From: Streptomyces sp. NBC_00335 | GTDB lineage: Bacteria > Actinomycetota > Actinomycetes > Streptomycetales > Streptomycetaceae | Reading direction: 5' to 3' | Assembly (NCBI RefSeq): GCF_036127095.1 | Contig: NZ_CP108006.1 | Coordinates: 7,245,501-7,309,500, forward strand | DNA: 64,000 bases | Shown: positions 1-64,000 of the stretch, in pieces | Layout of the letters: the number at the start of each line of letters is the position of its first letter | How positions within the stretch are numbered: the first letter of the stretch is position 1 | The notes under the pieces: model-generated | Told to the model about the DNA's origin: nothing | The model's input: the letters and a program-made list of their open reading frames with translations, nothing else | The model's database searches: none | Made by a program: the position numbers and the translations under genes

Positions 1-671
1 AGGGGGTCCGGGCGCTGCTCGTGACGGCCCGGGCGCAGAACCCGACCGGGGCGGTGGTGAGCGCGGAGCGGGCCGCGGAACTGCGGGCCGTGCTCGCCGG
101 GCACCCGGACGTACTGGTCATCGACGACGACCACGGACACGGGATCGTGGACCTGCCGCTGAACGTGCTGGGCGGGGTGACACGTCACTGGGTGCTGATC
201 CGCTCCACCGCGAAGGCGTACGCCCCCGATCTGCGGCTCGCCGTGCTGACCGGCGACGGGGTCACCCTCGACCGGGTCCGGGGGCGGCAGCGGCTGGGCC
301 CCGGGTGGGTGAGCAGGCTGCTGCAGTACACGGCGGTGGAGCTGTGGAACGCCGGAGCGGTCGACCATGCGGCGGTCGCGCGGTCCTACGGGGAGCGCCG
401 GGACGGACTGGTCGCGGCGCTGGCCCGGCGCGGGGTGCGCGCCCAGGGGCGGAGCGGGATGAACGTGTGGGTGCCCGTCGCCGAGGAGACGGCGGTGGTG
501 ACACGACTGCTGGGCGCCGGCTGGGCGGTCGCTCCGGGGGCCCGGTTCCGGGTGGAATCGGGGCCGGCCGTGCGGATGACGATGTCGGCGCTGTCCCTGG
601 CGGACGTACCGGGGCTGGCGGAGGCGGTGGCCTCGGCCGTGCGCCCGGCGGCCGGGGGGCGGCTGGACTGA
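1..671 (+). CDS. MocR-type PLP-dependent regulator/aminotransferase, C-terminal part
   Basis: This reading frame is already open at the window edge, so the N-terminus is missing. The visible part has the fold-type I aminotransferase layout: RAQNPTGA near the start, then VIDDDHGHG, where the first aspartates match the PLP-pyridine contact, and a C-terminal small domain. The place where aminotransferases carry the Schiff-base lysine reads LIRSTAKAYAPDLRLA, so the lysine is present. MocR proteins fuse an N-terminal GntR winged helix to such a domain and usually regulate vitamin B6 or amino-acid metabolism; the GntR half would lie upstream, outside the window. A plain class I aminotransferase cannot be excluded from this fragment alone. 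The next gene converges from the other strand after a 62-bp gap. Confidence 0.75.
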   Translation, partial: GVRALLVTARAQNPTGAVVSAERAAELRAVLAGHPDVLVIDDDHGHGIVDLPLNVLGGVTRHWVLIRSTAKAYAPDLRLAVLTGDGVTLDRVRGRQRLGPGWVSRLLQYTAVELWNAGAVDHAAVARSYGERRDGLVAALARRGVRAQGRSGMNVWVPVAEETAVVTRLLGAGWAVAPGARFRVESGPAVRMTMSALSLADVPGLAEAVASAVRPAAGGRLD

Positions 672-733
672 CGGCGGGGTGCCGCGCGGCGGCGGGCCCC
701 CTCCCGATCCGTCCCTGATCCGAAGGGCAGGCC

Positions 734-1729
734 TCAGCGGCGCCGGGTCTGGGTGAGGGCCGCGCCGGCCAGGACGACGGCCGCGCCCACCGGGGTGTTC
801 CAGTGGAGCTGCTCGTCCAGGAGGAGGACGCCCGCCGTCGTCGCGATGACCGGGATGAAGTACGTGACCATCTGCGCGGTGGTCGGGCCGATCTCCGTGA
901 CCAGGCCGTACTGCATCTGCAGGGCCATGCCCGTGCCCAGGGCGCCCAGGGCGATCACCGACAGGGTCGGCCAGAGCGGGAACGAGGTGGGGGCCGAGGT
1001 GAACAGGACGCTGACCGCCGCCAGTTGGAGCGTGGAGACCAGGAGCTGCGCGCCGGTCAGGGCGACCGGGGAGCCCGGGGTCGAGGCCAGGGTGCGGCGT
1101 ACGTAGATCCAGCCGATCGGGTAGCAGAGCGCGGCCAGCAGGGCGAGCGCGGTGCCCTTGGCGTCGAGGCCCGAGAAGCCCTGCCACGCGCCGAGGACGG
1201 TCAGGACACCGATGAAGCCCAGGCCCAGGCCGGCGAAGCGGCGGCGCGTCGGGCGGTCCTCGGAGAGCGCGACCAGCGAGAGGGCCATGCCCCACAGCGG
1301 CGAGGTGGCGTTGCAGATGCCGGCGAGGCTGGAGGGGATGCTCAGTTCCGCGTACGCGAAGAGCGAGAACGGGGCGGTGTTGAGCAGCAGCGCCGCCACC
1401 GACAGGTGGGCCCAGGTGCGCCGGCCCCGGGGAAGCGGCTCGCGGCGGATCAGGAGCACCGTGAGCAGGGCCAGCGCGCCGAAGAAGACCCGGCCGAGGG
1501 CGACCTGGAACGGGGCGTACGCCTCCGTGCCCACCTTGATCAGCAGGAAGCTGAAGCCCCAGATCACCGAGAGGACCGCGAAGCGCAGGCGCCAGTCCAG
1601 CCGGGCGGTGGCGGGCGCCATCGTGGTGGCGGTGGCGGTGGCGGTGGCCGCGGTGGCATTGGCGGTGGAGGTGGCCGCGGTGGTGGCGGTCGGGGGCAGG
1701 GACGGGACCGGGGTGCTGGGGGCGCTCAT
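734..1729 (-). CDS. DMT-superfamily (EamA) exporter
   Basis: This is a protein of about 331 residues with two EamA repeats and around ten hydrophobic segments. It starts each half with the usual signatures (FAVLSVIWGFSFLLIKVG and LLALLAALCYPIGWIYVRR). Such proteins export small metabolites or amino acids through the cytoplasmic membrane. I place the start at the ATG at 1729, followed by an Ala/Thr-rich leader encoded by a degenerate GGTGGC-type hexamer run at about 1621-1690; a TTG at 1765 would add 12 residues. The gene is divergent from a LysR regulator across 74 bp, which is the classic arrangement for a regulator that controls the exporter. The substrate cannot be told from sequence. Confidence 0.88.
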   Translation of the reverse strand: MSAPSTPVPSLPPTATTAATSTANATAATATATATTMAPATARLDWRLRFAVLSVIWGFSFLLIKVGTEAYAPFQVALGRVFFGALALLTVLLIRREPLPRGRRTWAHLSVAALLLNTAPFSLFAYAELSIPSSLAGICNATSPLWGMALSLVALSEDRPTRRRFAGLGLGFIGVLTVLGAWQGFSGLDAKGTALALLAALCYPIGWIYVRRTLASTPGSPVALTGAQLLVSTLQLAAVSVLFTSAPTSFPLWPTLSVIALGALGTGMALQMQYGLVTEIGPTTAQMVTYFIPVIATTAGVLLLDEQLHWNTPVGAAVVLAGAALTQTRRR

Positions 1730-1803
1730 GACAGCAACCTTGGCCCGTGCAACCTCGTAGGGCAAGCGAAAGTTGTTGGGGGTGACGTCGTAGGATTGCT
1801 TAC

Positions 1804-2724
1804 ATGTTGAACTTGGAGCGGCTGCGCACCCTCGATGCCCTCGCCCGCCACGGCTCCGTCAGCGGCGCCGCCGACGGGCTCCATGTCACCACCTCCGCCG
1901 TGTCCCAGCAGATGGCGAAACTGGAACGGGAGGTCGGCCAGCCGCTCCTGGCCAAGAACGGGCGCGGGGTCCGGCTCACCGATGCCGGCCGGCTCCTCGC
2001 CGAGCACGCCGCCCGGATCATCTCCCAGGTCGAGCTCGCCCAGGCCGATGTCGAAGCCCGCCGCGGGTGTGCGGTCGGCGAGCTGCGGATCGGCGCCTTC
2101 GCGACCGCCATGCGGGGGCTGCTGCCGCAGGTCCTGGCGGAGCTGCGTGCCGAGCACCCCGAACTGCGGCCCCGGGTGAAGGAGCAGGAGCCGGAGGAGA
2201 GCATGGCCGCCGTGGTGCGGGGCGACCTCGACATGGCCCTCGCCATCGACTGGCACAACAAGCGGATGCCCGTACCGGTCGAGCTCACGCGGGCCCACCT
2301 CCTGGACGACACCCTGGACATCGCGGTGCCTGCGGGGCATCCGCTGGCCGGGTGCGACGGGATCTCCCTGGCCGAGTTCGGCGAGGACGACTGGATCTCC
2401 TGGACCGAGGGGCAGTTCTGCCACGAGTGGCTCGTCTCCACCCTGCGCGGTACCGGCATCGAGCCCCGGATCACGCACATCGCGGAGGAGCACCACACCC
2501 AACTGGCCTTCGTGGAGGCCGGACTGGGCGTGTGCGTGGCCCCCCGGCTGGGGCGCGGTCCCGTGCCGCCGGGGGTCCGGCTGCTGCCGGTGCGCGACAG
2601 CGTCCGGCGCCACGTGTACGTCGTCTGGCGGGCGGACGCCGACCGCCGGCCGTCGATCCGGGCCGCCGTCGAGGCCCTGAAGCGGGTGGCCGCGGCCACG
2701 GCTTCGGCTTCGGCTTCGGCCTAG
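1804..2724 (+). CDS. LysR-family transcriptional regulator
   Basis: The protein has 306 residues, the normal LTTR length. Residues 1-60 form the winged helix-turn-helix (SVSGAADGLHVTTSAVSQQM), followed by the linker helix and a periplasmic-binding-protein-like effector domain from about residue 88. It most likely binds the 74-bp gap shared with the divergent EamA exporter and activates it in response to an exported or related compound; this role is inferred from layout. Upstream an AGGA sits 8 bases before the ATG. The C-terminus ends in an Ala-Ser repeat, and the stop codon overlaps the stop of the convergent PPOX gene by three to four bases, so no terminator separates the two genes. Confidence 0.93.
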   Translation: MLNLERLRTLDALARHGSVSGAADGLHVTTSAVSQQMAKLEREVGQPLLAKNGRGVRLTDAGRLLAEHAARIISQVELAQADVEARRGCAVGELRIGAFATAMRGLLPQVLAELRAEHPELRPRVKEQEPEESMAAVVRGDLDMALAIDWHNKRMPVPVELTRAHLLDDTLDIAVPAGHPLAGCDGISLAEFGEDDWISWTEGQFCHEWLVSTLRGTGIEPRITHIAEEHHTQLAFVEAGLGVCVAPRLGRGPVPPGVRLLPVRDSVRRHVYVVWRADADRRPSIRAAVEALKRVAAATASASASA

Positions 2725-3224
2725 ATCTTGCGGAAGTCCCAGGACACGATCGAGTCCGGTGTCAGCCGGATCCAGGCGTGCCGTCCGTCGTGCGGCATCT
2801 CCGTGATGCCGAAGTTCTTGACGGGGAAGAGCCGCTCCGGCTCGGCCAGTTCCCCGCACGGCTCGCCCGTACGCGGGGCCTCGCCCACGAAGACGGCCGT
2901 GCCGGACAGTTCCACCCCGCGCAGTTCGTCGTAGGCCTCACCGGCGTCCACGACCACCGAGATGCGGGGGTCCTTGCGGAGGTCGGACCAGCGGCGGCTG
3001 CGGGTGATCGAGTACAGCCACAGGGAGGTGCCGTCCCAGACGAACCAGAGGGCGCCCACGTGCGGGCGCCCGTCGGGGGAGACCGTGGCCACCCGGCAGG
3101 TGCGCTGCTCGCGCAGGAAGGCGTTCGTCTCCTCGTCGGTCATCATGATGCGGCGGCCCCGCCGCTGCGCCCTGTCCACGGGTGTGCTGTCCACGGGTGT
3201 GCCGTCCACGGGTGTCCTGTCCAT
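2721..3224 (-). CDS. PPOX-class (pyridoxamine 5'-phosphate oxidase-like) flavoprotein
   Basis: This protein of 167 residues is a split-beta-barrel PPOX protein: VATVSPDGRPHVGALWFVWDG is the family signature, and LWLYSITRSRRWSDLRKDPR is the FMN- or F420-contacting strand. In actinobacteria such proteins bind FMN, F420 or haem and reduce diverse substrates; the cofactor cannot be chosen here. The start at 3224 is preceded by AAGGGG ten bases upstream. Alternatively Met27 or Met28 (3146/3143) could be the start, because the 26 residues before it are a tandem peptide repeat of the type (S/T)PVDG with no counterpart in the family. It ends tail-to-tail with the LysR gene and is divergent from an isochorismatase-like gene. 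Confidence 0.85.
   Translation of the reverse strand: MDRTPVDGTPVDSTPVDRAQRRGRRIMMTDEETNAFLREQRTCRVATVSPDGRPHVGALWFVWDGTSLWLYSITRSRRWSDLRKDPRISVVVDAGEAYDELRGVELSGTAVFVGEAPRTGEPCGELAEPERLFPVKNFGITEMPHDGRHAWIRLTPDSIVSWDFRKI
3172..3216. repeat. three tandem 15-bp units at the PPOX gene start
   Basis: Three near-identical 15-bp units (type CTGTCCACGGGTGTG) lie head to tail in frame with the N-terminus of the PPOX gene. If translated they give repeated (T/S)PVD. The unit length is a multiple of three, so copy-number changes would keep the frame. Confidence 0.85.
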
Positions 3225-3300
3225 ATGGTCCGCGCCCCTTCACATCTGACTATGTGTCAGGAATCATGCGTGCTCTTCCGTCGCCACGCCAGGGGGAGCC

Positions 3301-3915
3301 ATGGCCGATCTCGATCCCGCCACCACCGCACTGCTCACCGTCGAGTGCCAGAGCGGCGTCGTCGGCGAGGAGAGCGCCCTGCCGGAACTGGCGAAGGAGG
3401 CCCGGGACTCCGGCATGCTGGACCGGGTCGCCGCGCTGGTCGAGGCCGCGCGCGGGGCCGGGGTGCAGGTGCTGCACGCGGTCGCCGAGCGGCGGCCGGA
3501 CGGGCTCGGGGCCAACAGCAACGCCCGGCTGTTCCGGGCCGCCGGGAGGCTGCCCGTGCGCCAGCTGACCGGGAGCCCGGCCGTGGAGGTCGCCGCGCCC
3601 ATCACCGTCGCCGAGCAGGACCTCGTGGTCCGCCGGCTGCACGGGCTCTCCCCGATGGCGGGCACCGACCTGGACGCGCTGCTGCGCAATCTCGGCATCC
3701 GCACCCTCGTCGTCACCGGGGTCTCCTCCAACATCGCGATCCCGAACACCGTCTTCGACGCGGTCAACCTCGGCTACCAGGTCGTGGTCCCGTCCGACGC
3801 CATCGCCGGGGTGCCCGCCGCCTGGACCGCCGAGGTGATCCGCAACTCCCTCTCCCTCGTCGCGGCCATCACCACGGCCGAAGCCCTCCTGGCCCAGTGG
3901 GCCCCGGCGGGCTGA
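3301..3915 (+). CDS. isochorismatase-fold (cysteine hydrolase-like) protein with altered catalytic triad
   Basis: The protein of 204 residues has the isochorismatase/cysteine hydrolase fold: a first beta strand (TTALLTVECQSGVVG), the VVRRLHGLSPMAGTDLDALL block and the VTGVSSNIAIPNTVFDAV block. In active family members these three blocks supply Asp, Lys and Cys. Here the matching positions read Glu (VEC), Arg (VVRR) and Ala (SNIAIP), so the usual hydrolase chemistry cannot operate as known. The family does include members without the cysteine, such as true isochorismatases, so another ligand-binding or hydrolytic role is possible. A strong GGGGGAG lies just before the ATG. It is divergent from the PPOX gene and no partner gene follows. 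Confidence 0.8.
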   Translation: MADLDPATTALLTVECQSGVVGEESALPELAKEARDSGMLDRVAALVEAARGAGVQVLHAVAERRPDGLGANSNARLFRAAGRLPVRQLTGSPAVEVAAPITVAEQDLVVRRLHGLSPMAGTDLDALLRNLGIRTLVVTGVSSNIAIPNTVFDAVNLGYQVVVPSDAIAGVPAAWTAEVIRNSLSLVAAITTAEALLAQWAPAG

Positions 3916-4079
3916 TCTCCGTAACACCCGCCAAATCGGGAGCCGTTGTCGAGTTCCGCAAATCGCGGCGGCGTAGGGTCGGGGGTTGGCCGCGGCGTGT
4001 GGGCCGTGCGTAGCGTGGGGAGCGGAATCCGCGCGCTGTGCGCGTGACGGCCCACGGGGAGGTCGAGGTTCGTGCCCCA

Positions 4080-5387
4080 ATGACCAGCCATCAAGTGCAG
4101 TTGCTCCTGCTGGACATCGCGCTGATCCTGATGCTCGCCCGCGGGCTGGGCGCTCTGGCCGCCCGCGTCGGCCAGCCGCCCGTCGTGGGTGAGATCCTCG
4201 CCGGGATCCTCCTCGGGCCCACCCTCTTGGGCGACTTGGCCACGGACCGCCTCTTCCCGGCCGACGTGCGGCCCCTGCTGGCCGGCCTGGCGAACGTCGG
4301 GGTCACGCTGTTCATGTTCGCCGTCGGTCTGGAACTGGAGCACCGCTTCCTGCGCGGCAGGGTCCGGGCAACCCTCGGAGCGGCCGTCGGATCGACCCTC
4401 GTGCCGTTCGCCCTCGGCGCCCTCCTCGCCTTCTACGTGCTGCGCCACCACCCCACCGAACAGCGGGCCGCATTCGTGGTGTTCATGGGCCTGTCGGTAT
4501 CGGTGACCGCCTTTCCCGTCCTTGCCCGGATCCTCGTCAGCCGGGAGCTGTCCCGTACGGCGATCGGGGGTCTCGCGCTGGCCACGGCGGCGGTCGTCGA
4601 CGTGGCGGCCTGGTCGGCACTCGGCGGCGTGCAGGCGGTGGCCGGCGGCGCCGCGGACTACTGGATGGTGGCCCTGCTGATCCCGTTGGCGGGAGTACTG
4701 CTGGCCCTGCGGCCACTGCTGCGCAGGATGTTCGCGCCGGGCGGTACCGAGAAGCCCCTCACCCAGACGATCCTGGCCCTCGTGATCGTCGGGGCGCTCC
4801 TCTCCGCGGCGGCCACCGAGGCTATGGGGATGCACCACATCTTCGGCGCCTTCCTGTTCGGTGCGCTGATGCCCCGCGAGGGCGTGGACCTGCTGCGCGA
4901 GCAGATCCTCGAACGCACCGGCCAGATCACCTTCCTGCTGCTCCCCGTGTACTTCGTGGTGGCGGGCCTCAAGGTGGACCTGCGGGGCGTGGGGATCGAA
5001 GGACTGGCCGAGTTCGGCGTCATCCTGCTCGTCGCGATCGGCGGGAAGCTCGGCGGCACCTACCTGGGCGCGCGCTCGCAGTCCCTGGGCAAGAGGGACT
5101 CGGCCACCCTGGCGGCGCTGATGAACACCCGGGGCCTGACCGAGCTGGTGATCCTCGGAGTGGGTCTGGAACTCGGGCTGCTGGACGGCTCGCTGTATTC
5201 CCTGATGGTCGTGATGGCCCTGATGACGACGGCGATGACGGGGCCGCTGCTGTCCCTGATCGGCGCCAGGGGCACCCGGGCGCCGGCCCCGATCCAGGCC
5301 CCGATCCCGGCCTCGATCCCGGCTGGCGCAGCCCGAGCGGGAGGCGCCGGGGCGAGCGCCGGGTCCGGTTCCGGCCCCGATGTGTAG
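4080..5387 (+). CDS. CPA2-family cation:proton antiporter
   Basis: A protein of 435 residues with about twelve hydrophobic segments, matching the Na+/H+ exchanger domain of the CPA2 family (KefB/KefC/GerN type). Recognisable stretches are LGALAARVGQPPVVGEILAG, the half-helix region ANVGVTLFMFAVGLELE, and FGAFLFGALMPR. It exchanges K+ or Na+ for protons at the cytoplasmic membrane. No TrkA-N domain follows, so it is the short type. I chose the ATG at 4080, which puts TSHQVQLLLLDIALILM at the N-terminus as in relatives; a GTG at 4038 would add 14 polar residues. The C-terminal tail of about 40 residues is Ala/Pro/Gly-rich. A PadR regulator starts 9 bp downstream. Confidence 0.9.
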   Translation: MTSHQVQLLLLDIALILMLARGLGALAARVGQPPVVGEILAGILLGPTLLGDLATDRLFPADVRPLLAGLANVGVTLFMFAVGLELEHRFLRGRVRATLGAAVGSTLVPFALGALLAFYVLRHHPTEQRAAFVVFMGLSVSVTAFPVLARILVSRELSRTAIGGLALATAAVVDVAAWSALGGVQAVAGGAADYWMVALLIPLAGVLLALRPLLRRMFAPGGTEKPLTQTILALVIVGALLSAAATEAMGMHHIFGAFLFGALMPREGVDLLREQILERTGQITFLLLPVYFVVAGLKVDLRGVGIEGLAEFGVILLVAIGGKLGGTYLGARSQSLGKRDSATLAALMNTRGLTELVILGVGLELGLLDGSLYSLMVVMALMTTAMTGPLLSLIGARGTRAPAPIQAPIPASIPAGAARAGGAGASAGSGSGPDV

Positions 5388-5396
5388 TGTGGCGAC

Positions 5397-5720
5397 ATGA
5401 AGGCAGAGACCTTGCGAGGCAACCTGGAAGGCATGCTGCTGGCCGTGCTGGAGCCCGGAGAGCAGCACGGGTATGCCGTCATCGAAGAGCTCAAGCGGCG
5501 CAGCGGGGACGCGATCAACCTCCCTACGGGGACGGTCTATCCGGCCCTGCACCGGCTGGAGGCCGCGGGGCTGGTCGGCAGCGAGTGGTCGACCTTCAAC
5601 GGCCGCCGCCGCCGCAACTACTTCCTCACCACGGCCGGCCGCCGCGCCCTGGCCGACAAGCGCACGGCATGGCGGGAGGTCTCCTCGATCATCTCGGTGG
5701 TGCTCGGAGGCGGGGCGTGA
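5397..5720 (+). CDS. PadR-family transcriptional regulator
   Basis: A short protein of 107 residues that consists of a winged helix: LEPGEQHGYAVIEELKRRSG, then LPTGTVYPALHRLEAAGLVGSEW, the PadR signature, then a wing rich in arginine. PadR repressors usually sense small molecules or stress. The gene begins 9 bp after the antiporter and overlaps the next gene at GTGA, so it is translationally coupled to the membrane protein that follows, the usual arrangement for this subgroup. A TAGTGT that could serve as a -10 box ends six bases before the ATG and no Shine-Dalgarno is visible, so the message may be leaderless; this is an inference. Confidence 0.92.
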   Translation: MKAETLRGNLEGMLLAVLEPGEQHGYAVIEELKRRSGDAINLPTGTVYPALHRLEAAGLVGSEWSTFNGRRRRNYFLTTAGRRALADKRTAWREVSSIISVVLGGGA

Positions 5721-6397
5721 CGGAAGCGGCGGTACTGCGGCGCTACACCGCCCGCATCGCCGAGCACCTCGTCGGACCGTCTTCCAGGCGGTCGGCGATC
5801 CTCGATGAGGTGCTGGACGGCCTGGAGTGTGCGACCGAGAGCAATCTGGAGCACTGTCCCGACGCCGAGGAGGCCGCGCAGCGCGCCGTCCGGGAGTGGG
5901 GTCCGCCCACCGAGGTGGCACGGGCCTACAACGACGCCACGCTGCGGATCAGAGCCAACCACTTGTCCGTGCGCGCCGTGTGCGCGCTGCCGCTGCTCGC
6001 GGCGACCTGGGCGTCCGCCATGCTCGGGGGTCCGCCCGGGCCGTGGGCGTACCGACATCCGCCGTTGCTGCTGGTGGGGTTGTCGGTCGTCGCGTTCGGC
6101 TGTGTGCTCTCCCTGGCGGGAGCCGTCTCCGGGCTCCGCAAGGGCAGTGGCATCGAGGCGGCGGACGCCCGGCGGGACCGCGGGGTCACGACCGGGACGC
6201 TCGCGGCTCTCATCGGACTGCTCTGCGTGCTGGGTGCGCTGATCCTGCTGATGCTCAACAGGGGCCTGAGCCACCCCGAATCCCTGGACTGGCCGATGGT
6301 CTCCGTCGCGGCGGCCCTGACCCTGCTGGCCGGCGCCTACTTCGGGCTGGCCCTGAAGCGTTTCCTCTCGGTGATGCGGGGAGCCGGTTCCCCGTAG
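5717..6397 (+). CDS. PadR-coupled membrane protein with permease-prefix (HAAS-like) N-terminal domain
   Basis: A protein of 226 residues starting at the GTG that overlaps the PadR stop codon. The first 75 residues are soluble and helical (RYTARIAEHLVGPSSRRSAI...), resembling the HAAS/permease-prefix domain that accompanies PadR regulators. Four hydrophobic segments follow (CALPLLAATWASAM, LLLVGLSVVAFGCVLSLAGA, LAALIGLLCVLGALILLML, VAAALTLLAGAYFGLAL). In known PadR-HAAS pairs the membrane protein is the main target of the regulator or relays an envelope signal. No catalytic motif is seen, so the function is unknown. The operon ends in a 10-bp tandem repeat and a strong hairpin. Confidence 0.82.
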   Translation: MTEAAVLRRYTARIAEHLVGPSSRRSAILDEVLDGLECATESNLEHCPDAEEAAQRAVREWGPPTEVARAYNDATLRIRANHLSVRAVCALPLLAATWASAMLGGPPGPWAYRHPPLLLVGLSVVAFGCVLSLAGAVSGLRKGSGIEAADARRDRGVTTGTLAALIGLLCVLGALILLMLNRGLSHPESLDWPMVSVAAALTLLAGAYFGLALKRFLSVMRGAGSP

Positions 6398-6420
6398 CGT
6401 CCGCGTTCCGCAGCATCGCG

Positions 6421-6480
6421 CAACACCGCGCAACACCGCGCAACACCGCGCAACACCGCGTAACACCGTTTAACACCACG
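6421..6480. repeat. six tandem 10-bp units after the PadR operon
   Basis: Four perfect copies of CAACACCGCG are followed by two diverged copies (TAACACCGTT and TAACACCACG). They lie 23 bp after the stop codon of the membrane-protein gene and immediately before a long hairpin. No frame here is coding. Confidence 0.95.
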
Positions 6481-6483
6481 ATC

Positions 6484-6539
6484 AGAGCCCCTGGTGGGGG
6501 CGGCATCCACGGACGGATGCCGCTCCCGCCAGGGGCTCT
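6484..6539. terminator. long hairpin, probable terminator
   Basis: AGAGCCCCTGGTGGGGGCGG and its continuation pair with a right arm ending in CCAGGGGCTCT: a stem of about 25 bp with two mismatches and a 6-base loop. It follows the PadR operon and precedes the MMPL promoter, so it probably insulates the two. Confidence 0.85.
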
Positions 6540-6626
6540 TCGCGTTCCCCGGCGCGGTCCGTGCCCCGCCCAACTCTCCTGCCCGGCAATGGCTTTGTGT
6601 TGCGGACGCCGTGCCAGGCGGCTACG

Positions 6627-6657
6627 TTGACCGCCATGTGTAGCGAGGCTACACAAT
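6627..6657 (+). promoter_or_regulatory. sigma-70-like promoter with embedded palindromic operator
   Basis: TTGACC at 6627-6632 and TACACA at 6650-6655 are separated by exactly 17 bases, a good housekeeping-type promoter. The perfect inverted repeat TGTGTAGCGAGGCTACACA (6637-6655, 8-bp arms with a 3-bp centre) fills the spacer and the -10 box. A bound repressor would block RNA polymerase. A further half-site-like GTCGCTACAG follows at 6661. The transcript would start just ahead of the MMPL exporter. No regulator is adjacent except the PadR gene upstream, so the binder is unknown. Confidence 0.75.
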
Positions 6658-6680
6658 AGCGTCGCTACAGGAGGTGTGCC

Positions 6681-8933
6681 GTGGAGCGCATGACGCGATG
6701 GGTGCTCGCCCATCGGCTGCCCGTGGTCCTGGTCTGGGTGGTGCTCACCCTGGTCGGGGGCGCCCTGTCCGGCAGCACGATCGAGAGGCTCTCCTTCGAG
6801 TCCCGCCTCCCGGACAAGCCGGCCCAGGTGGCGAACGACACCCTCGCCCGGCACTTCTCCCAGACCGGAGGCAAGAACGCCCCGCTCCTCCTCGTGGTGA
6901 CCGTGCCGGACGGCACGACCGCCGACAGCGAGGAGGTCCGTACGGCCTGGGGCGACCTGATCGCCAAGGTCACTCCGCAGGGCGGCCGCAGCGTGTCCTA
7001 CGCGAACACGGGCGACGACTCCCTGATCTCCGGGGACAGGCGCACCACCGTCGCGCTGCTCTACCCGCCGGCGAACCGCACCAACGCCCCCTACGAGCAG
7101 TCGCTCCCGGGGATCAGGCAGGCGGTCGGGCAGGCGAAGATCGCGGGCGCACCGGTCGAGCTGACCGGCCAGCCCGTCCTGTCCGGCCGCGACAGCGGAG
7201 CCCAGCGCAGCCCGATCCACGAGACGCTGATCGGAGCCCTGGGGGCCCTCGTCGTGCTCTGCCTCGTCTTCACCAGCGGCCTGGCCGTCGTTCCCCTGCT
7301 GATGGCCGCGGTCGCCATCCCCACCACGTTCCTGCTGGTGCGCGGCATCACCGGGGTCACCGACGTCTCGTTCATCGTCCAGTTCCTGGTGGCCCTCATC
7401 GGTCTGGGCATCGCCATCGACTACGCCCTCCTCGTCGTCACCCGCTGGCGGGAGGAACGGCAGAAGCCCGGAGCCGACGGCCCCGGTCCCGCCGCCCGCC
7501 GCGAAGCGGTCGTACGCTCCCTGGCCAGTGCCGGCCGCGCCGTCGCACTCAGCGGCGCCACCGTGGCGATCTCGCTCGCCGCCCTCGTGGTCCTGCCCGT
7601 CCCCTTCCTGCGCAGCGTCGGCTACGCGGGTCTGCTGATCCCGCTCGTCAGCGTCGCGGTCGCCCTGACCCTGCTGCCCGTCCTGCTGTACTCGTGGGGC
7701 GACCAACTCGACCGGCCGCGCCGGGCGCACCGCCCGGACAGCAGGATGTGGGCCAGGATCGCCGGGGCCACCACCCGCCGCCCCGCGCTCACCGCGGTGA
7801 TCAGCGGCGCGCTGCTGCTGGCCCTGGCCGCGCCCGTACTCGCCCTGCGCCTGGGGCAGCCGGCCACCGTGACGCTCGCCCAGGGCGGACAGCCCGCGGC
7901 GGCCTTCCAGCGGATCGTCGACGCGGGCTTCGGCGAGGGCATCGCACGCCCTCTCGAAGTCGTCGTGGACGGCGCGAGCAGTGTCGCGATGGAGAGCAGG
8001 CTCGGCGCTCTCGAAGGCGTCGCGGGCTCCGTGGCCCCCGCGGGCTGGCAGCGCGGCGGACGGCGCATCGTCGAGGTGTGGACCGCGGCGGACCCGTCGA
8101 GCGGCGACGGCCGGGACGCGGTGACGGCGGTCATGGACACGGCGGGGGAGACCCCCGGCGCGCTCGTGGGCGGCGGACCCGCCCAGGACGTCGACTTCAT
8201 CGACGCGGTCTACGGGTCCCTCGGGCTCATCCTCGTCTTCGTCGCCCTGCTCACCTTCGTCGTGCTGGCCCGGACCCTGCGCTCGGTGGTCCTGCCGGTG
8301 AAGGCCCTGGTCCTCAACGCACTGTCGACCTGCGCGGCGTACGGGGTGGTCGTGCTCGTCTGGCAGGAGGGCCACGGGAGCGAGGCGCTGTTCGGCACCC
8401 CGGCGATCGGGGCGGTGACCATCTGGATCCCCATGGCGGTCTTCGCCTTCCTCTTCGGGCTGTCCATGGACTACGAGGTGTTCATCCTCCACCGCATCCG
8501 CGAATCCCACCTGGAGCTGGCCGCCGAGGGGGTGCGCGACACGGTGATCCCCTCCGTCGTGACGGGCATCGGCCGGACCGGCCGGCTCGTGACCTCCGCG
8601 GCGCTCATCCTCTTCCTGGCCTTCACCGCGCTGGGCAGCGTCCCCATCACCGACGTGAAGGTGTTCGCCACCGCGCTGGCGGCGGGCGTCATCATCGACG
8701 CCACCGTCGTACGCGGCCTCCTCACCCCGGCTCTGGTCACCCTCCTCGGGCGGTCCAACTGGTGGTTCCCGGACGCCTTGGGCCGGTTGCTCGTCACCTC
8801 CCCCGGACGGGCGGCCGGCCCGGGGCGGGACCCCGGCCTTGACGCGGCGGCAGACGGTGGGGGCGGGGCGGTGACGCCGGCCGTCGTTCCCTCCTCGGCG
8901 ACGGCGGGCCCGCGCGGCCACGGACGTCGGTGA
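6681..8933 (+). CDS. MMPL/RND-family exporter
   Basis: The protein has 750 residues with the RND-type duplicated layout: an N-terminal membrane helix (HRLPVVLVWVVLTLVGGAL), an extracytoplasmic domain to about residue 170, a block of membrane helices with the MMPL signature GLGIAIDYALLVVTRWREE near residue 245, a second extracytoplasmic domain, and a second membrane block with FGLSMDYEVFILHRIRE near residue 595. Actinobacterial MMPL proteins use the proton gradient to export lipids or toxic compounds. The start is a GTG with AGGAGGT six bases upstream. The promoter contains a perfect palindrome, so expression is probably repressed until an inducer arrives. Confidence 0.93.
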   Translation: MERMTRWVLAHRLPVVLVWVVLTLVGGALSGSTIERLSFESRLPDKPAQVANDTLARHFSQTGGKNAPLLLVVTVPDGTTADSEEVRTAWGDLIAKVTPQGGRSVSYANTGDDSLISGDRRTTVALLYPPANRTNAPYEQSLPGIRQAVGQAKIAGAPVELTGQPVLSGRDSGAQRSPIHETLIGALGALVVLCLVFTSGLAVVPLLMAAVAIPTTFLLVRGITGVTDVSFIVQFLVALIGLGIAIDYALLVVTRWREERQKPGADGPGPAARREAVVRSLASAGRAVALSGATVAISLAALVVLPVPFLRSVGYAGLLIPLVSVAVALTLLPVLLYSWGDQLDRPRRAHRPDSRMWARIAGATTRRPALTAVISGALLLALAAPVLALRLGQPATVTLAQGGQPAAAFQRIVDAGFGEGIARPLEVVVDGASSVAMESRLGALEGVAGSVAPAGWQRGGRRIVEVWTAADPSSGDGRDAVTAVMDTAGETPGALVGGGPAQDVDFIDAVYGSLGLILVFVALLTFVVLARTLRSVVLPVKALVLNALSTCAAYGVVVLVWQEGHGSEALFGTPAIGAVTIWIPMAVFAFLFGLSMDYEVFILHRIRESHLELAAEGVRDTVIPSVVTGIGRTGRLVTSAALILFLAFTALGSVPITDVKVFATALAAGVIIDATVVRGLLTPALVTLLGRSNWWFPDALGRLLVTSPGRAAGPGRDPGLDAAADGGGGAVTPAVVPSSATAGPRGHGRR

Positions 8934-9118
8934 TCCGCCGGATCGGTGGGTCCACGGGGTCGGCCGGGTCCGCCGGGATCCGCCGGAATCCGTCCCGTGC
9001 CGATGTCTACCGGTCCAAGCCTCCTCGCCCGATCATGACCGGACGGTCCCGCCCCCGGGACGCGGCAGTCGGGGATCGCGGGTCACGCGCGGGCCCGATG
9101 CGGAGAGGAGCGGCACTC

Positions 9119-9496
9119 ATGGAGGACGAGGCGGCGGACGCGGTGGCCACGGCCACGGCGATCGTGCATGCGGCGGCGATCAGGCGGGCACGGCAGGAGC
9201 AGGTCGTACGGGCGGTGGCGTGGCTCTGGGGCGGGGCGTTCCTGGCCGGCTGCCCGTCCGGCGTGTGGTGGAGAGGGGACCGGGCGAACATCCCGCTCGT
9301 CGGTGAGGTGCTCGCCGCCTGGGGTCCGGGCACGATGCCCTACCCGACCGACCTGATCGGGCTGATGCTCCTCGTGTACGCGGCCCTCTTCGCGGCCGCC
9401 GGGGCCGGGGCCCTGTGGTGCGGCGCCGCGGACCTCGCCCGCCGCGTGAACCCTCTCGCGCGCTACGACCGGCCCCGGGAAAACCATGGATCGTGA
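9119..9496 (+). CDS. small membrane protein, unknown function
   Basis: I do not recognise this family. I start it at the ATG at 9119, which has GAGAGGA nine bases upstream, giving 125 residues; the open frame continues upstream to 8930, but those residues are Arg/Ser/Gly-rich and look non-coding. The protein begins with an acidic, alanine-rich helix (EDEAADAVATATAIVHAAA), then a first hydrophobic segment (VRAVAWLWGGAFLAGC), an extracytoplasmic loop with several Trp, and a second hydrophobic segment (LIGLMLLVYAALFAAAGAGA). It lies between the MMPL exporter and the HipA-like gene without obvious coupling to either. Confidence 0.65.
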   Translation: MEDEAADAVATATAIVHAAAIRRARQEQVVRAVAWLWGGAFLAGCPSGVWWRGDRANIPLVGEVLAAWGPGTMPYPTDLIGLMLLVYAALFAAAGAGALWCGAADLARRVNPLARYDRPRENHGS

Positions 9497-9523
9497 ACCA
9501 TGATCGCCGGATAGCCTGGATAA

Positions 9524-10363
9524 ATGCTCACAGAAGTGATCGCGACCCGCTATGTGACGCCCCTGCGTGAGGGCGGCTCGCTCCCGGGAATCGTGGAAGC
9601 CGACGATCTCGGCACGTACGTCATGAAGTTCACCGGAGCCGGCCAGGGCCGCAAGACCCTGGTCGCCGAGGTCATCTGCGGCCGGCTGGCCCAGCGGCTG
9701 GGGCTGCGCGTCCCCCGGCTGGTGCAGATGCAGCTCGACCCGGTCATCGGGCTCGGTGAGCCCGACCAGGAGGTCCAGGAGCTGCTGAAGGCCAGCGGCG
9801 GGCTGAACCTCGGGATGGACTACCTCCCCGGCTCGATCGGCTTCGACCCGCTCGCGTACCAGGTGGACCCGGTGGAGGCGGGGCGCGTGGTCTGGTTCGA
9901 CGCACTGATCAACAACGTCGACCGGTCCTGGCGCAATCCCAACATGCTGGTCTGGCACGGGGACCTCTGGCTCATCGACCACGGCGCCACCATGATCTGG
10001 CATCACAACTGGCCCACCGCCGAGAGCGCCGCCGCCAAGCCCTACAACGCCTCCGACCACGTACTGGCCCCGGTCGGCCCGGACATCGCGGCGGCGGCGG
10101 CCGCGCTCGCGCCGCTGGTCACCGAGGAGCTGCTCACCGAGGTCGCGGCCGACGTGCCCGACGAGTGGCTGGTCGACGAGCCGGGCTTCGACTCCACCGA
10201 CGCGCTGCGCCGCGCCTACGTGCAGGCCCTGCTGCCGCGCGCGGCCACGATCCACGAGAGGATCACGATGGAGGCCGAGGCGAAGGTCCGGTCGGGTCCG
10301 CCCGGCTGGCTCGCCGACCGCCTCGACCCCCGTCCCCGGAAGATGAAGAGCGACAGCGAGTGA
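9524..10363 (+). CDS. HipA-family kinase-like protein
   Basis: A protein of 279 residues with a reduced HipA/PI3K-like kinase fold. The ATP-side lysine is likely in YVMKFTGAGQGRKTLVAE, and the catalytic and metal-binding loop is FDALINNVDRSWRNPNML followed by LWLIDHGATM, corresponding to the D...N and D motifs of HipA-type kinases. It lacks the N-terminal subdomain of classical HipA toxins. The ATG has no Shine-Dalgarno, and TAGCCT, a plausible -10 box, ends six bases before it, so translation may be leaderless. The stop codon overlaps the GTG start of a DUF3037 gene. This pair is widely conserved in actinobacteria; its substrate is not known to me. Confidence 0.82.
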   Translation: MLTEVIATRYVTPLREGGSLPGIVEADDLGTYVMKFTGAGQGRKTLVAEVICGRLAQRLGLRVPRLVQMQLDPVIGLGEPDQEVQELLKASGGLNLGMDYLPGSIGFDPLAYQVDPVEAGRVVWFDALINNVDRSWRNPNMLVWHGDLWLIDHGATMIWHHNWPTAESAAAKPYNASDHVLAPVGPDIAAAAAALAPLVTEELLTEVAADVPDEWLVDEPGFDSTDALRRAYVQALLPRAATIHERITMEAEAKVRSGPPGWLADRLDPRPRKMKSDSE

Positions 10364-10743
10364 TCAAGCGGGACGTGTTCGAGTACGCGCTGGTGCGTGT
10401 GGTGCCCCGGATGGAGCGCGGGGAGTGTTTCAACGCCGGCGTGATCGTCTACTGCCGGGCGCGCTCGTACGTCGCCGCGCGCACCCATCTGGACGAGGCG
10501 AAGCTCCTCGTGCTGGATCCGGGGGCCGACGTGGCCGGGGTACGGGCCGCGTTGCGCGGGGTCGAGGGCGTGTGCACGGGCGGCGAGTTCGCGGGGCAGG
10601 CGGCCGGTGACGACGCGGGGCGGCGGTTCCGGTGGCTGATCGCACCCCGGAGCACCGTCGTGCAGCCCGGCCCGGTGCACATCGGCCTGACGGCCGATCC
10701 CGAGGTGGAGGTGGAGCGGCTGCTGGACCTGCTGGTCCGGTAG
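10360..10743 (+). CDS. DUF3037 protein, partner of the HipA-like kinase
   Basis: This 127-residue protein starts with RDVFEYALVRVVPRMERGE and contains ECFNAGVIVYCR, the hallmark of DUF3037. The start GTG overlaps the kinase stop as GTGA, which indicates translational coupling and a joint role, perhaps as an antitoxin, regulator or substrate of the kinase. The fold is a compact alpha/beta domain with no visible catalytic motif. The function is inferred only from its constant neighbour. Confidence 0.85.
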   Translation: MIKRDVFEYALVRVVPRMERGECFNAGVIVYCRARSYVAARTHLDEAKLLVLDPGADVAGVRAALRGVEGVCTGGEFAGQAAGDDAGRRFRWLIAPRSTVVQPGPVHIGLTADPEVEVERLLDLLVR

Positions 10744-10759
10744 CCCGATCGACTCCCCG

Positions 10760-10788
10760 TTGACACGGAGTGCCAGGGCTCCTAGCGT
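10760..10788 (+). promoter_or_regulatory. sigma-70-type promoter of the fabG/SDR pair
   Basis: A perfect TTGACA (10760-10765) is followed after 17 bases by TAGCGT (10783-10788). Just downstream, CTAAGCGGTTGCTCAG (10806-10821) is an imperfect palindrome that would overlap the first transcribed bases. It resembles operators of TetR-type regulators of lipid genes, but the binding protein is not in the window. Confidence 0.75.
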
Positions 10789-10858
10789 CTCCTCAGCTGA
10801 AGCTACTAAGCGGTTGCTCAGCCCTGAGGGGCCGCTTTCCGAGGCGAGGAGATCCAGC

Positions 10859-11620
10859 ATGTCCACCACCGAGCAGCGCGTCGCGATCGTGACCGGGGCG
10901 GCCCGGGGCATCGGCGCGGCCACCGCCCTGCGCCTGGCCGCCGAAGGGCGGGCCGTCGCCGTACTCGACCTGGACGAGGCGGCCTGCAAGGACACCGTGG
11001 AGGCGATCACGGCGGCCGGCGGCACGGCCGTCGCGATCGGCTGCGACGTCGCCGACAGCGCCCAGGTGGAGGCGGCCGTCGAGCGGGTGGTGAGCCTGCT
11101 CGGCGCTCCGACCATCCTGGTCAACAATGCGGGTGTGCTGCGCGACAACCTGCTCTTCAAGATGAGCGACACCGACTGGGACACCGTCATGAACGTGCAC
11201 CTGCGCGGTGCGTTCCTGATGTCGAAGGCCTGTCAGAAGCACATGGTGGCAGCCAAGTTCGGCCGGATCGTGAGCCTCTCCAGCAGCTCCGCGCTCGGCA
11301 ACCGCGGCCAGGCCAACTACTCGGCGGCCAAGGCCGGTCTGCAGGGCTTCACCAAGACGCTGGCCATCGAGCTCGGCAAGTTCGGCATCACCGCGAACGC
11401 CGTCGCCCCCGGTTTCATCGTCACCGAGATGACCGCGCACACGGCCTCCCGGGTCGGGATGGACTTCGAGGACTTCCAGGCCGCGGCCGCCACGCAGATC
11501 CCGGTGCAGCGCGTCGGGCGCCCGGACGACGTGGCCAACGCCATTGCCTTCTTCGCCGGCGAGGCCGCCGGCTTCGTTTCCGGCCAGGTCATGTACGTGG
11601 CCGGCGGCCCGCTCAGCTGA
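10859..11620 (+). CDS. fabG: SDR oxidoreductase, 3-oxoacyl-ACP reductase-like (FabG type)
   Basis: This 253-residue classical short-chain dehydrogenase has the TGAARGIG nucleotide motif at its N-terminus, NNAG, and the catalytic Ser and YxxxK (NYSAAKAG), and it ends in the usual glycine-rich tail. It reduces a keto group with NAD(P)H, most likely a 3-oxoacyl thioester, as in FabG. The ATG at 10859 has AGGAGA eight bases upstream; an upstream extension of 33 residues in the same frame crosses the promoter and is rejected. A second SDR gene follows after 20 bp, so the two form an operon that may act in fatty acid or polyketide metabolism rather than core fatty acid synthesis. Confidence 0.88.
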   Translation: MSTTEQRVAIVTGAARGIGAATALRLAAEGRAVAVLDLDEAACKDTVEAITAAGGTAVAIGCDVADSAQVEAAVERVVSLLGAPTILVNNAGVLRDNLLFKMSDTDWDTVMNVHLRGAFLMSKACQKHMVAAKFGRIVSLSSSSALGNRGQANYSAAKAGLQGFTKTLAIELGKFGITANAVAPGFIVTEMTAHTASRVGMDFEDFQAAAATQIPVQRVGRPDDVANAIAFFAGEAAGFVSGQVMYVAGGPLS

Positions 11621-11640
11621 CGAAAGGCAGGGTTCACGTC

Positions 11641-12402
11641 ATGACGTACGACGGAACGGACAGCGGCAAGGTGGCGCTGATCACCGGGGCGAGCCGGGGC
11701 ATCGGCTACGGCATCGCCGAGGCCCTGGTGGCGCGCGGCGACCGGCTCTGCATCACCGGGCGGAACGAGGAGGCCCTCAAGGAGGCCGTCGAGCAGCTCG
11801 GTGCGGACCGGGTGATCGGGGTCGCGGGCAAGGCGCACGACGAGGCCCACCAGGCCGTCGCCGTGGAGCGGGCGATGGAGGCCTTCGGCCGCGTCGACTT
11901 CCTGATCAACAACGCGGGGACCAATCCGGTCTTCGGGCCGATCGCGGACCTGGACCTCGGGGTGGCCCGCAAGGTCTTCGAGACCAATGTGATCTCGGCG
12001 CTCGGCTTCGCCCAGCGCACCTGGCACGCCTGGCAGAAGGAGAACGGCGGCGCGATCGTCAACATCGCCTCCATCGCCGGCGTCTCCGCCTCGCCCTTCA
12101 TCGGGGCGTACGGGATGAGCAAGGCGGCCATGGTCAACCTGACCCTCCAGCTCGCCCACGAGATGGCGCCGGGGGTCCGGGTCAACGCGATCGCGCCCGC
12201 GGTGGTGAAGACCAAGTTCGCGCAGGCGCTCTACGAGGGCCGGGAACAGGAGGCGGCCGCGGCCTATCCGCTGGGCCGGCTCGGGGTTCCGGAGGACATC
12301 GGAGGGGCCGCCGCTTTTCTTACATCTGCACAAGCGGAATGGATCACGGGACAAACTCTGATCGTTGACGGGGGAATGTTCCTCAATGCCGGAGTGCATT
12401 GA
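11641..12402 (+). CDS. SDR family oxidoreductase
   Basis: A 253-residue classical SDR with TGASRGIG, NNAG (INNAGTNPVFGP), the Ser of NIASIAG and YGMSK as the catalytic YxxxK, and the closing VDGGMFLNAG. It is the second gene of the fabG-type operon and ends in a perfect 12-bp hairpin. The substrate is probably a hydroxy- or keto-acyl compound handled together with the upstream enzyme, but this is inference. It is not a close copy of its neighbour, so the pair did not arise by recent duplication. Confidence 0.9.
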   Translation: MTYDGTDSGKVALITGASRGIGYGIAEALVARGDRLCITGRNEEALKEAVEQLGADRVIGVAGKAHDEAHQAVAVERAMEAFGRVDFLINNAGTNPVFGPIADLDLGVARKVFETNVISALGFAQRTWHAWQKENGGAIVNIASIAGVSASPFIGAYGMSKAAMVNLTLQLAHEMAPGVRVNAIAPAVVKTKFAQALYEGREQEAAAAYPLGRLGVPEDIGGAAAFLTSAQAEWITGQTLIVDGGMFLNAGVH

Positions 12403-12414
12403 CCGATAATCGGA

Positions 12415-12445
12415 CGCATTTGCCTCTCAAGGGGAGGCAAATGCG
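12415..12445 (+). terminator. hairpin terminator after the SDR operon
   Basis: CGCATTTGCCTC pairs perfectly with GAGGCAAATGCG across a 7-base loop, starting 12 bp after the SDR stop codon. Confidence 0.9.
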
Positions 12446-12492
12446 TACCGAATGGGCACGTAATCGGTCAAGTGCCTCATGAAACCTACCCA

Positions 12493-12520
12493 TTGGTTTC
12501 GTGATGCTCTGCGGTAGGGT
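12493..12520 (+). promoter_or_regulatory. probable promoter of the solute-binding protein gene
   Basis: TTGGTT (12493-12498) and TAGGGT (12515-12520) are separated by 16 bases. The latter matches the common Streptomyces -10 form. The start codon lies 35 bp downstream with a good ribosome binding site. Confidence 0.5.
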
Positions 12521-12554
12521 CTGCCGCACCCCTGGCTGATCGAGGAGCGTGCAC

Positions 12555-14138
12555 GTGTTCAACCGGACCAGATGCCTGCAGATCACTGCGGCCGTTGCGT
12601 CCATATCCCTGCTCTCCGGATGCGGCCTGTTCTCGGACGACGGTGGCAATGGCGAACAGCGGATCGTCGTCGGAACGACGAGCGCACCCACGACCCTCGA
12701 TCCGGCCGCGGCCTGGGACGGCTCCTGGGAGCTCTACCGGAACGTCTACCAGACCCTGCTGGCGTTCCCCACGGGTGCCACCAAGCCCCAGCCGGACGCC
12801 GCCCAGAGCTGCGAGTTCACCGACTCCGGGAACGAGTCGTACCGCTGCACCGTGCGCAAGGGCCTGAAGTTCTCCGACGGCGAGCCGCTGGACGCCAAGG
12901 CCGTCAAGCACTCCCTGGACCGGATCATGGCCATCGACGCCCCCTCCGGCCCCAAGGCCCTCTTCGGCAGCCTCGACAAGATCGAGACGCCGGACGCGCA
13001 GACGGTGGTCTTCCACCTGAAAACCCCGGACGCCACCTTCCCCTTCGTGCTCGGCTCCCCGGCCGCCTCGCTGGTCTCGCCGAAGCAGTACCCGGCCGAC
13101 AAGCTGCGCGAGGGCGACAAGGTCACCGGCTCCGGCCCGTACACCCTCGAGTCGTACAAAGAGGGCAGCGAGGCGGTCCTGAACCGCAACGAGAGCTACA
13201 ACGGCTTCGCCAACCGCCGCAACGGCGGGGCCACGATCCGCTACTTCGCGGACTCCAAGAAGATGATCGCGGCCCTCAAGGGCAAGGAGATCGACGCGAC
13301 CTACCGCGGCCTCTCCGCCGAGGAGGTCAAGGACCTCCAGGCCCCCGCCTCGCACGACGAGGGCGTCCAGGTCGTCGAGAACGTCGGCGCCGAGATCCGC
13401 TACCTGATCTTCAACCCCAAGGACCCGCAGGTCGCCAAGGTCCAGGTGCGCCAGGCGATCGCGCAGCTCATCGACCGCGGGGCGCTCGTCTCGCAGGTCT
13501 ACCAGGGCACCGCCGAGCCGCTCTACTCGATGGTCCCCAAGGGGGTCGTCGGCCACAAGACGCCGTTCTACGACAAGTACGGCCAGCCGGACGTGGCCAA
13601 GGCCAAGAAGACCCTCAAGGACGCCGGGATCCCCACGCCGGTCGACCTGACCTTCTGGTACACCACCGACCGCTACGGTGCCTCCACCGCGGACGAGTTC
13701 ACCGAGCTCAAGCGCCAGCTCGACGAGAGCGGGCTCTTCAAGATCACCCTGCGCGGGCAGCCCTGGAAGGCCTTCCAGGAGGGCTACAAGAAGGGCGAAT
13801 ACCCGGTCTTCGGCCGCGGTTGGTTCCCCGACTTCCCGGACCCGGACAACTTCATCGCGCCGTTCGTCGGCAAGGAGAACGCGGTCGGCACCCCGTACGA
13901 GTCCAACGAGATCCTGAGCGTCATCCTGCCCAAGTCCCGCCGCGAGAGCGACCGGTCGGCCGGCGTCCACGAGTTCGAGAAGGCCCAGCAGATCTTCGCC
14001 GACGACGTCCGGCTGCTGCCCCTGTGGCAGGGCAAGCTGTACGTCGCCGCCCGCGAGGACATCGCCGGCGCGGAGCGGGCGCTCGACCCGCAGACCGTCA
14101 TGCAGCTGTGGGAGCTGCACCGCAAGACCAGCTGGTAG
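12555..14138 (+). CDS. ABC transporter solute-binding lipoprotein, family 5 (peptide type)
   Basis: The protein has 527 residues. An N-terminal signal ends in the lipobox LLSGC, so the mature protein is a membrane-anchored lipoprotein. The rest is the SBP_bac_5 domain that binds oligopeptides, dipeptides or nickel: TTSAPTTLDPAAAWDG at the start, GLKFSDGEPLDAKAVKHSLD, and a C-terminal lobe with FGRGWFPDFPDPDNF. I use the GTG at 12555 because AGGAG lies seven bases upstream; a GTG two codons earlier is too close. No permease or ATPase genes follow, so it must work with a distant transporter. A strong hairpin closes the unit. Confidence 0.92.
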   Translation: MFNRTRCLQITAAVASISLLSGCGLFSDDGGNGEQRIVVGTTSAPTTLDPAAAWDGSWELYRNVYQTLLAFPTGATKPQPDAAQSCEFTDSGNESYRCTVRKGLKFSDGEPLDAKAVKHSLDRIMAIDAPSGPKALFGSLDKIETPDAQTVVFHLKTPDATFPFVLGSPAASLVSPKQYPADKLREGDKVTGSGPYTLESYKEGSEAVLNRNESYNGFANRRNGGATIRYFADSKKMIAALKGKEIDATYRGLSAEEVKDLQAPASHDEGVQVVENVGAEIRYLIFNPKDPQVAKVQVRQAIAQLIDRGALVSQVYQGTAEPLYSMVPKGVVGHKTPFYDKYGQPDVAKAKKTLKDAGIPTPVDLTFWYTTDRYGASTADEFTELKRQLDESGLFKITLRGQPWKAFQEGYKKGEYPVFGRGWFPDFPDPDNFIAPFVGKENAVGTPYESNEILSVILPKSRRESDRSAGVHEFEKAQQIFADDVRLLPLWQGKLYVAAREDIAGAERALDPQTVMQLWELHRKTSW

Positions 14139-14158
14139 CAGGCCCCGTACGCCGCCCC

Positions 14159-14196
14159 GCCCGCCCGCACCGCCCACCCGGGCGGGGTGGGCGGGC
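14159..14196 (+). terminator. hairpin terminator after the solute-binding protein gene
   Basis: A 17-bp GC-rich stem with two mismatches and a 4-base loop lies 20 bp after the stop codon, followed by GTTGT. Confidence 0.8.
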
Positions 14197-14294
14197 GCCG
14201 CGTTGTCAGTGGTCACCGGTAAGTTCTTGATCCGTCGCGCGAAGCAGTTGCGCGGGCGTGAAGTCTCGAACAACGTGTACCGGAGGTTGTCGCC

Positions 14295-14975
14295 GTGACC
14301 CAGATGCTGCCCGAGTCCTGGCTCCCCGTCCTCGGCGGGGAGCTGGATCAGCCCTACTTCAAGGAACTCACCGAGTTCGTCGAGAAGGAGCGGGCGAACG
14401 GGCCGGTCTACCCGCCCCGCGAGCAGGTCTTCGCGGCCCTGGAGGCCACCGCGTTCGACCAGGTGAAGGTGCTGGTCCTCGGCCAGGACCCGTACCACGG
14501 TGCGGGCCAGGGCCACGGGCTGTGCTTCTCCGTGCAGCCCGGCGTGAAGACCCCGCCCTCGCTGCGCAACATCTACAAGGAGATGCAGGCGGAGCTGGAC
14601 ACCCCCATCCCGGACAACGGGTACTTGATGCCGTGGGCCGAGCAGGGCGTCCTGCTGCTCAACGCGGTGCTCACCGTCCGCGAGGCGGAGCCCAACTCGC
14701 ACAAGGGCAAGGGCTGGGAGAAGTTCACCGACGCGGTGATCCGCGCGGTGGCCGCGCGCCCCGACCCGGCCGTCTTCGTCCTCTGGGGGGCGTACGCCCA
14801 GAAGAAGCTCCCGCTGATCGACGAGGAGCGGCACGCGGTCGTCAAGGGGGCCCACCCCTCCCCGCTGTCGGCCAAGAAGTTCTTCGGCTCCCGGCCGTTC
14901 ACCCAGATCAACGAGGCCGTCGCCGCCCAGGGCCATGCGCCGATCGACTGGCGGATCCCGGACCTGGGCCGATGA
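14295..14975 (+). CDS. ung: uracil-DNA glycosylase, family 1
   Basis: A protein of 226 residues, the usual length for Ung. The water-activating loop GQDPYHG is at about residues 63-69, the uracil-binding part includes LLLNAVLTV, and the DNA-minor-groove loop HPSPLS is near residue 186. It removes uracil from DNA at the start of base excision repair. The start is GTG at 14295 with GGAGG about eight bases upstream. It is a single gene with its own leader region; no repair partner is adjacent. Confidence 0.97.
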   Translation: MTQMLPESWLPVLGGELDQPYFKELTEFVEKERANGPVYPPREQVFAALEATAFDQVKVLVLGQDPYHGAGQGHGLCFSVQPGVKTPPSLRNIYKEMQAELDTPIPDNGYLMPWAEQGVLLLNAVLTVREAEPNSHKGKGWEKFTDAVIRAVAARPDPAVFVLWGAYAQKKLPLIDEERHAVVKGAHPSPLSAKKFFGSRPFTQINEAVAAQGHAPIDWRIPDLGR

Positions 14976-15068
14976 CCGACCGCGCCTAGGCGGCATTGCC
15001 GGTGCCTCCGGCTAGCGTCTTGATGATCAGACCGGAGCAGGTCTGACAGGAACAAGCCGGAGGCCGCG

Positions 15069-15575
15069 TTGACGGAGCAGCAGGAGGCGTCTGAGGACGC
15101 CGTCATGACCAGGATCGGCCAAGCGGCCATCCTGCTGCACGCCGGCGACCGCGAGGAGGCCCGCAACCGGCTCGGCGAGATCTGGTCCGAGATCGGCACG
15201 GAGGGCGACTCCCTGCACCGCTGCACGCTCGCGCACTACCTCGCCGACGCGCAGGACGACCCCGCCGAGGAGCTGGCCTGGGACCTCAGGGCCCTGGCCG
15301 CCGCGCACGCCGAAGCCGACGGCGACGGTCCCGGTCCGCCCCCGGCCGTCCGGGTCTTCTACCCGTCGCTGCACCTGAGCCTGGCCGCCGACTACGTGAA
15401 GCTACGGCGCCCCGAGGCGGCCCGGATCCACCTGGCGCGGGCCCGCGCCGCCACCGGTGCCCTGGCCGACGACGGGTACGGGAACGGCGTACGGGCCGCC
15501 ATCGCCCGCCTGGAGCGCCGCCTGGCGGCGGAACCGGGGGAGGGGCCCCGACCGTTCCCGGAGCAGAACCAGTAG
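15069..15575 (+). CDS. small helical (TPR-like) protein, unknown function
   Basis: A protein of 168 residues starting with TTG, supported by GGAGG six bases upstream. It is predicted to be all-helical with TPR-like periodicity: AILLHAGDREEARNRLGEIWSEIG near the N-terminus and YVKLRRPEAARIHLARARAA further on. The N-terminus is polar and there is no signal or membrane segment. Such proteins are common in Streptomyces genomes as single genes, and I know of no assigned function. It probably mediates protein contacts. Confidence 0.75.
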   Translation: MTEQQEASEDAVMTRIGQAAILLHAGDREEARNRLGEIWSEIGTEGDSLHRCTLAHYLADAQDDPAEELAWDLRALAAAHAEADGDGPGPPPAVRVFYPSLHLSLAADYVKLRRPEAARIHLARARAATGALADDGYGNGVRAAIARLERRLAAEPGEGPRPFPEQNQ

Positions 15576-15615
15576 CGGGAGCGGGAGCGGAACCAGGAGG
15601 AGCAGGGCCGGGCCG

Positions 15616-16200
15616 TCAGCCGCCCTGGACGCCCGCGCAGATGCGGGCCTCCGGGCTGTCCGGATGCCAGCGCCCGTGCCGGCGGCCCAGCGCGCACACG
15701 TCGGCGGGCCGCACCGGCAGCTCCCGCACCAGCTCGCGCGGCACCTCGCCGCCCTCGGAACGGGGCCGTCCGGGGTGCCCGCCCGGACGCCCGTCGGTGT
15801 GGTCGCGGTGCCCGCTGGGCCGCCGGGGCTCCGGGATGTCCGGAACCGGCGCTGCGGCCGCCGGGGCTCCGCGTGCTCCCGGCCGGCCGTCCTGCGCCGC
15901 CTGCGCGGTAGGGGCCGCGGCCCGCGGGACGGCGGCCCGGCCGGAAGCGGAGGGGGCCGGCCCGGCCGGGTGTCCCGGCCTTGCCTCCACGGCCTCCAGC
16001 GCCTCCAGAGCGGGTGCCCGGACGACCACCGGCGCGGCCCCCGGCCCGCCGCGGGGCTCGTGCCGGGGCGGCGCCCCCGGGGTGCCGGGGGCGGTCGCGG
16101 GCTGCAGGGGAGCCGGGGTCACGTTCACGCAGCCGGAGACGGCCGAGACCGCACAGGCGACGCCGAGCAGCAGCTTTGTCGTGGTTCGGGTTGGATGCAC
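15616..16200 (-). CDS. putative secreted lipoprotein, unknown function
   Basis: This 194-residue protein begins with a signal peptide (KLLLGVACAVSAVSGC) whose lipobox VSGC predicts a lipid-anchored protein. The middle is Pro/Ala/Gly-rich and of low complexity. Only the last 45 residues look like a folded unit: VPRELVRELPVRPADVCALG and then RICAGVQ, with two cysteines that could form a disulfide. The start codon is GTG with a weak ribosome binding site. It converges with the gene upstream. The function is unknown. Confidence 0.65.
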   Translation of the reverse strand: MHPTRTTTKLLLGVACAVSAVSGCVNVTPAPLQPATAPGTPGAPPRHEPRGGPGAAPVVVRAPALEALEAVEARPGHPAGPAPSASGRAAVPRAAAPTAQAAQDGRPGARGAPAAAAPVPDIPEPRRPSGHRDHTDGRPGGHPGRPRSEGGEVPRELVRELPVRPADVCALGRRHGRWHPDSPEARICAGVQGG

Positions 16201-16272
16201 TCACACAACTCTGCTGTGCGAGGACTGTGTTGCGAAAACCCGGAGCCGATATTCACCCCGCACGGGTGACGG

Positions 16273-16797
16273 CTACTCGCCCGTGGCGCCGTCGATGTGC
16301 TCCCGCAGCAGGTCCGCGTGGCCGTTGTGGCGCGCGTACTCCTCGATCATGTGGTTGTAGACCCAGCGCAGGCTGAACACCTCGCCCCGGCGGTGGCTCT
16401 CGGCCTTCGAGGCGAGGTCCAGCGAGCGGCCGGCCGCGGCCTGCCGGGCCAGCTCGATTTCGGTCTGCCACACCCGCTCCGCCTCGGCCCAGGTGTCCTT
16501 GTCGGCGAAGTGGAAGTCCCCGTCCGGGTTCTCGCCGTTGCAGTACAGCTCGGGCAGCTCCTCGTCCAGCATGATCTCCCGGAACCAGTACCGCTCCACC
16601 TCGGCCATGTGCCGCACGAGTCCCAGCAGGCTCAGTGCGGACGGCAGCAGCGGGGTGGTGCGCAGCTGCGCGTCGGACAGGCCCTCGCACTTCCAGGCCA
16701 GGGTGGAGCGGTGGTAGTCGAGCCAGCCGTCGAGCATCTCGCGCTCGTCGGCCGTGGTGGAGGGTTCGGAACGGTGGGATCCGTCACTGATCGTCAT
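16273..16797 (-). CDS. DinB-family protein (mycothiol-transferase-like, DUF664)
   Basis: This protein of 174 residues is a DinB four-helix bundle. The sequence LDGWLDYHRSTLAWKCEGLS at its start and histidines in LVRHMAEVERYW and in YNHMIEEYARHNGHAD fit the metal-binding triad. In actinobacteria this group includes mycothiol-dependent transferases that detoxify electrophiles. I prefer the ATG at 16797, with AGGA eight bases upstream, over the ATG at 16806, whose AGG is directly adjacent. It is divergent from the Gfo/Idh/MocA gene. Confidence 0.9.
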   Translation of the reverse strand: MTISDGSHRSEPSTTADEREMLDGWLDYHRSTLAWKCEGLSDAQLRTTPLLPSALSLLGLVRHMAEVERYWFREIMLDEELPELYCNGENPDGDFHFADKDTWAEAERVWQTEIELARQAAAGRSLDLASKAESHRRGEVFSLRWVYNHMIEEYARHNGHADLLREHIDGATGE

Positions 16798-16879
16798 GGG
16801 CGCCATCCTGGTCGAACTCGGCCGTGGTCACCACCGGTTAGGCTGCGTACTCCCACAAGGAACGAACCTGGAGGTCCCG

Positions 16880-17785
16880 GTGAAGGTCGGCTGTATCGGA
16901 CTCGGCGACATCGCGCAGAAGGCGTACCTGCCCGTCCTGACCACCCGCCCGGGGCTCGAACTGCACCTGCAGACCCGGACCCCGGCCACCCTCGAACGGG
17001 TCGGCGCCCAGCACCGCGTCCCGGCCGAACGCCTGCACACCGACCTCGACTCGCTGCTCGCCCAGAAGCTCGACGCGGCCTTCGTGCACGCCCCGACCGC
17101 CGTCCACCCCGAGATCGTGGAACGGCTGCTGGAAGCGGGCGTGCCGACGTACGTCGACAAGCCGATCGCCTACGAGCTCGCGGAATCGCGCCGCCTGGTC
17201 GAGCTGGCCGAGGAGCGCGGGGTCTCCCTCGCCGTCGGCTTCAACCGCCGCCACGCGCCCGGCTACGCGCAGTGCGCCGACCACGCGCGCGACCTCATCG
17301 TCATGCAGAAGAACCGGGTCGGCCTGCCCGAGGACGTACGGACCTTCGTCCTGGACGACTTCATCCACGTCGTCGACACCCTGCGCTTCCTGCTGCCCGG
17401 CGAGGCCGACCAGGTCGACGTACGGGCCGTGGTGCGGGACGGCCTGATGAGCCAGGTGGTGCTCCAGCTGTCCGGTACGGGCTTCACCGCGCTCGGCATC
17501 ATGAACCGGCTCTCCGGTTCCACGGAGGAGGTGCTGGAGGTCTCCGGGCAGGACACCAAGCGCCAGGTCGTCAACCTCGCGGAGGTCATCGACCACAAGG
17601 GCCAGCCCACGGTCCGGCGGCGCGGGGACTGGGTGCCGGTGGCCCGCCAGCGCGGCATCGAGCAGGTCGTCGACTCCTTCCTGGAGGCCGTCTCCACGGG
17701 CACGACCCTCAGCGCGCGCGACGCGCTGGCCACCCACGAACTGTGCGAGCGGGTGGTGAGGTCCGCGCTGGAGCAGGCGTCCTGA
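16880..17785 (+). CDS. Gfo/Idh/MocA-family oxidoreductase
   Basis: A 301-residue protein with an N-terminal Rossmann fold (VGCIGLGDIAQKAYLPVL) and the family motif VDKPIAYELAESRRLV, in which the lysine is catalytic, followed by a C-terminal beta-sheet domain. It oxidises or reduces a sugar, inositol or related compound with NAD(P). The GTG at 16880 has GGAGG five bases upstream, and the open frame further upstream runs through the divergent DinB gene, so it is not used. The C-terminal domain is short for the family, and no sugar genes lie nearby, so the substrate is open. Confidence 0.88.
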   Translation: MKVGCIGLGDIAQKAYLPVLTTRPGLELHLQTRTPATLERVGAQHRVPAERLHTDLDSLLAQKLDAAFVHAPTAVHPEIVERLLEAGVPTYVDKPIAYELAESRRLVELAEERGVSLAVGFNRRHAPGYAQCADHARDLIVMQKNRVGLPEDVRTFVLDDFIHVVDTLRFLLPGEADQVDVRAVVRDGLMSQVVLQLSGTGFTALGIMNRLSGSTEEVLEVSGQDTKRQVVNLAEVIDHKGQPTVRRRGDWVPVARQRGIEQVVDSFLEAVSTGTTLSARDALATHELCERVVRSALEQAS

Positions 17786-17804
17786 GCGGCCACGACACGG
17801 TCGG

Positions 17805-19394
17805 CTACCCGGTCGGCGCCGGTGGTGTTCCCAGGGGCGCCCCGGCGCGTTTCCCGGGCCGTACGGAGCGGGCGCCCGCGGCCGCGCCGTAGACGGCCAG
17901 GGCGGTCAGCGAGGCGCCCACGGGCCAGTCCCCGAAGCGGACGTACAGGGTCGTGCCCCGCGCGAGCGGGACCTCGTACACCCATGCCGTGCTCGCCGAG
18001 GTGGACAGCGCCGGCCCGATCCGCTCGCCGGACGGGCCGTGCACCGCGCTGATGCCGGTGAGAGCGGAGTGGACCTCGGGCCGGCCGGTCTCGGCGGCGC
18101 GCAGCGCGGACAGCGAGGCGTGCTGGGCCGGTGCCCAGCTGTTCTGGAAGGTGGAAGTCGACGACTGGTCGACGAGCAGTGCGGCGCCCTCGCGGACGAG
18201 GTGGCGGCTCATGTCCGGGAACGCCGACTCGAAGCAGACCAGCGGGCCGAGGCGGACGCCCGGCCGGCCGGGCAGGTCCATCAGGACCGGCGCCTCGCCC
18301 GGAACGCGGTTCTCCGCCGCGGCCTTGCCGACCGAGGTGGCCCAGCCCAGCAGCCCGCGGGCCGGCACGTACTCCCCGAAGGGGACCAGGCGCATCTTGT
18401 CGTACCGGTCACCGGTCGGGCCCCCGGGACCGACGAGCACCGCCGATTTGCGGATCCCGGGCCGGTCGGCGGCCCGCGCGTCCACGTTGACCAGCAGCGG
18501 AGCCCCCACCCGCGCCGACAGGGCGGCGAGCCGCCGGGCCAGGTCCGGGCGGGCCGTCAGGTCCTCGCCGACACTGCTCTCCCCCCACACCACCAGGTCC
18601 GGGCGGAGCCCGGCAGAGGTCCCCGTGGGCCCCTGCCCGGCCAGGGCCCCGGTCAGCTGCTCCCCGAGGGCGAACCGCCGCTCCGCGCCGTCCGGGCCGT
18701 CCTCGACCGGGCCCGGCTGTACGAGGGCCACGCGCAGCACGCCCGAGACCTCCGGGCGGGGCGCCCACAGCCACACCACCCCCGCCAGCACCGCGCAGCC
18801 CGTCACCCCGGCCAGCGCGGGCGTCCGCGCCCCCGGCGCCGTGGCTAGCAGGACCAGCGCGCAGTTCACCGCCACGACCAGCAGGCCGACCAGCCAGACC
18901 CCGCCCACCGAAGCCAGCCGCAGCGCGGGCGCCACCTGCCACTGACTGGCACCGAGCAGCCCCCACGGACCGCCCAGCCCCTGCCAGGACCGGGCCAGCT
19001 CCGACAGCAGCCAGCCCGCCGGTACGAGGACCAGCGCGGCCGCGGCCCGCCCCGGTCCCGGGAGCCCGCCGAGCAGCTCCCGCACCAGCAGCGCCCAGGG
19101 AATCCAGAGCAGGCCCACGAGCGCCGCCACGGCGAAGAGGAACACGTGGAGGCTGGGCAGCAGCCAGTGGTGGACGGCGAAGACGAAGCCGGCGCCGCCG
19201 AGCCAGCCCTCCAGGGCCGCGCGCCGGCCGGTGGGGGCCGACCTCAGCAGCAGGATCCAGGGCACGAGGGCGACGTAGGCGAACCACCACAGCGAGGGGG
19301 CCGGGAAGGCGAGGCAGGGCAGGGCCCCCGCGACGACCGCTGCCGGCGCACGCCACCACGGGACCCGCTTCGAGACCGTCGAGACCGTCAGCAC
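17805..19394 (-). CDS. lnt: apolipoprotein N-acyltransferase
   Basis: The protein has about 529 residues: six or so N-terminal membrane helices, then a nitrilase-like domain outside the membrane. The catalytic triad is visible as Glu in VVWGES, Lys in KMRLVPFGEYVP and Cys in LVCFESAF. The enzyme adds the third acyl chain to lipoproteins. I choose the GTG at 19394, with GGAGG exactly six bases upstream. The frame is open to 19538, but that extension encodes a Gly/Arg/Thr repeat from a tandem DNA repeat and lacks support. The lipoproteins encoded nearby (solute-binding protein, the Ala/Pro-rich one) are potential substrates. Confidence 0.9.
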   Translation of the reverse strand: MLTVSTVSKRVPWWRAPAAVVAGALPCLAFPAPSLWWFAYVALVPWILLLRSAPTGRRAALEGWLGGAGFVFAVHHWLLPSLHVFLFAVAALVGLLWIPWALLVRELLGGLPGPGRAAAALVLVPAGWLLSELARSWQGLGGPWGLLGASQWQVAPALRLASVGGVWLVGLLVVAVNCALVLLATAPGARTPALAGVTGCAVLAGVVWLWAPRPEVSGVLRVALVQPGPVEDGPDGAERRFALGEQLTGALAGQGPTGTSAGLRPDLVVWGESSVGEDLTARPDLARRLAALSARVGAPLLVNVDARAADRPGIRKSAVLVGPGGPTGDRYDKMRLVPFGEYVPARGLLGWATSVGKAAAENRVPGEAPVLMDLPGRPGVRLGPLVCFESAFPDMSRHLVREGAALLVDQSSTSTFQNSWAPAQHASLSALRAAETGRPEVHSALTGISAVHGPSGERIGPALSTSASTAWVYEVPLARGTTLYVRFGDWPVGASLTALAVYGAAAGARSVRPGKRAGAPLGTPPAPTG

Positions 19395-19491
19395 CCTGGG
19401 CCTCCGCTTCCAGTGTGGAACAGCCCTGCCCGTGGAACCAGCCGCTTGTGGAACCAGCTGTCCGTGAACCGGTTGTCCGCCGGGTGAACCA

Positions 19492-19536
19492 CCTGTACGT
19501 CCGGCACCTGTCCGTCCGGCACCCGTCCGTCCGGCC
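19492..19536. repeat. three tandem 15-bp units upstream of lnt
   Basis: Three copies of the unit CCTGTCCGTCCGGCA with small changes, followed on the lnt side by several loose copies of GTGGAACCAGC (about 19420-19470). They lie in the leader of lnt between the NTF2-like gene and the chosen start. Confidence 0.85.
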
Positions 19537-19553
19537 ATCTGCCCGTCGAACCG

Positions 19554-20033
19554 TCAGAACGACATGTGCCGCCACTTCTCGTGGACGGTCACCCGCGAGA
19601 GCCGCCAGCCGGACCGGGCGGTACGGGTGACGGCGAAGGTGTAGCGGCCCGCCGCGACGAAGTTGGGCGCGGTGACGGCGGGGCCGCCCTCGTCGGGCTC
19701 CTCCCCGGCCAGCCGCATGGGATTGAGGAAGTCGGCCCGGACCTCCGCCGTGTCACCGGGGGAACCGCCCTCGTCCGGGATCCGGATCAGCCGGTTGACG
19801 ATGAGGTGCTGGCGCACCGGGAACAGCTTCATCGTCTCCGCGAGCCAGTCCGCGACCTCCCCGGCGGGGCCCTCGATCCCGCCGGCCGAGGCGTAGTCGG
19901 CCCGCCCGCCCGGGGCGAACAGGGCGCGGTACGCGTCCCAGTCGCCGTCGTCCACGGCGATGGCGTACCCCGTGACCAGCTCGTCGATCGCCAGCCGGTC
20001 CATCAAGCCCGCAAGGTCCACACGCTGCGTCAT
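19554..20033 (-). CDS. NTF2-like (SnoaL-type) protein
   Basis: A protein of 159 residues with the NTF2-like cone fold: an N-terminal helix pair (LMDRLAIDELVTGYAIAVDDGDWDAYRALF), then APGGRADYASAGGIEG, and C-terminal strands ending in SRVTVHEKW. Members are dehydratases, cyclases or simple ligand binders; the D-W-D-A-Y stretch and the YR-LF turn are typical of the SnoaL_4 subgroup. The pathway is unknown. It is read toward lnt on the same strand, so the two could share a transcript through the repeat-rich gap. Confidence 0.85.
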   Translation of the reverse strand: MTQRVDLAGLMDRLAIDELVTGYAIAVDDGDWDAYRALFAPGGRADYASAGGIEGPAGEVADWLAETMKLFPVRQHLIVNRLIRIPDEGGSPGDTAEVRADFLNPMRLAGEEPDEGGPAVTAPNFVAAGRYTFAVTRTARSGWRLSRVTVHEKWRHMSF

Positions 20034-20102
20034 CGGGTCAGTGTGCGGGCGCGGGGCGCGGAGGCCAAGGGGCGTGCGGGGACCGGATCTTCCGGCCCCG
20101 CG

Positions 20103-20279
20103 TCAGTGACCGGAACGCGCCTCCCGGGGACGGACCACCACGAGGTAGGCGTCGCTGGCCAGATCCATCACCACCTCCGCGGGCACGCCCTCGCGCGTCC
20201 GCTGCGCCGCGTACTCCTCGGCCGGCCAACTTCCCCTCGGACTTCCGGCCGGAAACCGCTCCAGCACCACTCGACCCAT
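20103..20279 (-). CDS. small conserved-looking protein of 58 residues
   Basis: A short frame beginning ATG with a G-rich stretch (CAGGGGGTGTCCC) directly upstream. The product begins MGRVVLERFPAGSPRGSWPA, continues with EEYAAQRTREGVPAEVVMDL, and ends with LVVVRPREARSGH. The codon bias fits a real gene, with G or C at nearly every third position, and the sequence has the character of a small soluble alpha/beta protein. I do not know its function. It is downstream of the native uppP 3' end and its terminator. Confidence 0.6.
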   Translation of the reverse strand: MGRVVLERFPAGSPRGSWPAEEYAAQRTREGVPAEVVMDLASDAYLVVVRPREARSGH

Positions 20280-20326
20280 GGGACACCCCCTGCTGTTCGT
20301 CTTCAGGTCTCTTCAGCACAACGACG

Positions 20327-20362
20327 CGAAGGCCGCCCGGGAACGTTCCCGAACGGCCTTCG
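20327..20362 (-). terminator. native uppP terminator (left of the element)
   Basis: CGAAGGCCG pairs with CGGCCTTCG around a second palindrome CGGGAACGTTCCCG. It lies about 50 bp past the stop codon of the truncated uppP copy, where a terminator of the original gene would be expected. Confidence 0.8.
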
Positions 20363-20411
20363 ATTCACGCGGAGCGGTGACGTGCGCCACGTTCTTTGCG
20401 GAAGACGGGCC

Positions 20412-20543
20412 CTAGCCCGCCGACTCGCCGGCGTGGGGGCTGAGGACGCCCCTGCCGATCAGGATGACCAGCAGGATGCCGAGCAGGACCCGGTAGATCA
20501 CGAACGGCATGAAGCTCTTGCTGGAGATGAACGTCATGAACCA
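20412..20543 (-). pseudogene. uppP: displaced 3' end of uppP (43 codons)
   Basis: The minus strand encodes WFMTFISSKSFMPFVIYRVL and continues to SPHAGESAG and a stop. It matches the C-terminus of the intact UppP encoded at 43652-44530, which has WFMKF at the start and ESGG at the end. The identity ends abruptly at the Trp codon; further to the right the sequence is unrelated. There is no start codon, so it is not expressed as a protein. Its last residues differ from the intact copy (VILIGRG against FVLVGAG), showing that the two 3' ends came from different sources: this one is probably the original chromosomal end and the other came with the element. Confidence 0.92.
20479..20532. repeat. left attachment site (attL-like), 54-bp exact repeat in uppP
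   Basis: The 54 bases from CCGAGCAGGACCCGGTAGAT to GCTGGAGATGAAC are identical to 43719-43772. With two mismatches the match extends over 73 bp (20471-20543). This is the expected remnant of site-specific recombination within uppP. Confidence 0.85.
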
Positions 20544-20704
20544 GTTCAAGCGTCGAGGTCCTGAGCGGCTTTGAGCTGCTGTTTCCACCACTCTTCAAGA
20601 TCGAATCAGAGAGCAGTGGGAGATGGCACCCTGCAGTGCTCTCCCTCGCTGGCCACGAAGCGCAGCGACCTGGTTTGCAGCGAATCGGCAATCTCCTGCT
20701 CCAT

Positions 20705-20815
20705 GGTCAGTGCCGATGAGGCGGTTGCCGAGCTGGCGCAGGGCGGGGTTGTAGTCCAGGTCCCGGGCTCGTTGCTTGTCGTAGTAGCGGCGGGCGCCGG
20801 GCGAGATCTGCAGCG
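20705..20815 (-). pseudogene. IS110-family transposase C-terminal scrap
   Basis: The minus strand encodes ISPGARRYYDKQRARDLDYN followed by PALRQLGNRLIG, the conserved C-terminal region of IS110-type transposases. Both sides are lost; the RuvC-like catalytic half is absent. It is a dead fragment at the left end of the element. Confidence 0.7.
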
Positions 20816-20826
20816 TGCAGATCGGA

Positions 20827-21500
20827 GAAGTAACCGGGACGGACCCGGCCGCCCTGGCCGTGTTCATCGGTAACCAGAGGACCGGGCACCGCATCCCGCA
20901 CCGGCTGGCCTGCAGAGCTCTCGGGGTGTCGGAGTCCTGGTTCTACAAGTGGCGCGACAAGCGCCACCGTGCGTGAGGTCCGGCGCGGACAGATGGCCGA
21001 CGTGGTCCGGCAGATCTTCGAGGACTCCGGCGGCACCTACGGTTCCCCGAAGGTCTGGCGTCTCCTGGTCCGCGCCGGCTGGAGGGTCTCGGTGAACACC
21101 GTCGCCCGTCTGATGGCCGAGCTCGGGCTGGCGGGGCGGAAGGTGCGCCGACGGCGCGGGCTGACCCGGCCCGGCAAACGGCCGGCGGCCCCGGACTTCG
21201 TGCGGCGGGACTTCACCGCGGACGCCCCGGACCAGGTGTGGTGCGGCGACATGACCGAGATCACCACCGGTGAGGGCAAGCTCTACCTCGTCACCGTCAT
21301 CGACCTGTTCTCGCGCCGGCTGCTCGGCTACGCGATGGGCGCACACCATGACGCTGACCTGGTCGTGGCGTCCTTGAACATGGCCGCGGCCACCCGCGGC
21401 GGTGACGTGAAGGACGTGATCTTCCACAGCGACCGAGGCGGCGAGTACGGCTCCCGGCGCTTCCGGCGGTCCTCCGCGACCACCGGGCACCCAGCCATGC
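20827..21500 (+). pseudogene. IS3-family transposase OrfB, frameshifted and truncated
   Basis: The first part encodes HRIPHRLACRALGVSESWFY and KWRDK and stops; a second frame continues with YGSPKVWRLLVRAGWRVSVN, DQVWCGDMTEI and VIFHSDRGGEYGS. These are the HTH-like N-terminus and the first two aspartates of the IS3 DDE integrase core. The region with the catalytic glutamate is missing after about 21500. At least one frameshift and a 3' deletion make it inactive. The OrfA half is not present upstream; the fragment begins directly after an IS110 scrap. Confidence 0.88.
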
Positions 21501-21625
21501 CCACACCCACCCTGACCTGCTGTTATTTACGCGTCAGAGTCGCTCAGCGCTGGACACTGCGCGCCGCGACACACGGACAACCTTGATCCCGTCGGCGCTC
21601 GCCGGCCCCTCACCAGGAGATGACC

Positions 21626-21710
21626 ATGCCTCGCGCTGCCCGCTTCGCCGCCACGTACGCCCTGCTCACCGGCGCCCACGAGGTCGGCGACTACATCGTT
21701 ATCGCGTCAA
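21626..21710 (+). pseudogene. 5' scrap of a small membrane-protein gene
   Basis: An ATG with AGGAG six bases upstream opens a frame reading PRAARFAATYALLTGAHEVG followed by DYIV. This resembles the N-terminus of small membrane proteins seen in actinomycete integrative elements (a hydrophobic helix with A-H-x-x-x-D). After about 25 codons the similarity ends and the frame runs into unrelated sequence. The assignment is tentative. Confidence 0.35.
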
Positions 21711-21793
21711 ACAACGTGTCCACCATGCAGAAGGCTCGGTGTCGTGAACCGGCCGGGCTCGACACACCCGACAGGGGACCCGTTGCAGGCCCG

Positions 21794-21826
21794 GTTCGGG
21801 AAGCCGGCGGGTCCGGCTTCCCGAAC
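21794..21826. terminator. perfect 14-bp hairpin
   Basis: GTTCGGGAAGCCGG and CCGGCTTCCCGAAC enclose a 5-base loop. It lies downstream of the minus-strand lipoprotein pseudogene, about 57 bp past its stop, and was probably its terminator. Confidence 0.85.
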
Positions 21827-21882
21827 GCAGAGCTATCGTCGACAGACACGGGCCTCTGCCTAGGTTCCGGCTCCGGCAGGCG

Positions 21883-22485
21883 TTACTCGACTTCCTCGAA
21901 GTTGTAGCTGGAGCTATTGCTGTCGATCTTGATCCGCACAGTCCGGTAGCCCGGCTTGCCGTTTTTGGCGTGCTTGCCCCAGTGCTGGCATGTGAAGCCG
22001 GTGTCGCCCCGTACCTCTCATTGATCATCTGGTAGATGAGCTTGTCGACCAGGAGCGCCTTTTTGGGCTCCTTGGTGTACGAGATGATGCTGCTGCCCGC
22101 GGTGTAGCTGTCGCTGATCTTGACGTCGTAGGGGATCTCGCCCCCGCGTATGTCACCATGCACTGGCTGACCGCACCGGCCTTCTGCGTCACGCCGGCGG
22201 GGTGAGTGGTGCTGGTCTTACCGGCGACCTTGGCGGTGCTGAGCACGTCCTCGCGCAGCGCGTGCTCCACCTTCTTCACGAAGGGAGCGCCGAGATCGGG
22301 GGCCGGGGTGACCCGGAGCGCGTCGCCGCACGCATGTACACGTCCGGCTGAGGGCCGGCGATGGCGACCGGCAGGGCCTTTGCCGCGTCGTCGCTGCCGC
22401 CGCCCTGGGCGGTTTCCGAAGCGCCGCAGCCCGCGCTGAGTAGGGTCACCGCGGCCACGCCGGTCAGAACTCTGGGGAATCGCAT
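21883..22485 (-). pseudogene. lipoprotein gene with at least three frameshifts
   Basis: The gene starts at the ATG at 22485 with a clear signal and lipobox (VLTGVAAVTLLSAGC). Homogeneous coding sequence then jumps frame three times: after PQPDVYM, after SQCMVTY, and after MINERYG. Joined together, the pieces read as one secreted protein of about 200 residues that includes APFVKKVEHALREDVLSTAK, PYDVKISDSYTAGSSI and RTVRIKIDSNSSSYNFEEVE before the stop. I do not recognise the family. The frameshifts are single-base events; real decay and sequencing error are both possible. It lies on the same strand as the RHS cassette and downstream of it. Confidence 0.7.
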
Positions 22486-22759
22486 AAGAGGAACGTAAAC
22501 ACCCCGACCGGCGGGCCGTGCCCGGGGTCCGGCACCGGTCCACGCCCGACGCCCCCGCGAGCGACCGCGCCGACACGTGTACGGCTCCCGAGAGAACCGC
22601 GCCCGCGCGGACTCGGGACCAAGGCGCCCCTTCCACCGGTTGGGATTTCGTAGCCGGTGGCGTCGAGTGCCGTCCCGGTACAGCGCCCGCCTTGGGCGGG
22701 TGGATTGGGCCGATGCGCAGGCGGGCCCGGGCTCGCCGGTGACCGGGCCGGTCGGGCCG

Positions 22760-23165
22760 CGGCGTTGGGCGACGGTGCGCCAGGCCGTACCGTCGCCGGA
22801 GACCTGGATGGCGTGCTCCTTGCCGTAGGCGACCTCCCAGGCGAGCCTCACGGTGTCGATGCTTCGGGCGGAACCCAAGGTCGACGTTGAGTCACTGGTC
22901 GTTGCTATAGGCGCTGGTCCAGCGCGTGGTGGGATCCCCGTCGAATTCGTTGACCACGGCGAGGAAGGCCGTCTCGGTGGACGACGCGGTCGCGGTTCGG
23001 CCGTAGGCGAGGTCGGCCGAGTCGGGGGCGGGCTTGGACGCGCGGCCGAACGAAACTCGTCCGCCGTGCGGAGCAGGGCGTGCTGCACGGTGGGTTGGCT
23101 GTACGAGGAGAGTTGGGTCGGGACTGGAGCGGTGACGGCCGACTGCAGTTCCTGGTCGACGTGGG
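22760..23165 (-). pseudogene. discoidin (F5/8 type C) domain fragment
   Basis: Two frames on the minus strand together give a carbohydrate-binding discoidin domain: LAYGRTATASSTETAFLAVV, FDGDPTTRWTSAYSNDQ, then after a frame change LGSARSIDTVRLAWEVAYGK and IQVSGDGTAWRTVA. The block lacks a start and is broken by a frameshift near 22885. It is probably the tail of a larger secreted glycosidase or adhesin. It sits between the lipoprotein pseudogene and the candidate immunity gene. Confidence 0.7.
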
Positions 23166-23265
23166 CCGTAGGCCGGTAGTGCCCCCCCGGGTAGCGGCAC
23201 CGTGCCGCTGGAACCGCGAGGCCCGGATACCGCCCGCCGGTCTTCGACGCGGACGTGCACACCTG

Positions 23266-23685
23266 TCACCATTCGCCGATGTCGAAGTTGGCCGCGACGG
23301 GCATGACATTGTCGTCGAACACAAGGACCAGGTAGGTGCCGAAGCCGACCAGTTGATCGTAGAGACGCTCGGCGAGCTGATAGGTCTCCACCGTGTCGGA
23401 CCGGGACCGGGCGGTCAGCATGGCCGGAACGGATTCGAGGGGAGGACCAGGATCCGGCTCGCCCACGTACAAGCTCACGGTCACATCGTCGCTCTGGAAG
23501 CCGTAAAGGCGGCCGCCGTCTTCCTGGGTGACGCCGGGGGCCTGCCCGAGGGCCACGTCCAGGATGCCCCCGACGTCCTGCCAAAGCCGGTCTCCGAAGC
23601 CGGTGGTGTCCCACGGCCCGGCGGTGGGGCCGACCCGGAACTCGAAGTCCCGATCGCCACCACCGTGCTTCTCAAAGTCTGTCAT
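23266..23685 (-). CDS. candidate immunity protein of the RHS toxin
   Basis: An intact frame of 139-141 residues (the ATG at 23691 or the one at 23685, both behind GAGAG). It is acidic, soluble and without signal peptide: MTDFEKHGGGDRDFEFRVG at the start, DVGGILDVALGQAPGV in the middle, and VLVFDDNVMPVAANFDIGEW at the end. I do not recognise a named family. Its position, size and charge fit an immunity gene: it follows the RHS gene by 98 bp on the same strand, directly after the variable toxin tip, and is intact among broken neighbours. This role is inferred from the layout of polymorphic toxin loci. Confidence 0.65.
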   Translation of the reverse strand: MTDFEKHGGGDRDFEFRVGPTAGPWDTTGFGDRLWQDVGGILDVALGQAPGVTQEDGGRLYGFQSDDVTVSLYVGEPDPGPPLESVPAMLTARSRSDTVETYQLAERLYDQLVGFGTYLVLVFDDNVMPVAANFDIGEW

Positions 23686-23789
23686 GCGCATCTCTCGCTC
23701 TCTGTCTCGCCGTCTGCCTCGGAAGTATCCACGTGAACGATCGGCGGGGTGCCGGGAGTCCCGGCACCCCGCCGACAGGAGCCACGTGC

Positions 23790-26700
23790 CTACTTGACGT
23801 CCAGGTCGAGCATGTATCCGCGCCCGAAGACGATGACGCGTTGGATATGCGTGTTGCTGCGCTTGAAGTCGTCGATGCCCTTGTTCGCCGTCTTCTCGTC
23901 CATGCCGCCCTTGCGAAGATCGATCACGGCCAGGTCGACCTGCTGCTTTCGGTCGGCCTTCTTCAAGTGGTCGCGAAGACCGTCGTCACGCGTACTGGTC
24001 ATAGCCTTGAAGTCGGCCCGCTTGTCGTCCACCCAGGCATCACCGGCATGCGGCGCGAGCTGGTCGTCGTTCCGGGACATCACATTGTGTCCGTGGATCG
24101 CCAGGGTCAGCGCGATCTGGAACTCGGCGGGGTCGTCGAACCCGAATCCCTCCTCGCCCTGCTTGTTCTTGCGCTTCCAGGACTCGTCGATCCGCTCCAT
24201 GATCTTTTCCACGTCGCTGCGCGAGGGTCCCATCATCTCCAGGAGGTCGTGCGCCAGGTTGGCCGCGCCGCAGCCGTCCCGCGCGCCCCTGCGGCAGAGG
24301 TCCTCGTCGATGTCCTCGATCTCCTCTTCCAGGTAGTTGTGGAGGTCCCAGTCCCCGTCGAGGATCTGGTTGACCCGCTCCTTGCGGAGCTTGGCGGCGA
24401 TCTCCGCGTTGGAGAAGAGCAGCTGCTCCAGGTAGCGCTCGTAGCGGGGCGCGCCCGCCGGGGGGTGGCCGGCCCGGCCACGGCCGGTGTTGTAGTTCGT
24501 GCCGCGGTGAGGCGGCGGGTTCGACGTCGCCTTGCGGTCCAGGAGGATGTCCGGGATGCCTCCGGTGCAGGAGATCTCGCCGGTCCTGCACTCTGGCACC
24601 GCGAGACCGGAGGGGTCGCTGAGCGTGGTGGGGTTGTTGTTGGCGTAGCCGTAGCCGTTGAGCGACTGGTGCTGCTCCAGCGTCAGGTTCGGGTCCACGC
24701 TGATGAACTGCCCGATGGAGGGGTCGTACTGACGTGCCCCGACCTGCGTCAGTCCAGTCCCGGCGTCCGCCGACTTGCCGAGGAACCCCTTGTCGTCGGG
24801 CCAGGCCCCGGTGTCGCTGCCGCGCTGGGCGCCGAACGGCGTGGTGTACCGCTTGCTGAGGGCCTGGGCGCTGTCCGCGGAGATCGCGACGTGGCCCGTG
24901 CCGTGATGATCGACCGACAGGAAGGTCAGCTTCTCGCTGCCCGACTGGTTGGTGCGCACGGCCACGGTGCTGGTGCCCGCCGTGTAGTACCGGTTGGCCC
25001 ACTTCTTCCCGGACTTGAGGTGCACCTCGGTGTTCCCCAGGTACAGCACCGACTCGCCGGCGGCCGCGTTGTCACGGCGGATCAGCAGGGTGCCGTCGGC
25101 GTCGTACACGTAGCCCGTGGAGGTGCCGCCCTCGGTGAGCTTGCCCAGCCGGCCCTCGTGGTTCCACAGGAGCGACTGGCGGACCGTCGAGGCGGCACTC
25201 TCGGCACGGCTCTCCGTGCGTCCGGAGTCGTCGTAGGTGTACTGGGCCGCCGCCGACGCGCAGGCGTCGGGCGCGGTGGAGCGGACGACCGCCTTCAGGG
25301 CGTGCCGGCGGGTTGTGTCGTAGCAGTACGTGGAGGTGACCGGGTCGGCCCCGCCGCGGGTCTCCGTGGCCCGCTGCCCGGAGGTGTTGTAGGTGAAGCC
25401 GCTCCAGTACGGAGCGGGGCCGCCGAGGTTGGCCGCGGTGCGTCCGGCCGTCGAGCAGTCGGCCGTCTTCGGGGTCCAGGCCTCGGTCAGGCGGCGCAGC
25501 CCGTCGTAGCCGAAGCACTGGTAGTCGCCGCCAGTGCCCGTGTCGGCCCGGTCGTGGATGGAGGTGACATTGCCCGCTTGGTCGTAGGCGTACTGGAGGT
25601 CCTGCACGGGACCGCGGGTCTGGTCGTCGGTGGCGGAGGCGAGCATCCGGCCGGTGCCGGGCTCGTAGGTGCGGGAGAGGAAGATCCGCTTGGCCGCGGC
25701 CGAGGTCCCCAGCTCCAGCTGGTGGACCTGCCCGGTGGCCGAGTAGTCGGCGCCCAGCAGGTAACCGGAGAGCCCGGAGAGCTGAGTGGGCAGGCCAGCG
25801 TCGTTGTAGAGCGTCTCGACCGTCTCGGCGGGCAGCCCGCCGGCAGCCGGCTCCTTGACGTTGTTGAGCGTTCCGTCGAGCCGGTAGGCGGTGCCCAGGG
25901 CGACGGTCTCGGTGACGGCACCGGAGGTGACCAGCGGATCGGAGGCGGGCAGTGTGAGGGAGGTGGCCGTCGCCCGGCCGACTGTGTCGTACGCGGTGAC
26001 GGTCTTGGTGTACTCCTTGCTGCCTGCCTGGTTCACACCGTTCTCGTAGCGGACGGACTTGTCGGGCAGGCCCTTCAGCAGGCCGTCGAAGGTCCACTTG
26101 GCGAGCTTGTTGACGTCCGTGCGGCTGGTGTGCCACATGTCGGTCTTGCGGCCGAGCTCGTCGTAGCCGAAGAGGATCAGATGCCCCTCGGCGTCCTTGG
26201 TGTGGTCGACCTGATCGAGAGCGGTGTAACCGGTGGTGATGGTGCCGGTGTCCGGGTCGGTGCTGGACACCTCCCGCCCGTACAGGTCGTAGGTGTGAGA
26301 CCAGGTCGAGCCGTCGGGGCCGGTGACGGTCAGCGGCTTGCCGTCACGGGCGTAGGTGTGCGTCACCCGGGTGTACGGGGCCGCGGTCGTGGCACCGTAC
26401 TGTTTGTCGTCCGGCTGCGGACCCGCGTAGGTCCGGGTCTCCGCGGTACGGCCGAGCGCGTCGGTGATGACCCGCGAGGCGGTGCCGCCCTGAACGGCGG
26501 TCGTGGCCACCGAGTCGCCGGTGTACGTGGTGCGGGTGTCCCACTTCTTGGTGCCCCAGGAGGACAGGGCGGTTTTCACTACCCGGCCCGCGCCGTCGTA
26601 CACCATGTCGTTCTGGACCGGCGCCTGGGCGTTTTCGATGCCGTAGTAGCTGCTGTTGGGCGCCTTGGCGCTGTCGAACGCGTCCGCCTGCGTGACCACG

Positions 26701-29700
26701 GCCAGGCCCCGCGCGTCGTAGCGGGTGTCCGTCAGGATCCGGCCGCCGTTGACTCCGGGGGTCTGGGTCTGGATCTTCCGCAGCAACGAGTCGTAGAGGG
26801 TGTAGCTGGTGCGGTAGCCGACCCCGTCCGCCTTGAGCTGCGCCACCGAGGTCCACGACGGTGTGGTCTGGCTGAGCTTGTAGGTAAAGGAGCCGCTCGG
26901 GCTGTCACCGGCGGCCTTGGACCGGTTGGGCAGCCAGACGGCAGTGGTACGGCCGAGGGCGTCGCGGGTGTACTCGGTCCTCTTGAGATTGGCGTCGAGG
27001 GTGTAACTGACCGACCCGCGGGCCGGGTCGAAGTAGGTGTACGACTTGTGGGCCTGGCCGTTGGAGGCCAGCTTGGGGTGGGTGACGATGACGCCGGTCA
27101 CCGGGCCGCCGGCCGCTGGATAGTAGGCGGTGGTGGTGGCGTTGCCCTTGCCGTCGGTGGACTTCAGCGGTCGGCCGAGGCCGGCGGTGTCGGTGTCGGT
27201 GTCGAACTGGGTGGTGACGACCGTCTGCCAGGATCCCGCTCCGGGGTTGCGGTCGGCGGTGCCGTTCGCGGCCGGGTATCCGGTGGGCTGGCCGGTCCAG
27301 GTGGGCAAGCCGAGCGTCGGGGTCTGGGACGCCGTCCAGGCGGTGGCGGCCGGGTTGTCGAAGACGGTGGCCGCGTCGGACAGCACATCGCCGCGCGTGG
27401 CCGTGCTCGTCGGCAGGGACAGTTTGTCGTCGGAGTCCGCGCATGGCTTGCCGACGGTACGGGTCCGGGAGACCAGCGAGGTCAAGCCCTTGCCGGTGTT
27501 GCGGGCGTACCAGGTGCGGGTGCAGGTCTCGTCGCCGGTGAACGACCAGTCACCGTGGTTCTCGACCTTGGTGATCATGCCGTAGGTGCCGTCGTAGGTG
27601 TTCGTCGACGCCGTGGTCCGCCACTTCTTCGCAGCGGTGAGCCAGGTGTACTCGTAGCTGCGCGCCGTCCGGACGAAGTGGGCCCTGGAGTGCGCGTAGG
27701 ACTTCTGTTGGCTGGCCGTCTCCTTGGACCATAGGTTGTTGAAGGTGAACGCGATCGGGGTGGCCCCGTCGTAGGTGATCTCCTGCCGGAGCTGTCCGGC
27801 GTACTGATCGTGGTCGTCGGCCGCGGCGAGGGTCGCCGAGGGGACGGGAACGGGGGTCACGGTCGCCGTGCGACTGCTGCCGTCCTTGCGCCGGTCGCCA
27901 TGCATGCCCTGCATGAACAGCCGCACGGACTTGCCACGGATGCTGCCCGGTTCACCGGTGTACGTGGTGACCTGCTGGTAGCCGCGCCAGTTCGACCACG
28001 TGCGCTCCTTCTCCTCGGTGAACGGGTCGTCGTTGTAGTGCCAGCCGGCCTTGGCGTACTCGTAGCCCAGTTCGACGGCGGGGTTCTTCGCCGCAGGGTC
28101 GCTGGTGCTGACGGCGAGGACCCGGTACTTGTGGAACCAGTCGAGGGCCGGGTCGCCGCCGTTGATCGGCCAGTACACCGGGTAGCAGGACAGGGCGTTG
28201 TCGTCCTCGGCGGCCGGCATCCTGGTGCCACGCACGCACTCGGGGTTCGACAGCGCGACTGTGGTGATCGAGCCGGACTCCGCCGTGATGGTGGAGATCC
28301 GGGGTCGGGTCAGCGGCAGGATGTTCGCGCCGCCCGGCTGAGTGCCGCCTTCGACGCGATTAGGCCGCTGCTGGTAGGTGAAGCCCACCGGGGGCAACTC
28401 GACGGCGGGGCTGCCGTTGAGACCCGTGCGGTGCAGCTTCGTGAGCGTGAGGACCTGGTCCGAGCTGTTGCCGATGTCCTGGCCGTCGAAAAACTCCTGC
28501 GTGAACGCGTACGAGTCGACCGGCTTGAACGCGTCGGGCTCGGCCGCGGTCGACCACGACTGGGTCTCGACCTTGACCAGCCGCATGCGTGAGAAGAAGT
28601 GCGGGCCGGTGCTCAGGCAGTCCTTGGCGGTCGCTGCGCAGATCGAGTCGAAGGGCACGTCCGGCCAGTTGTCGGCGGTGTCCTTGGTCAGCTCGGCGCA
28701 TGTGGCGGCCGTGCAGCGCTCCTTGTACGAGAAGACCACGCGGGCGGCCGGCTTGCCGGTGAACAGGGCGCCAGCCCGCTGCCCGTAGCGGATCTCCGTG
28801 GGGTGACCGCCGCGTACGTAGTCGGCGAGCTTGGTCTTGTCGCCGTTCTTCGCGTAGTGGTTCAGCTCCTTGGCGTACCAGTACGTCGAGGCGTTCCCGT
28901 GGACGTCCTGCACCAGATCCAGGTTCCACCTCCAGGCCTGGGTCTTCGCGCGATCCCCGAAAGCAGCGCCCGCCGTGTACCCAGGCTCGCCGCTGTCGTC
29001 GCCGAACACCGGCACCGTCCACACCGACTCGGTGCGCTCGGCCCCGGCGCCGGGAAGCTTGTTCAGGCCGAAGGTGTACGTGGTGCCGTCACCGGTGGTG
29101 ACCTTCCAGTGCTCGCCCTTCCCGTCGCCCTTCCCCGCAGCCTTGTCGTCACCGTCGTCGCCGTTGTCGGCGCCGGTCTCGTGGACTACCAGGGAGGCGT
29201 CGTCGTTCTTCAGCCGCCACGTGCCGGAGGCGTCATCCTTGACCAGCTCGTTGGCCGTGCCGTTCAGGACGAGGGTGGCGTTCTCGTATTTCCAGCACTG
29301 ATCGGACTTGTCCTTCTGGCCGTCATCCTCGCAGCTGCCGTACTTGCGCTCGATGTAGGACTCGGTCAGCGAGAAGCCTTCACCGATCAGCGAGCCCTGG
29401 TTGTTCGTGTTCGCCGTCCGGCCGTCGATGCTGCCCGAGTCATAGGCGAGGCTCAGCGGAGGGACGGGACCGGCCGGGGACGGCGGCAGGGTCAGCGGGT
29501 AGTTCCAGGCAAAGGAACCGGAGGAAGCCCCGGCTTCCCAGGTCGCCGACGGGGTGAGCGGAGTGGCTGTCATGTCGCCGCCACCAGTCGCAGACTCCCC
29601 GCCCGAGGTGGCGGTCACCGCCATCACCATCGGGGCGGAGCGTGCGGTGAGCACGGTGTCCGCGGTGACCTTCTGCCGTACGGGGTCATTCGCGGACGGC

Positions 29701-30338
29701 AGCTCGACCGGGACCCGGCAGGCCGCCTTCTCCGGCGTGGTCAGCGCACAGTCCGGGAGCTGCACCAGGCCGAGCCGTCCGGACCAGTTGCCGCCGACGG
29801 CCGAGGCGAAGGAGCTGTAGTCCACCGTCACGCCGGCCCGGCCGGGCCGCCCGCCGCCCACGGTGAACAGGACACCGGTCACACCGGCACGGCTCGCGGC
29901 CCGCTGGTCGAGGACGGAGACGGTGGCCACGTCCGACGCGGCGGGCCCGGAGCCGGAGGAAGCCGTCGCCCGCTTGCCGTTACCGGACTTCACAACGCTG
30001 CCGCGGACATCGACGATCCGCCCGGACGTGCTGGATCCGAGGGGGTCCGAGACGGTGCTGGCGGTCGGCCAGGCCGCCCGCCGCTCGGCCTCTGCGCTCT
30101 CGACGAGCTGCCGGTTGGCCTGCTTCTCCCGGGCGACCCTGGCACGAGCCTGGTGTGCGCCCTGGCCGACGACGGGACTGACACGGCTGACCCGGGAGTC
30201 GGCGGACGGCGGAGCGCCCGGAAGGTCGGCCGCAGCCGCCGGCACGGCGTTGGGAGCGGCCAGGGACAGGACGATGGCCCCGAGCAGCGGAAGGCTCCGC
30301 GTCCGGCGCCGGTGTCCCGACAAAGGTGTTCTTATCAC
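23790..30338 (-). CDS. secreted RHS-repeat polymorphic toxin with nuclease-like C-terminal tip
   Basis: A 2182-residue protein. An N-terminal signal peptide (LPLLGAIVLSLAAPNAVPAA) is followed by a region shared with other large actinobacterial RHS proteins, with PLSLAYDSGSIDGRTAN near residue 300. RHS/YD repeats run through the middle (TRDALGRTTAVW, YDLYGREVSSTDPDTG, YDALGRRL-type units). The conserved core end, RQYDPSIGQFISVDP with GYGYANNNPTTLSDPSG, is near residues 1870-1912. The last 270 residues are a distinct tip: acidic helices, then DDKRADFKAM with a D-x-K motif, KKADRKQQVDLAVIDLR and IQRVIVFGRGYMLDLDVK, which resembles CdiA-type tRNA-nuclease domains. RHS shells encapsulate and release such tips into competitors. 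The start is GTG with a weak ribosome binding site. No frameshift interrupts 6.5 kb, so it appears functional. Confidence 0.88.
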   Translation of the reverse strand: MIRTPLSGHRRRTRSLPLLGAIVLSLAAPNAVPAAAADLPGAPPSADSRVSRVSPVVGQGAHQARARVAREKQANRQLVESAEAERRAAWPTASTVSDPLGSSTSGRIVDVRGSVVKSGNGKRATASSGSGPAASDVATVSVLDQRAASRAGVTGVLFTVGGGRPGRAGVTVDYSSFASAVGGNWSGRLGLVQLPDCALTTPEKAACRVPVELPSANDPVRQKVTADTVLTARSAPMVMAVTATSGGESATGGGDMTATPLTPSATWEAGASSGSFAWNYPLTLPPSPAGPVPPLSLAYDSGSIDGRTANTNNQGSLIGEGFSLTESYIERKYGSCEDDGQKDKSDQCWKYENATLVLNGTANELVKDDASGTWRLKNDDASLVVHETGADNGDDGDDKAAGKGDGKGEHWKVTTGDGTTYTFGLNKLPGAGAERTESVWTVPVFGDDSGEPGYTAGAAFGDRAKTQAWRWNLDLVQDVHGNASTYWYAKELNHYAKNGDKTKLADYVRGGHPTEIRYGQRAGALFTGKPAARVVFSYKERCTAATCAELTKDTADNWPDVPFDSICAATAKDCLSTGPHFFSRMRLVKVETQSWSTAAEPDAFKPVDSYAFTQEFFDGQDIGNSSDQVLTLTKLHRTGLNGSPAVELPPVGFTYQQRPNRVEGGTQPGGANILPLTRPRISTITAESGSITTVALSNPECVRGTRMPAAEDDNALSCYPVYWPINGGDPALDWFHKYRVLAVSTSDPAAKNPAVELGYEYAKAGWHYNDDPFTEEKERTWSNWRGYQQVTTYTGEPGSIRGKSVRLFMQGMHGDRRKDGSSRTATVTPVPVPSATLAAADDHDQYAGQLRQEITYDGATPIAFTFNNLWSKETASQQKSYAHSRAHFVRTARSYEYTWLTAAKKWRTTASTNTYDGTYGMITKVENHGDWSFTGDETCTRTWYARNTGKGLTSLVSRTRTVGKPCADSDDKLSLPTSTATRGDVLSDAATVFDNPAATAWTASQTPTLGLPTWTGQPTGYPAANGTADRNPGAGSWQTVVTTQFDTDTDTAGLGRPLKSTDGKGNATTTAYYPAAGGPVTGVIVTHPKLASNGQAHKSYTYFDPARGSVSYTLDANLKRTEYTRDALGRTTAVWLPNRSKAAGDSPSGSFTYKLSQTTPSWTSVAQLKADGVGYRTSYTLYDSLLRKIQTQTPGVNGGRILTDTRYDARGLAVVTQADAFDSAKAPNSSYYGIENAQAPVQNDMVYDGAGRVVKTALSSWGTKKWDTRTTYTGDSVATTAVQGGTASRVITDALGRTAETRTYAGPQPDDKQYGATTAAPYTRVTHTYARDGKPLTVTGPDGSTWSHTYDLYGREVSSTDPDTGTITTGYTALDQVDHTKDAEGHLILFGYDELGRKTDMWHTSRTDVNKLAKWTFDGLLKGLPDKSVRYENGVNQAGSKEYTKTVTAYDTVGRATATSLTLPASDPLVTSGAVTETVALGTAYRLDGTLNNVKEPAAGGLPAETVETLYNDAGLPTQLSGLSGYLLGADYSATGQVHQLELGTSAAAKRIFLSRTYEPGTGRMLASATDDQTRGPVQDLQYAYDQAGNVTSIHDRADTGTGGDYQCFGYDGLRRLTEAWTPKTADCSTAGRTAANLGGPAPYWSGFTYNTSGQRATETRGGADPVTSTYCYDTTRRHALKAVVRSTAPDACASAAAQYTYDDSGRTESRAESAASTVRQSLLWNHEGRLGKLTEGGTSTGYVYDADGTLLIRRDNAAAGESVLYLGNTEVHLKSGKKWANRYYTAGTSTVAVRTNQSGSEKLTFLSVDHHGTGHVAISADSAQALSKRYTTPFGAQRGSDTGAWPDDKGFLGKSADAGTGLTQVGARQYDPSIGQFISVDPNLTLEQHQSLNGYGYANNNPTTLSDPSGLAVPECRTGEISCTGGIPDILLDRKATSNPPPHRGTNYNTGRGRAGHPPAGAPRYERYLEQLLFSNAEIAAKLRKERVNQILDGDWDLHNYLEEEIEDIDEDLCRRGARDGCGAANLAHDLLEMMGPSRSDVEKIMERIDESWKRKNKQGEEGFGFDDPAEFQIALTLAIHGHNVMSRNDDQLAPHAGDAWVDDKRADFKAMTSTRDDGLRDHLKKADRKQQVDLAVIDLRKGGMDEKTANKGIDDFKRSNTHIQRVIVFGRGYMLDLDVK

Positions 30339-30370
30339 GATGTGCTTTCTTCTCCGAAGGGATGCGGGGC

Positions 30371-30404
30371 CCCGGCTCCCTGGCGGGTTGAGGAGGGAGC
30401 CGGG
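30371..30404 (-). terminator. hairpin between the LamG and RHS genes
   Basis: CCCGGCTCCCT and AGGGAGCCGGG form an 11-bp perfect stem with a 12-base loop in the 121-bp gap. It could attenuate read-through from the LamG gene into the RHS gene and so set their ratio. Confidence 0.65.
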
Positions 30405-30459
30405 ACCGCTCCGCGGGGCGCGGGCCAGCGGCCCGCACCCTCGGTGGCGTGCGAAAGGC

Positions 30460-33400
30460 TCAGTCGCCGACGACCGCGGTCTTCTGCTGGGCGTTGTGGA
30501 CGGCGCCCGCCCAGAGCCTCAGCTGCGTGATGCGGCCCGGCAGACGGCTGCCCCAGTCGGATCCGGTCCAGCCCTTGCCGACCGTGAGGACGCCGGTTCC
30601 GGCCTGTGCCGTGAAGGCGGTGGGCACGCCCTGGCGGTCGACGAGGAAGAGGCTGACCGTCTGCGACTGCGCGTCGTAGGCACCGGTCAACTGGACCTCG
30701 GTGCCGAGGACCGCCGTCTCCTGACTCTGCACGGACACCGTCGTACCGTCGGTGTTCACCCGGCCGAAGTGCCACCGGCCGAGCGCCCAGGTCTCGGACA
30801 CAGGCTGCCCGGTCTCCTCGTCGATCACCGGGTCGCCGTTCTCGTCGACCACCTCGTGACCGGTGGTGTCGACGCTGGTCTTCTCGAACCACAGGCCCCA
30901 GGACGTGCCGGTCGCGGTCCGCTGGGAGACGATCTGCGCCTTGTGGCCGTTGGGCTTGCCGGCCAGTGCGGCGCCGTCGACGAGGGCCTCCACGGAGACC
31001 GTGAACGAACCCGTCGGGTCGACCACCTGCGTGGCGAGATCCCCGCCGCCGGTGCCGTCCAGGACGACGGCGGAGCCGTCCAGCACGGCACCGCTGCCCA
31101 GGGTCAGGGCCTGGCCATAGTTGCTGGTGGTGTCCCGCAGGACGCTGCCGGAGGCACCTGAGGGGTTGAGGTCGGCGACCAGTTCGAGATGGGGTAGCCC
31201 GGTGCCGTCAGGGCCGTCGAGGAGCCGAGCCTCGGTGGCGATTTCCTCGGCAGACTTCGCCGCCTGCCACACCGTCATCTCGTCGATCTGTCCAGGGAAC
31301 TGGTCGACGTAGGCGCCGCGATACTTAGCCCGGCCGACCTGGAAGCCTCCGCTCGAGGGCCAGTTGGTGGTGATCGCGTCGGTGCCCTGCAACTGGCCGT
31401 TCACATAGAGGGACAGGACGTTCTTCTCGTGGTCGGCGACCATCGCCAAGTGCGTCCAGACATTTAGCTGGGCGGATGCCTGGGCGTTGACGCGCTGACC
31501 CTCCAGGTCGGTGGTGGCCGCGTCGGCTGCCGCGAGACGGGCGCACCAGGTGTCCACGGCCGCGCAGTAACTGAGGAAGAAGGCGCTGTGATGGGTGCCG
31601 TCCTGACCTGCGACGGTACGGTTGCGGCCACCCTCCTCCAGCCGGACCCAGGCGGAAACGGTGTACGAGGCCGCCGTCTCCAGGACCGGCCTGGTGGTCG
31701 AGGCGGACGCCGTCGCGCCGGTGCGGAGCGCCTGGTCCGGGCCGCGGACCTCCGGCACGGTTCCGCTCGCCGCAGTCTTGACGACCTCGCCGCGGCGCCC
31801 GTCGGGGGTACGGACGGCACCGGTCAGGGTCAGGTCGTTGCGCAGCGCCGGATCGGTGGCGGTCGCGTCGACGGCGACACCGGACTTCTCGTCAAAACTC
31901 CAGCGTGCGATCGCCTTGGGACCTTCGGCGACCAGGAACCGGACGATCTGCTCCTCGCCGCCGAGCGGATAGGCGGCCGACTTCGCCTGGACGTGCAGCA
32001 GTTTGGTGCCGGAGGAGGGCGGGGTGATCGTGGCCCGGTAGGTGGTGCCGCTCATCCACGCCGACCAGGTGGCGGTCGTGGAGAGGCGGTAGCGATAGCC
32101 GGTGTTGGGCGTGGTCTCTCCGGCGCCCGGCCCGAACAGCACGGTGCCGGCCTTCCCCGGGGCCCCGCCCGGAGTGCAGGATCCGCCGGAGACGCACTCG
32201 CTGTAGACGGTCCAGGAACTCAGCGTGGGTTTCCGGGGCGCCTTGCTGTCCACCGTGAAGTAGCACCAGGGCGTGGCTGAGCTGACCAGTTGCGTCGAGT
32301 CGCTGTTGTACAGCGAGTAGGTGAAGGCGTTGTAGCGGTACAGCTTGCCGTCGACGAGCGGGTTGTCCCAGGTCTTCGTCTGCGCGGGGAAGTTCTTCGC
32401 CGTGCTGCTGTACGCCGCGTATCCGGGGCTCGGCTTGACGGAGCCGCTGGCCGGCTGCGGAGCGTCCGCCCAGGTCGTCCCGTTCTTCACGTCGACGTCG
32501 AAGTACACGCGCAGCCTGCCCTCTGCCTCGCCGCCGACCGCTGTCTCGGGTGTGGCCAGCAGGTCGGGCGTCGGGTCGGTCAGAACGGAGGGCTGCCCCT
32601 CGTTGGTGCTGCACACGCGGCCGGCGCCGGACCTGATGCCGTACTCGGTGGGGGTGGCGGGCTTGCTGACGTAGCTGACCACGAGGACGGCGTCGTCGTC
32701 GAAGCGCTTCCAGGAGACGGTGTCCTTCTCGTCCTTCGCCATCAGCATCAGGGTGAGGCGGGGAAACTTCCCGGCGGCGAAGTCCCGGACGGTGGGCGTC
32801 AGGTTCTCGTCCGTCTCCTCAGGGTTGTCGTTGAAGGCGATGGGCGCCTTGGGCTGCGACGGTGAACAGGCGGAGCCGCGGCCGGCGGAGACATGACGGT
32901 CGCCCATCTGGTCCAGGACGGCCGGCCCCGGCCATTTGGTCGCGGAGGAGATGTTGTTGGTCCGCTCCAGGTCGACCCAGCGGGCGTCACAGGAGAACGA
33001 CCAGGTTTCGGTGACCTTGAAGGTGGCGTCGAGGACGTGCTTGCCCTTGAGCTTGTCCGGGGCGAACTCGAAGTACATGCGGTTCGTGTAGCCGTTGCCG
33101 CAGTAGTACGACACGCCGCCGATGACGGCGGTGCCGCACCTACCGACACTCATGCCGTTGGTGCCGCCGTCGAAGTTGTAGAACACGTCGCCGTCCGAGG
33201 ACAGCACCGTGCGCTCGGACTCGTTCAGCTCCACCGAAGGGTCAATGTAGAGTGGCAGTTCGGCCTCGGTCGTACGAGCGATCAGGGCCGAGTCGGGAAC
33301 CACCTTCACGGAGTCCTCGGCCACCGCGACCCGCATGACCGCGGCCTCGTCGCCGGAACCCGGTCCGCTGAGCGGGTCGCCCTCCTCGGGCGGCGCCACC

Positions 33401-34227
33401 GGCACCGGCTCCTGGGAGTGCAGCACCGCCGGGACGGCGGCGGCTGACCTCTTCGCGACGGACGCGGAAGCACGTGCCGGGCCGGCGTGCGCAGGGTCGG
33501 CGTCGCCTGCCGAGTTCCACATCTGAGCGCTGGGCGAACGGAACAGAACCTGCCCGTTGGCGTCCACGGCCTCCATGCTGCCCGCGGCACCCGGACGGAC
33601 GGCCAGTCCCTCGGCGTTGAGGGCGTACTCGATGGTGCTCAGGGCCGGGTCGGCCGCGGCCTTGAGCGTCTCGACCTCCAGGACTTGCCGGAACCCCTCG
33701 ACGGTCGCCGTCAGGATGAGGTTCACGTCGGGACGTACGTTCTCGTACACCGCCCGACTGCCCTCCAGCCTCGGAGCGGGCAACTCGCCCGGCCAACCCA
33801 GCGACACGCTGCGGCCGTTCTCGCCGATGGTCACCAGGTCCGCACCCGGGCCGCCGGCGGAGAACGAGATGTCGACAGCGGCGGCCTTCGGCCCGACCGT
33901 GCCGTCGGCCCTCGTGACCAGTGTCGGGTCGGGCTTCGTCCAACCGTTGCCGGCATTCACCCGGACCGGGGCGATCGCCTTCTCCAAGGTGAACGTCTTG
34001 CCGTCAGGGTTGGCGTAGACGGTGTCCCGCTCCGTGCGTTCCTCTGCGACCTCGACCCGCTGCCCGGTGTTGAAGGCCTCGACGAGCGCGAGTTCGGAGG
34101 GCGTGCCTGCCACCTGCGCGGGGGCGGGGGTCGCGGAAACCGGGACCGCGGGCGCAGCGGTGAGGGCGAGGGCCAGCACTGTGAGCACGCCGCAGAACCG
34201 GCCGACGCCCCTTCCAGGACGTCTCAC
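30460..34227 (-). CDS. large secreted LamG-domain protein, upstream partner of the RHS toxin
   Basis: A 1255-residue protein with a signal peptide (CGVLTVLALALTAAPAVPVS). The N-terminal 250 residues contain the block DGTVGPKAAAVDISFSAGG, which recurs in the gene at the right edge of this window. Around residues 330-500 is a DNRLRE-like beta domain (YTNRMYFEFAPDKLKGKHVL). A Fn3-like stretch follows, then two LamG/concanavalin-like domains: SYTVSAWVRLEEGG near residue 855 and a second from about residue 1030 to the end. It probably binds cell-surface or extracellular polysaccharide or assists surface display of the RHS protein. The start is a GTG with GGAGA six to seven bases upstream. It heads the cassette with the RHS gene and the immunity candidate. 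Confidence 0.88.
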   Translation of the reverse strand: MRRPGRGVGRFCGVLTVLALALTAAPAVPVSATPAPAQVAGTPSELALVEAFNTGQRVEVAEERTERDTVYANPDGKTFTLEKAIAPVRVNAGNGWTKPDPTLVTRADGTVGPKAAAVDISFSAGGPGADLVTIGENGRSVSLGWPGELPAPRLEGSRAVYENVRPDVNLILTATVEGFRQVLEVETLKAAADPALSTIEYALNAEGLAVRPGAAGSMEAVDANGQVLFRSPSAQMWNSAGDADPAHAGPARASASVAKRSAAAVPAVLHSQEPVPVAPPEEGDPLSGPGSGDEAAVMRVAVAEDSVKVVPDSALIARTTEAELPLYIDPSVELNESERTVLSSDGDVFYNFDGGTNGMSVGRCGTAVIGGVSYYCGNGYTNRMYFEFAPDKLKGKHVLDATFKVTETWSFSCDARWVDLERTNNISSATKWPGPAVLDQMGDRHVSAGRGSACSPSQPKAPIAFNDNPEETDENLTPTVRDFAAGKFPRLTLMLMAKDEKDTVSWKRFDDDAVLVVSYVSKPATPTEYGIRSGAGRVCSTNEGQPSVLTDPTPDLLATPETAVGGEAEGRLRVYFDVDVKNGTTWADAPQPASGSVKPSPGYAAYSSTAKNFPAQTKTWDNPLVDGKLYRYNAFTYSLYNSDSTQLVSSATPWCYFTVDSKAPRKPTLSSWTVYSECVSGGSCTPGGAPGKAGTVLFGPGAGETTPNTGYRYRLSTTATWSAWMSGTTYRATITPPSSGTKLLHVQAKSAAYPLGGEEQIVRFLVAEGPKAIARWSFDEKSGVAVDATATDPALRNDLTLTGAVRTPDGRRGEVVKTAASGTVPEVRGPDQALRTGATASASTTRPVLETAASYTVSAWVRLEEGGRNRTVAGQDGTHHSAFFLSYCAAVDTWCARLAAADAATTDLEGQRVNAQASAQLNVWTHLAMVADHEKNVLSLYVNGQLQGTDAITTNWPSSGGFQVGRAKYRGAYVDQFPGQIDEMTVWQAAKSAEEIATEARLLDGPDGTGLPHLELVADLNPSGASGSVLRDTTSNYGQALTLGSGAVLDGSAVVLDGTGGGDLATQVVDPTGSFTVSVEALVDGAALAGKPNGHKAQIVSQRTATGTSWGLWFEKTSVDTTGHEVVDENGDPVIDEETGQPVSETWALGRWHFGRVNTDGTTVSVQSQETAVLGTEVQLTGAYDAQSQTVSLFLVDRQGVPTAFTAQAGTGVLTVGKGWTGSDWGSRLPGRITQLRLWAGAVHNAQQKTAVVGD

Positions 34228-34930
34228 GGCGTTCTCCGCGGGGGCGGGGTGCCCGCGACTGCGGACAGATGAATAAGCGTATGCATGGTTGAACCGTTTC
34301 GATGAGCACGCCCGGAACGGGTGTGCCGGGAGTGTTGTGTGTGAGGCCGGAGCGGGGAACGGCCGGGGCCTCCGGTCGCGACAGGGGCGACCGACTACCG
34401 GGTGGCGGCAGCCTTGGGGTCAGCGCCACAGGGCATGACCCCTTCGGCGAGCGCTAAGGCTCGCGCCGGTGTAGGCCGAAGCCTGTCGATGGTGTGCACG
34501 CGTGATCCCCCGGTGATGCGAGGCCTCCCCAGGCCCGCGATACCTACGATCGAGTCAGGATCGTAGGCGACAACTTAAGCATCCTTTTCATGTGAAGCAA
34601 GCAGTCACTTACGGAACCAAATATTCCGCCAGCATCCTTGGGGCGAATCGAAGGAAACCCAAGAACTGGAATGAGGGGACGAGTGGAGCTGAGGTTGCGC
34701 GGTCGACTCGGGGCGCGGTGACGACGTTGCCGTCGTTCCGTTTCCCCGAGTCGCCGACCCGAGTGAAGTAGGCCGCCGACGAGGTGTCCGTGGTTCGGGT
34801 CCTTTTCCGACAGCCCCTTCCCTAACCGGACTGGCCGTTGGGTAGGCCGCCAGCGAGGTCACGGCTTCGTAGTGGTGTGACGCCCGGTTCGTGATGATCT
34901 ATCAGTTCGGCGATGCCCCGGGAACGCGAC
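34228..34930. other. non-coding leader region upstream of the LamG/RHS cassette
   Basis: No gene is supported in these 703 bases; frames present have random composition. The region must carry the promoter of the minus-strand cassette. A 9-bp inverted repeat, CCTACGATC and GATCGTAGG (34543-34567, 7-base centre), is the clearest possible regulator site. The stretch from about 34560 to 34680 is less GC-rich than its surroundings. Confidence 0.6.
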
Positions 34931-35880
34931 AGGCACGGCTTCCAAGATCATGGAGTTCTCTACGTTCCGTGATCCGAGTGGAAGGCCGTGCCTGCCGACG
35001 CATCATCGCTGATCCCGCCTGCCCTTGACCAACTCCGCCAGTACCCGCAGGTCGTGCCCGAGGAGATCCCCGGTCTGCTGGAGCGGCTGGCCGAGGTCCC
35101 GGATCCGCGTGATCCACGCGGGATACGCCACCGCTTGGCTGCCGTGCTCGCGCTCACCGCGTATGCGGTGCTGGCCGGAGCGACCTCACTGCTGGCAGTC
35201 GGTGAGTGGATCGGCCGATGCCCCCAACGTACGTGCTCCAACAGGTCGGTGTCCGCCCCGATCCACTCTCGCCCAGGCGGGTCCTGCCCGCCGAGACGGC
35301 GGTCCGCCGACTGCTGGCCCACGTCGACGGCGACGCGCTGGACCGAGCGGTCGGGAGCTGGCTCGCAGAGCGCTGGCCGAAGACGACCGGGGCCGCCGGG
35401 ATGCGCGGCCTGGCCGTGGACGGCAAGAGCCTGCGGGGTGCGGTCAAAGGGAGGGGGCGGAAGATCCACCTGCTCGCCGCGCTGGAGCACACCACCGGCC
35501 TTGTCCTGGCACAGCGAGATCACCTGCTTCCAGCCGCTGCTGGACACCGTCGCTGACCTGGCCGGAGTCGTGGTCACCAGCGACGCGATGCATACCCAGT
35601 GCGAGAATGCCGACTACCTCCTCGGCCGGGCGGCGCACTACATCGTGATCGTCAAGGGCAACCAGAAGAAGCTGTGCCGACAGCTCAAGTCCCTTCCCTG
35701 GAAAGACATCCCTCTCCAGGGACGCACCCGGGGCGTCGGCCACGGCCGCTCGGAGATCCGCCGGATCAAGGTTGCCACCGTGAACAACCTCCTCTTCCCT
35801 GGATCTCGCCAGGCTGTCCAGATCAAGCGCCGGCGCACCGACCGCAAGACCGGCAAGACCACCCCTCGAGGTACTCGACC
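34931..35880 (+). pseudogene. ISAs1-family transposase, frameshifted, 3' end lost
   Basis: The frame opens at GTG 34988 with [20 protein letters not shown], the start of ISAs1 (H-repeat) transposases. It shifts near 35220 into [20 protein letters not shown] and [15 protein letters not shown], and shifts back near 35520 to [25 protein letters not shown] and [11 protein letters not shown] short in-gene deletion accompanies the second shift. The conserved D of LAVDGK and D of SDAMHTQ are present, but the end of the gene is cut by an IS3-type element. An inverted repeat at 34931-34950 and 34970-34993 (AGGCACGG arms) overlaps the start codon and probably belongs to the IS leader. The gene is inactive. 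Confidence 0.85.
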
Positions 35881-35948
35881 TCTGAGGCTGATCCTTTGGA
35901 GTGGACACCCTGACAATGGATCTTGATGGTCCAGGAAGGGATGCCCAG

Positions 35949-36290
35949 GTGGGACGTAAGTCTCCGTATCCGGAGGAGTCCAGGAAGGACGCGGTCGCGC
36001 TCTACCGCGCCGCGACCGGGAAGCGGACATACGCGGCGGTGGCGGCGGATCTCGGTATCACCGCGGAGTCGCTGCGGACGTGGGTACGCAAGGAAGAGGC
36101 CCAGGCCACGCCCGAGGGCCGCGACGGCAGTGTCAGCGCGGCGGAGGAACTGGCCCGGTTGCGGGATGAGAACGCCAGGCTGCTCAAGGCCGAGCAGGAG
36201 TGGCGCCTGGAGCGCGAGATCCGCGCCGGGCAGCCGCCTATTTCGCCCGGGATTGCGTCCTGAACACGAAGGGGAGTTGACAGTAGGGCA
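35949..36290 (+). pseudogene. IS3-family OrfA, frameshifted at its end
   Basis: A GTG opens GRKSPYPEESRKDAVALYRA, followed by DLGITAESLRTWVRKEEA and the leucine-zipper part LARLRDENARLLKAEQEW. This is the helix-turn-helix and coiled-coil of an IS3 OrfA. After EREI the sequence continues in another frame as RRAAAYFARDCV, the usual OrfA end, so one or two bases were lost. OrfB is absent; a group II intron fragment follows instead. The left part begins with GTGGACACCCTGACAATGG, which may be close to the IS end and lies in the broken ISAs1 gene. Confidence 0.8.
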
Positions 36291-36308
36291 GCTTCCAAGA
36301 GTGGTGCT

Positions 36309-36752
36309 GTGCGGATGATGAAGGTTTTGTGGCCCTTCGAAGTCGCCCTGCGGGGGGAGGCTTCAAACCGCCTCATGCTGCGTTGGTTGATGACCGTCGT
36401 GGTGAGCGATGAGGAAAAGGCGTCCTGCGAGGCGTCAGGTGGGGATCGGGAAGACGAACGCAAGTGAATCGCTGCTGACGTGTCGAAACGAAATCAGACG
36501 ACATCAAACCGGGGTGTTCCCGAAATCCCGGGATGAGCCTGGCGGGTGCCCGTCTATTGGCCAGGCGGTGTCCGGCATGCAGGCGACGTGATCCCGGTCT
36601 GCGGCTTCCGTACGGAACAGGAGAAGGCAGGTACCGATACCGCCCGCCGCGATGCGACGGCAAGAGGGAGTGCCCCAAGCAGAAGCAACTGCGAGGGGTC
36701 GAGTACCGATGCGGGACCTGCTGGCGGACCGGCTCGTAGTAGTGACGAAGCC
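36309..36752 (+). ncRNA. 5' part of a group II intron, truncated
   Basis: The sequence begins with GTGCGGATGATGAAGG, fitting the GUGCG 5' end of bacterial group II introns. It contains conserved domain I stretches such as CGAAACGAAATCAGACGAC, AGCAGAAGCAACTGCGAGGG, TCGAGTACCGATGCGGG and CTCGTAGTAGTGACGAAG. No reverse transcriptase frame and no domain V hairpin follow: at about 36752 the sequence switches to a restriction gene. It is therefore a dead 5' remnant. Small frames inside it should not be annotated as genes. Confidence 0.75.
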
Positions 36753-36754
36753 CC

Positions 36755-37332
36755 CTCGGCGACGCGTGGCGCGCGGCGGTGCCGAACGGGAAGTTCTTCG
36801 GTGCGACGGGTACTGCGATCCAGGACAAGGACCGTTCGACGTTCAAGCTGTTCGGTGACCCTGACGATCCGGACTTCGTGATGTCGCGGTACACGCCGGA
36901 GCAGTCCATCGCCGATGGGTTCACCAAGCCGGTGATCGTGGAAGGCCGAGCTGTCGGTTTCAACCTCGACAAGGAGGCCCTGGACGAGGCCTTCGACGAG
37001 CTGGCCACAGCGGAGGGCCTGGACGAGGAGGAGAAGGTCTTCCTGTCGGGGAAGGCTTCTCACATCGAGACGATCCTCTCCAACCCCGAGCGCGTGGCTG
37101 CCGTGTGCAGAGACATCGTCGACCACTTCCTCACATACGTCGCGCCCCTGGGGCAGAAGGCTCAAGTCGCGGCCTACAACCAGCGCCTGGTGATCGCCTA
37201 CACCAAGGCAATCGAGGCCGAGCTGGAGCGCCGCGAGGCCGTCATGCCGGAGGGCGGATGCGCGAGGTCGGCGTGGTGATGCACGTCGCCGACAGCAAGG
37301 AGACCCCGAAGGAGTTCAAGAAGCACCGGAGC
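36755..37332 (+). pseudogene. hsdR: type I restriction enzyme HsdR fragment
   Basis: The frame reads LGDAWRAAVPNGKFFGATGT and TFKLFGDPDDPDFVMSRYTP, then EQSIADGFTKPVIVEGRAVG, which match the SF2 helicase motor region of HsdR after motif III. After GGCARSAW it stops, while the next frame continues with VVMHVADSKETPKEFKKH, the following HsdR segment, so a frameshift separates them. The ATPase and nuclease N-terminus and the C-terminal third are missing. It is joined upstream to a group II intron remnant and downstream to an unrelated minus-strand fragment. Confidence 0.82.
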
Positions 37333-37352
37333 ACTCCCTTGATCCGGTCCGG

Positions 37353-37784
37353 CTACGGCTGGCCGTCGAGCGTGCGGCCCGGGAGCTCGGCAGGGAACCT
37401 GACACCGTGCTCCTCCACAACCCCGAACGGACCCTCGCTGGCCTGTCCACTGCCGATGGCCACACCCTCCGCGCGCCACATGACCGGCTCACCCGGCTCG
37501 CGCCATGCCACGCCCTGGTACCACTCGGGCATCGCGACCCCTTGCAGCATGGCGGCGGCCTCGGTCCCGTTCCAGCCCTGCGGGCCGATCCGCTCGAATC
37601 CCCGCCGCTCGATACGCACCCACGTCCCCCGCTCCGTACGGCCCCCCAAGGAACGGCGCTTGCGCACCAGGGCCTCCCGAACCAGTCGCACCTGTAGGGC
37701 CTCCTCCACGCGCTCCAGCACGTCTTCCACAGGCTGACGGCGCAGGTCCACCTGGGCAGCAACGGGCAGGGATCCAGTCATCAC
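37353..37784 (-). pseudogene. N-terminal fragment of an unrecognised conserved protein
   Basis: A frame of 143 residues with typical codon use: VEEALQVRLVREALVRKRRS, then GGRTERGTWVRIERRGFERI and GVAMPEWYQGVAWREPGEPV. The sequence stops where the HsdR fragment meets it, so the C-terminus is probably lost. I recall similar N-termini in larger Streptomyces proteins of uncertain, perhaps kinase-like, nature, but cannot name the family. It is read toward the HsdR fragment and starts after an intergenic stretch of about 60 bp. Confidence 0.5.
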
Positions 37785-37843
37785 GACCTCCTCGGCGAAC
37801 AGATGACCGTATCAGGAGGAGCCCCGCCGACACGATCCGTCCG

Positions 37844-38679
37844 TCAACACGGAGCACCGCAACTTCCCCTGTCGTCGGCCGTTGCAAGAATGGTGCCCGC
37901 CTCGCCCACGCCGTCCGCGGTGGACGAGTCTTCCTTGACCGAGGCAGTGGCCGCGCTCACGGCGATTAGCATCGGCATCCCTCGGTCGAGGAGACCGACG
38001 CGGCCGGGCTCGAGCGCAGCGGCCTGCTTCTTGGAACTGGTGAGGAGCAGACCGGTCAGCTCGGCGGCGGTGGACTGCTCGAACCACCACACGGCGCAGC
38101 CGGCCTCGTCATCGTCCTCGTCGTGGGCGTCCGCGAGAATCTCGAGTAGCGGACGGTTCGGCTTCACAGGCTTGGCCGCGCGGTCGAGTGCCGCCTGGTG
38201 CTTGGCCTCGCTCTCATCGCGGCGCTCGATCAGCTCGTGCAGGGACTCGCCCTGAGACCAGGTGTACTCCCGCCCCTGCATCGCGTTACGCCGGTAGTTG
38301 ACCTTTTCCTCGTACGCTATGGCCTTCTCGAACAGCTCAGGGTGGCGGTGAGACCGACCCACTCGTGCTTGCGCTGGAAGAAGCAGAAGTAACAGCCCGA
38401 CCACGTGCGCCACTCGTAGTAGGCCGGCAGACCGGTACCAGCTTCGTCGAGAATGCGATCTACGCCGGCGCGGTCGATACCGTCCTCGCGGAACGGAAAG
38501 ACGGCGCTGATGTTCGGCTTGGTGCTTACGTAGCCAAGACGGTTCTCGTCTGCGCGGATCGCCACGTACGAGATCACCTCATCGTCGCCGACCCACTCCT
38601 CCAAGGGCTTGAGCTTTAGGTTCTTGGTGCTTCTCTGCACTTCACTCTCATGGGTGAAGGCGGGTATGTGACTCGTCAA
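37844..38679 (-). pseudogene. PAPS reductase/DndC-like sulfurtransferase remnant
   Basis: The first frame encodes WVGDDEVISYVAIRADENRL, STKPNISAVFPFREDGIDRA and YYEWRTWSGCYFCFFQRKHE. A frameshift near 38345 leads into HPELFEKAIAYEEKVNYRRN and GREYTWSQGESLHELIERRD. This is the central and C-terminal part of the PAPS-reductase family with its Cys-x-x-Cys pair, including relatives found in DNA phosphorothioation and other defence systems. The N-terminal ATP-pyrophosphatase motif is absent. With both a 5' deletion and a frameshift the gene is inactive. Confidence 0.72.
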
Positions 38680-38780
38680 AGGGCCTCCGAGATGAATGGG
38701 ATGGGGTCAGGGGGCGGCGCCGGCGACGGCAGGGCAGATCCCCACGCGTCGGTAAGATCAGCGCTCTCAATGGGGGTGCG

Positions 38781-39599
38781 ATGCGAACATCAGGGCGGGG
38801 CGGCGAGGGGCAGAAGTACGCGCTGACCTCGGACGAGGACGACAGTGACTTCTGGGGCTTCGCCCACGAAGCCGAGGGGTTGTTCACGCCCCTGCCAGAT
38901 GAAGAAGGAGCGCGCCGAGTGCACCTCGCGGGTTGCCTCCCGCAGGGTGGCCTACTTAGGTGCGTTGACCACGTCGGCAGTCGTCGTGCCGTGGCGGGGA
39001 ACGCCTGGTTCGAGCTCCTCGACGGTGACGGTGCCACCATGGGGTCCTACTTCGTCAACGAGGTCACCGTCATCGACGTCAAGCCCTCCGCCAGTGGTGC
39101 CGACCTCGTCGACCTCACGGTGACGCTCTGGTGCGAGAACGCACTGCCCGGAGCGGAACGACCGTGGGAGCTGGTCCGCACCGGTCACCTGAACCACACC
39201 GGAATGTGGCACGAACTCGCACCCGGGGACCGACACGCGTGGCTGTCGGTGGCCCTGTGGTCCCGGGAGTACCAACGCCAGGGGAAGCCCGATGCGCCTG
39301 CGGGCCAGGTGTTCACCTTGGATGGCCGACACATCGTCGACCAAGACAGCTTCTACTGCGCGATCGGTGAGGCCGTCAACGGGCCCGGCGGGTACTTCGG
39401 CTGGAACCTGGACGCTCTGGACGACTGCCTTGTCGGCGGCTGGGGCGCGACCACTCCGTTCACTTTGCACTGGGACTTCTCTGCCGAGGCTCGGACGCGG
39501 TTGGCGGAGCGCGTGCCCGCCGGTGATCGCGAGGTTGTGCTGTTCGACCTCCTCCTGGAGATCTTCGAGGAACGGGGTGTAAGCGTCATCCTTCGGTGA
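38781..39599 (+). CDS. orphan barstar-domain protein with a long N-terminal extension
   Basis: An intact protein of 272 residues. The C-terminal 90 residues are a barstar (ribonuclease inhibitor) domain: VFTLDGRHIVDQDSFYCAIG, GPGGYFGWNLDALDDCLVGG, and a final helix and strand ending in LEIFEERGVSVILR. The G-Y-F-G-x-N-L-D-A-L-x-D-C-L pattern carries the acidic residues used by barstar to plug a barnase-like active site. The 180-residue N-terminal part is a beta-rich domain (WFELLDGDGATMGSYFVNEV) of unknown type. No barnase-type toxin gene is adjacent, so it may protect the host against incoming toxins. It is among the few intact genes in the middle of the element. Confidence 0.8.
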   Translation: MRTSGRGGEGQKYALTSDEDDSDFWGFAHEAEGLFTPLPDEEGARRVHLAGCLPQGGLLRCVDHVGSRRAVAGNAWFELLDGDGATMGSYFVNEVTVIDVKPSASGADLVDLTVTLWCENALPGAERPWELVRTGHLNHTGMWHELAPGDRHAWLSVALWSREYQRQGKPDAPAGQVFTLDGRHIVDQDSFYCAIGEAVNGPGGYFGWNLDALDDCLVGGWGATTPFTLHWDFSAEARTRLAERVPAGDREVVLFDLLLEIFEERGVSVILR

Positions 39600-39634
39600 C
39601 AGCTCTTTGCTTCGAGGCATCGGTCTGGGGAACG

Positions 39635-42085
39635 TCATTCGGACTCCTGTGGACGGCGGTGTGCGGGGATGCCGAGGTGGACAGCTGGTCGCTGGGCTCG
39701 GCGTTGGGTCTCGTCGCGCTTCGCGCGGAGGAAGGTGAGGGTGAGGTCGATGCCCTCGATCTCACCGATCCAGCCTTCGGCCTCGGCCTGCGTCCTGCGT
39801 TGCAGGAGGTCGGCTTCGAGCTCGGAGAGCCGGGCGAGCATCTTGGGATTGACGTGGAGCATCGGGCAGCGGATGCAGGCATGTTCGTGCTGGCAAGGGG
39901 TGCCGTAGGGGCGTCCGCAGGAGCCGAGCTCGACCTTGCGGCGGTCGAAGTGCTCCTCGAACTCGGTCCACTCCTGCTCGGTGGCGTCCCGGTACTCCTC
40001 CGAGGGGCGGACTTGGCGCCTCTGGTGGAGGTGGGCCTGGTAGTGGCGGATCACGTCCTCGTCGAAGACGGCGACGTAGCCGCGGGTGGTCTGGATGCTG
40101 AGGTGACCGAGCAGTGAGGCGCCGATGTGGATGGGCAGACCGCTGTTGACCAGCTCGGTGGCGAAGATCCTCCGGAAGTCGTGCGGAGTGAATTTCAGCC
40201 CGCGGAACCCGGGGTGGGTCTCGGCCAGGGCCTCGCACCGTCGGCTGATCATCTGCTGAATGGTGCCGGGGTTGAAGATCTTCGACCCGATCGCTCCGTT
40301 CTGGCGCTGGAAGAGGAACGGCATCTGCGCACTCCAGACCTTGTCGTGCGGGTCGTAGCGGCTGACCAGCGGAATCGGCCTTCCTCGCCGGCCGTGGCGC
40401 CGGATGATCGAGGCGATGACGTGGAACAGCTCGGCCGACATCGGGATGACGCGCTCGCGGTCGGTCTTGGACGGTTCGATGACGAGCAGCGCGATGACCT
40501 CGCCGTTCGCGCGCTGATACTGGCGGATGCTGAGGTGGGTCAGCTCGCACAGCTCCTCGATGCGCACGCCGGAGTGCCGCAAGGTCTCCACTGCCGCCCA
40601 GTCCCAGAAGGCGGCCTCCTCCTCCGTGCCGATGTGCCTCAGTTCACCGGAGCCAAGCTCCAGCACGCGGGTGGGAACGGCATCGCCGTGCCGGAGCCGC
40701 TTCTGGTCCGACTCGCTGATCACCCGGCGATAGGCGTTGCCGGCGAAGGTGAACTCCTCCCCGTCGGCGGCCTGGTCGGCGCGTTCGCGCAGGAGCCGGG
40801 CATGGTCGTAGCGGGACTCGACGTGGTCGACCAGGACGGGTAGGAGCGGCTGGCGCTGTCGGGTGCGGTCCGCGGAGCGTTCGGTTCCCTTCCGCCGGCG
40901 GACGCCCAGGCCATGGAATTCACCAGGCGGGACGGGACACGGTGCGACCCAGGCCGCCCAGCGTTCAGGTTCAGCAGCAGCCCAGGTGTGCAGGTCGTAG
41001 TAGAAGCTGCGAACCGAGATGACGATGTCGTCCTGGCCCCGCCGGTGGGTGCCGTCGTCCTTGAGACGGATCGTCTCGCGCCAGCGCGTGTAGAGGTCCG
41101 GTGCGATCCGAAGTCCCTGCTGTCCGGGGTTGAGCTGCTCGATCTTCACCCAGAAGTGCTTGACCAGCAGGAGCGCGAGCTGCTTCAGACTGGAGTAGTC
41201 GAGATCCGCTCGGCGCCGGCCGAAGTAGTCGATCAGCAGGCCGCGGACGGCCTGGTCGCGGATCCCGTACTGATCGACGAGCTCCTCGATGGTCCGCTGA
41301 CCGCGCATCATCGCCGCCCGCATAGTCGTCGGCGTGGAGACCGGGAACCGCCCCATCGTGATCAGGGCCGTCCACATCCCGTGCCCGAACAGGCGGTTGG
41401 AGGCCGGTTGTCCGGGCTGGAGACGGCAGCGGGCCAGCCGGTTGTCGTGCGCGTACTGGAGGATCGACTCCGGCGTGATGTCAGCCAGCGCGACGCCCTG
41501 ATAGGTCAAGAGCGTGCACATGTCGAGCACTGCCTCCCGCTGGTGCTGGAGCCGCAGCTCCTGTGCGGCGATGTGCTCCTCGAAGGTGACCAGCAGCGGG
41601 TCGTTCTGCGCGGAGATGAACAAGGGTGTGAAGTTGTTCAGCTGGTTTTGCCGGAAGGCGAGCATCGTGGGCTGGACGACGCGAAGGCAGAACAGCGTGC
41701 GGACCCCCGGGGTGACCGCGAGGCCGGTCGTCCTGCGGGCACCAAGACTGTTCGCCTTGATCAGCCCCTTGCCCAGAGGGCTGGCGTCCCACCGCTCCTG
41801 CCAGGTGTGCCCCGGGTGGGTGGACAGGTACTGAAGGATGTCGCGGGTGGCCTGAGCACGCTGGTGCCGGGTAACGGTGGAAGCGTCCTCCCAGACGTCG
41901 AAGGCCAGCTTGGAGATGTGGTTGATCGACGCTTCAGACAGTTCTCCGTGCGGTCGCGGCGGGGGATCCGAGACCGCAGGCTGGGGCTTCATCGGACCGC
42001 CCACGAACCGGCTGGGAAAGGTGAGCCCCTCCACGATGGGCCCGTGCCGGCGGCTGACACCGGTGGTTGTGCTGGACCTAGCCAC
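39635..42085 (-). CDS. large tyrosine recombinase (phage-integrase type), 816 residues
   Basis: The C-terminal half carries the tyrosine recombinase catalytic domain: the first Arg in HSGVRIEELCELTHLSI, the H-x-x-R of FTPHDFRRIFATELVNSGLP near residue 635, and the tyrosine in LGHLSIQTTRGYVAVF near residue 669. About 450 N-terminal residues form a large arm- and core-binding region. After the tyrosine comes a 140-residue tail with several cysteines (CGRPYGTPCQHEHACIRC), a possible zinc-binding module. I start it at the GTG at 42085, which overlaps the TAG of the upstream recombinase, although the frame is open to 42187. The two recombinases probably act together on the uppP att site. Confidence 0.88.
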   Translation of the reverse strand: MARSSTTTGVSRRHGPIVEGLTFPSRFVGGPMKPQPAVSDPPPRPHGELSEASINHISKLAFDVWEDASTVTRHQRAQATRDILQYLSTHPGHTWQERWDASPLGKGLIKANSLGARRTTGLAVTPGVRTLFCLRVVQPTMLAFRQNQLNNFTPLFISAQNDPLLVTFEEHIAAQELRLQHQREAVLDMCTLLTYQGVALADITPESILQYAHDNRLARCRLQPGQPASNRLFGHGMWTALITMGRFPVSTPTTMRAAMMRGQRTIEELVDQYGIRDQAVRGLLIDYFGRRRADLDYSSLKQLALLLVKHFWVKIEQLNPGQQGLRIAPDLYTRWRETIRLKDDGTHRRGQDDIVISVRSFYYDLHTWAAAEPERWAAWVAPCPVPPGEFHGLGVRRRKGTERSADRTRQRQPLLPVLVDHVESRYDHARLLRERADQAADGEEFTFAGNAYRRVISESDQKRLRHGDAVPTRVLELGSGELRHIGTEEEAAFWDWAAVETLRHSGVRIEELCELTHLSIRQYQRANGEVIALLVIEPSKTDRERVIPMSAELFHVIASIIRRHGRRGRPIPLVSRYDPHDKVWSAQMPFLFQRQNGAIGSKIFNPGTIQQMISRRCEALAETHPGFRGLKFTPHDFRRIFATELVNSGLPIHIGASLLGHLSIQTTRGYVAVFDEDVIRHYQAHLHQRRQVRPSEEYRDATEQEWTEFEEHFDRRKVELGSCGRPYGTPCQHEHACIRCPMLHVNPKMLARLSELEADLLQRRTQAEAEGWIGEIEGIDLTLTFLRAKRDETQRRAQRPAVHLGIPAHRRPQESE

Positions 42086-43274
42086 CGAACACCGCCTTGA
42101 TGTCATCCGCGGAGTACCCAGTGGGGTAGCTCGTCGCCGGCCGCGGCGTGCTGTAGTGCTCCGCGACCTTGTCGAACATCTCCTCAACCCGCGCGGTCAG
42201 GTAGCGGCTGGTGGTCTGGATGTTGGTGTGCCGCATGATCGCTTGGACCTCGACAGGGGTGAGCTTCCCGCCGTTGGCCATCCGGGATGCCGCCGTGTGC
42301 CGGAGGTCGTGCAGGGTCCAGTTCGTGCCCAGCAGCTCGTTCGCCCGCTGCATGATCCGACGCATCGCCCAGTAGGACAGGGGGCGATCGCTCCCGCGAC
42401 GAGTTCGCCAGACCGACTCGCCCCGTGGCGGCGTGCCCGCCTCGTCGAGGTAGTGGGCCAGCCGGACGAATGCCTGCGGCGAGGCCGGCACCGCTTCCCT
42501 CTCCCGGGTGCCCTTGGAGATCACGTAGACCCTCTGGCCAGCCCAGTCGATGTCGTCCACTCCGACCCCGAGCAGCTCGACCGCTCGCGCGCCGCTGGAG
42601 ACGTAAAACTCCAGCAGGGCGCGGTCGCGCTCGCAGCCCATGCGGTCGAACAATTCGTCCCAGAGCCGGTCGGGAATCGAGCGGGGCGGCCGGTCGGAGA
42701 CCTTCTGCCGTAGCCGTGCCCGCCCCACGACCGCCCGCGGCTCCAACGGGCTTCGGTGAGCGAGGGCCCGTCGACGCTGCGGAGAGATCGGGACGGGATT
42801 GACCACCGGCCCGTTGCCCTGATGAGCATGGAACCCGTAGAAGCCGCTGACCACCGACAACGCGTGGTTGATCGTCCTGGGCGCATACCCGGCGCGCAGC
42901 GCGGGCTTGCCGGTCCTCAGATTGACCGACCCCGGTGCGGCGCCACCTGCCTGTGTCCGCTGGCGCTGCGGATTCGAGGCCGTCCGTAGCCATCCCGCCA
43001 GCACCGCGACCTCAGACTCGGTCGCCTTCTCCCACGCCACTCCCAACAGCCACAGCAGCCGGAACCACCGCAACAGGCCGTACCCGTAGCTGCGTACCGT
43101 CAACGGGCTGCAGTCGTTTAGCGCCAGGTCCCGCAGGTAGGCGGTGGCCGCCTCGATCTCGTCGTCGTACGCGTTCACGACGACGTACGGAGGGTGGACG
43201 CCCCGAGCGGGGACAACGGCCCCTACCCGGGGCAGCTCGGCCCGCCCCTCGATCAGTTCATGTCGCAGTTCCAC
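42078..43274 (-). CDS. tyrosine recombinase (XerC-like), 398 residues
   Basis: It has a SAM-like N-terminal DNA-binding domain (LTVRSYGYGLLRWFRLLWLL) and the catalytic domain with Arg in SSGARAVELLGVGVDDID, H-x-x-R in LHDLRHTAASRMANG near residue 321, and Tyr in HTNIQTTSRYL near residue 356. The GTG at 43274 has GAGGAGG six bases upstream, much better than the start at 43298. That ribosome binding site lies within an 11-bp inverted repeat (43284-43322). The stop overlaps the start of the large recombinase, so both are made from one message. It is the gene closest to the right end of the element. Confidence 0.92.
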   Translation of the reverse strand: MELRHELIEGRAELPRVGAVVPARGVHPPYVVVNAYDDEIEAATAYLRDLALNDCSPLTVRSYGYGLLRWFRLLWLLGVAWEKATESEVAVLAGWLRTASNPQRQRTQAGGAAPGSVNLRTGKPALRAGYAPRTINHALSVVSGFYGFHAHQGNGPVVNPVPISPQRRRALAHRSPLEPRAVVGRARLRQKVSDRPPRSIPDRLWDELFDRMGCERDRALLEFYVSSGARAVELLGVGVDDIDWAGQRVYVISKGTREREAVPASPQAFVRLAHYLDEAGTPPRGESVWRTRRGSDRPLSYWAMRRIMQRANELLGTNWTLHDLRHTAASRMANGGKLTPVEVQAIMRHTNIQTTSRYLTARVEEMFDKVAEHYSTPRPATSYPTGYSADDIKAVFGG

Positions 43275-43283
43275 GGTGTTCCT

Positions 43284-43322
43284 CCTCGTTGATCGCACTG
43301 ACCATCACGCTGATCAACGAGG
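43284..43322 (-). promoter_or_regulatory. inverted repeat covering the recombinase ribosome binding site
   Basis: CCTCGTTGATC and GATCAACGAGG form perfect 11-bp arms separated by 17 bases. In the recombinase mRNA one arm includes most of the GAGGAGG ribosome binding site, so folding would hide it. A protein operator is the other reading. Confidence 0.6.
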
Positions 43323-43469
43323 GGACTTGGTGCAGATAACTGTGCACCAGCGCATCTGGGGGCTGGGAAGCGTGCCTTGGTAGACCTCAAGCCAGTGGTC
43401 GAAGTCGCGGGTCGCGTTGAGACGCACGATCGGCTTGCCGACGGCCGCTTCGAGGCGGTGCCGGCCGCC

Positions 43470-43509
43470 ACGCGGAAGGGCCCGCACTGCCGTGCGGGCC
43501 CTTCCGCGT
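43470..43509. terminator. perfect 18-bp hairpin near the right end of the element
   Basis: ACGCGGAAGGGCCCGCAC pairs fully with GTGCGGGCCCTTCCGCGT around a 4-base loop. It lies about 140 bp beyond the stop of the rebuilt uppP and ahead of the recombinases, so it can end uppP transcription and shield the recombinase genes from it. The remaining bases between 43323 and 43651 show no gene. Confidence 0.85.
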
Positions 43510-43651
43510 CATCCCCCTACTTTGCGGACGCACGCGTCCTAGTGGTGCGTATCCCGGCTCTCTGGTGGGAGATAAGTGGGAGATGATCATGGCGAGGTGC
43601 TGCAATCAGGCGCTAGGAAATGCTCGATAGAGCTACCTGTACGGCCCTGGT

Positions 43652-44530
43652 TCAGCCGCCGGATTCGCCCGCGTGCGGGCTCAGGACCCCTGCTCCCACC
43701 AGCACGAACAGCAGGATTCCGAGCAGGACCCGGTAGATCACGAACGGCATGAAGCTCTTGCTGGAGATGAACTTCATGAACCACGCGATGACCGCGTAAC
43801 CGACGAGGAAGGCGACGACCGTGGCGAAGATCGTCTGGGGCCAGGCGATGTGGCCCGGGTTCTCCATCACGTCCTTGATCTCGAACAGGCCCGAGGCCAG
43901 CACGGCCGGGATGGCGAGGAGGAAGGAGTAACGGGCCGCCGCCTCGCGGGTGAAGCCCAGCAGCAGACCGCCGGAGAGCGTCGCGCCCGACCGGGACACA
44001 CCCGGGATCAGGGCCATCGCCTGGCAGAGACCGAAGATGAGGCCGTCCTTGACGCCCAGTTCCTTCAAGGTCTTGCGCTCGCGGACGACTCGGTGCCGAC
44101 CGCCCTCTTCGTCGCGCGCCGCCAGCCGGTCGGCGAAGCCGAGCACGAGGCCCATCACGATGAGGGTGGTGGCGATCAGCCGCAGATCGCGGAACGGGCC
44201 CTCGATCTGGTCCTTGAAGGCGAGGCCGAGGACACCGATCGGAATCGAGCCGACGATCACCAGCCAGCCCATCTTGGCTTCCTGCTCGGACCGCAGCGCC
44301 TTCGTGTACAGCGAGCGGAACCAGGTGGAGATGATCTTCGCGATGTCCTTGCGGAAGTAGATCAGTACGGCGGCTTCGGTGCCGATCTGCGTGATGGCGG
44401 TGAAGGCCGCTCCCGGATCGTGCCAGCCGGCGAACGCCGCGGTCAGCCGCAGGTGGGCGCTGGAGGAGATCGGGAGGAATTCCGTAAGTCCTTGGACGAG
44501 ACCGAGGATGAGGGATTCGATCCAGTTCAT
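43652..44530 (-). CDS. uppP: undecaprenyl-diphosphatase
   Basis: A 292-residue integral membrane protein of the BacA/UppP family. The first motif is GLTEFLPISSSAHL with Glu17 and His26, and the second is LIPGVSRSGATLSGGLLLGF. It dephosphorylates undecaprenyl diphosphate to recycle the lipid carrier for peptidoglycan and gives bacitracin tolerance. The gene is complete, but its last 20 or so codons (FVLVGAGVLSPHAGESGG) come from the integrated element, since the original 3' end is now at 20412-20543. It lies 48 bp from the TVP38 gene on the same strand and is probably expressed with it. Confidence 0.96.
   Translation of the reverse strand: MNWIESLILGLVQGLTEFLPISSSAHLRLTAAFAGWHDPGAAFTAITQIGTEAAVLIYFRKDIAKIISTWFRSLYTKALRSEQEAKMGWLVIVGSIPIGVLGLAFKDQIEGPFRDLRLIATTLIVMGLVLGFADRLAARDEEGGRHRVVRERKTLKELGVKDGLIFGLCQAMALIPGVSRSGATLSGGLLLGFTREAAARYSFLLAIPAVLASGLFEIKDVMENPGHIAWPQTIFATVVAFLVGYAVIAWFMKFISSKSFMPFVIYRVLLGILLFVLVGAGVLSPHAGESGG
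43719..43772. repeat. right attachment site (attR-like), 54-bp exact repeat in uppP
   Basis: Identical to 20479-20532. It encodes the segment ISSKSFMPFVIYRVLLG of UppP. Outside the 73-bp near-identical block the two copies diverge at once on the left copy's interior side. Confidence 0.85.
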
Positions 44531-44578
44531 GTCGGGGTGCGCTCGTCCTTGTGATCGTCGGGCAGTTCGGGTCCGATG

Positions 44579-45316
44579 CTAGGGCCCGTGGGGTGCCGCC
44601 GTGACCACAGGGGGGTGTACTGCCGTCAGTTCCCGCACCGGCGCCGGACGGTCGGGCTTGTCCACGGGCGCCAGCCGGTGCCGCTTGCGCCAGGCGACGA
44701 CCGCCGCACCCACGGCGGAGACGGCGATGAAACCGAACGAGGCGAGGAACGCGGGGGAGGTCGGGGAGGAGGCGCTGGCCCCCGCGATCACGTACGCGGC
44801 GGTGTTCGGGACCACGCCGATCGCGGTGGCGAGGAGGAAGGGGAGCCAGCCGCAGCGGGACAGCGCGGCGGCGTAGTTGGCCATCGCGAAGGGCAGACCG
44901 GGGAAGATCCGGACCGCCAGCATCGAGCGGAAGCCGTGCCGGGCCAGCTGATCGTCGGCCGCCTGCAGCCACCGGCCGCGGATCAGCGGACGCAGGGCGT
45001 CACGGCCCATCATCCTGCCGAGGCCGAAGGCGATCCCGGCGCCGATCACCGAACCGCCGACCGCCGCGACCAGGCCGAACTGGGAGCCGAAGAGGGCACC
45101 GGAGGCCAGGTTCAGCAGGGGGCGCGGCACCAGGGCGGCCGTGCACGCCCCGTACGCCGCGGCGAAGAGCAGGACCGCGGTGCCCACCGGGAGCCCCGGG
45201 GGCCACCCCTCCGAGAGCAGGCGCTGGGGCTCGTACAGCACGACGCAGACGCCGGCCGCGAGGAGCAGCACGACGAGCAGCGAGAGCCGCGTCCACGGCG
45301 CGAGGAGGAGGGACAT
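44579..45316 (-). CDS. TVP38/TMEM64-family membrane protein
   Basis: A protein of 245 residues with about six hydrophobic segments and the SNARE-associated/VTT domain: AALVPRPLLNLASGALFGSQ, then AFGLGRMMGRDALRPL, and FPGLPFAMANYAAALS. It belongs to the DedA superfamily, whose members move or flip lipids and support envelope homeostasis; a role with undecaprenyl phosphate is attractive because uppP is the next gene downstream. That link is an inference from position. The start is ATG behind GAGGAGGAGGG. Confidence 0.9.
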   Translation of the reverse strand: MSLLLAPWTRLSLLVVLLLAAGVCVVLYEPQRLLSEGWPPGLPVGTAVLLFAAAYGACTAALVPRPLLNLASGALFGSQFGLVAAVGGSVIGAGIAFGLGRMMGRDALRPLIRGRWLQAADDQLARHGFRSMLAVRIFPGLPFAMANYAAALSRCGWLPFLLATAIGVVPNTAAYVIAGASASSPTSPAFLASFGFIAVSAVGAAVVAWRKRHRLAPVDKPDRPAPVRELTAVHPPVVTAAPHGP

Positions 45317-45365
45317 TCCGGGAGACTAACCGACCCCCCTGTCCGAGCGCCGTAATCTGGGCCTC

Positions 45366-46106
45366 ATGCAGTCGAACGACAGGCGGCCCCCGCTGGTTCC
45401 CCACAGCGGCCTCGCCGAGCTGTTGGTGGCGCGGCTCACGCAGACCTACGGCGCCGCGGCCGACGCGGAGCGGGCCGGGCCCATGGCCGCGTACATGAAG
45501 GACGTCGCGCCCTTCCTCGGGATCCCCACCCCGCTGCGCCGCGAGCTGTCGAGGGCGGTGACCAAGGACACCCCGAAACCGTCCGAAGCGGACTGCGCGG
45601 CCCTCGCGCTGCGCTGCTGGGAGCTTCCGGAGCGTGAGTACCGGTACTTCGCCGTCGACTACCTGCGCCGGCACGTCTCCCGCTGCTCCTCCGGCTTCCT
45701 GCCCGTGGTCCGGCACCTGATCGTGACGGACCCCTGGTGGGACACCGTCGACCTGCTCGCCGCGCACACGGTCGGGCCGCTCGTGGCGGCGGATCCGGCG
45801 CTCGCCGCCGTCATGGACGAGTGGGCCGGGGACGAGGACCTCTGGCCGGCCCGCACCGCCCTGCTCCACCAGCTCCGGTACAAGTCCGCGACCGACACCG
45901 AGCGGCTCTTCGCGTACTGCCGCCGCCAGAGCGGCCACCCCGACTTCTTCATCCGCAAGGCCATCGGCTGGTGCCTGCGCGAGTACGCCAAGACGGACCC
46001 CGGCGCCGTACGCGCCTTCGTCACCGCCGAGCGGGAGTCGCTGTCCCCGCTGTCCGTGCGCGAGGCGCTGAAGAACATCGGCGAAGTCCGGCCCGCCGCC
46101 GCGTAA
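45366..46106 (+). CDS. DNA alkylation repair protein, AlkD-like
   Basis: A protein of 246 residues built of HEAT-like helical repeats. Diagnostic stretches are DPWWDTVDLLAAHTVGP, where AlkD uses Trp and Asp to hold the damaged base pair, and FFIRKAIGWCLREYAKTDP with the conserved Arg. AlkD excises positively charged alkylpurines such as 7-methylguanine. The gene is divergent from TVP38 with 49 bp between. No ada or alkA gene is in the window. Confidence 0.93.
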   Translation: MQSNDRRPPLVPHSGLAELLVARLTQTYGAAADAERAGPMAAYMKDVAPFLGIPTPLRRELSRAVTKDTPKPSEADCAALALRCWELPEREYRYFAVDYLRRHVSRCSSGFLPVVRHLIVTDPWWDTVDLLAAHTVGPLVAADPALAAVMDEWAGDEDLWPARTALLHQLRYKSATDTERLFAYCRRQSGHPDFFIRKAIGWCLREYAKTDPGAVRAFVTAERESLSPLSVREALKNIGEVRPAAA

Positions 46107-46147
46107 TTCATTGGCCCCGCCGAGCCCGCTCCGGCAGGATCGAGCAC

Positions 46148-46261
46148 ATGTCCAGGCACGCCTTCCCCACAGAGCCGTCCGCAGTCGCGGACGCGCCGAA
46201 GGCTGCCGTCCCCGTACAGCTCGCCGCAGGCGCAACCGCGTTCGGCGGCGCACGAAGCTGA
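46148..46261 (+). CDS. possible small ORF of 37 codons upstream of tuf3
   Basis: An ATG opens SRHAFPTEPSAVADAPKAAV followed by PVQLAAGATAFGGARS. The ribosome binding site is weak (GGATCG). The frame ends 102 bp before tuf3, so it could be a leader peptide or chance. Evidence is only its position and Streptomyces-like codon bias. Confidence 0.3.
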   Translation: MSRHAFPTEPSAVADAPKAAVPVQLAAGATAFGGARS

Positions 46262-46363
46262 CCCTTCCCGGATCGTCCGGCGGACCCCACAGGGGGAGGG
46301 TCGGTTTCGCTCAGGGGTCCCGCGATTCGAGTTTTCAGCTTCGGAATCACACGGGAAGACATC

Positions 46364-47542
46364 ATGGCCAAGACGGCCTTCGTGCGCACCAAGCCGCACC
46401 TCAACATCGGCACCATGGGGCACGTCGACCACGGCAAGACGACGCTGACCGCCGCCATCACCAAGGTCCTCGCCGAGCGCGGCGGCGCCTCCTTCGTGCC
46501 GTTCGACCGGATCGACCGGGCCCCCGAGGAGGCCCGGCGCGGCATCACCATCAACCTCACGCACGTCGAGTACGAGACCGACACCCGCCACTACGCCCAC
46601 GTGGACATGCCCGGCCACGCCGACTACGTCAAGAACATGGTTACGGGCGCGGCCCAGCTCGACGGGGCGATCCTCGTCGTCTCCGCCCTCGACGGGGTCA
46701 TGCCGCAAACCGCCGAGCACGTGCTCCTCGCCCGGCAGGTCGGCGTCGACCACATCGTCGTCGCGCTGAACAAGGCCGACGCCGGGGACCCCGAGCTCAC
46801 CGACCTGGTCGAGCTGGAGGTCCGCGAGCTGCTCACCGCGAACGGCTACGGCGGGGACGGCGCCCCGGTCGTACGGGTCTCCGGGCTCGGGGCGCTGGAC
46901 GGCGACCCGCGCTGGACCGCGTCGATCGAGGCCCTGCTCGACGCCGTGGACACGTACGTGCCCATGCCCGTGCGGTACACCGACGCGCCGTTCCTGATGC
47001 CGGTCGAGAACGTCCTGACCATCACCGGGCGCGGCACCGTCGTCACCGGCGCCGTCGAGCGGGGCACCGTGGCCATGGGCGACCGCGTCGCGCTGCTCGG
47101 CGGCGACGGCGCGGCCGTGGAGTCCGTCGTCACCGGGCTGGAGACCTTCGGGAAGCCGATGGACTCCGCCGAGGCCGGGGACAACGTCGCGCTGCTGCTG
47201 CGCGGGGTGCCACGCGACGCGGTGCGCCGCGGCGACGTGGTGGCCGCGCCCGGCAGCGTCGTACCGAGGCGCCGCTTCACGGCGCGGGTGTACGTGCTGT
47301 CCGCCCGCGAGGGCGGCCGCACCACCCCGGTGGCGACCGGCTACCGGCCCCAGTTCTACATCCGCACCGCCGACGTGGTGGGGAACGTGGACCTGGGCGA
47401 GGCGGGCCATGCCCGGCCGGGGGACACGGTCACCATGACCGTGGAGCTCGGGCGGGACGTCCCGCTGGAGAGCGGGCTCGGCTTCGCGATCCGCGAGGGC
47501 GGGCGCACCGTCGGGGCCGGGACGGTCACCGAGGTCGGGTAG
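46364..47542 (+). CDS. tuf3: elongation factor Tu, divergent paralogue (EF-Tu3)
   Basis: A protein of 392 residues with all EF-Tu domains. The GTPase motifs are GHVDHGKT (P-loop), RGITIN (switch I), DMPGH (in place of DCPGH) and NKAD (in place of NKCD). Domain 2 begins around [20 protein letters not shown], and domain 3 ends in [12 protein letters not shown]. It differs from the highly expressed tuf1 and contains changes and small deletions expected of the Streptomyces tuf3 product, which is known to be expressed under special conditions such as stringency. It is a single gene not linked to rpsL-fusA, which supports this. GGGAAG lies six bases before the ATG. Confidence 0.93.
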
Positions 47543-47637
47543 CGGCCGGGTAGCCGCGGGGCGGTACCCGCTGTGGTGGCGGTGGTCGGCTTGCGCCAGA
47601 CTGCCGTCACCACTGGCATGCGGGGAGGGAGCAGTTC

Positions 47638-48522
47638 GTGGAAGGCAGCAGCATGGGCGGCGGCGGCGAAGGCAAGGGCACGGCTCTGGTGCTCGGCGGT
47701 GGCGGGCTGACCGGCGTCGGCTGGGAGGCCGGGATGCTGTACGGGCTCGCCCGCGCGGGCGTCGACCTGACCGGAGCCGACCTCGTCGTCGGGACCTCGG
47801 CCGGCTCGGTCGTCGGCGCGCAGCTCACCTCCGGACTGCTCACCCCGCAGGACCTGTACGAGCGCCAGCTCGGCGACCCCGGAGGGGAGCTCCCCGCGAA
47901 GCTGGGAGCCTCCCTGATCGGGCGGTACGCCGTCGCGATGGTGCGGTCCCGCGACGCGAAGTCCTACCGGCGCCGGATCGGGGCCTTCGCGCTCGCCGCC
48001 GATACCGAGCCGGAGCCGGTTCGCCGCAAGGTGCTGGAAGGCCGCCTGGTGTCGCACGCATGGCCCGAGCGGCGCTTCGTCATCACGGCCGTGGACGCGC
48101 TGACCGGCGAACTCGCCGCCTTCGAGCGGGGGAGCGCGGCCGGGCTCGTCGACGCCGTCTCGGCGAGCTGCGCCGTACCGGGGGTGTGGCCGCCCGTGAC
48201 GGTCGGGGGGCGGCCGTTCATCGACGGCGGGGTCCGCTCCGCGACCAACGCCGACCTGGCCGCCGGTTATGCGCGCGTGGTGATCCTCGCGCCGATGACC
48301 ACCGGCGCCGGAATGATCCCCTCGCCCGCGGCGCAGGCCGCACGGCTGCGGGAGTCCGGGGCGAAGGTGCTGCTGATCACCCCGTCCTCGCAGGCCCGTA
48401 AGGTCTTCGGACGCAACGTACTGGACCCCGCGCGCCGCGATCCCGCCGCGCGGGCGGGGCTGGAGCAGGCCGCGGCCCACGTGGAGCAGGCACGCGAGGT
48501 GTGGGCGGCTCCGGGAGCCTGA
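47638..48522 (+). CDS. patatin-like phospholipase
   Basis: A 294-residue protein with the patatin fold. The oxyanion loop is VLGGGGLTGVGWEAGML, the nucleophile serine sits in VGTSAGSVVG (G-x-S-x-G) and the catalytic aspartate in PFIDGGVRS. It cleaves acyl esters of lipids and is probably cytoplasmic, since no signal is present. The GTG start has a GGGAGGGAG about eight bases upstream. A spermidine-synthase-like gene follows after 10 bp, suggesting a two-gene unit, although the functions are not obviously related. Confidence 0.92.
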   Translation: MEGSSMGGGGEGKGTALVLGGGGLTGVGWEAGMLYGLARAGVDLTGADLVVGTSAGSVVGAQLTSGLLTPQDLYERQLGDPGGELPAKLGASLIGRYAVAMVRSRDAKSYRRRIGAFALAADTEPEPVRRKVLEGRLVSHAWPERRFVITAVDALTGELAAFERGSAAGLVDAVSASCAVPGVWPPVTVGGRPFIDGGVRSATNADLAAGYARVVILAPMTTGAGMIPSPAAQAARLRESGAKVLLITPSSQARKVFGRNVLDPARRDPAARAGLEQAAAHVEQAREVWAAPGA

Positions 48523-48532
48523 CAATGGTCCG

Positions 48533-49381
48533 GTGAGTGACGAACAGATCCCGGTGATCCGGGACGTGGCCCAGGGCACCGCCAAACTGATGCCGGACAT
48601 CGACCGGGAGCGGGCCTGGCTGCTCACCGTGGACGGGGCGCCGCAGTCGTACGTGGACCTCGACGACCCGGAGCACCTGGAGTTCGAGTACGTACGCCGC
48701 CTCGCGCACGTCCTGGACTGCGTGGGCGAGCCGGGGGCCGCGCTGGACCTGCTGCACCTGGGCGGCGGCGCGCTGACCCTGCCCCGGTACGCGGCGGCTG
48801 GCCGGCCGGGGTCGCGGCAGGACGTGGTCGAGTTCGACGCCGGGCTCGTCGCGCTGGTCGGGGAGTTCCTGCCGGTGGCGGCCGGGAGCGGGATCACGGT
48901 GCACGTCGCCGACGCGCGGGCCTGGCTGGCCGGGGCGCCGGACGCGAGCGCGGACGTGGTGGTGGGGGACGTCTTCGGGGGATCCCGGGTGCCCGCTTCG
49001 CTGGCCTCGGTGGAGTACGCGCGCGAGGTGGCGCGGGTGCTGAAGCCGGGCGGGGTGTACGTGGCGAACCTCGCCGACGGGGCGCCGTTCGCGTTCCTGC
49101 GGGGGCAGCTCGCGAACTTCGGTGCGGTCTTCGGGGAGTTGGCGCTCATCGCGGAGCCGGGGGTGCTGCGCGGGCGGCGGTTCGGGAACGCGGTGCTGCT
49201 GGCTTCGGAGCGGGAGCTGCAGGTGGCGGAGCTTTCGCGGGTGTGCGCGGGTGACGCGTTTCCGGCGCGGGTCGAGGTGGGGGCGGCCCTGGCGCGGCTG
49301 ATGCGGGGGGCTCTGCCGGTGGCCGACGCCGATGCGGTGGCTTCGCCCGAGCCGCCGGAGGGGGCGTTCAGCCTCGGCTGA
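48533..49381 (+). CDS. spermidine-synthase-like methyltransferase-fold protein
   Basis: A protein of 282 residues with the SAM-binding Rossmann fold of polyamine synthases: HLGGGALTLPRYAAA as motif I, VVEFDAGLVALVGEFLP as motif II, and DVVVGDVFGGSRVPASL where aminopropyltransferases carry their catalytic Asp. The N-terminal beta domain of true spermidine synthase is reduced to about 70 residues. Many actinobacterial members are of unknown substrate and may not make polyamines. It starts at a GTG without a clear ribosome binding site, 10 bp after the patatin gene. Confidence 0.85.
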   Translation: MSDEQIPVIRDVAQGTAKLMPDIDRERAWLLTVDGAPQSYVDLDDPEHLEFEYVRRLAHVLDCVGEPGAALDLLHLGGGALTLPRYAAAGRPGSRQDVVEFDAGLVALVGEFLPVAAGSGITVHVADARAWLAGAPDASADVVVGDVFGGSRVPASLASVEYAREVARVLKPGGVYVANLADGAPFAFLRGQLANFGAVFGELALIAEPGVLRGRRFGNAVLLASERELQVAELSRVCAGDAFPARVEVGAALARLMRGALPVADADAVASPEPPEGAFSLG

Positions 49382-49441
49382 GGGGCTCGCCGGCGGTCGT
49401 CGCGCGGGGCTCATGTCCCCCTACCCGCCCTCGCCCGTTCC

Positions 49442-49458
49442 CCGGGGCTCCGCCCCGG
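49442..49458. terminator. short hairpin between convergent genes
   Basis: CCGGGGC and GCCCCGG around TCC form a 7-bp stem between the spermidine-synthase-like gene and the MFS gene, suitable as a bidirectional terminator. Confidence 0.6.
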
Positions 49459-49468
49459 ACCCCGCGAC

Positions 49469-50818
49469 TCACACGCCGGCGGGGCTGGATTCGGCTGAGG
49501 TGGAGGCGGCCGGACTCGGCTTGGCCAGGTCGGGGGCGGCGGCGCCGGGGCCGGTCGGGGCGGGCGGTTTGCGGGTCATGTGGCGGACGTCCGGGACCAG
49601 GAGGACGGCTGCCGTCACCACGATCACCAGGCCCGCGCAGCCCCAGAGGGCCGAGGTGCGGCCGATCGCGGATTCGACCGGGCCGGCCAGCGCCATGGCC
49701 AGCGGGAGCATCGAGAGCGAGCCGAACCAGTCGTAGGAGGAGACCCGGGAGAACATCTCCTCCGGGATCTCCTGGTGCATCGTCGTCATCCAGCTCACGC
49801 CGAACACCTCGATGGCCGCGCCGCTCACGAACATCACCGCGCACAGCCCCCACACGGGAAGCGGCACCGCCAGCCCCGCCGCGGGGAGCGCCAGCGGGAA
49901 CACGCAGAGGGTCCCGACCAGCAGCAGGCGGCGCGGCTTCCAGGTCATCATCAGGACGGCTCCGCCGATGGTGCCGAGGCCGAAGAAGGCCAGGGCCACG
50001 CCCCACGGAGCCGCCCCGCCCAGTTGCTCCAGCGCGACCAGGGGCCCGTAGACCGCTTCGGCGGCGCCGACGACGGCCACGACGACGGAGAACTGGAGCA
50101 CGATGCTCCACAGCCAGGGGCGGCTCCGGAACTCCCCCCAGCCCTCGCGCAGATCGGTCAGCAGGCCGCCGCCGGGAGCGCGTTCGGGGACGTCGCCGAC
50201 GTTGAGGAAGGCCCGTAGGGCTCCGGCGACGGCGAAGGCGGCGGCGTCCACGGCGAGCACCCAGCCGGGGCCCAGCAGGGCGACCATGGCTCCGCCGAGG
50301 GCCGCTCCGCCGACACTGGCGCCGTTCATCGCCATCCGGAAGAAGGCGAAGGCGCGGTTGGCCTGCGGACCGGAGACGGTGGCCATGAGCATGCCCTCGG
50401 CGGCCGGGTTGAAGAAGGCCGTACCGGCGCCGCACAGCGCCGTGAGCAGCATCATCTGCCACAGCTCGGGATCGCCGGTCAGGACGAGGAGGGCGAAGAC
50501 GGCCTGCGAGAGGCAGTTGAGGGCGTTCGCCGCGACCATGACGTGGTGGCGGGGGATCCGGTCGGCGACGGCTCCGCCGATGAGGAGGAAGAGGACGAGC
50601 GGCAGCGTACGGGCGGCGGCCACGAGGCCGACGTCACCGGGGGAGCCGCCCGACTGCAGGACCGCCCAGGTGGTCGCGATGAGCGCTCCGTGGCTCCCGA
50701 GGTTCGTGATGACCGCGGCACCCGTCAGGAGGGTGTAGTTGCGGCCGGCCCACTCCGGCGTGCGGCGGGAGGACGCGGGGCGGGCGGGACCGGGGGAGGG
50801 GGAGGTAGGAGAGCTCAC
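49469..50818 (-). CDS. MFS exporter
   Basis: A protein of 449 residues with about twelve hydrophobic segments. The loop between segments 2 and 3 reads GGAVADRIPRHHVMVAANAL, the major facilitator signature, and the layout matches the MFS_3/enterobactin-exporter-like group that exports drugs or siderophores. The C-terminus is a Pro/Ala/Ser tail. The GTG start has GGAG directly adjacent and a TAGTCC just upstream, so the message may be nearly leaderless. It converges with the gene before it and lies 70 bp from the next gene on the same strand. Confidence 0.92.
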   Translation of the reverse strand: MSSPTSPSPGPARPASSRRTPEWAGRNYTLLTGAAVITNLGSHGALIATTWAVLQSGGSPGDVGLVAAARTLPLVLFLLIGGAVADRIPRHHVMVAANALNCLSQAVFALLVLTGDPELWQMMLLTALCGAGTAFFNPAAEGMLMATVSGPQANRAFAFFRMAMNGASVGGAALGGAMVALLGPGWVLAVDAAAFAVAGALRAFLNVGDVPERAPGGGLLTDLREGWGEFRSRPWLWSIVLQFSVVVAVVGAAEAVYGPLVALEQLGGAAPWGVALAFFGLGTIGGAVLMMTWKPRRLLLVGTLCVFPLALPAAGLAVPLPVWGLCAVMFVSGAAIEVFGVSWMTTMHQEIPEEMFSRVSSYDWFGSLSMLPLAMALAGPVESAIGRTSALWGCAGLVIVVTAAVLLVPDVRHMTRKPPAPTGPGAAAPDLAKPSPAASTSAESSPAGV

Positions 50819-50888
50819 CTCCGGACTATCCCCGTACCGGGCCGGGAATCCAAACGGATTTCCGGCCCGGTGGGGAGAGCGGAGGAGA

Positions 50889-51947
50889 TCAGACCGCGTT
50901 GAGGCGGAGGCTGCTCAGGATCTTCTCGTAGGTCTCCTTGCTCACTTCGCCCGGGACGCCCGCGGCGCCGTAGAGGATCCAGGTGGAGAGGTCACCGTTG
51001 GCGGTCGTGAAGCTGAAGGCGACGGACTTGCCGTCCGAGGAGCACTTGTTCTCCTTGGGCAGGCCGCTGACGGTCGCGGTCGCCATGTGTCCCTTGAGCC
51101 CGGAGGAGGTCGTGTACTCCTTCGCCTGGGTGACCTTGGTGGTGCCCTTCGGCGCCTTCTGCGCGTACGCGGAGAAGGCCCAGTTGCCGGCCTCGTTGTA
51201 CGCGGCCTCGGCGGTGCTCTTCGCGCCCATGCCGCCCTTGGTGCCGGTGGCCGCCAGTGAGGTCGAGTCCTCCTTGCCGTCCTTGTCGGCGTCGACCAGG
51301 CACCATTCCTCCTTGAGGATGGCGGGCGCCCCCATCATGACGAGGGCCGAGCCGTCGTCCTTGGACTCGTCGCCGAAGCCGATGGAAAGACCCGAGGACT
51401 GGACGTCCCAGTCCGGCGGGACGTCGAAGGCGGTGCCGTACTTCGGGTTGAGGACGACCTTCCAGCCGGGGATCACCGGCTTGGCCTCGGCGCCGCCGCG
51501 CGGGTTCGCGCTCGGGCTCGCCGGGGCGGCCGGGGCGGAGGAGGCAGGGGCGGACGGGGAGGCGCTCGGCTTGTCGTCCGCCTGGTTGGAGCCCTTGTCG
51601 TCCCGCGTCAGGACGAACGCCCCGGTGGCGGCGGCCGCCACGATGACGGCCGAGGCCGCGACGATGGCCACGGTCCTGGTCGCGAAGGGGCTGCCTCCGC
51701 GCGGCGGCGGGGGCGGCGGGGTGCCGCCCCACTGGGGTACGGGAACGGTCGGGGGCTGCTGGCCCCAGGCCTGGGGAGCGGGGGGCTGCTGCGGGTACCC
51801 GTAGCCGGGCTGCTGCTCCCCGTACGCCACCGTCGGCGGTTGCTGCTGGTACGGGTTCGGCGTTCCCGGCTGCTGCTGGTACGGGTTCTGATGCGCGTCC
51901 TGGGGGTTGGGTTCTCCCCCGGGCGGCTGCTGCTGTCCTGGCCACAT
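50889..51947 (-). CDS. membrane-anchored protein with Pro/Gln-rich cytoplasmic tail
   Basis: A protein of 352 residues. The first 110 residues are Pro/Gln/Tyr-rich with repeats of NPYQQQPGTPNPYQQQPPT type. One membrane helix follows (TVAIVAASAVIVAAAATGAF), then a Ser/Ala/Pro linker and an extracytoplasmic domain of about 190 residues (WKVVLNPKYGTAFDVPPDWD, GHMATATVSGLPKENKC). Two cysteines in the outer domain may pair. I start it at the ATG at 51947. This architecture is common in Streptomyces as proteins of unknown function, sometimes linked to serine/threonine kinases or the cell envelope; no such partner is adjacent. Confidence 0.82.
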   Translation of the reverse strand: MWPGQQQPPGGEPNPQDAHQNPYQQQPGTPNPYQQQPPTVAYGEQQPGYGYPQQPPAPQAWGQQPPTVPVPQWGGTPPPPPPRGGSPFATRTVAIVAASAVIVAAAATGAFVLTRDDKGSNQADDKPSASPSAPASSAPAAPASPSANPRGGAEAKPVIPGWKVVLNPKYGTAFDVPPDWDVQSSGLSIGFGDESKDDGSALVMMGAPAILKEEWCLVDADKDGKEDSTSLAATGTKGGMGAKSTAEAAYNEAGNWAFSAYAQKAPKGTTKVTQAKEYTTSSGLKGHMATATVSGLPKENKCSSDGKSVAFSFTTANGDLSTWILYGAAGVPGEVSKETYEKILSSLRLNAV

Positions 51948-52042
51948 GGCCGGTAACGATAGTGGGAGTGGGGGCGGGGAGCCACGGCCGCCCCCGTGCG
52001 GGTATGGCCAACGCCTACTACTCGCGGGTAACATCGCGTTCC

Positions 52043-52495
52043 ATGAGCGCTGAACAGATGAACGTGGGCGAACTGCTCGCCGCGACCGTGCCGATGGCCA
52101 AGACCCTGAAGCTCCAGTTCCTGGAGACCACCCCCGAGCGCGCCGTCGTCCGGCTCCCGGACCAGGCCGAGTTCCACAACCACCTGGGCGGCCCGCACGC
52201 CGGCGCGATGTTCACCCTCGCCGAGTCCGCGAGCGGTGCGATCGTCCTGGCCGCCTTCGGCGACCAGCTCTCGTGCGCCGTACCCCTCGCGGTGAGCGCG
52301 GAGATCGGCTACAAGAAGCTCGCCAAGGGCGTCGTGACGGCCACCGCCACCCTCGGCCGCCCGGCCGCCGAGGTCGTCGCCGAACTCGACGCGGGCGGCC
52401 GCCCCGAGTTCCCCGTCACCATCGCCATCCAGCGCGAGGACGAGGCCGTGACCGGCGAGATGACCGTCGTGTGGACGCTGCGCCCCAACGCCTGA
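52043..52495 (+). CDS. hotdog-fold thioesterase-like protein (DUF4442/PaaI type)
   Basis: A protein of 150 residues with the hotdog fold: FHNHLGGPHAGAMFTLAESA holds the HN-x-x-G-x-x-HGG-like region that binds CoA thioesters, and VSAEIGYKKLAKGVVTATAT is the central strand pair. It probably hydrolyses an acyl-CoA. The ATG at 52043 is the chosen start. The frame is open to 51962, but that part lies in the leader shared with the divergent gene. Confidence 0.85.
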   Translation: MSAEQMNVGELLAATVPMAKTLKLQFLETTPERAVVRLPDQAEFHNHLGGPHAGAMFTLAESASGAIVLAAFGDQLSCAVPLAVSAEIGYKKLAKGVVTATATLGRPAAEVVAELDAGGRPEFPVTIAIQREDEAVTGEMTVVWTLRPNA

Positions 52496-52605
52496 CCCCG
52501 CCGGGGCCTGTCAGCCGTCGTACGGGACTGCGCCGAGCGCGGCCACCGCACCGAGGTGCGGGTCGGGCTCCAGGGCGAGCCCCGGCGCGAGGCCGACGGC
52601 GGGCA

Positions 52606-52680
52606 GCCGCCGCGGGGCCGAGCTCGGGGAGCCGCCGCGGGGCCGAGCTCGGGGAGCCGCCGCGGGGCCGACCTCGGGCA
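52606..52680. repeat. three tandem 25-bp GC-rich units
   Basis: Three copies of a 25-bp unit starting GCCGCCGCGGGGCC, the third with two changes, followed by a partial copy. They lie in the 333-bp gap between the hotdog gene and the GH3 gene. The unit length is not a multiple of three, which argues against coding. Apart from the repeat and the GH3 leader I see nothing in this gap. Confidence 0.9.
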
Positions 52681-52828
52681 GCCGCCGCCGCAGGGCTGAA
52701 CATCGGCGCCGCGGTGGCGCGCCTGATGCGGGCCCGTGCGGCCGTCGGCGCACAGTGGGCGGCGGGAGCGGTCCGGCGCGGGCCGCTCCCGCCACCTGAC
52801 GCCGATGCCCACGCCGCAGGGAGCGCCC

Positions 52829-55363
52829 ATGAGCGAGGCCGTGTCCAGACGCCGTGCGATGCGCTTCCTCGGGGCGATGGGCGCCCTCGGTGCCGCCCTC
52901 GGCGCGGCCGGCTGCGTGCCGGCGCCGCCGCCCGGCGCGCAGCCCCGTAAGGCCTCCGCCTCCGGGGCTGCCCCGGCCGCCGCGCCGGCGGCCGGCCGCA
53001 CCGCCCGGATCGACGCCCTGCTGGAGCGGCTCACCCTGGAGGAGAAGACCGTCCTGCTGCACGGCGGCCCGGACCCGGCCCCGCTCGGCCAGGCCGGCTA
53101 CGTGCCGGGCATCCCGCGCCTGGGCATCCCGGCGCTCCGCCTCGCCGACGGTCCGGCGGGGGTCCGCGTCGCGAAGCCCGCCACCGCGCTGCCCGCCCCG
53201 GTCCTGCTCGCCTCCGCCTTCGACCCGGCGCTCGCCCGCGCGTACGGCCGGGTCATCGGCCGCGAGGGCCGCGCGCTCGGCATCGACGTGCTCCTCTCGC
53301 CGATGGCCAACCTGATCCGCACCCCGTACGCCGGGCGGAACTTCGAGACGTTCTCGGAGGATCCGAAGCTGACGGCCGACCTGGTCGCCGAGGTCGTCCG
53401 GGGCATCCAGGACGAGGGCCTCATCGCCACCGTCAAGCACTTCGCGCTCAACAACCAGGAGAAGGGCCGCGACACCGTCGACGTGATCGCCGCCGAACAG
53501 ACCCTCCACGAGACGGAGCTACGGGGCTTCGAAGCCGCCGTGGCCGCCGGGGCCGGCGCCGTGATGGGCGCCTACAACAAGGTCAACGGGGTCTACGCCT
53601 GCGAGAGCAAGCCCCTCCTCGACGAACTGCTCCGCGGCCGCTGGGGGTTCGACGGCTGGGTGATGTCGGACTGGAACGCCACCCACAGCACCGTCGCCTC
53701 GATCGGCGCCGGCCTCGACATGGAGATGCCCGCGGGCACCCATTACGGCGCCCCGCTACGGGAGGCGGTGCGCGGCGGCTCCGTCCACGAGGGTGCCGTG
53801 GACCTCGCCGTCCGCCGGATCCTGACCACCCTGGACCGCTTCGGACTGCTCGCCGCGCACCCCGCCGCCCGGCCCGCCCGGGACGCCGCCGCCGGGGCCG
53901 CGACCGCACGGCGGATCGCCACCGCCGGAGCGGTCCTGCTGCGCAACGAGCGGTCCACCCTGCCGCTGACGGGCCCCGCCGCCCGCTCCATCGCCGTGAT
54001 CGGCCCCACCGGGCGGACCCCCTTCGTCGGCGGCGGAGGCAGCGCCCACGTGGTGCCGGACGCGGCCGCCGCCCCCCTCGACGAGATCCGGAGGCGGGCC
54101 GGCAGCGGCTCCACGGTGGGCTACGCCCTCGGCGAGGACCTCTACGGGCGCCCGCTGCCGCCGAAGCTCCTGACGCCCGAGGCGGGCCTCGACGACCGGG
54201 CGGTGGCTCCCGGGCGCACCTGGGGCTTCGAGGGGACCTTCCGGCTGGCCGCCGACGACGAGTGGACCCTGCTCGTCCACTACACCGGGAAACGGCCCTC
54301 CGTCCGGCTCGACGGGGAGGAACTCTTCCCCGTACGGCAGGGCGTGGCCGAGCAGTTCGCCGGCGGACTGCTCGGCGCCGCCCCCGACGGCCGCACCGTG
54401 CGCCGCCGCACCCTCGCGCTCAAGGCGGGCGAACACCGCCTCGCCGTCTTCGCCGAGGGCGGGCCCAAGGGGCAGCGGCTGCGGCTGCGGCACACCACGA
54501 CGGCGACCCGGGCCGCCGACCTCGCCGAGGCCGTCAAGGCGGCCAAGGCGGCCCGCAGCGTGGTGCTGTTCGCCTACGAGGACGCCACCGAGGGCAGCGA
54601 CCGCACCTCCCTGGGCCTCCCCGGCGCCCAGGCGGCGCTGATCGAGGCCGTCGCCGCCGTCAACCCGCGCACCACGGTGGTGCTCAACACCTCCTCCGGT
54701 ACGACCATGCCGTGGCTCCCGCGTACCGGAGCGGTCCTCCAGATGTACTACCCGGGCCAGGAGGGCGCGGCCGCCACCGCCGACGTGCTCTTCGGCGACG
54801 CGGACCCGGGCGGCCGCCTCACCCAGACCTTCCCGGCCGACGAGCGGGCGACCCCGGTCGGCGGGGACCTGATGCGCTACCCGGGGGTGGGCGGGCGGCA
54901 GGAGTACACCGAGGGGGTGCACGTGGGCCACCGCTGGTACGACCGGCAGCGGGTGGCTCCGCTGTTCCCCTTCGGGCACGGGCTCTCGTACACGACGTGG
55001 GCGTACGAGAAGCTGGCGGTCCGGCGCGGCGGCGCGCACGGCAAGCAGGGCGGGCTGCGCGTGGAGTTCACCGTCCGCAACACCGGACGCCGCACGGGCA
55101 CCGAGGTGGCGCAGGTCTACGTGGGGCCGTCCCCGGACCTGAAACTGGACCAGCCGGTCCGGGCGCTGGCCGGGTACCGGCGCCTGACCCTCGAACCGGG
55201 CGAGGCCCGGCGGATCGTCCTGGACGTCGACGCGCGCACCCTGTCCTCCTGGGACCCGGAGCGGGACGCGTGGGTGGTGGGGACGGGGCGCCGCGAAGTG
55301 TTCGCGGGGCGTTCCTCGCGCGAACTGCCGCTGCGGGCAAAGGCTGTGGTGGCGACCGGATAG
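52829..55363 (+). CDS. glycoside hydrolase family 3 (beta-glucosidase type), secreted lipoprotein
   Basis: A protein of 844 residues. The N-terminus has a twin-arginine-like signal (SRRRAMRFLGAMGALGAALG) ending in a lipobox GAAGC, so it is exported, probably folded, and lipid-anchored. The GH3 barrel follows, with KHFALNNQE and the nucleophile Asp in GWVMSDWNATHS near residue 280. Next come the alpha/beta sandwich domain, an inserted PA14 domain (WGFEGTFRLAADDEWTLLVH) that shapes sugar specificity, and a C-terminal fibronectin-like domain (VEFTVRNTGRRTGTEVAQVY). It releases glucose or other sugars from beta-glycosides outside the cell. The ATG at 52829 has AGGGAG seven bases upstream. Confidence 0.94.
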   Translation: MSEAVSRRRAMRFLGAMGALGAALGAAGCVPAPPPGAQPRKASASGAAPAAAPAAGRTARIDALLERLTLEEKTVLLHGGPDPAPLGQAGYVPGIPRLGIPALRLADGPAGVRVAKPATALPAPVLLASAFDPALARAYGRVIGREGRALGIDVLLSPMANLIRTPYAGRNFETFSEDPKLTADLVAEVVRGIQDEGLIATVKHFALNNQEKGRDTVDVIAAEQTLHETELRGFEAAVAAGAGAVMGAYNKVNGVYACESKPLLDELLRGRWGFDGWVMSDWNATHSTVASIGAGLDMEMPAGTHYGAPLREAVRGGSVHEGAVDLAVRRILTTLDRFGLLAAHPAARPARDAAAGAATARRIATAGAVLLRNERSTLPLTGPAARSIAVIGPTGRTPFVGGGGSAHVVPDAAAAPLDEIRRRAGSGSTVGYALGEDLYGRPLPPKLLTPEAGLDDRAVAPGRTWGFEGTFRLAADDEWTLLVHYTGKRPSVRLDGEELFPVRQGVAEQFAGGLLGAAPDGRTVRRRTLALKAGEHRLAVFAEGGPKGQRLRLRHTTTATRAADLAEAVKAAKAARSVVLFAYEDATEGSDRTSLGLPGAQAALIEAVAAVNPRTTVVLNTSSGTTMPWLPRTGAVLQMYYPGQEGAAATADVLFGDADPGGRLTQTFPADERATPVGGDLMRYPGVGGRQEYTEGVHVGHRWYDRQRVAPLFPFGHGLSYTTWAYEKLAVRRGGAHGKQGGLRVEFTVRNTGRRTGTEVAQVYVGPSPDLKLDQPVRALAGYRRLTLEPGEARRIVLDVDARTLSSWDPERDAWVVGTGRREVFAGRSSRELPLRAKAVVATG

Positions 55364-55424
55364 GCTGCCCGTTCGGTCCGCCACAGGGGGCGGGCCGGGC
55401 GGAACGACACGGGAGGACGTACCG

Positions 55425-56132
55425 GTGCACATCCAGGAATGGCTGGAGACGATTCCGGCGGTCAGCATCTACCTCCTGGTGGGGCTCGTCATCGGACTGG
55501 AAAGCCTCGGCATCCCGCTGCCGGGGGAGATCGTCCTGGTCAGCTCGGCGCTGCTGGCCTCACAGCAGGGGCACATCGACCCCGTGGTGCTGGGCATCTG
55601 CGCGACCACCGGGGCGATCGTGGGCGACTCGATCGGTTACGCGATCGGGCGCAGGGGCGGGAAGCCGATGCTGGAGCGGCTGGGACGGCGCTTCCCCAAG
55701 CACTTCGGGCCGGACCAGGTGGCCATGGCGGAGCGCTCCTTCGACAAGTGGGGCATGTGGGCCGTCTTCTTCGGGCGGTTCGTGGCCCTGCTGCGGATCT
55801 TCGCGGGGCCCCTGGCGGGCGTCCTGCACATGCCCTACTGGCGGTTCCTCGTCGCGAACGTCCTCGGGGGGATCCTGTGGGCGGGCGGCACGACGGCCGT
55901 CATCTACTCGATCGGGATCGTCGCGGAGCCGTGGCTGAAGGGGTTCTCGTGGGTGGCCCTCGCCCTGGCCCTCGTCTGCGGGATCGCCATGACCGTGGTG
56001 GTGCGCGGACGGATGAAGAAGGCCGCCGCGGCGGCGCGGGCCGAGGCCGAGGCCGGTACCGGCGCGGCTGCGGAGGCGTCCGACGCGGTCCCGGCGCAGG
56101 CTTCTGGCGCTCCGACCGTACTCACCGACTGA
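55425..56132 (+). CDS. DedA-family membrane protein
   Basis: A 235-residue membrane protein with the VTT/DedA domain: ESLGIPLPGEIVLVSSALLA, then GDSIGYAIGRRGG, and FFGRFVALLRIFAGPLAGVL. DedA proteins help maintain membrane potential and lipid-carrier recycling; some flip undecaprenyl phosphate. The last 40 residues are an Ala/Glu-rich cytoplasmic tail. The start is GTG behind GGGAGG. It is a second DedA-superfamily gene in the window besides the TVP38 gene next to uppP. Confidence 0.93.
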   Translation: MHIQEWLETIPAVSIYLLVGLVIGLESLGIPLPGEIVLVSSALLASQQGHIDPVVLGICATTGAIVGDSIGYAIGRRGGKPMLERLGRRFPKHFGPDQVAMAERSFDKWGMWAVFFGRFVALLRIFAGPLAGVLHMPYWRFLVANVLGGILWAGGTTAVIYSIGIVAEPWLKGFSWVALALALVCGIAMTVVVRGRMKKAAAAARAEAEAGTGAAAEASDAVPAQASGAPTVLTD

Positions 56133-56149
56133 GGAGCCCGGCCCCCTGA

Positions 56150-56176
56150 CCCCGCCCGGCCCGAGGGCGGGCGGGG
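56150..56176. terminator. hairpin between convergent dedA and the gamma-carbonic-anhydrase-like gene
   Basis: CCCCGCCCG and CGGGCGGGG form a 9-bp stem with a 9-base loop, 18 bp past the dedA stop and 20 bp from the stop of the opposite gene. Confidence 0.75.
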
Positions 56177-56195
56177 GGCTTCGGCGCCGGGCCCG

Positions 56196-56741
56196 TCAGG
56201 CGCCCGGGGTCGCCGAGGCGCGGTGCTGCTCGGCCAGCTCGTTGTACATGAGGGCGTTGACCTTGAGGCCCTCGCGCTCCTCCGCGGTCAGCTCGCGCCG
56301 CACCTTCGCCGGGACGCCCGCGACCAGCGAACCGGGCGGGACGACCATGCCCTGCGGGACCAGTGCCTGAGCGGCCACCAGCGAGCCGGCGCCGATCACC
56401 GCGCCGTTGAGGACCGTCGCGCCCATCCCGATCAGGCAGTCGTCCTCGATCGTGCAGCCGTGCACGACGGCGTTGTGCCCGATGGACACGCGCTCGCCGA
56501 TGGAGACCGGGAACCCGGGGTCCACGTGCACGGTGCAGTTGTCCTGCACGTTGCTGTCGGCGCCGAGCGTGATCGGACCGCAGTCCGCGCGGAGCACCGC
56601 CGAGTACCAGATGCTCGACCCCGCGCCGAGGGTCACGTCCCCGACCACGACCGAGGTGGGAGCGGTGAACGCCGTCGGGTCGATCACGGGGTTCTTCCCG
56701 CCGACACCCATCACGAGTGCCTGGGCCGCCTGCTGCGTCAT
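56196..56741 (-). CDS. gamma carbonic anhydrase-like hexapeptide protein
   Basis: A protein of 181 residues that folds as a left-handed beta helix. The region NVQDNCTVHVDPGFPVSIGE followed by IGHNAVVHGC holds the three histidines that bind the metal in gamma carbonic anhydrases and their YrdA/PaaY relatives. Its usual role is zinc- or iron-dependent hydration of carbon dioxide or thioester hydrolysis. The ATG at 56741 is preceded by a purine-rich GAGGAAGAG. Upstream frames in the same register are ignored because they overlap the divergent gene. Confidence 0.9.
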   Translation of the reverse strand: MTQQAAQALVMGVGGKNPVIDPTAFTAPTSVVVGDVTLGAGSSIWYSAVLRADCGPITLGADSNVQDNCTVHVDPGFPVSIGERVSIGHNAVVHGCTIEDDCLIGMGATVLNGAVIGAGSLVAAQALVPQGMVVPPGSLVAGVPAKVRRELTAEEREGLKVNALMYNELAEQHRASATPGA

Positions 56742-56867
56742 GTGTTCTCTTCCTCTTCCGGTACGTCGTGTCGCGCTACCGGCACCGTAGGCCACGCCGT
56801 CCGAGCCACCGGGGATGGGGTGAAGATCACGGCGCGGCCCGGGCCCGGGGCGCGCTACGGTGACCCG

Positions 56868-57635
56868 GTGGCGAAGAACCAGAACACGTTCTCTTCTCAG
56901 GCGGTGCTTTCTTCCCTGACGGCGCTGCGCCGCCGGCTCGCGGGGCGCGCTGTCCACGCGGGCTGGCGCTGGATGCAGCGGGCCGGCGCGGTCACCGCGC
57001 AGGCTCCCGGAGGGCTGCGCTTCGGCGCGATCGGGCACGGCACCCGGCTCGCCTTCCCGCAGGGGACGGTCTTCGGCGCGCCCTGGATCCGCCTCGGCGA
57101 CCACTGCATCATCGGCGAACAGGTCACGCTCACCGCAGGGATGATGCCGGACCTCGACCTCGGCGCCGAACCGGTCCTGGTCCTCGGCAACGGCGTGGTC
57201 ATCGGCCGGGACAGCCACGTCATAGCCGACACCCGCATCACCATCGGCAACGACACCTTCTGCGGTCCCGGGGTGTACATCACCTCCACCAACCACAGCT
57301 ACGACGACCCGCACGAGCCCATCGGCAAGCAGTGGCCGCGCAGCGCCCCCGTGGAGATCGGACCGGGCTGCTGGCTGGGGACCGGCGCGGTGATCCTGCC
57401 CGGGGCGCGGCTGGGCCGCAACGTCGTGGTGGCGGCGGGAGCCGTCGTACGGGGCGACGTGCCGGACCACGCCGTGGTGGCCGGGGCACCGGCGCGGATC
57501 GTCCGCCGCTGGGACCCCGAGACGGGCTGGCAGCCGCCGCTGCGCACCCCGGCGCCGGTCCCGATCCCCGACGGGGTCACCCCGGAGCAGCTGCGCGCAC
57601 TGGGCGCACTGGCGGACGTGTCGGAGCCGGAGTGA
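56868..57635 (+). CDS. left-handed beta-helix acyltransferase-like protein
   Basis: A protein of 255 residues with hexapeptide repeats in the middle (IRLGDHCIIGEQVTLTAGMM, VIGRDSHVIADTRITIGNDT, NVVVAAGAVVRGDVPDHAVV). The histidine in TSTNHSYDDPHEP is the likely catalytic base of O-acetyltransferases of the maltose/galactoside type. The first 50 residues are helical and basic, and the last 40 are Pro-rich. It starts at GTG 56868, 126 bp from the divergent gamma-carbonic-anhydrase-like gene. The acceptor is unknown. Confidence 0.85.
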   Translation: MAKNQNTFSSQAVLSSLTALRRRLAGRAVHAGWRWMQRAGAVTAQAPGGLRFGAIGHGTRLAFPQGTVFGAPWIRLGDHCIIGEQVTLTAGMMPDLDLGAEPVLVLGNGVVIGRDSHVIADTRITIGNDTFCGPGVYITSTNHSYDDPHEPIGKQWPRSAPVEIGPGCWLGTGAVILPGARLGRNVVVAAGAVVRGDVPDHAVVAGAPARIVRRWDPETGWQPPLRTPAPVPIPDGVTPEQLRALGALADVSEPE

Positions 57636-57651
57636 ACGCGGCGCCCACGGT

Positions 57652-58521
57652 CTAGCCCGCCGCGAGGAGGACCGTGCCCGCCAGGGCCAGGCCCGCGCCC
57701 GCCGCCTGGACGGTGCGCAGGCGTTCCTTGAGGACGGCGAAGGCGGCCAGGGCGGTGATCACCGGGTAGAGGGAGGAGAGCACGGCGGCGGTGGTGACCG
57801 GGCCGTGCTGGGCGGCGATGGAGTAGGTGCCGTTCGCCGCGACGTCCGCGAGCCCGACGAAGGCGAGCGCCGGCAGCAGCCCCCACAGGATCCGCAGGCC
57901 GCCCGTACCCGCGGGGAGGGCCGGGGCGCCGCGCCCGGTCCGCACCCACAGGGCCGTGCCGCCGACGGCGATGTTGGTGACGCGCTGCACGAACAGCGCG
58001 AGGAACAGGCCGGGCACGGTGGAGGAGGCGTGGGCGATCAGAGCCATCACCGCGCCGAAGCCGAAGGCCGCGACGAGGGTGAGGACGACGGCCTGCCGCT
58101 GCACCGGAGCGCCGCGCAGCTCGGGGCCGCCGGCGAGGACGATGCCCACGACGGCCACCGCGATCCCCGCGAGCTGGGCGGCGCCGGGCCGCTCGCCCAG
58201 GAGCAGCCCCGCGGCCATCGGCACCACCACGCCGAGGGAGCCGAGCGGGGAGACCACGCCCATCGGACCGAGGGCGAGCGCCTTGTAGAAGCTGAGCATC
58301 GCGACCGGCCCCACCAGCCCCGCTCCCACCGCGAACCAGAGCTGCGGTCCGGCCTCCCGCCAGGCTCCGGTGCCCAGGACCACCGCGCCCAGTACGAGGA
58401 CGGCGAGGATCTGGGAGGCCACGACCACGGTGAGGGCCGGTATCCGGCGGGTCAGCAGCCCGCCGCCGAAGTCGGCGAGGCCCCAGAGGACGGCGGTGGC
58501 CAGGGCGAACAGGGCGGTCAT
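57652..58521 (-). CDS. DMT-superfamily (EamA) exporter
   Basis: A 289-residue protein with ten hydrophobic segments in two EamA repeats: ALATAVLWGLADFGGGLLTR at the start and VLTLVAAFGFGAVMALIAHA at the start of the second half. It ends with the typical AGAGLALAGTVLLAAG. It exports a small metabolite. The gene is divergent from an XRE-cupin regulator; such pairs are common, and the regulator probably represses the exporter. It is the second DMT exporter in the window, with a different type of regulator from the first. Confidence 0.92.
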   Translation of the reverse strand: MTALFALATAVLWGLADFGGGLLTRRIPALTVVVASQILAVLVLGAVVLGTGAWREAGPQLWFAVGAGLVGPVAMLSFYKALALGPMGVVSPLGSLGVVVPMAAGLLLGERPGAAQLAGIAVAVVGIVLAGGPELRGAPVQRQAVVLTLVAAFGFGAVMALIAHASSTVPGLFLALFVQRVTNIAVGGTALWVRTGRGAPALPAGTGGLRILWGLLPALAFVGLADVAANGTYSIAAQHGPVTTAAVLSSLYPVITALAAFAVLKERLRTVQAAGAGLALAGTVLLAAG

Positions 58522-58583
58522 GGCAGGCCTCGCAGTACAGTGTGTTGAACGGTGGAGTACATGGTGGAGTACAGCGCACGATA

Positions 58584-58599
58584 GTTCAGCATAGTGAAC
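58584..58599. promoter_or_regulatory. palindrome in the gap between the DMT exporter and XRE-cupin genes
   Basis: GTTCA and TGAAC flank GCATAG in the 115-bp gap shared by the divergent genes. Nearby GGTGGAGTACA occurs twice (about 58550-58573). Either could be the operator of the XRE-cupin protein. Confidence 0.5.
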
Positions 58600-58636
58600 C
58601 CTGTCATTCAAAATATTGTACGGAGTGGACGGAACG

Positions 58637-59218
58637 GTGTCTGATCTCGAACAGCTCACCCAGGCGCTCGGCCGCAACCTCAAGCGCTGGCGCCGGGAGC
58701 GCGGGTTCACCCTGGAGGCCCTCGCCGCCCGGGCGGGGGTGAGCCGCGGCATGATCATCCAGATCGAGCAGGCCCGTACGAACCCGAGCGTCGGCACGAC
58801 GGTCAAACTGGCCGACGCCCTCGGCGTCAGCATCACCACCCTGCTCGACCACGACCGCGGTCCGCGGGTGCAGGTGGTACTGCCGGGGCAGGGGGTGCGG
58901 ATGTGGTCCACCGAGGGCGGCAGCGGCGCGAGCATGCTGCTCGGCGACGACCGGCGCGGGCCGGTGGAGATGTGGACCTACCGGCTGGAGCCCGGCGAGG
59001 GGACCGCCTCGGACCCGCATCCGCCGGGCACCTTCGAGATGCTGCACGTCACGGTGGGGGAGCTGACGCTGGTGGTCGGGGACCAGTCGTACGCCGTACC
59101 GGCCGGCGGGGCCGTCTCTTTCGAGGCGGACGCCCCGCACGCCTACCGCAACGAGGGGCCCGGTCCGATGGAGATGACGATGGCGGTCTCCATCCCGCCG
59201 GTGACCGCCCACGCCTGA
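58637..59218 (+). CDS. XRE-family regulator with C-terminal cupin domain
   Basis: A protein of 193 residues. Residues 1-70 are a helix-turn-helix of the XRE type (FTLEALAARAGVSRGMIIQI). Residues 110-185 form a cupin barrel (PHPPGTFEMLHVTVGELTLV and SFEADAPHAYRNEGPGP) that binds a small ligand. Such regulators control nearby exporters or catabolic genes, here the divergent EamA exporter. I take the GTG at 58637; a TTG at 58616 would add seven residues. Confidence 0.92.
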   Translation: MSDLEQLTQALGRNLKRWRRERGFTLEALAARAGVSRGMIIQIEQARTNPSVGTTVKLADALGVSITTLLDHDRGPRVQVVLPGQGVRMWSTEGGSGASMLLGDDRRGPVEMWTYRLEPGEGTASDPHPPGTFEMLHVTVGELTLVVGDQSYAVPAGGAVSFEADAPHAYRNEGPGPMEMTMAVSIPPVTAHA

Positions 59219-59270
59219 CGGTGCCCGACCGGGGTGGGTGGGGGCTGGGCGGGGCGGGGCCCGTGCGCGG

Positions 59271-60080
59271 TCAGCGCGGGCCGGTGGCCTCCAGGTCTGC
59301 GCCGCGGGTCGTCCCGCGGGTCGTCTCCGGGGTCGCGCCCAGCACCGGGTGCGTCGCGATCAGGTCCTGGCAGACGGCCAGTACGTTGCGCCGGTCGGCC
59401 GTGATCCAGTCCCGGTCCATCGCCCAGCCCCGCAGGATCGGGTCCGGTTCGAAGGCGATGGCGAGGCCGACCTGCTCGAACACCTCGGCGTCGGAGGGGG
59501 AGTTCCCGATGGCGAAGGAGCTCCGGCGGTCCACCGGGCTGCCCTTGGTCGCGGTACGCAGCGCCGCGCGCTTGCCGCCCGGCAGGGCCGGCGTGGCGGT
59601 GAGGGCTCCGGTGCAGCGGCCGCGCCGGAACTCGGCCCGCATGCCGTGCGCCTCGCCGATGCCCAGCTCGGCCGCCGCACGCCGGACGATCTCGTACGGG
59701 CTCCCGGATATCAGTACCGTCCGAAGCCCGGCCGCGTGCAGGAGCCGTACGAGCTCGTCGGCGAAGGGGAGGATCTTCTTCCGGGCCTCCGGCCAGGCGG
59801 CGTCGGCGGCCCGCTCCACGTCGGTCCGGTCCGCGCCTTCGAGGGCGCGTGCGAGGTGGCCATAGGCGGCGGCCACGGAAGGGGCGTGGGCCGCCGTGCC
59901 CCGCTGGTAGCCGGCCATCATGTCGAGCGCTGCTCGCCCGGCCGCCGGGTCGCAGACGCCGCCGGCGATGAGGGACTCGACGAAGGGGGCGGCCACCGAG
60001 CCCTCCACCAGGGTGCCGTCGAGGTCGAGCACGGCGATGCGGGCATGGCTGTGGGCATGGCTGTGGGCATGGCTGGTCAC
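59271..60080 (-). CDS. HAD-superfamily phosphatase (HAD-IB, SerB-like)
   Basis: A protein of 269 residues with the HAD motifs: DLDGTLVEG (nucleophile Asp), LISGSPYEIV (motif II), a lysine in the LPGGKRAAL region (motif III) and GNSPSDAEVFEQVG (motif IV). HAD-IB enzymes dephosphorylate phosphoserine, lysophosphatidic acid or related compounds. The N-terminus is a His/Ala/Ser run (SHAHSHAHSHAR) produced by three 12-bp DNA repeats at 60041-60076, which could bind metal or be a neutral expansion. The GTG start has GGGAG seven bases upstream. Confidence 0.9.
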   Translation of the reverse strand: MTSHAHSHAHSHARIAVLDLDGTLVEGSVAAPFVESLIAGGVCDPAAGRAALDMMAGYQRGTAAHAPSVAAAYGHLARALEGADRTDVERAADAAWPEARKKILPFADELVRLLHAAGLRTVLISGSPYEIVRRAAAELGIGEAHGMRAEFRRGRCTGALTATPALPGGKRAALRTATKGSPVDRRSSFAIGNSPSDAEVFEQVGLAIAFEPDPILRGWAMDRDWITADRRNVLAVCQDLIATHPVLGATPETTRGTTRGADLEATGPR

Positions 60081-60224
60081 GGTGGCACTCCCTGGTCGGG
60101 GTCGGTCCGAGGTGCGCGGCAGACCCCGACGGGGAGGCGCGGTCTCAAGTATTCGTACCGTTTGGGCGGTTTGGGTACTTGAGCCGCGTTGAAAGGGTTG
60201 AAGGCCGGGAGGACCCCCGGGGCC

Positions 60225-60629
60225 TCAGAGGGCGGGGATCTCGATCGCCGGGCAGCGGTCCATGATCATGTCTACTCCGGCCGCGCGGGTGCGGGCGGCG
60301 GCGGCCTCGTCGACCACGTTCAGCTGGAACCAGACGGCCTCCGCCCCCTTCGCGACAGCCTCGTCGGCGACGGTGCCCGCCAGCGCGCTGTTCACGAAGA
60401 CGTCGACCACGTCCACCTTGAAGGGGATCGCCTCCAGCGAGGGATAGCCCTGCTCGCCGTGGACCGTCTCGGCCTTGGGGTGCACGGGGATCACGCGCTT
60501 GCCGTACCGCTGGAGAACCTCTGCCACGCGGTACGCGGCCCGGTCCCGGTTGTTGGACAGGCCCACCACGGCCCAGGTGTCGCCGAGCTCGGTGAGGATC
60601 TTGCGGATGGTTGCCGGATCGCCGTACAC
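60225..60629 (-). CDS. CoA-binding domain protein (YccU-like)
   Basis: A protein of 134 residues forming one Rossmann-like CoA-binding domain: TWAVVGLSNNRDRAAYRVAE, VIPVHPKAETVHGEQGYPSL, and the ending GVDMIMDRCPAIEIP, which is the family signature. Its role is unclear; related domains occur in succinyl-CoA synthetase and acetyltransferase systems. I start at the GTG at 60629, with AGGAGG eight bases upstream, and reject the much longer open frame to 61343, which overlaps the yigZ gene. Confidence 0.92.
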   Translation of the reverse strand: MYGDPATIRKILTELGDTWAVVGLSNNRDRAAYRVAEVLQRYGKRVIPVHPKAETVHGEQGYPSLEAIPFKVDVVDVFVNSALAGTVADEAVAKGAEAVWFQLNVVDEAAAARTRAAGVDMIMDRCPAIEIPAL

Positions 60630-60908
60630 GTGTGCCGCCTCCTGGTGCTGGTTCTGCTGGTTCTGCTGGTTCTGTCGGTCCTGCTGGTCCTGACCGCTGA
60701 TTGCTGTCAGCCCGGTCAACGGAAAAGGCGCATGCCGGATTCCCCGTAAGCACGGCAGGGCTCCGTCACGTCGGGTCCTCGTCGTCGAGTCCGTGGGTTC
60801 CCCAGCGGTCCCGGGCTGGTCTCGATCAGGTGCAGCGGGGTCCGTTGCCGCAGGTAGGCCGCCTGCTGGTCGGCCGGCCCGGGCTCGACCACGGCTTAGG
60901 GTGGACGG
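60630..60908. other. gap with a 9-bp tandem repeat
   Basis: Between the CoA-binding gene and yigZ, bases 60640-60690 contain about five imperfect copies of CTGGTTCTG. The rest shows no convincing gene, promoter or terminator. Confidence 0.6.
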
Positions 60909-61535
60909 GTGAAGGCAGACCAGTACGTGACGGTGGCCCGCGAGGGTGTGCACGAGTCCGAGATCAACCGCTCGCGGTTCCTGTGCGCGCTCGCGCCCGC
61001 GGCGACCGAGCGGGAGGCGCAGGAGTTCGTCGCCCGGATCCGCAAGGAGCACCCCACCGCCTCGCACAACTGCTTCGCCTACGTCATCGGCGCCGACGCC
61101 TCCGTGCAGAAGGCCAGCGACGACGGCGAGCCCGGCGGCACCGCCGGGGTGCCGATGCTGCAAATGCTCACGCGCCGGGACATCCGCTACGCGGTCGCCG
61201 TCGTCACCCGCTACTACGGCGGCGTGAAGCTCGGCGCCGGCGGCCTCATCCGTGCCTACGGCGGGGTCGTCGGGGAGGCGCTCGACGTGCTCGGCACCGT
61301 CACCCGCCACCGCTACCGGCTGGTCACCGTCACCGTCGACCACCAGCGGGCCGGCAAGACCGAGAACGACCTGCGCTCCACCGGCAGGACGGTGATCGAC
61401 GTGCGCTACGGGGCCGCCGTGGAAATCGAGATCGCCCTCCCCGAGTCCGACCTGCCGGCCTTCGAGGCCTGGCTCGCCGACAGCACCGCCGGGAGCGCCA
61501 CCCTCACCCCGGGCGGGGAGACGTACGCGCCCTGA
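60909..61535 (+). CDS. YigZ/IMPACT-family protein
   Basis: A 208-residue protein with the UPF0029 N-terminal domain (EINRSRFLCALAPAATEREA, KEHPTASHNCFAYVIG, VTRYYGGVKLGAGGLIRAYG) and the C-terminal ferredoxin-like DUF1949 domain. Eukaryotic IMPACT binds GCN1; in bacteria the family appears to bind nucleic acid or the ribosome, but the exact role is not settled. The GTG start has AGGGTGG just upstream. The convergent FAD oxidoreductase gene ends 18 bp downstream. Confidence 0.94.
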   Translation: MKADQYVTVAREGVHESEINRSRFLCALAPAATEREAQEFVARIRKEHPTASHNCFAYVIGADASVQKASDDGEPGGTAGVPMLQMLTRRDIRYAVAVVTRYYGGVKLGAGGLIRAYGGVVGEALDVLGTVTRHRYRLVTVTVDHQRAGKTENDLRSTGRTVIDVRYGAAVEIEIALPESDLPAFEAWLADSTAGSATLTPGGETYAP

Positions 61536-61553
61536 GCGGCCGGGGCGGGGGTA

Positions 61554-62762
61554 TCAACTCGCCGGCTGCGCCGCTCCCACGAGGCGGGGGTCGGAGAAGA
61601 ACTCGCCGGGCTTGGTGACGCCCGCGTTCACGCGGACGAAGCCGTCCATGGTGTCCTGGCTCTCGGCGACCTTGCCCAGGACCCGCTGCATCTCGGGCGG
61701 CGGAGGTTCGAGGGCCGCGAATTCGGCGGTGAACTCGTACATCTGCATGACCCGTTCGTCCCTCGCCTGCTGGTAGCCGAGCATGGCGTCGTCGAAGGCC
61801 CCGCGGCCCGCGAAGGCGTCGTCCAGGGCCCCCGCGCACAACTCGGCGTCCTGGAAGGCGTCCTGGATTCCCTGGGCCGTGATGAAGTCCTTCAGGTACC
61901 CGGCGTCGCCGACCAGCGCCCACCCCGGTCCGTAGGGGACCCGGAAGTGGTTCTCGACGGCGGTGCCGACCAGCCGTCCGGTACTGGTGGCGGAGGCGAT
62001 CCGGTCGGCGAAGGCCGGCACGCGGTTCAGGGTCTCGTGGTATCCGCCCTCGATGTCGGCGCGGTTCGCCTCGAAGTCCCGCATCGGCAGTCCGCAGACC
62101 ACCAGCGTCACGTCTTCGTTGGTGGGCCAGGCCGCGAAGGCGCGGTCGCCCCGCATGTACGCCTCGAACCCGCCGTGCATCGGCAGGTTCGCCCAGTACG
62201 TGTAGTAGCTGACCTGGAGCTTCGGCTTCTCCGCGTAGCGGGGGGCGTCCACGGCGCGGGCGACCATCGAGTGCGCGCCGTCGGCCCCGATGACGACCCG
62301 GCCGTACTCGGTGGTCGCGGCCCCGTCCGGGCCGTGGCCGCGGATGCCGGTCACCGCGTCCCCCTCCGTGACCAGGCCCTCCACGGTGAACTTCTCGCGC
62401 ACCTCGGCGCCGGCCTCCACGGCCGCGTCGACGAGGATCTTGTCGAGGACGGTCCGCCGGGGCGCGTACGAGCCCTGGAAGCCCAGTCCCGCCGGCGACC
62501 CGGAGATGACGAGGGGTCCCAGGTCGAAGGTGTACGTGGTGATCTCCGGGCAGCCGGTGGCGACGACCCGGTCCAGCAGGCCCCAGCGCCGCAGGGCCGC
62601 GAGCCCGGGCGGGTGGATGAGGTGGGTGGAGAGCGTGTCGCTGGGGAAGGCCGCCCGGTCCACCACCAGCACCCGGTGGCCCTGGCGGGCCAGCAGCATC
62701 GCCGTACTCGCGCCCGCACAGCGGGCTCCCACGATCACGGCGTCGTAGGTCTCTCCGGTCAT
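61554..62762 (-). CDS. FAD-dependent oxidoreductase/monooxygenase
   Basis: A protein of 402 residues with the dinucleotide fold VIVGARCAGASTAMLLARQG at its N-terminus, VVIGADGAHSMVARAV in the middle (the DG motif), and ALVGDAGYLKDFITAQGIQDAF (the GD motif that contacts FAD ribose). It belongs to the PHBH-type hydroxylase and geranylgeranyl-reductase group. Members oxidise aromatic compounds, isoprenoids or halogenate; the substrate is unknown. I start it at the ATG at 62762; the frame is open 41 codons further, but those residues resemble leader sequence. Confidence 0.9.
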   Translation of the reverse strand: MTGETYDAVIVGARCAGASTAMLLARQGHRVLVVDRAAFPSDTLSTHLIHPPGLAALRRWGLLDRVVATGCPEITTYTFDLGPLVISGSPAGLGFQGSYAPRRTVLDKILVDAAVEAGAEVREKFTVEGLVTEGDAVTGIRGHGPDGAATTEYGRVVIGADGAHSMVARAVDAPRYAEKPKLQVSYYTYWANLPMHGGFEAYMRGDRAFAAWPTNEDVTLVVCGLPMRDFEANRADIEGGYHETLNRVPAFADRIASATSTGRLVGTAVENHFRVPYGPGWALVGDAGYLKDFITAQGIQDAFQDAELCAGALDDAFAGRGAFDDAMLGYQQARDERVMQMYEFTAEFAALEPPPPEMQRVLGKVAESQDTMDGFVRVNAGVTKPGEFFSDPRLVGAAQPAS

Positions 62763-63389
62763 GTCGATCGCCTCCCCGAAGGGGTAGGGCTCTTGCTTCC
62801 ACGGTAGGCGGCGGGGCTGGTCACCGCCTCGGGAGGATCGCCCGTCGAGGTCCACCGAGGCGGCCGCCGCCGTACGCGCCGCCACGGATTTTTGGTCGAT
62901 CGGAGCATTCCTGTATTGGAAATATGCAGTTCAGTGGCCCCGGGAGAAAGAAAGTCGGTCGGCCGGATTCGCGCGTCAAGAGGTTGCGTTCAATGACGCC
63001 TCGGAACTTTCTGATTTTGGAAATTTAGGAGTGAACTGTGAAACCATTGGTTCATGTCATGTTCATGGCGCGACTTGATGTGAGGTCAGGTCGGTGCCGC
63101 CTCTTTGTCAGGCGGAGTGTCGGCGGGGTTGTGAACCCGGTCGGTCGACCGAAAGTTTCGCCTAAAAATCCGAGAAGAGATTCACCGGTGTGTCCACATT
63201 GGGCATAATTCTGCACGCGGTGACGTAGCGTCAGTTGTGGGTGCAAATTCGACCTTAAGGTGATCAACGGTCCATCGATTCGGTGTTGATGGATTCTAAT
63301 GAAATGTTTAGCCTCTGCTGTGTGACGTGCAGAGTCTCGTCGCCTTGGAGGGCCTGGGGAGGCCCTCATCCTTCTTCTGGGGCGGGTAA
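62763..63389. other. 627-bp non-coding region before the second LamG/RHS-type locus
   Basis: No gene is supported here. From about 62900 on, the region is clearly richer in A and T than the rest of the chromosome, as in leader regions of large secreted-protein genes. It must hold the promoter for the gene starting at 63390. Confidence 0.7.
63348..63367 (+). promoter_or_regulatory. short hairpin just upstream of the right-edge gene
   Basis: GAGGGCCT and AGGCCCTC enclose GGGG, ending 22 bp before the ATG. It may act as an attenuator or influence initiation. Confidence 0.45.
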
Positions 63390-64000
63390 ATGTCAGTAAG
63401 AGAACGGAGACGGCTTCGCCGTGCTCTGAGTACCGCGATAGGTGTGGCCTTGCTCGTCGGAGCGTCGCCCGCTTATGGGGCTGGTACGCCGCCGGCTGCA
63501 GCGGAAGCGCCGCTTCCTGAGGCGCAGCGGGCATCGAAAGAGGCTGCCAAGAGCGGCCAGCGTGTGGAAGTCGTGGGCGAGCGTTCGGAGTTCACGACCA
63601 CATTTGCGAACCCTGATGGGAAGTCGTTCCGCCTCGTCCAGTCGGTCGTGCCCGTCCGGGCGAAGAGTGCGGATGGTGCCTGGGTAAAGCCTGATGCCAC
63701 GTTGGTGGTTCGGCCGGACGGAACGGTGGGGCCGAAGGCCGCCGTCGTCGGTCTGAGTTTCTCGGGCGGCGGTGCCAAATCAGACCTCGTGAAGATCGAG
63801 CGGGGCGGCCGTACCTTCGGCTTGGGCTGGGGCAAGGCCCTGCCCAAGCCGAAGCTCGAGGGGGCCAGTGCCACCTACGCGGAGGTACTGCCGGGCGTTG
63901 ATCTTCGTATGACGGCCACGGTGGAGGGTTTCCGCGAGGTCCTCGTCGTCAAGACCCCCCAGGCCGCGGCGAGCCCGGCGCTGAAGAAGGTCAAGTTCGC
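63390..64000 (+). CDS. secreted protein related to the element's LamG-type gene, N-terminal part
   Basis: The ATG at 63390 opens a frame that runs past the window end. It begins with a signal peptide (RRALSTAIGVALLVGASPAY) and continues with GQRVEVVGERSEFTTTFANP, DGTVGPKAAVVGLSFSGGG and VDLRMTATVEGFREVLVV. These blocks align step by step with the N-terminus of the 1255-residue protein in the integrated element (GQRVEVAEERTERDTVYANP, DGTVGPKAAAVDISFSAGG, VNLILTATVEGFRQVLEV). The chromosome thus seems to have its own locus of this family, and an RHS-type gene may follow outside the window. Confidence 0.85.
   Translation, partial: MSVRERRRLRRALSTAIGVALLVGASPAYGAGTPPAAAEAPLPEAQRASKEAAKSGQRVEVVGERSEFTTTFANPDGKSFRLVQSVVPVRAKSADGAWVKPDATLVVRPDGTVGPKAAVVGLSFSGGGAKSDLVKIERGGRTFGLGWGKALPKPKLEGASATYAEVLPGVDLRMTATVEGFREVLVVKTPQAAASPALKKVKF

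What the first reader, a model, noticed from the sequence alone, without database searches (positions are those of the whole stretch)
20412..43783. An integrative element that uses the 3' part of uppP as attachment site
A 73-bp piece of uppP occurs at both ends with two mismatches, including 54 identical bases. The left copy is a headless 43-codon 3' end still followed by a terminator-like hairpin; the right copy completes an intact uppP whose last residues differ. Two recombinase genes lie at the right end. Elements usually target tRNA genes; use of a cell-wall lipid-carrier phosphatase gene, rebuilt with an imported 3' end, is unusual. It also lets the element swap the UppP C-terminus.
Basis: partly seen in the sequence, partly recalled or inferred. 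Interest (0 to 1): 0.85.

Follow-up and report, generated by a model that had tools for sequence, protein, structure and literature searches.

The report
Worn-out island in the uppP gene
A 23-kb stretch of DNA sits in the end of a cell-wall gene of a Streptomyces-type bacterium, at a docking site already known from mobile islands of plant-pathogenic Streptomyces; this copy has lost its own integration enzyme, and the same docking site is also used by viruses of these bacteria.

Summary
In detail: a 73-bp repeat with two mismatches lies at both ends, and related genomes show the empty site (an intact uppP joined directly to the left flank). The left copy is the native 3' end; the 3' end of the intact uppP is imported. 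The site is not new. uppP is bacA, the published attachment gene of the Streptomyces pathogenicity island PAISt (tyrosine recombinase IntSt) and of related bacA islands. The window's right arm contains one published PAISt junction primer exactly, and its left arm is the C-terminal scrap of an IntSt-family integrase, 96% identical in DNA to an intact one elsewhere. So this is an eroded, probably immobile member of a known kind. What goes beyond the papers I found: the same integrase clade and site are used by tailed prophages, phage contigs with attP-type junctions carry the uppP 3' end, and the PAISt integrase nests among phage integrases. 38 of 392 sampled genus genomes match this element's right arm, a few by a short hairpin only. 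Novelty: new member of a known kind.

The parts
20412..20543 (-). Native 3' end of uppP left behind by the insertion (43 codons and stop), host side of the junction
   Evidence: 92% to the empty site of G256 over the last 59 nt, downstream DNA 78-91% to G256, G277, G320; alignments to empty sites L080/L081
20471..20543 (-). att repeat, left copy; its published crossover palindrome is degenerate by one base
20544..20710 (-). Left arm of the element: C-terminal scrap of an IntSt-family tyrosine integrase, catalytic residues missing, a stop inside
   Evidence: 167 bp at 96.4% to G089 and L211, 94.6% to G166 and G283; 41 residues at 85% with one stop
20969..21586 (+). IS3-type transposase fragment (HTH_21 + rve)
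   Evidence: Pfam
23266..23691 (-). Small ORF directly behind the Rhs gene, candidate immunity gene by position only
   Evidence: no PHROG or Pfam match; position
23790..30338 (-). Cargo: 2182-aa Rhs-repeat protein with CdiA_C-like end (polymorphic-toxin type)
30460..34227 (-). Cargo: 1255-aa protein with LamG-type lectin domain
34988..35926 (+). Transposase fragment, DDE_Tnp_1-associated type
36779..37279 (+). Fragment of a SWI2/SNF2 ATPase, as in type I restriction subunits
38627..43348 (.). Nested separate mobile module: two tyrosine recombinases and a Barstar-domain gene, own borders
   Evidence: right border shared with five genomes, left border with three
38781..39599 (+). Barstar-domain protein of the nested module
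   Evidence: Pfam E=2.4e-14; 85-87% identical in G041 and G140
39635..42187 (-). Second tyrosine recombinase of the nested module (850-aa open frame)
42078..43298 (-). First tyrosine recombinase of the nested module (406 aa)
43473..43651 (+). Right arm of the uppP element, with a terminator-like hairpin at about 43472-43507; contains published PAISt primer f at 43601-43620
   Evidence: 38 of 392 genus genomes match, a few by the hairpin only; primer exact
43652..43710 (-). Imported 3' end of uppP
   Evidence: 74% to G256 but 97% to G358 over sense positions 811-879
43711..43783 (-). att repeat, right copy, palindrome intact
43652..44530 (-). Rebuilt, intact uppP (bacA)

Best explanation
The 23-kb stretch is an eroded, probably fixed member of the bacA(uppP)-integrated islands of Streptomyces, the class of PAISt. 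A circular element carrying an IntSt-family tyrosine integrase and its own copy of the uppP 3' end recombined with the chromosomal uppP 3' end (the insertion is shown by the empty sites and the sequence switch; the enzyme is inferred from the scrap and from relatives). The host's 3' end was pushed to the far side as a headless copy; uppP stayed intact because the element supplied a replacement 3' end. Later (inferred) the integrase was truncated to its last ~55 codons, the left palindrome decayed, insertion sequences and a separate two-recombinase module landed inside, and a large Rhs-type cargo remains.
For: Empty sites. Switch of identity: the uppP body (bases 1-744) is 94-99% to G256 but 74% behind the core; to G358 the body is 76-84%, the tail 97%, the next 60 bp 95%. 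Left arm 96.4% to the DNA of an intact integrase gene. That integrase family abuts a uppP 3' fragment in 19 of 30 loci and 4 further genomes; in 13 of 17 named-genome loci and 20 of 24 viral loci, with 2 more in each cut off by the contig end inside the repeat and 2 in each without (these 27-49% identical). Full uppP and tail have the same order and strand in 19 of 19 genomes where both are on one contig. The PAISt contig NZ_AEJB01000361 (L220) carries a member of the clade beside a uppP tail; the paper's primer f is in the window's right arm exactly. IntSt action at bacA was shown by experiment in PMC4057263.
Against: No intact integrase, excisionase or transfer gene was found among the window ORFs scanned, so mobility is inherited evidence only. 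In the right copy the switch to imported sequence lies ~55-60 bp 3' of the published crossover palindrome, not at it; gene conversion or a donor with the same core would be needed. Only ~167 bp on the left and ~180 bp on the right are shared with other elements; the middle cannot be assigned.
Confidence: 0.92

Rival explanations
1. The two recombinases at the right end (39635-43298) integrated this element into uppP.
For: They lie ~350 bp from the right uppP end and both match the Phage_integrase family.
Against: Relatives at 75-87% identity carry the pair with the same right border in other surroundings; only the window's own locus of 30 has uppP within 1.5 kb; other occupied uppP sites have a different integrase.
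Confidence: 0.04
2. The element is the remnant of a tailed prophage rather than of an ICE or mobilizable island.
For: Two uppP-flanked inserts, in G173 and G137, are tailed prophages with the same integrase clade.
Against: The window's left arm is nearest to G089 (a ~476-kb island), and its right arm is of the PAISt type, while G173, G137, G094 and G117 are not among the 38 genomes with that arm. PHROG scans of 14 window ORFs found no phage structural gene.
Confidence: 0.15
3. The repeat is an ordinary segmental duplication of the uppP end with later insertions.
For: Both copies derive from uppP.
Against: The right tail and arm match elements in other species better than the close relatives do; empty sites are exact.
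Confidence: 0.02

Closest known systems
PAISt of Streptomyces turgidiscabies Car8 (ICE; bacA site; IntSt)
   Same: 3' end of bacA/uppP as site, ~130-140-bp duplicated 3' end, IntSt-family integrase abutting it, same right-arm sequence (primer f exact)
   Different: PAISt is 674 kb, keeps an active integrase and intact palindromes and carries virulence genes; the window's island is 23 kb and eroded
Sedentary islands PAISs1 (S. scabies) and PAISa1 (S. acidiscabies)
   Same: IntSt reduced to a short C-terminal remnant and a degenerate palindrome at one end (PMC4057263)
   Different: They match the 105-kb nec1/tomA module; the window's cargo is Rhs and LamG genes
Non-virulence bacA islands and txt-null ICEs (PMC10711302, passages only)
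   Same: Occupy bacA without known virulence genes, some in tandem
   Different: Gene content not compared here
Tailed prophages with this integrase clade (G173, G137)
   Same: Same gene, same end, integrase 3' end abutting the repeat
   Different: Phage structural genes and other right arms

Membership tests
PAISt-type bacA-integrated elements | Insertion at the 3' end of bacA/uppP with a duplicated 3' end | tested here: met
PAISt-type bacA-integrated elements | 8-bp palindrome in both copies | tested here: inconclusive
   intact in the right copy, degenerate by one base in the left; the published sedentary islands also have a degenerate copy
PAISt-type bacA-integrated elements | IntSt-family integrase with its 3' end abutting the duplicated uppP end | tested here: inconclusive
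   C-terminal remnant only, in the right place
PAISt-type bacA-integrated elements | Element right arm downstream of the rebuilt gene | tested here: met
   primer f exact at 43601-43620; 38 of 392 genomes match the arm
PAISt-type bacA-integrated elements | Present ability to excise and integrate | not testable with these tools
   needs circle PCR
PAISt-type bacA-integrated elements | Conjugation or mobilization genes | tested here: not met
   none in Pfam scans of 16 ORFs of the island, as expected of a remnant; lowers the claim ICE, not the claim bacA-integrated element
Temperate tailed phage | Head, packaging and tail genes inside the element | tested here: not met
   14 window ORFs against PHROGs; met in G173 and G137
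Tn554-like multi-recombinase element (nested module; name recalled) | Adjacent co-oriented tyrosine recombinases within a conserved border in varied sites | tested here: met
Tn554-like multi-recombinase element (nested module; name recalled) | Sequence kinship to TnpA/TnpB/TnpC of Tn554 | not tested
   resemblance is recalled only; the third gene here is a Barstar-domain gene

The most novel reading that the evidence does not exclude
The uppP/bacA docking system is in origin a temperate-phage lysogeny module. Tailed phages carry a uppP 3' end in attP, and the integrases of the large bacA islands, PAISt included, are branches of this phage integrase clade; phages and islands of up to ~480 kb therefore share one docking site, which explains repeated tandem accretion at uppP.
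Probability: 0.5. Interest if true: 0.6.

Novelty: new member of a known kind. Interest (0 to 1): 0.38.

Why it matters
It shows a known island docking site at work outside the plant-pathogen literature, in about a tenth of a 392-genome sample of the genus by the arm marker, and corrects which recombinase is responsible. If the phage link holds, it ties large Streptomyces islands to phage lysogeny modules and gives a simple marker (right arm plus integrase scrap) for past insertions. The exchanged UppP end shows how a housekeeping gene can be used as a site without being broken, though the protein change is slight here.

Tried and rejected
Considered and rejected: the right-end recombinases as the integrase; 'orf228' (38952-39638, -) as a third recombinase-type gene, since it has no family match and the opposite strand holds a Barstar-domain gene that is better conserved, 85-87% against 68-72%; a core with 11-bp arms and a 7-bp spacer that I noted, set aside because the published crossover is the palindrome; the idea that the att core tracks the host while the tail tracks the element, for which distance correlations over 19 genomes gave no clear support (core-body r=0.10, core-tail r=0.24).

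Led nowhere: close integrase relatives in annotated phages (4 records of 2 Gordonia phages at 25-28%) and plasmids (none). Nine paper searches: none of the titles or abstract beginnings listed reported phages using bacA/uppP in Streptomyces; papers outside this library were not seen. PMC11351099 passages did not describe the site.

Full report
WHAT IS THERE. The window lies at G000:C1:7245501-7309500 of a 9.0-Mb genome. Its genus appears to be Streptomyces, because contigs of same-genus genomes have the lengths of named Streptomyces records (G137:C74 112,135 bp and NZ_ALAP01000074; G094:C3 393,556 bp and NZ_JNZD01000003). The repeat at 20471-20543 / 43711-43783 is real, with two mismatches over 73 bp. 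No tRNA gene was found in the window.

EMPTY SITE. A 990-bp probe of the left flank including the left tail was searched in 392 genomes. Among the 30 loci returned, 24 show uppP beside the same downstream gene, 22 of them over at least 286 residues; one is the window, one (G166) holds only a tail, and four show no uppP. In G256 and G277 the window's two outer flanks (ending at 20544 and 43654) align to the two ends of the same 131 bp of one uppP.

WHICH END IS FOREIGN. The left tail is 92% to G256 and 90-93% to G277 and G320, the right tail 78-80%. Along uppP in the sense direction, the window is 94-99% to G256 up to base 744 and 98% over 757-811, then 74% over 811-879 and 51-57% beyond. To G358 it is 76-84% in the body, 78% over 757-811, then 97% in the tail and 95% and 85% in the next two 60-bp pieces. 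So the 3' end and arm were imported from an element related to the one in G358. At protein level the change is small: 3 of the last 60 residues differ from G256.

THE REAL INTEGRASE. Beside the left tail, 20544-20710 matches the C-terminal coding part of a tyrosine integrase. A 96-residue piece from G166 found relatives in 55 of 392 genomes (E up to 1e-8). Of the 30 loci returned, 19 have a uppP 3' fragment directly behind the integrase end and 11 do not. Of these 11, one contig ends early (L098), one is a remnant beside the downstream gene with the tail gone (G268, L107), and nine are 51-64% identical; identity alone does not separate the groups, since G130 (59%) has the tail. Longer stretches added G225, G258, G159 and G362. 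With the window this gives at least 24 of 392 genomes; the weaker integrase matches were not all checked for a tail. Intact members are ~455 aa; seven aligned members keep R208, R365, H388 and Y397, in keeping with R209, R375 and Y407 tested in IntSt (PMC4057263). In genome contigs 13 of 17 relatives, and in viral contigs 20 of 24, have the uppP tail directly behind; two more in each are cut off by the contig end inside the repeat, and two in each (27-49% identical) lack it. The collections overlap with one another and with the 392 genomes (for example G137, L213 and L228), so these counts are not independent.

ORDER AND SIZE. In 19 of 19 genomes in which the full uppP and a tail lie on one contig (the window included), the order and strand are the same. 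Of the 21 genomes searched, three (G330, G268, G335) gave no separate tail and five had tail and gene on different contigs. Spacing runs from 3.7 kb (G358) to ~476 and ~480 kb (G089, G283). G225 has two tails and G289 one plus a degraded second, consistent with tandem accretion. The sampled interiors of G089 and G283 share mostly collinear blocks at 88-96% (two pieces at 81-85%, one 91% block out of order), although DNA around their uppP is 74-81% identical (13 stretches per genome, not the whole interval), so these are probably related giant islands. G089 has the shared right arm directly behind uppP.

PHAGES. The ~53.5-kb insert of G173 encodes terminase, portal, major head, tape measure and endolysin proteins (10 ORFs scanned), and the ~62-kb insert of G137 encodes portal, terminase, tail protein, helicase and RecE-like exonuclease (10 ORFs scanned). 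Their uppP repeats are identical over 143 and 133 bp. Seven metagenomic viral contigs have the integrase, then a uppP 3' end, then DNA resembling prophage right ends: clear in L245 and L251 (mostly 86-92% to G173), L234 and L238 (about 75-82%), patchy in L241 and L242, weakest in L243, whose match starts more than a kilobase away. This is an attP-type junction, or a tandem prophage junction. None of the seven shows the usual host downstream gene within 5 kb, but a ~160-bp piece of L238 also resembles host-side DNA of G094 and G158. Flanking genes in L238 include an exonuclease and an endolysin. In a midpoint-drawn tree of 39 rows (partial and some duplicate loci left out) the PAISt integrase L220 nests with viral-contig integrases: the fork with L243 has support 100/99 and the fork that adds L238 has 99/99. 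The tree is unrooted in substance, so the direction phage to island is not shown. Many viral labels rest on IMG/VR; only G173 and G137 were checked for structural genes.

KNOWN SITE. PMC4057263 (parts 1-4 of 5 read) describes PAISt integrating at an 8-bp palindrome in the 3' end of bacA, a 141-bp duplicated 3' end, the IntSt recombinase, modular excision, tandem integration, and sedentary islands in S. scabies and S. acidiscabies with IntSt C-terminal remnants and degenerate palindromes. BacA is the Pfam name of this UppP. Primer f of that paper is exactly window 43601-43620; primer d matches with one mismatch. The paper notes that Pfam does not recognise IntSt; one clade member here (L243) also had no Pfam match. 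PMC10711302 (passages only) reports further bacA islands, some without virulence genes. The window fits the sedentary pattern: integrase scrap and one degenerate palindrome.

THE NESTED MODULE. The two recombinases at 39635-43298 with a Barstar-domain gene form a ~4.7-kb module. In G041, G124, G178, G198 and G140 the homology to the recombinase pair stops at the same right border; the left border and Barstar-side DNA are seen in G041, G124 and G140 only, interrupted in G041 and G124. The right flanks of G124, G178 and G198 resemble one another by eye; those of the window, G041 and G140 are different. Stretches around 12 relatives contain no uppP. In G198 and G178 an empty uppP lies about 37 kb away, on the 5' side of the gene in both, so these two may share an insertion site, but not the uppP 3' end.

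HOW COMMON. The right arm (43473-43651) matches 38 of 392 genomes, the window included, at E up to 1e-5; a few are short hairpin hits only, such as G306 and G339.

WHAT STAYS OPEN. The switch point lies ~55-60 bp behind the published crossover, and distance correlations did not resolve this. Whether the ancestor was an ICE, a mobilizable island or a phage-derived element is undecided; arms of the PAISt type favour an island. Mobility was not tested.

Noticed in passing
window 23790-30338 and 23266-23691: A 2182-aa Rhs-repeat protein with a CdiA_C-like end, followed by a small ORF that could be its immunity gene.
   Followed up: partly
window 38627-43348: Two-recombinase mobile module with a Barstar-domain gene; the recombinase pair is present in at least five other genomes of the genus with the same right border.
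   Followed up: partly
G089:C1:718500-1194706 and G283:C1:9156970-9636950: About 476-480 kb between uppP and its left-over tail, with an intact integrase at the end and mostly collinear blocks of 88-96% identity between the two genomes: candidate giant integrated islands.
   Followed up: partly
G289 and G225 uppP regions: Two uppP tails in a row (one of them degraded in G289), i.e. likely tandem insertions.
   Followed up: partly
right copy of uppP, window 43711-43783: The host-to-element switch lies ~55-60 bp beyond the published crossover palindrome.
   Followed up: partly
window 43472-43507: Hairpin at the inner edge of the right arm, matched on both strands in many genomes.
   Followed up: no
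G178 and G198, about 37 kb on the 5' side of an empty uppP: Relatives of the nested recombinase pair sit at a similar distance and side of uppP in both genomes.
   Followed up: no
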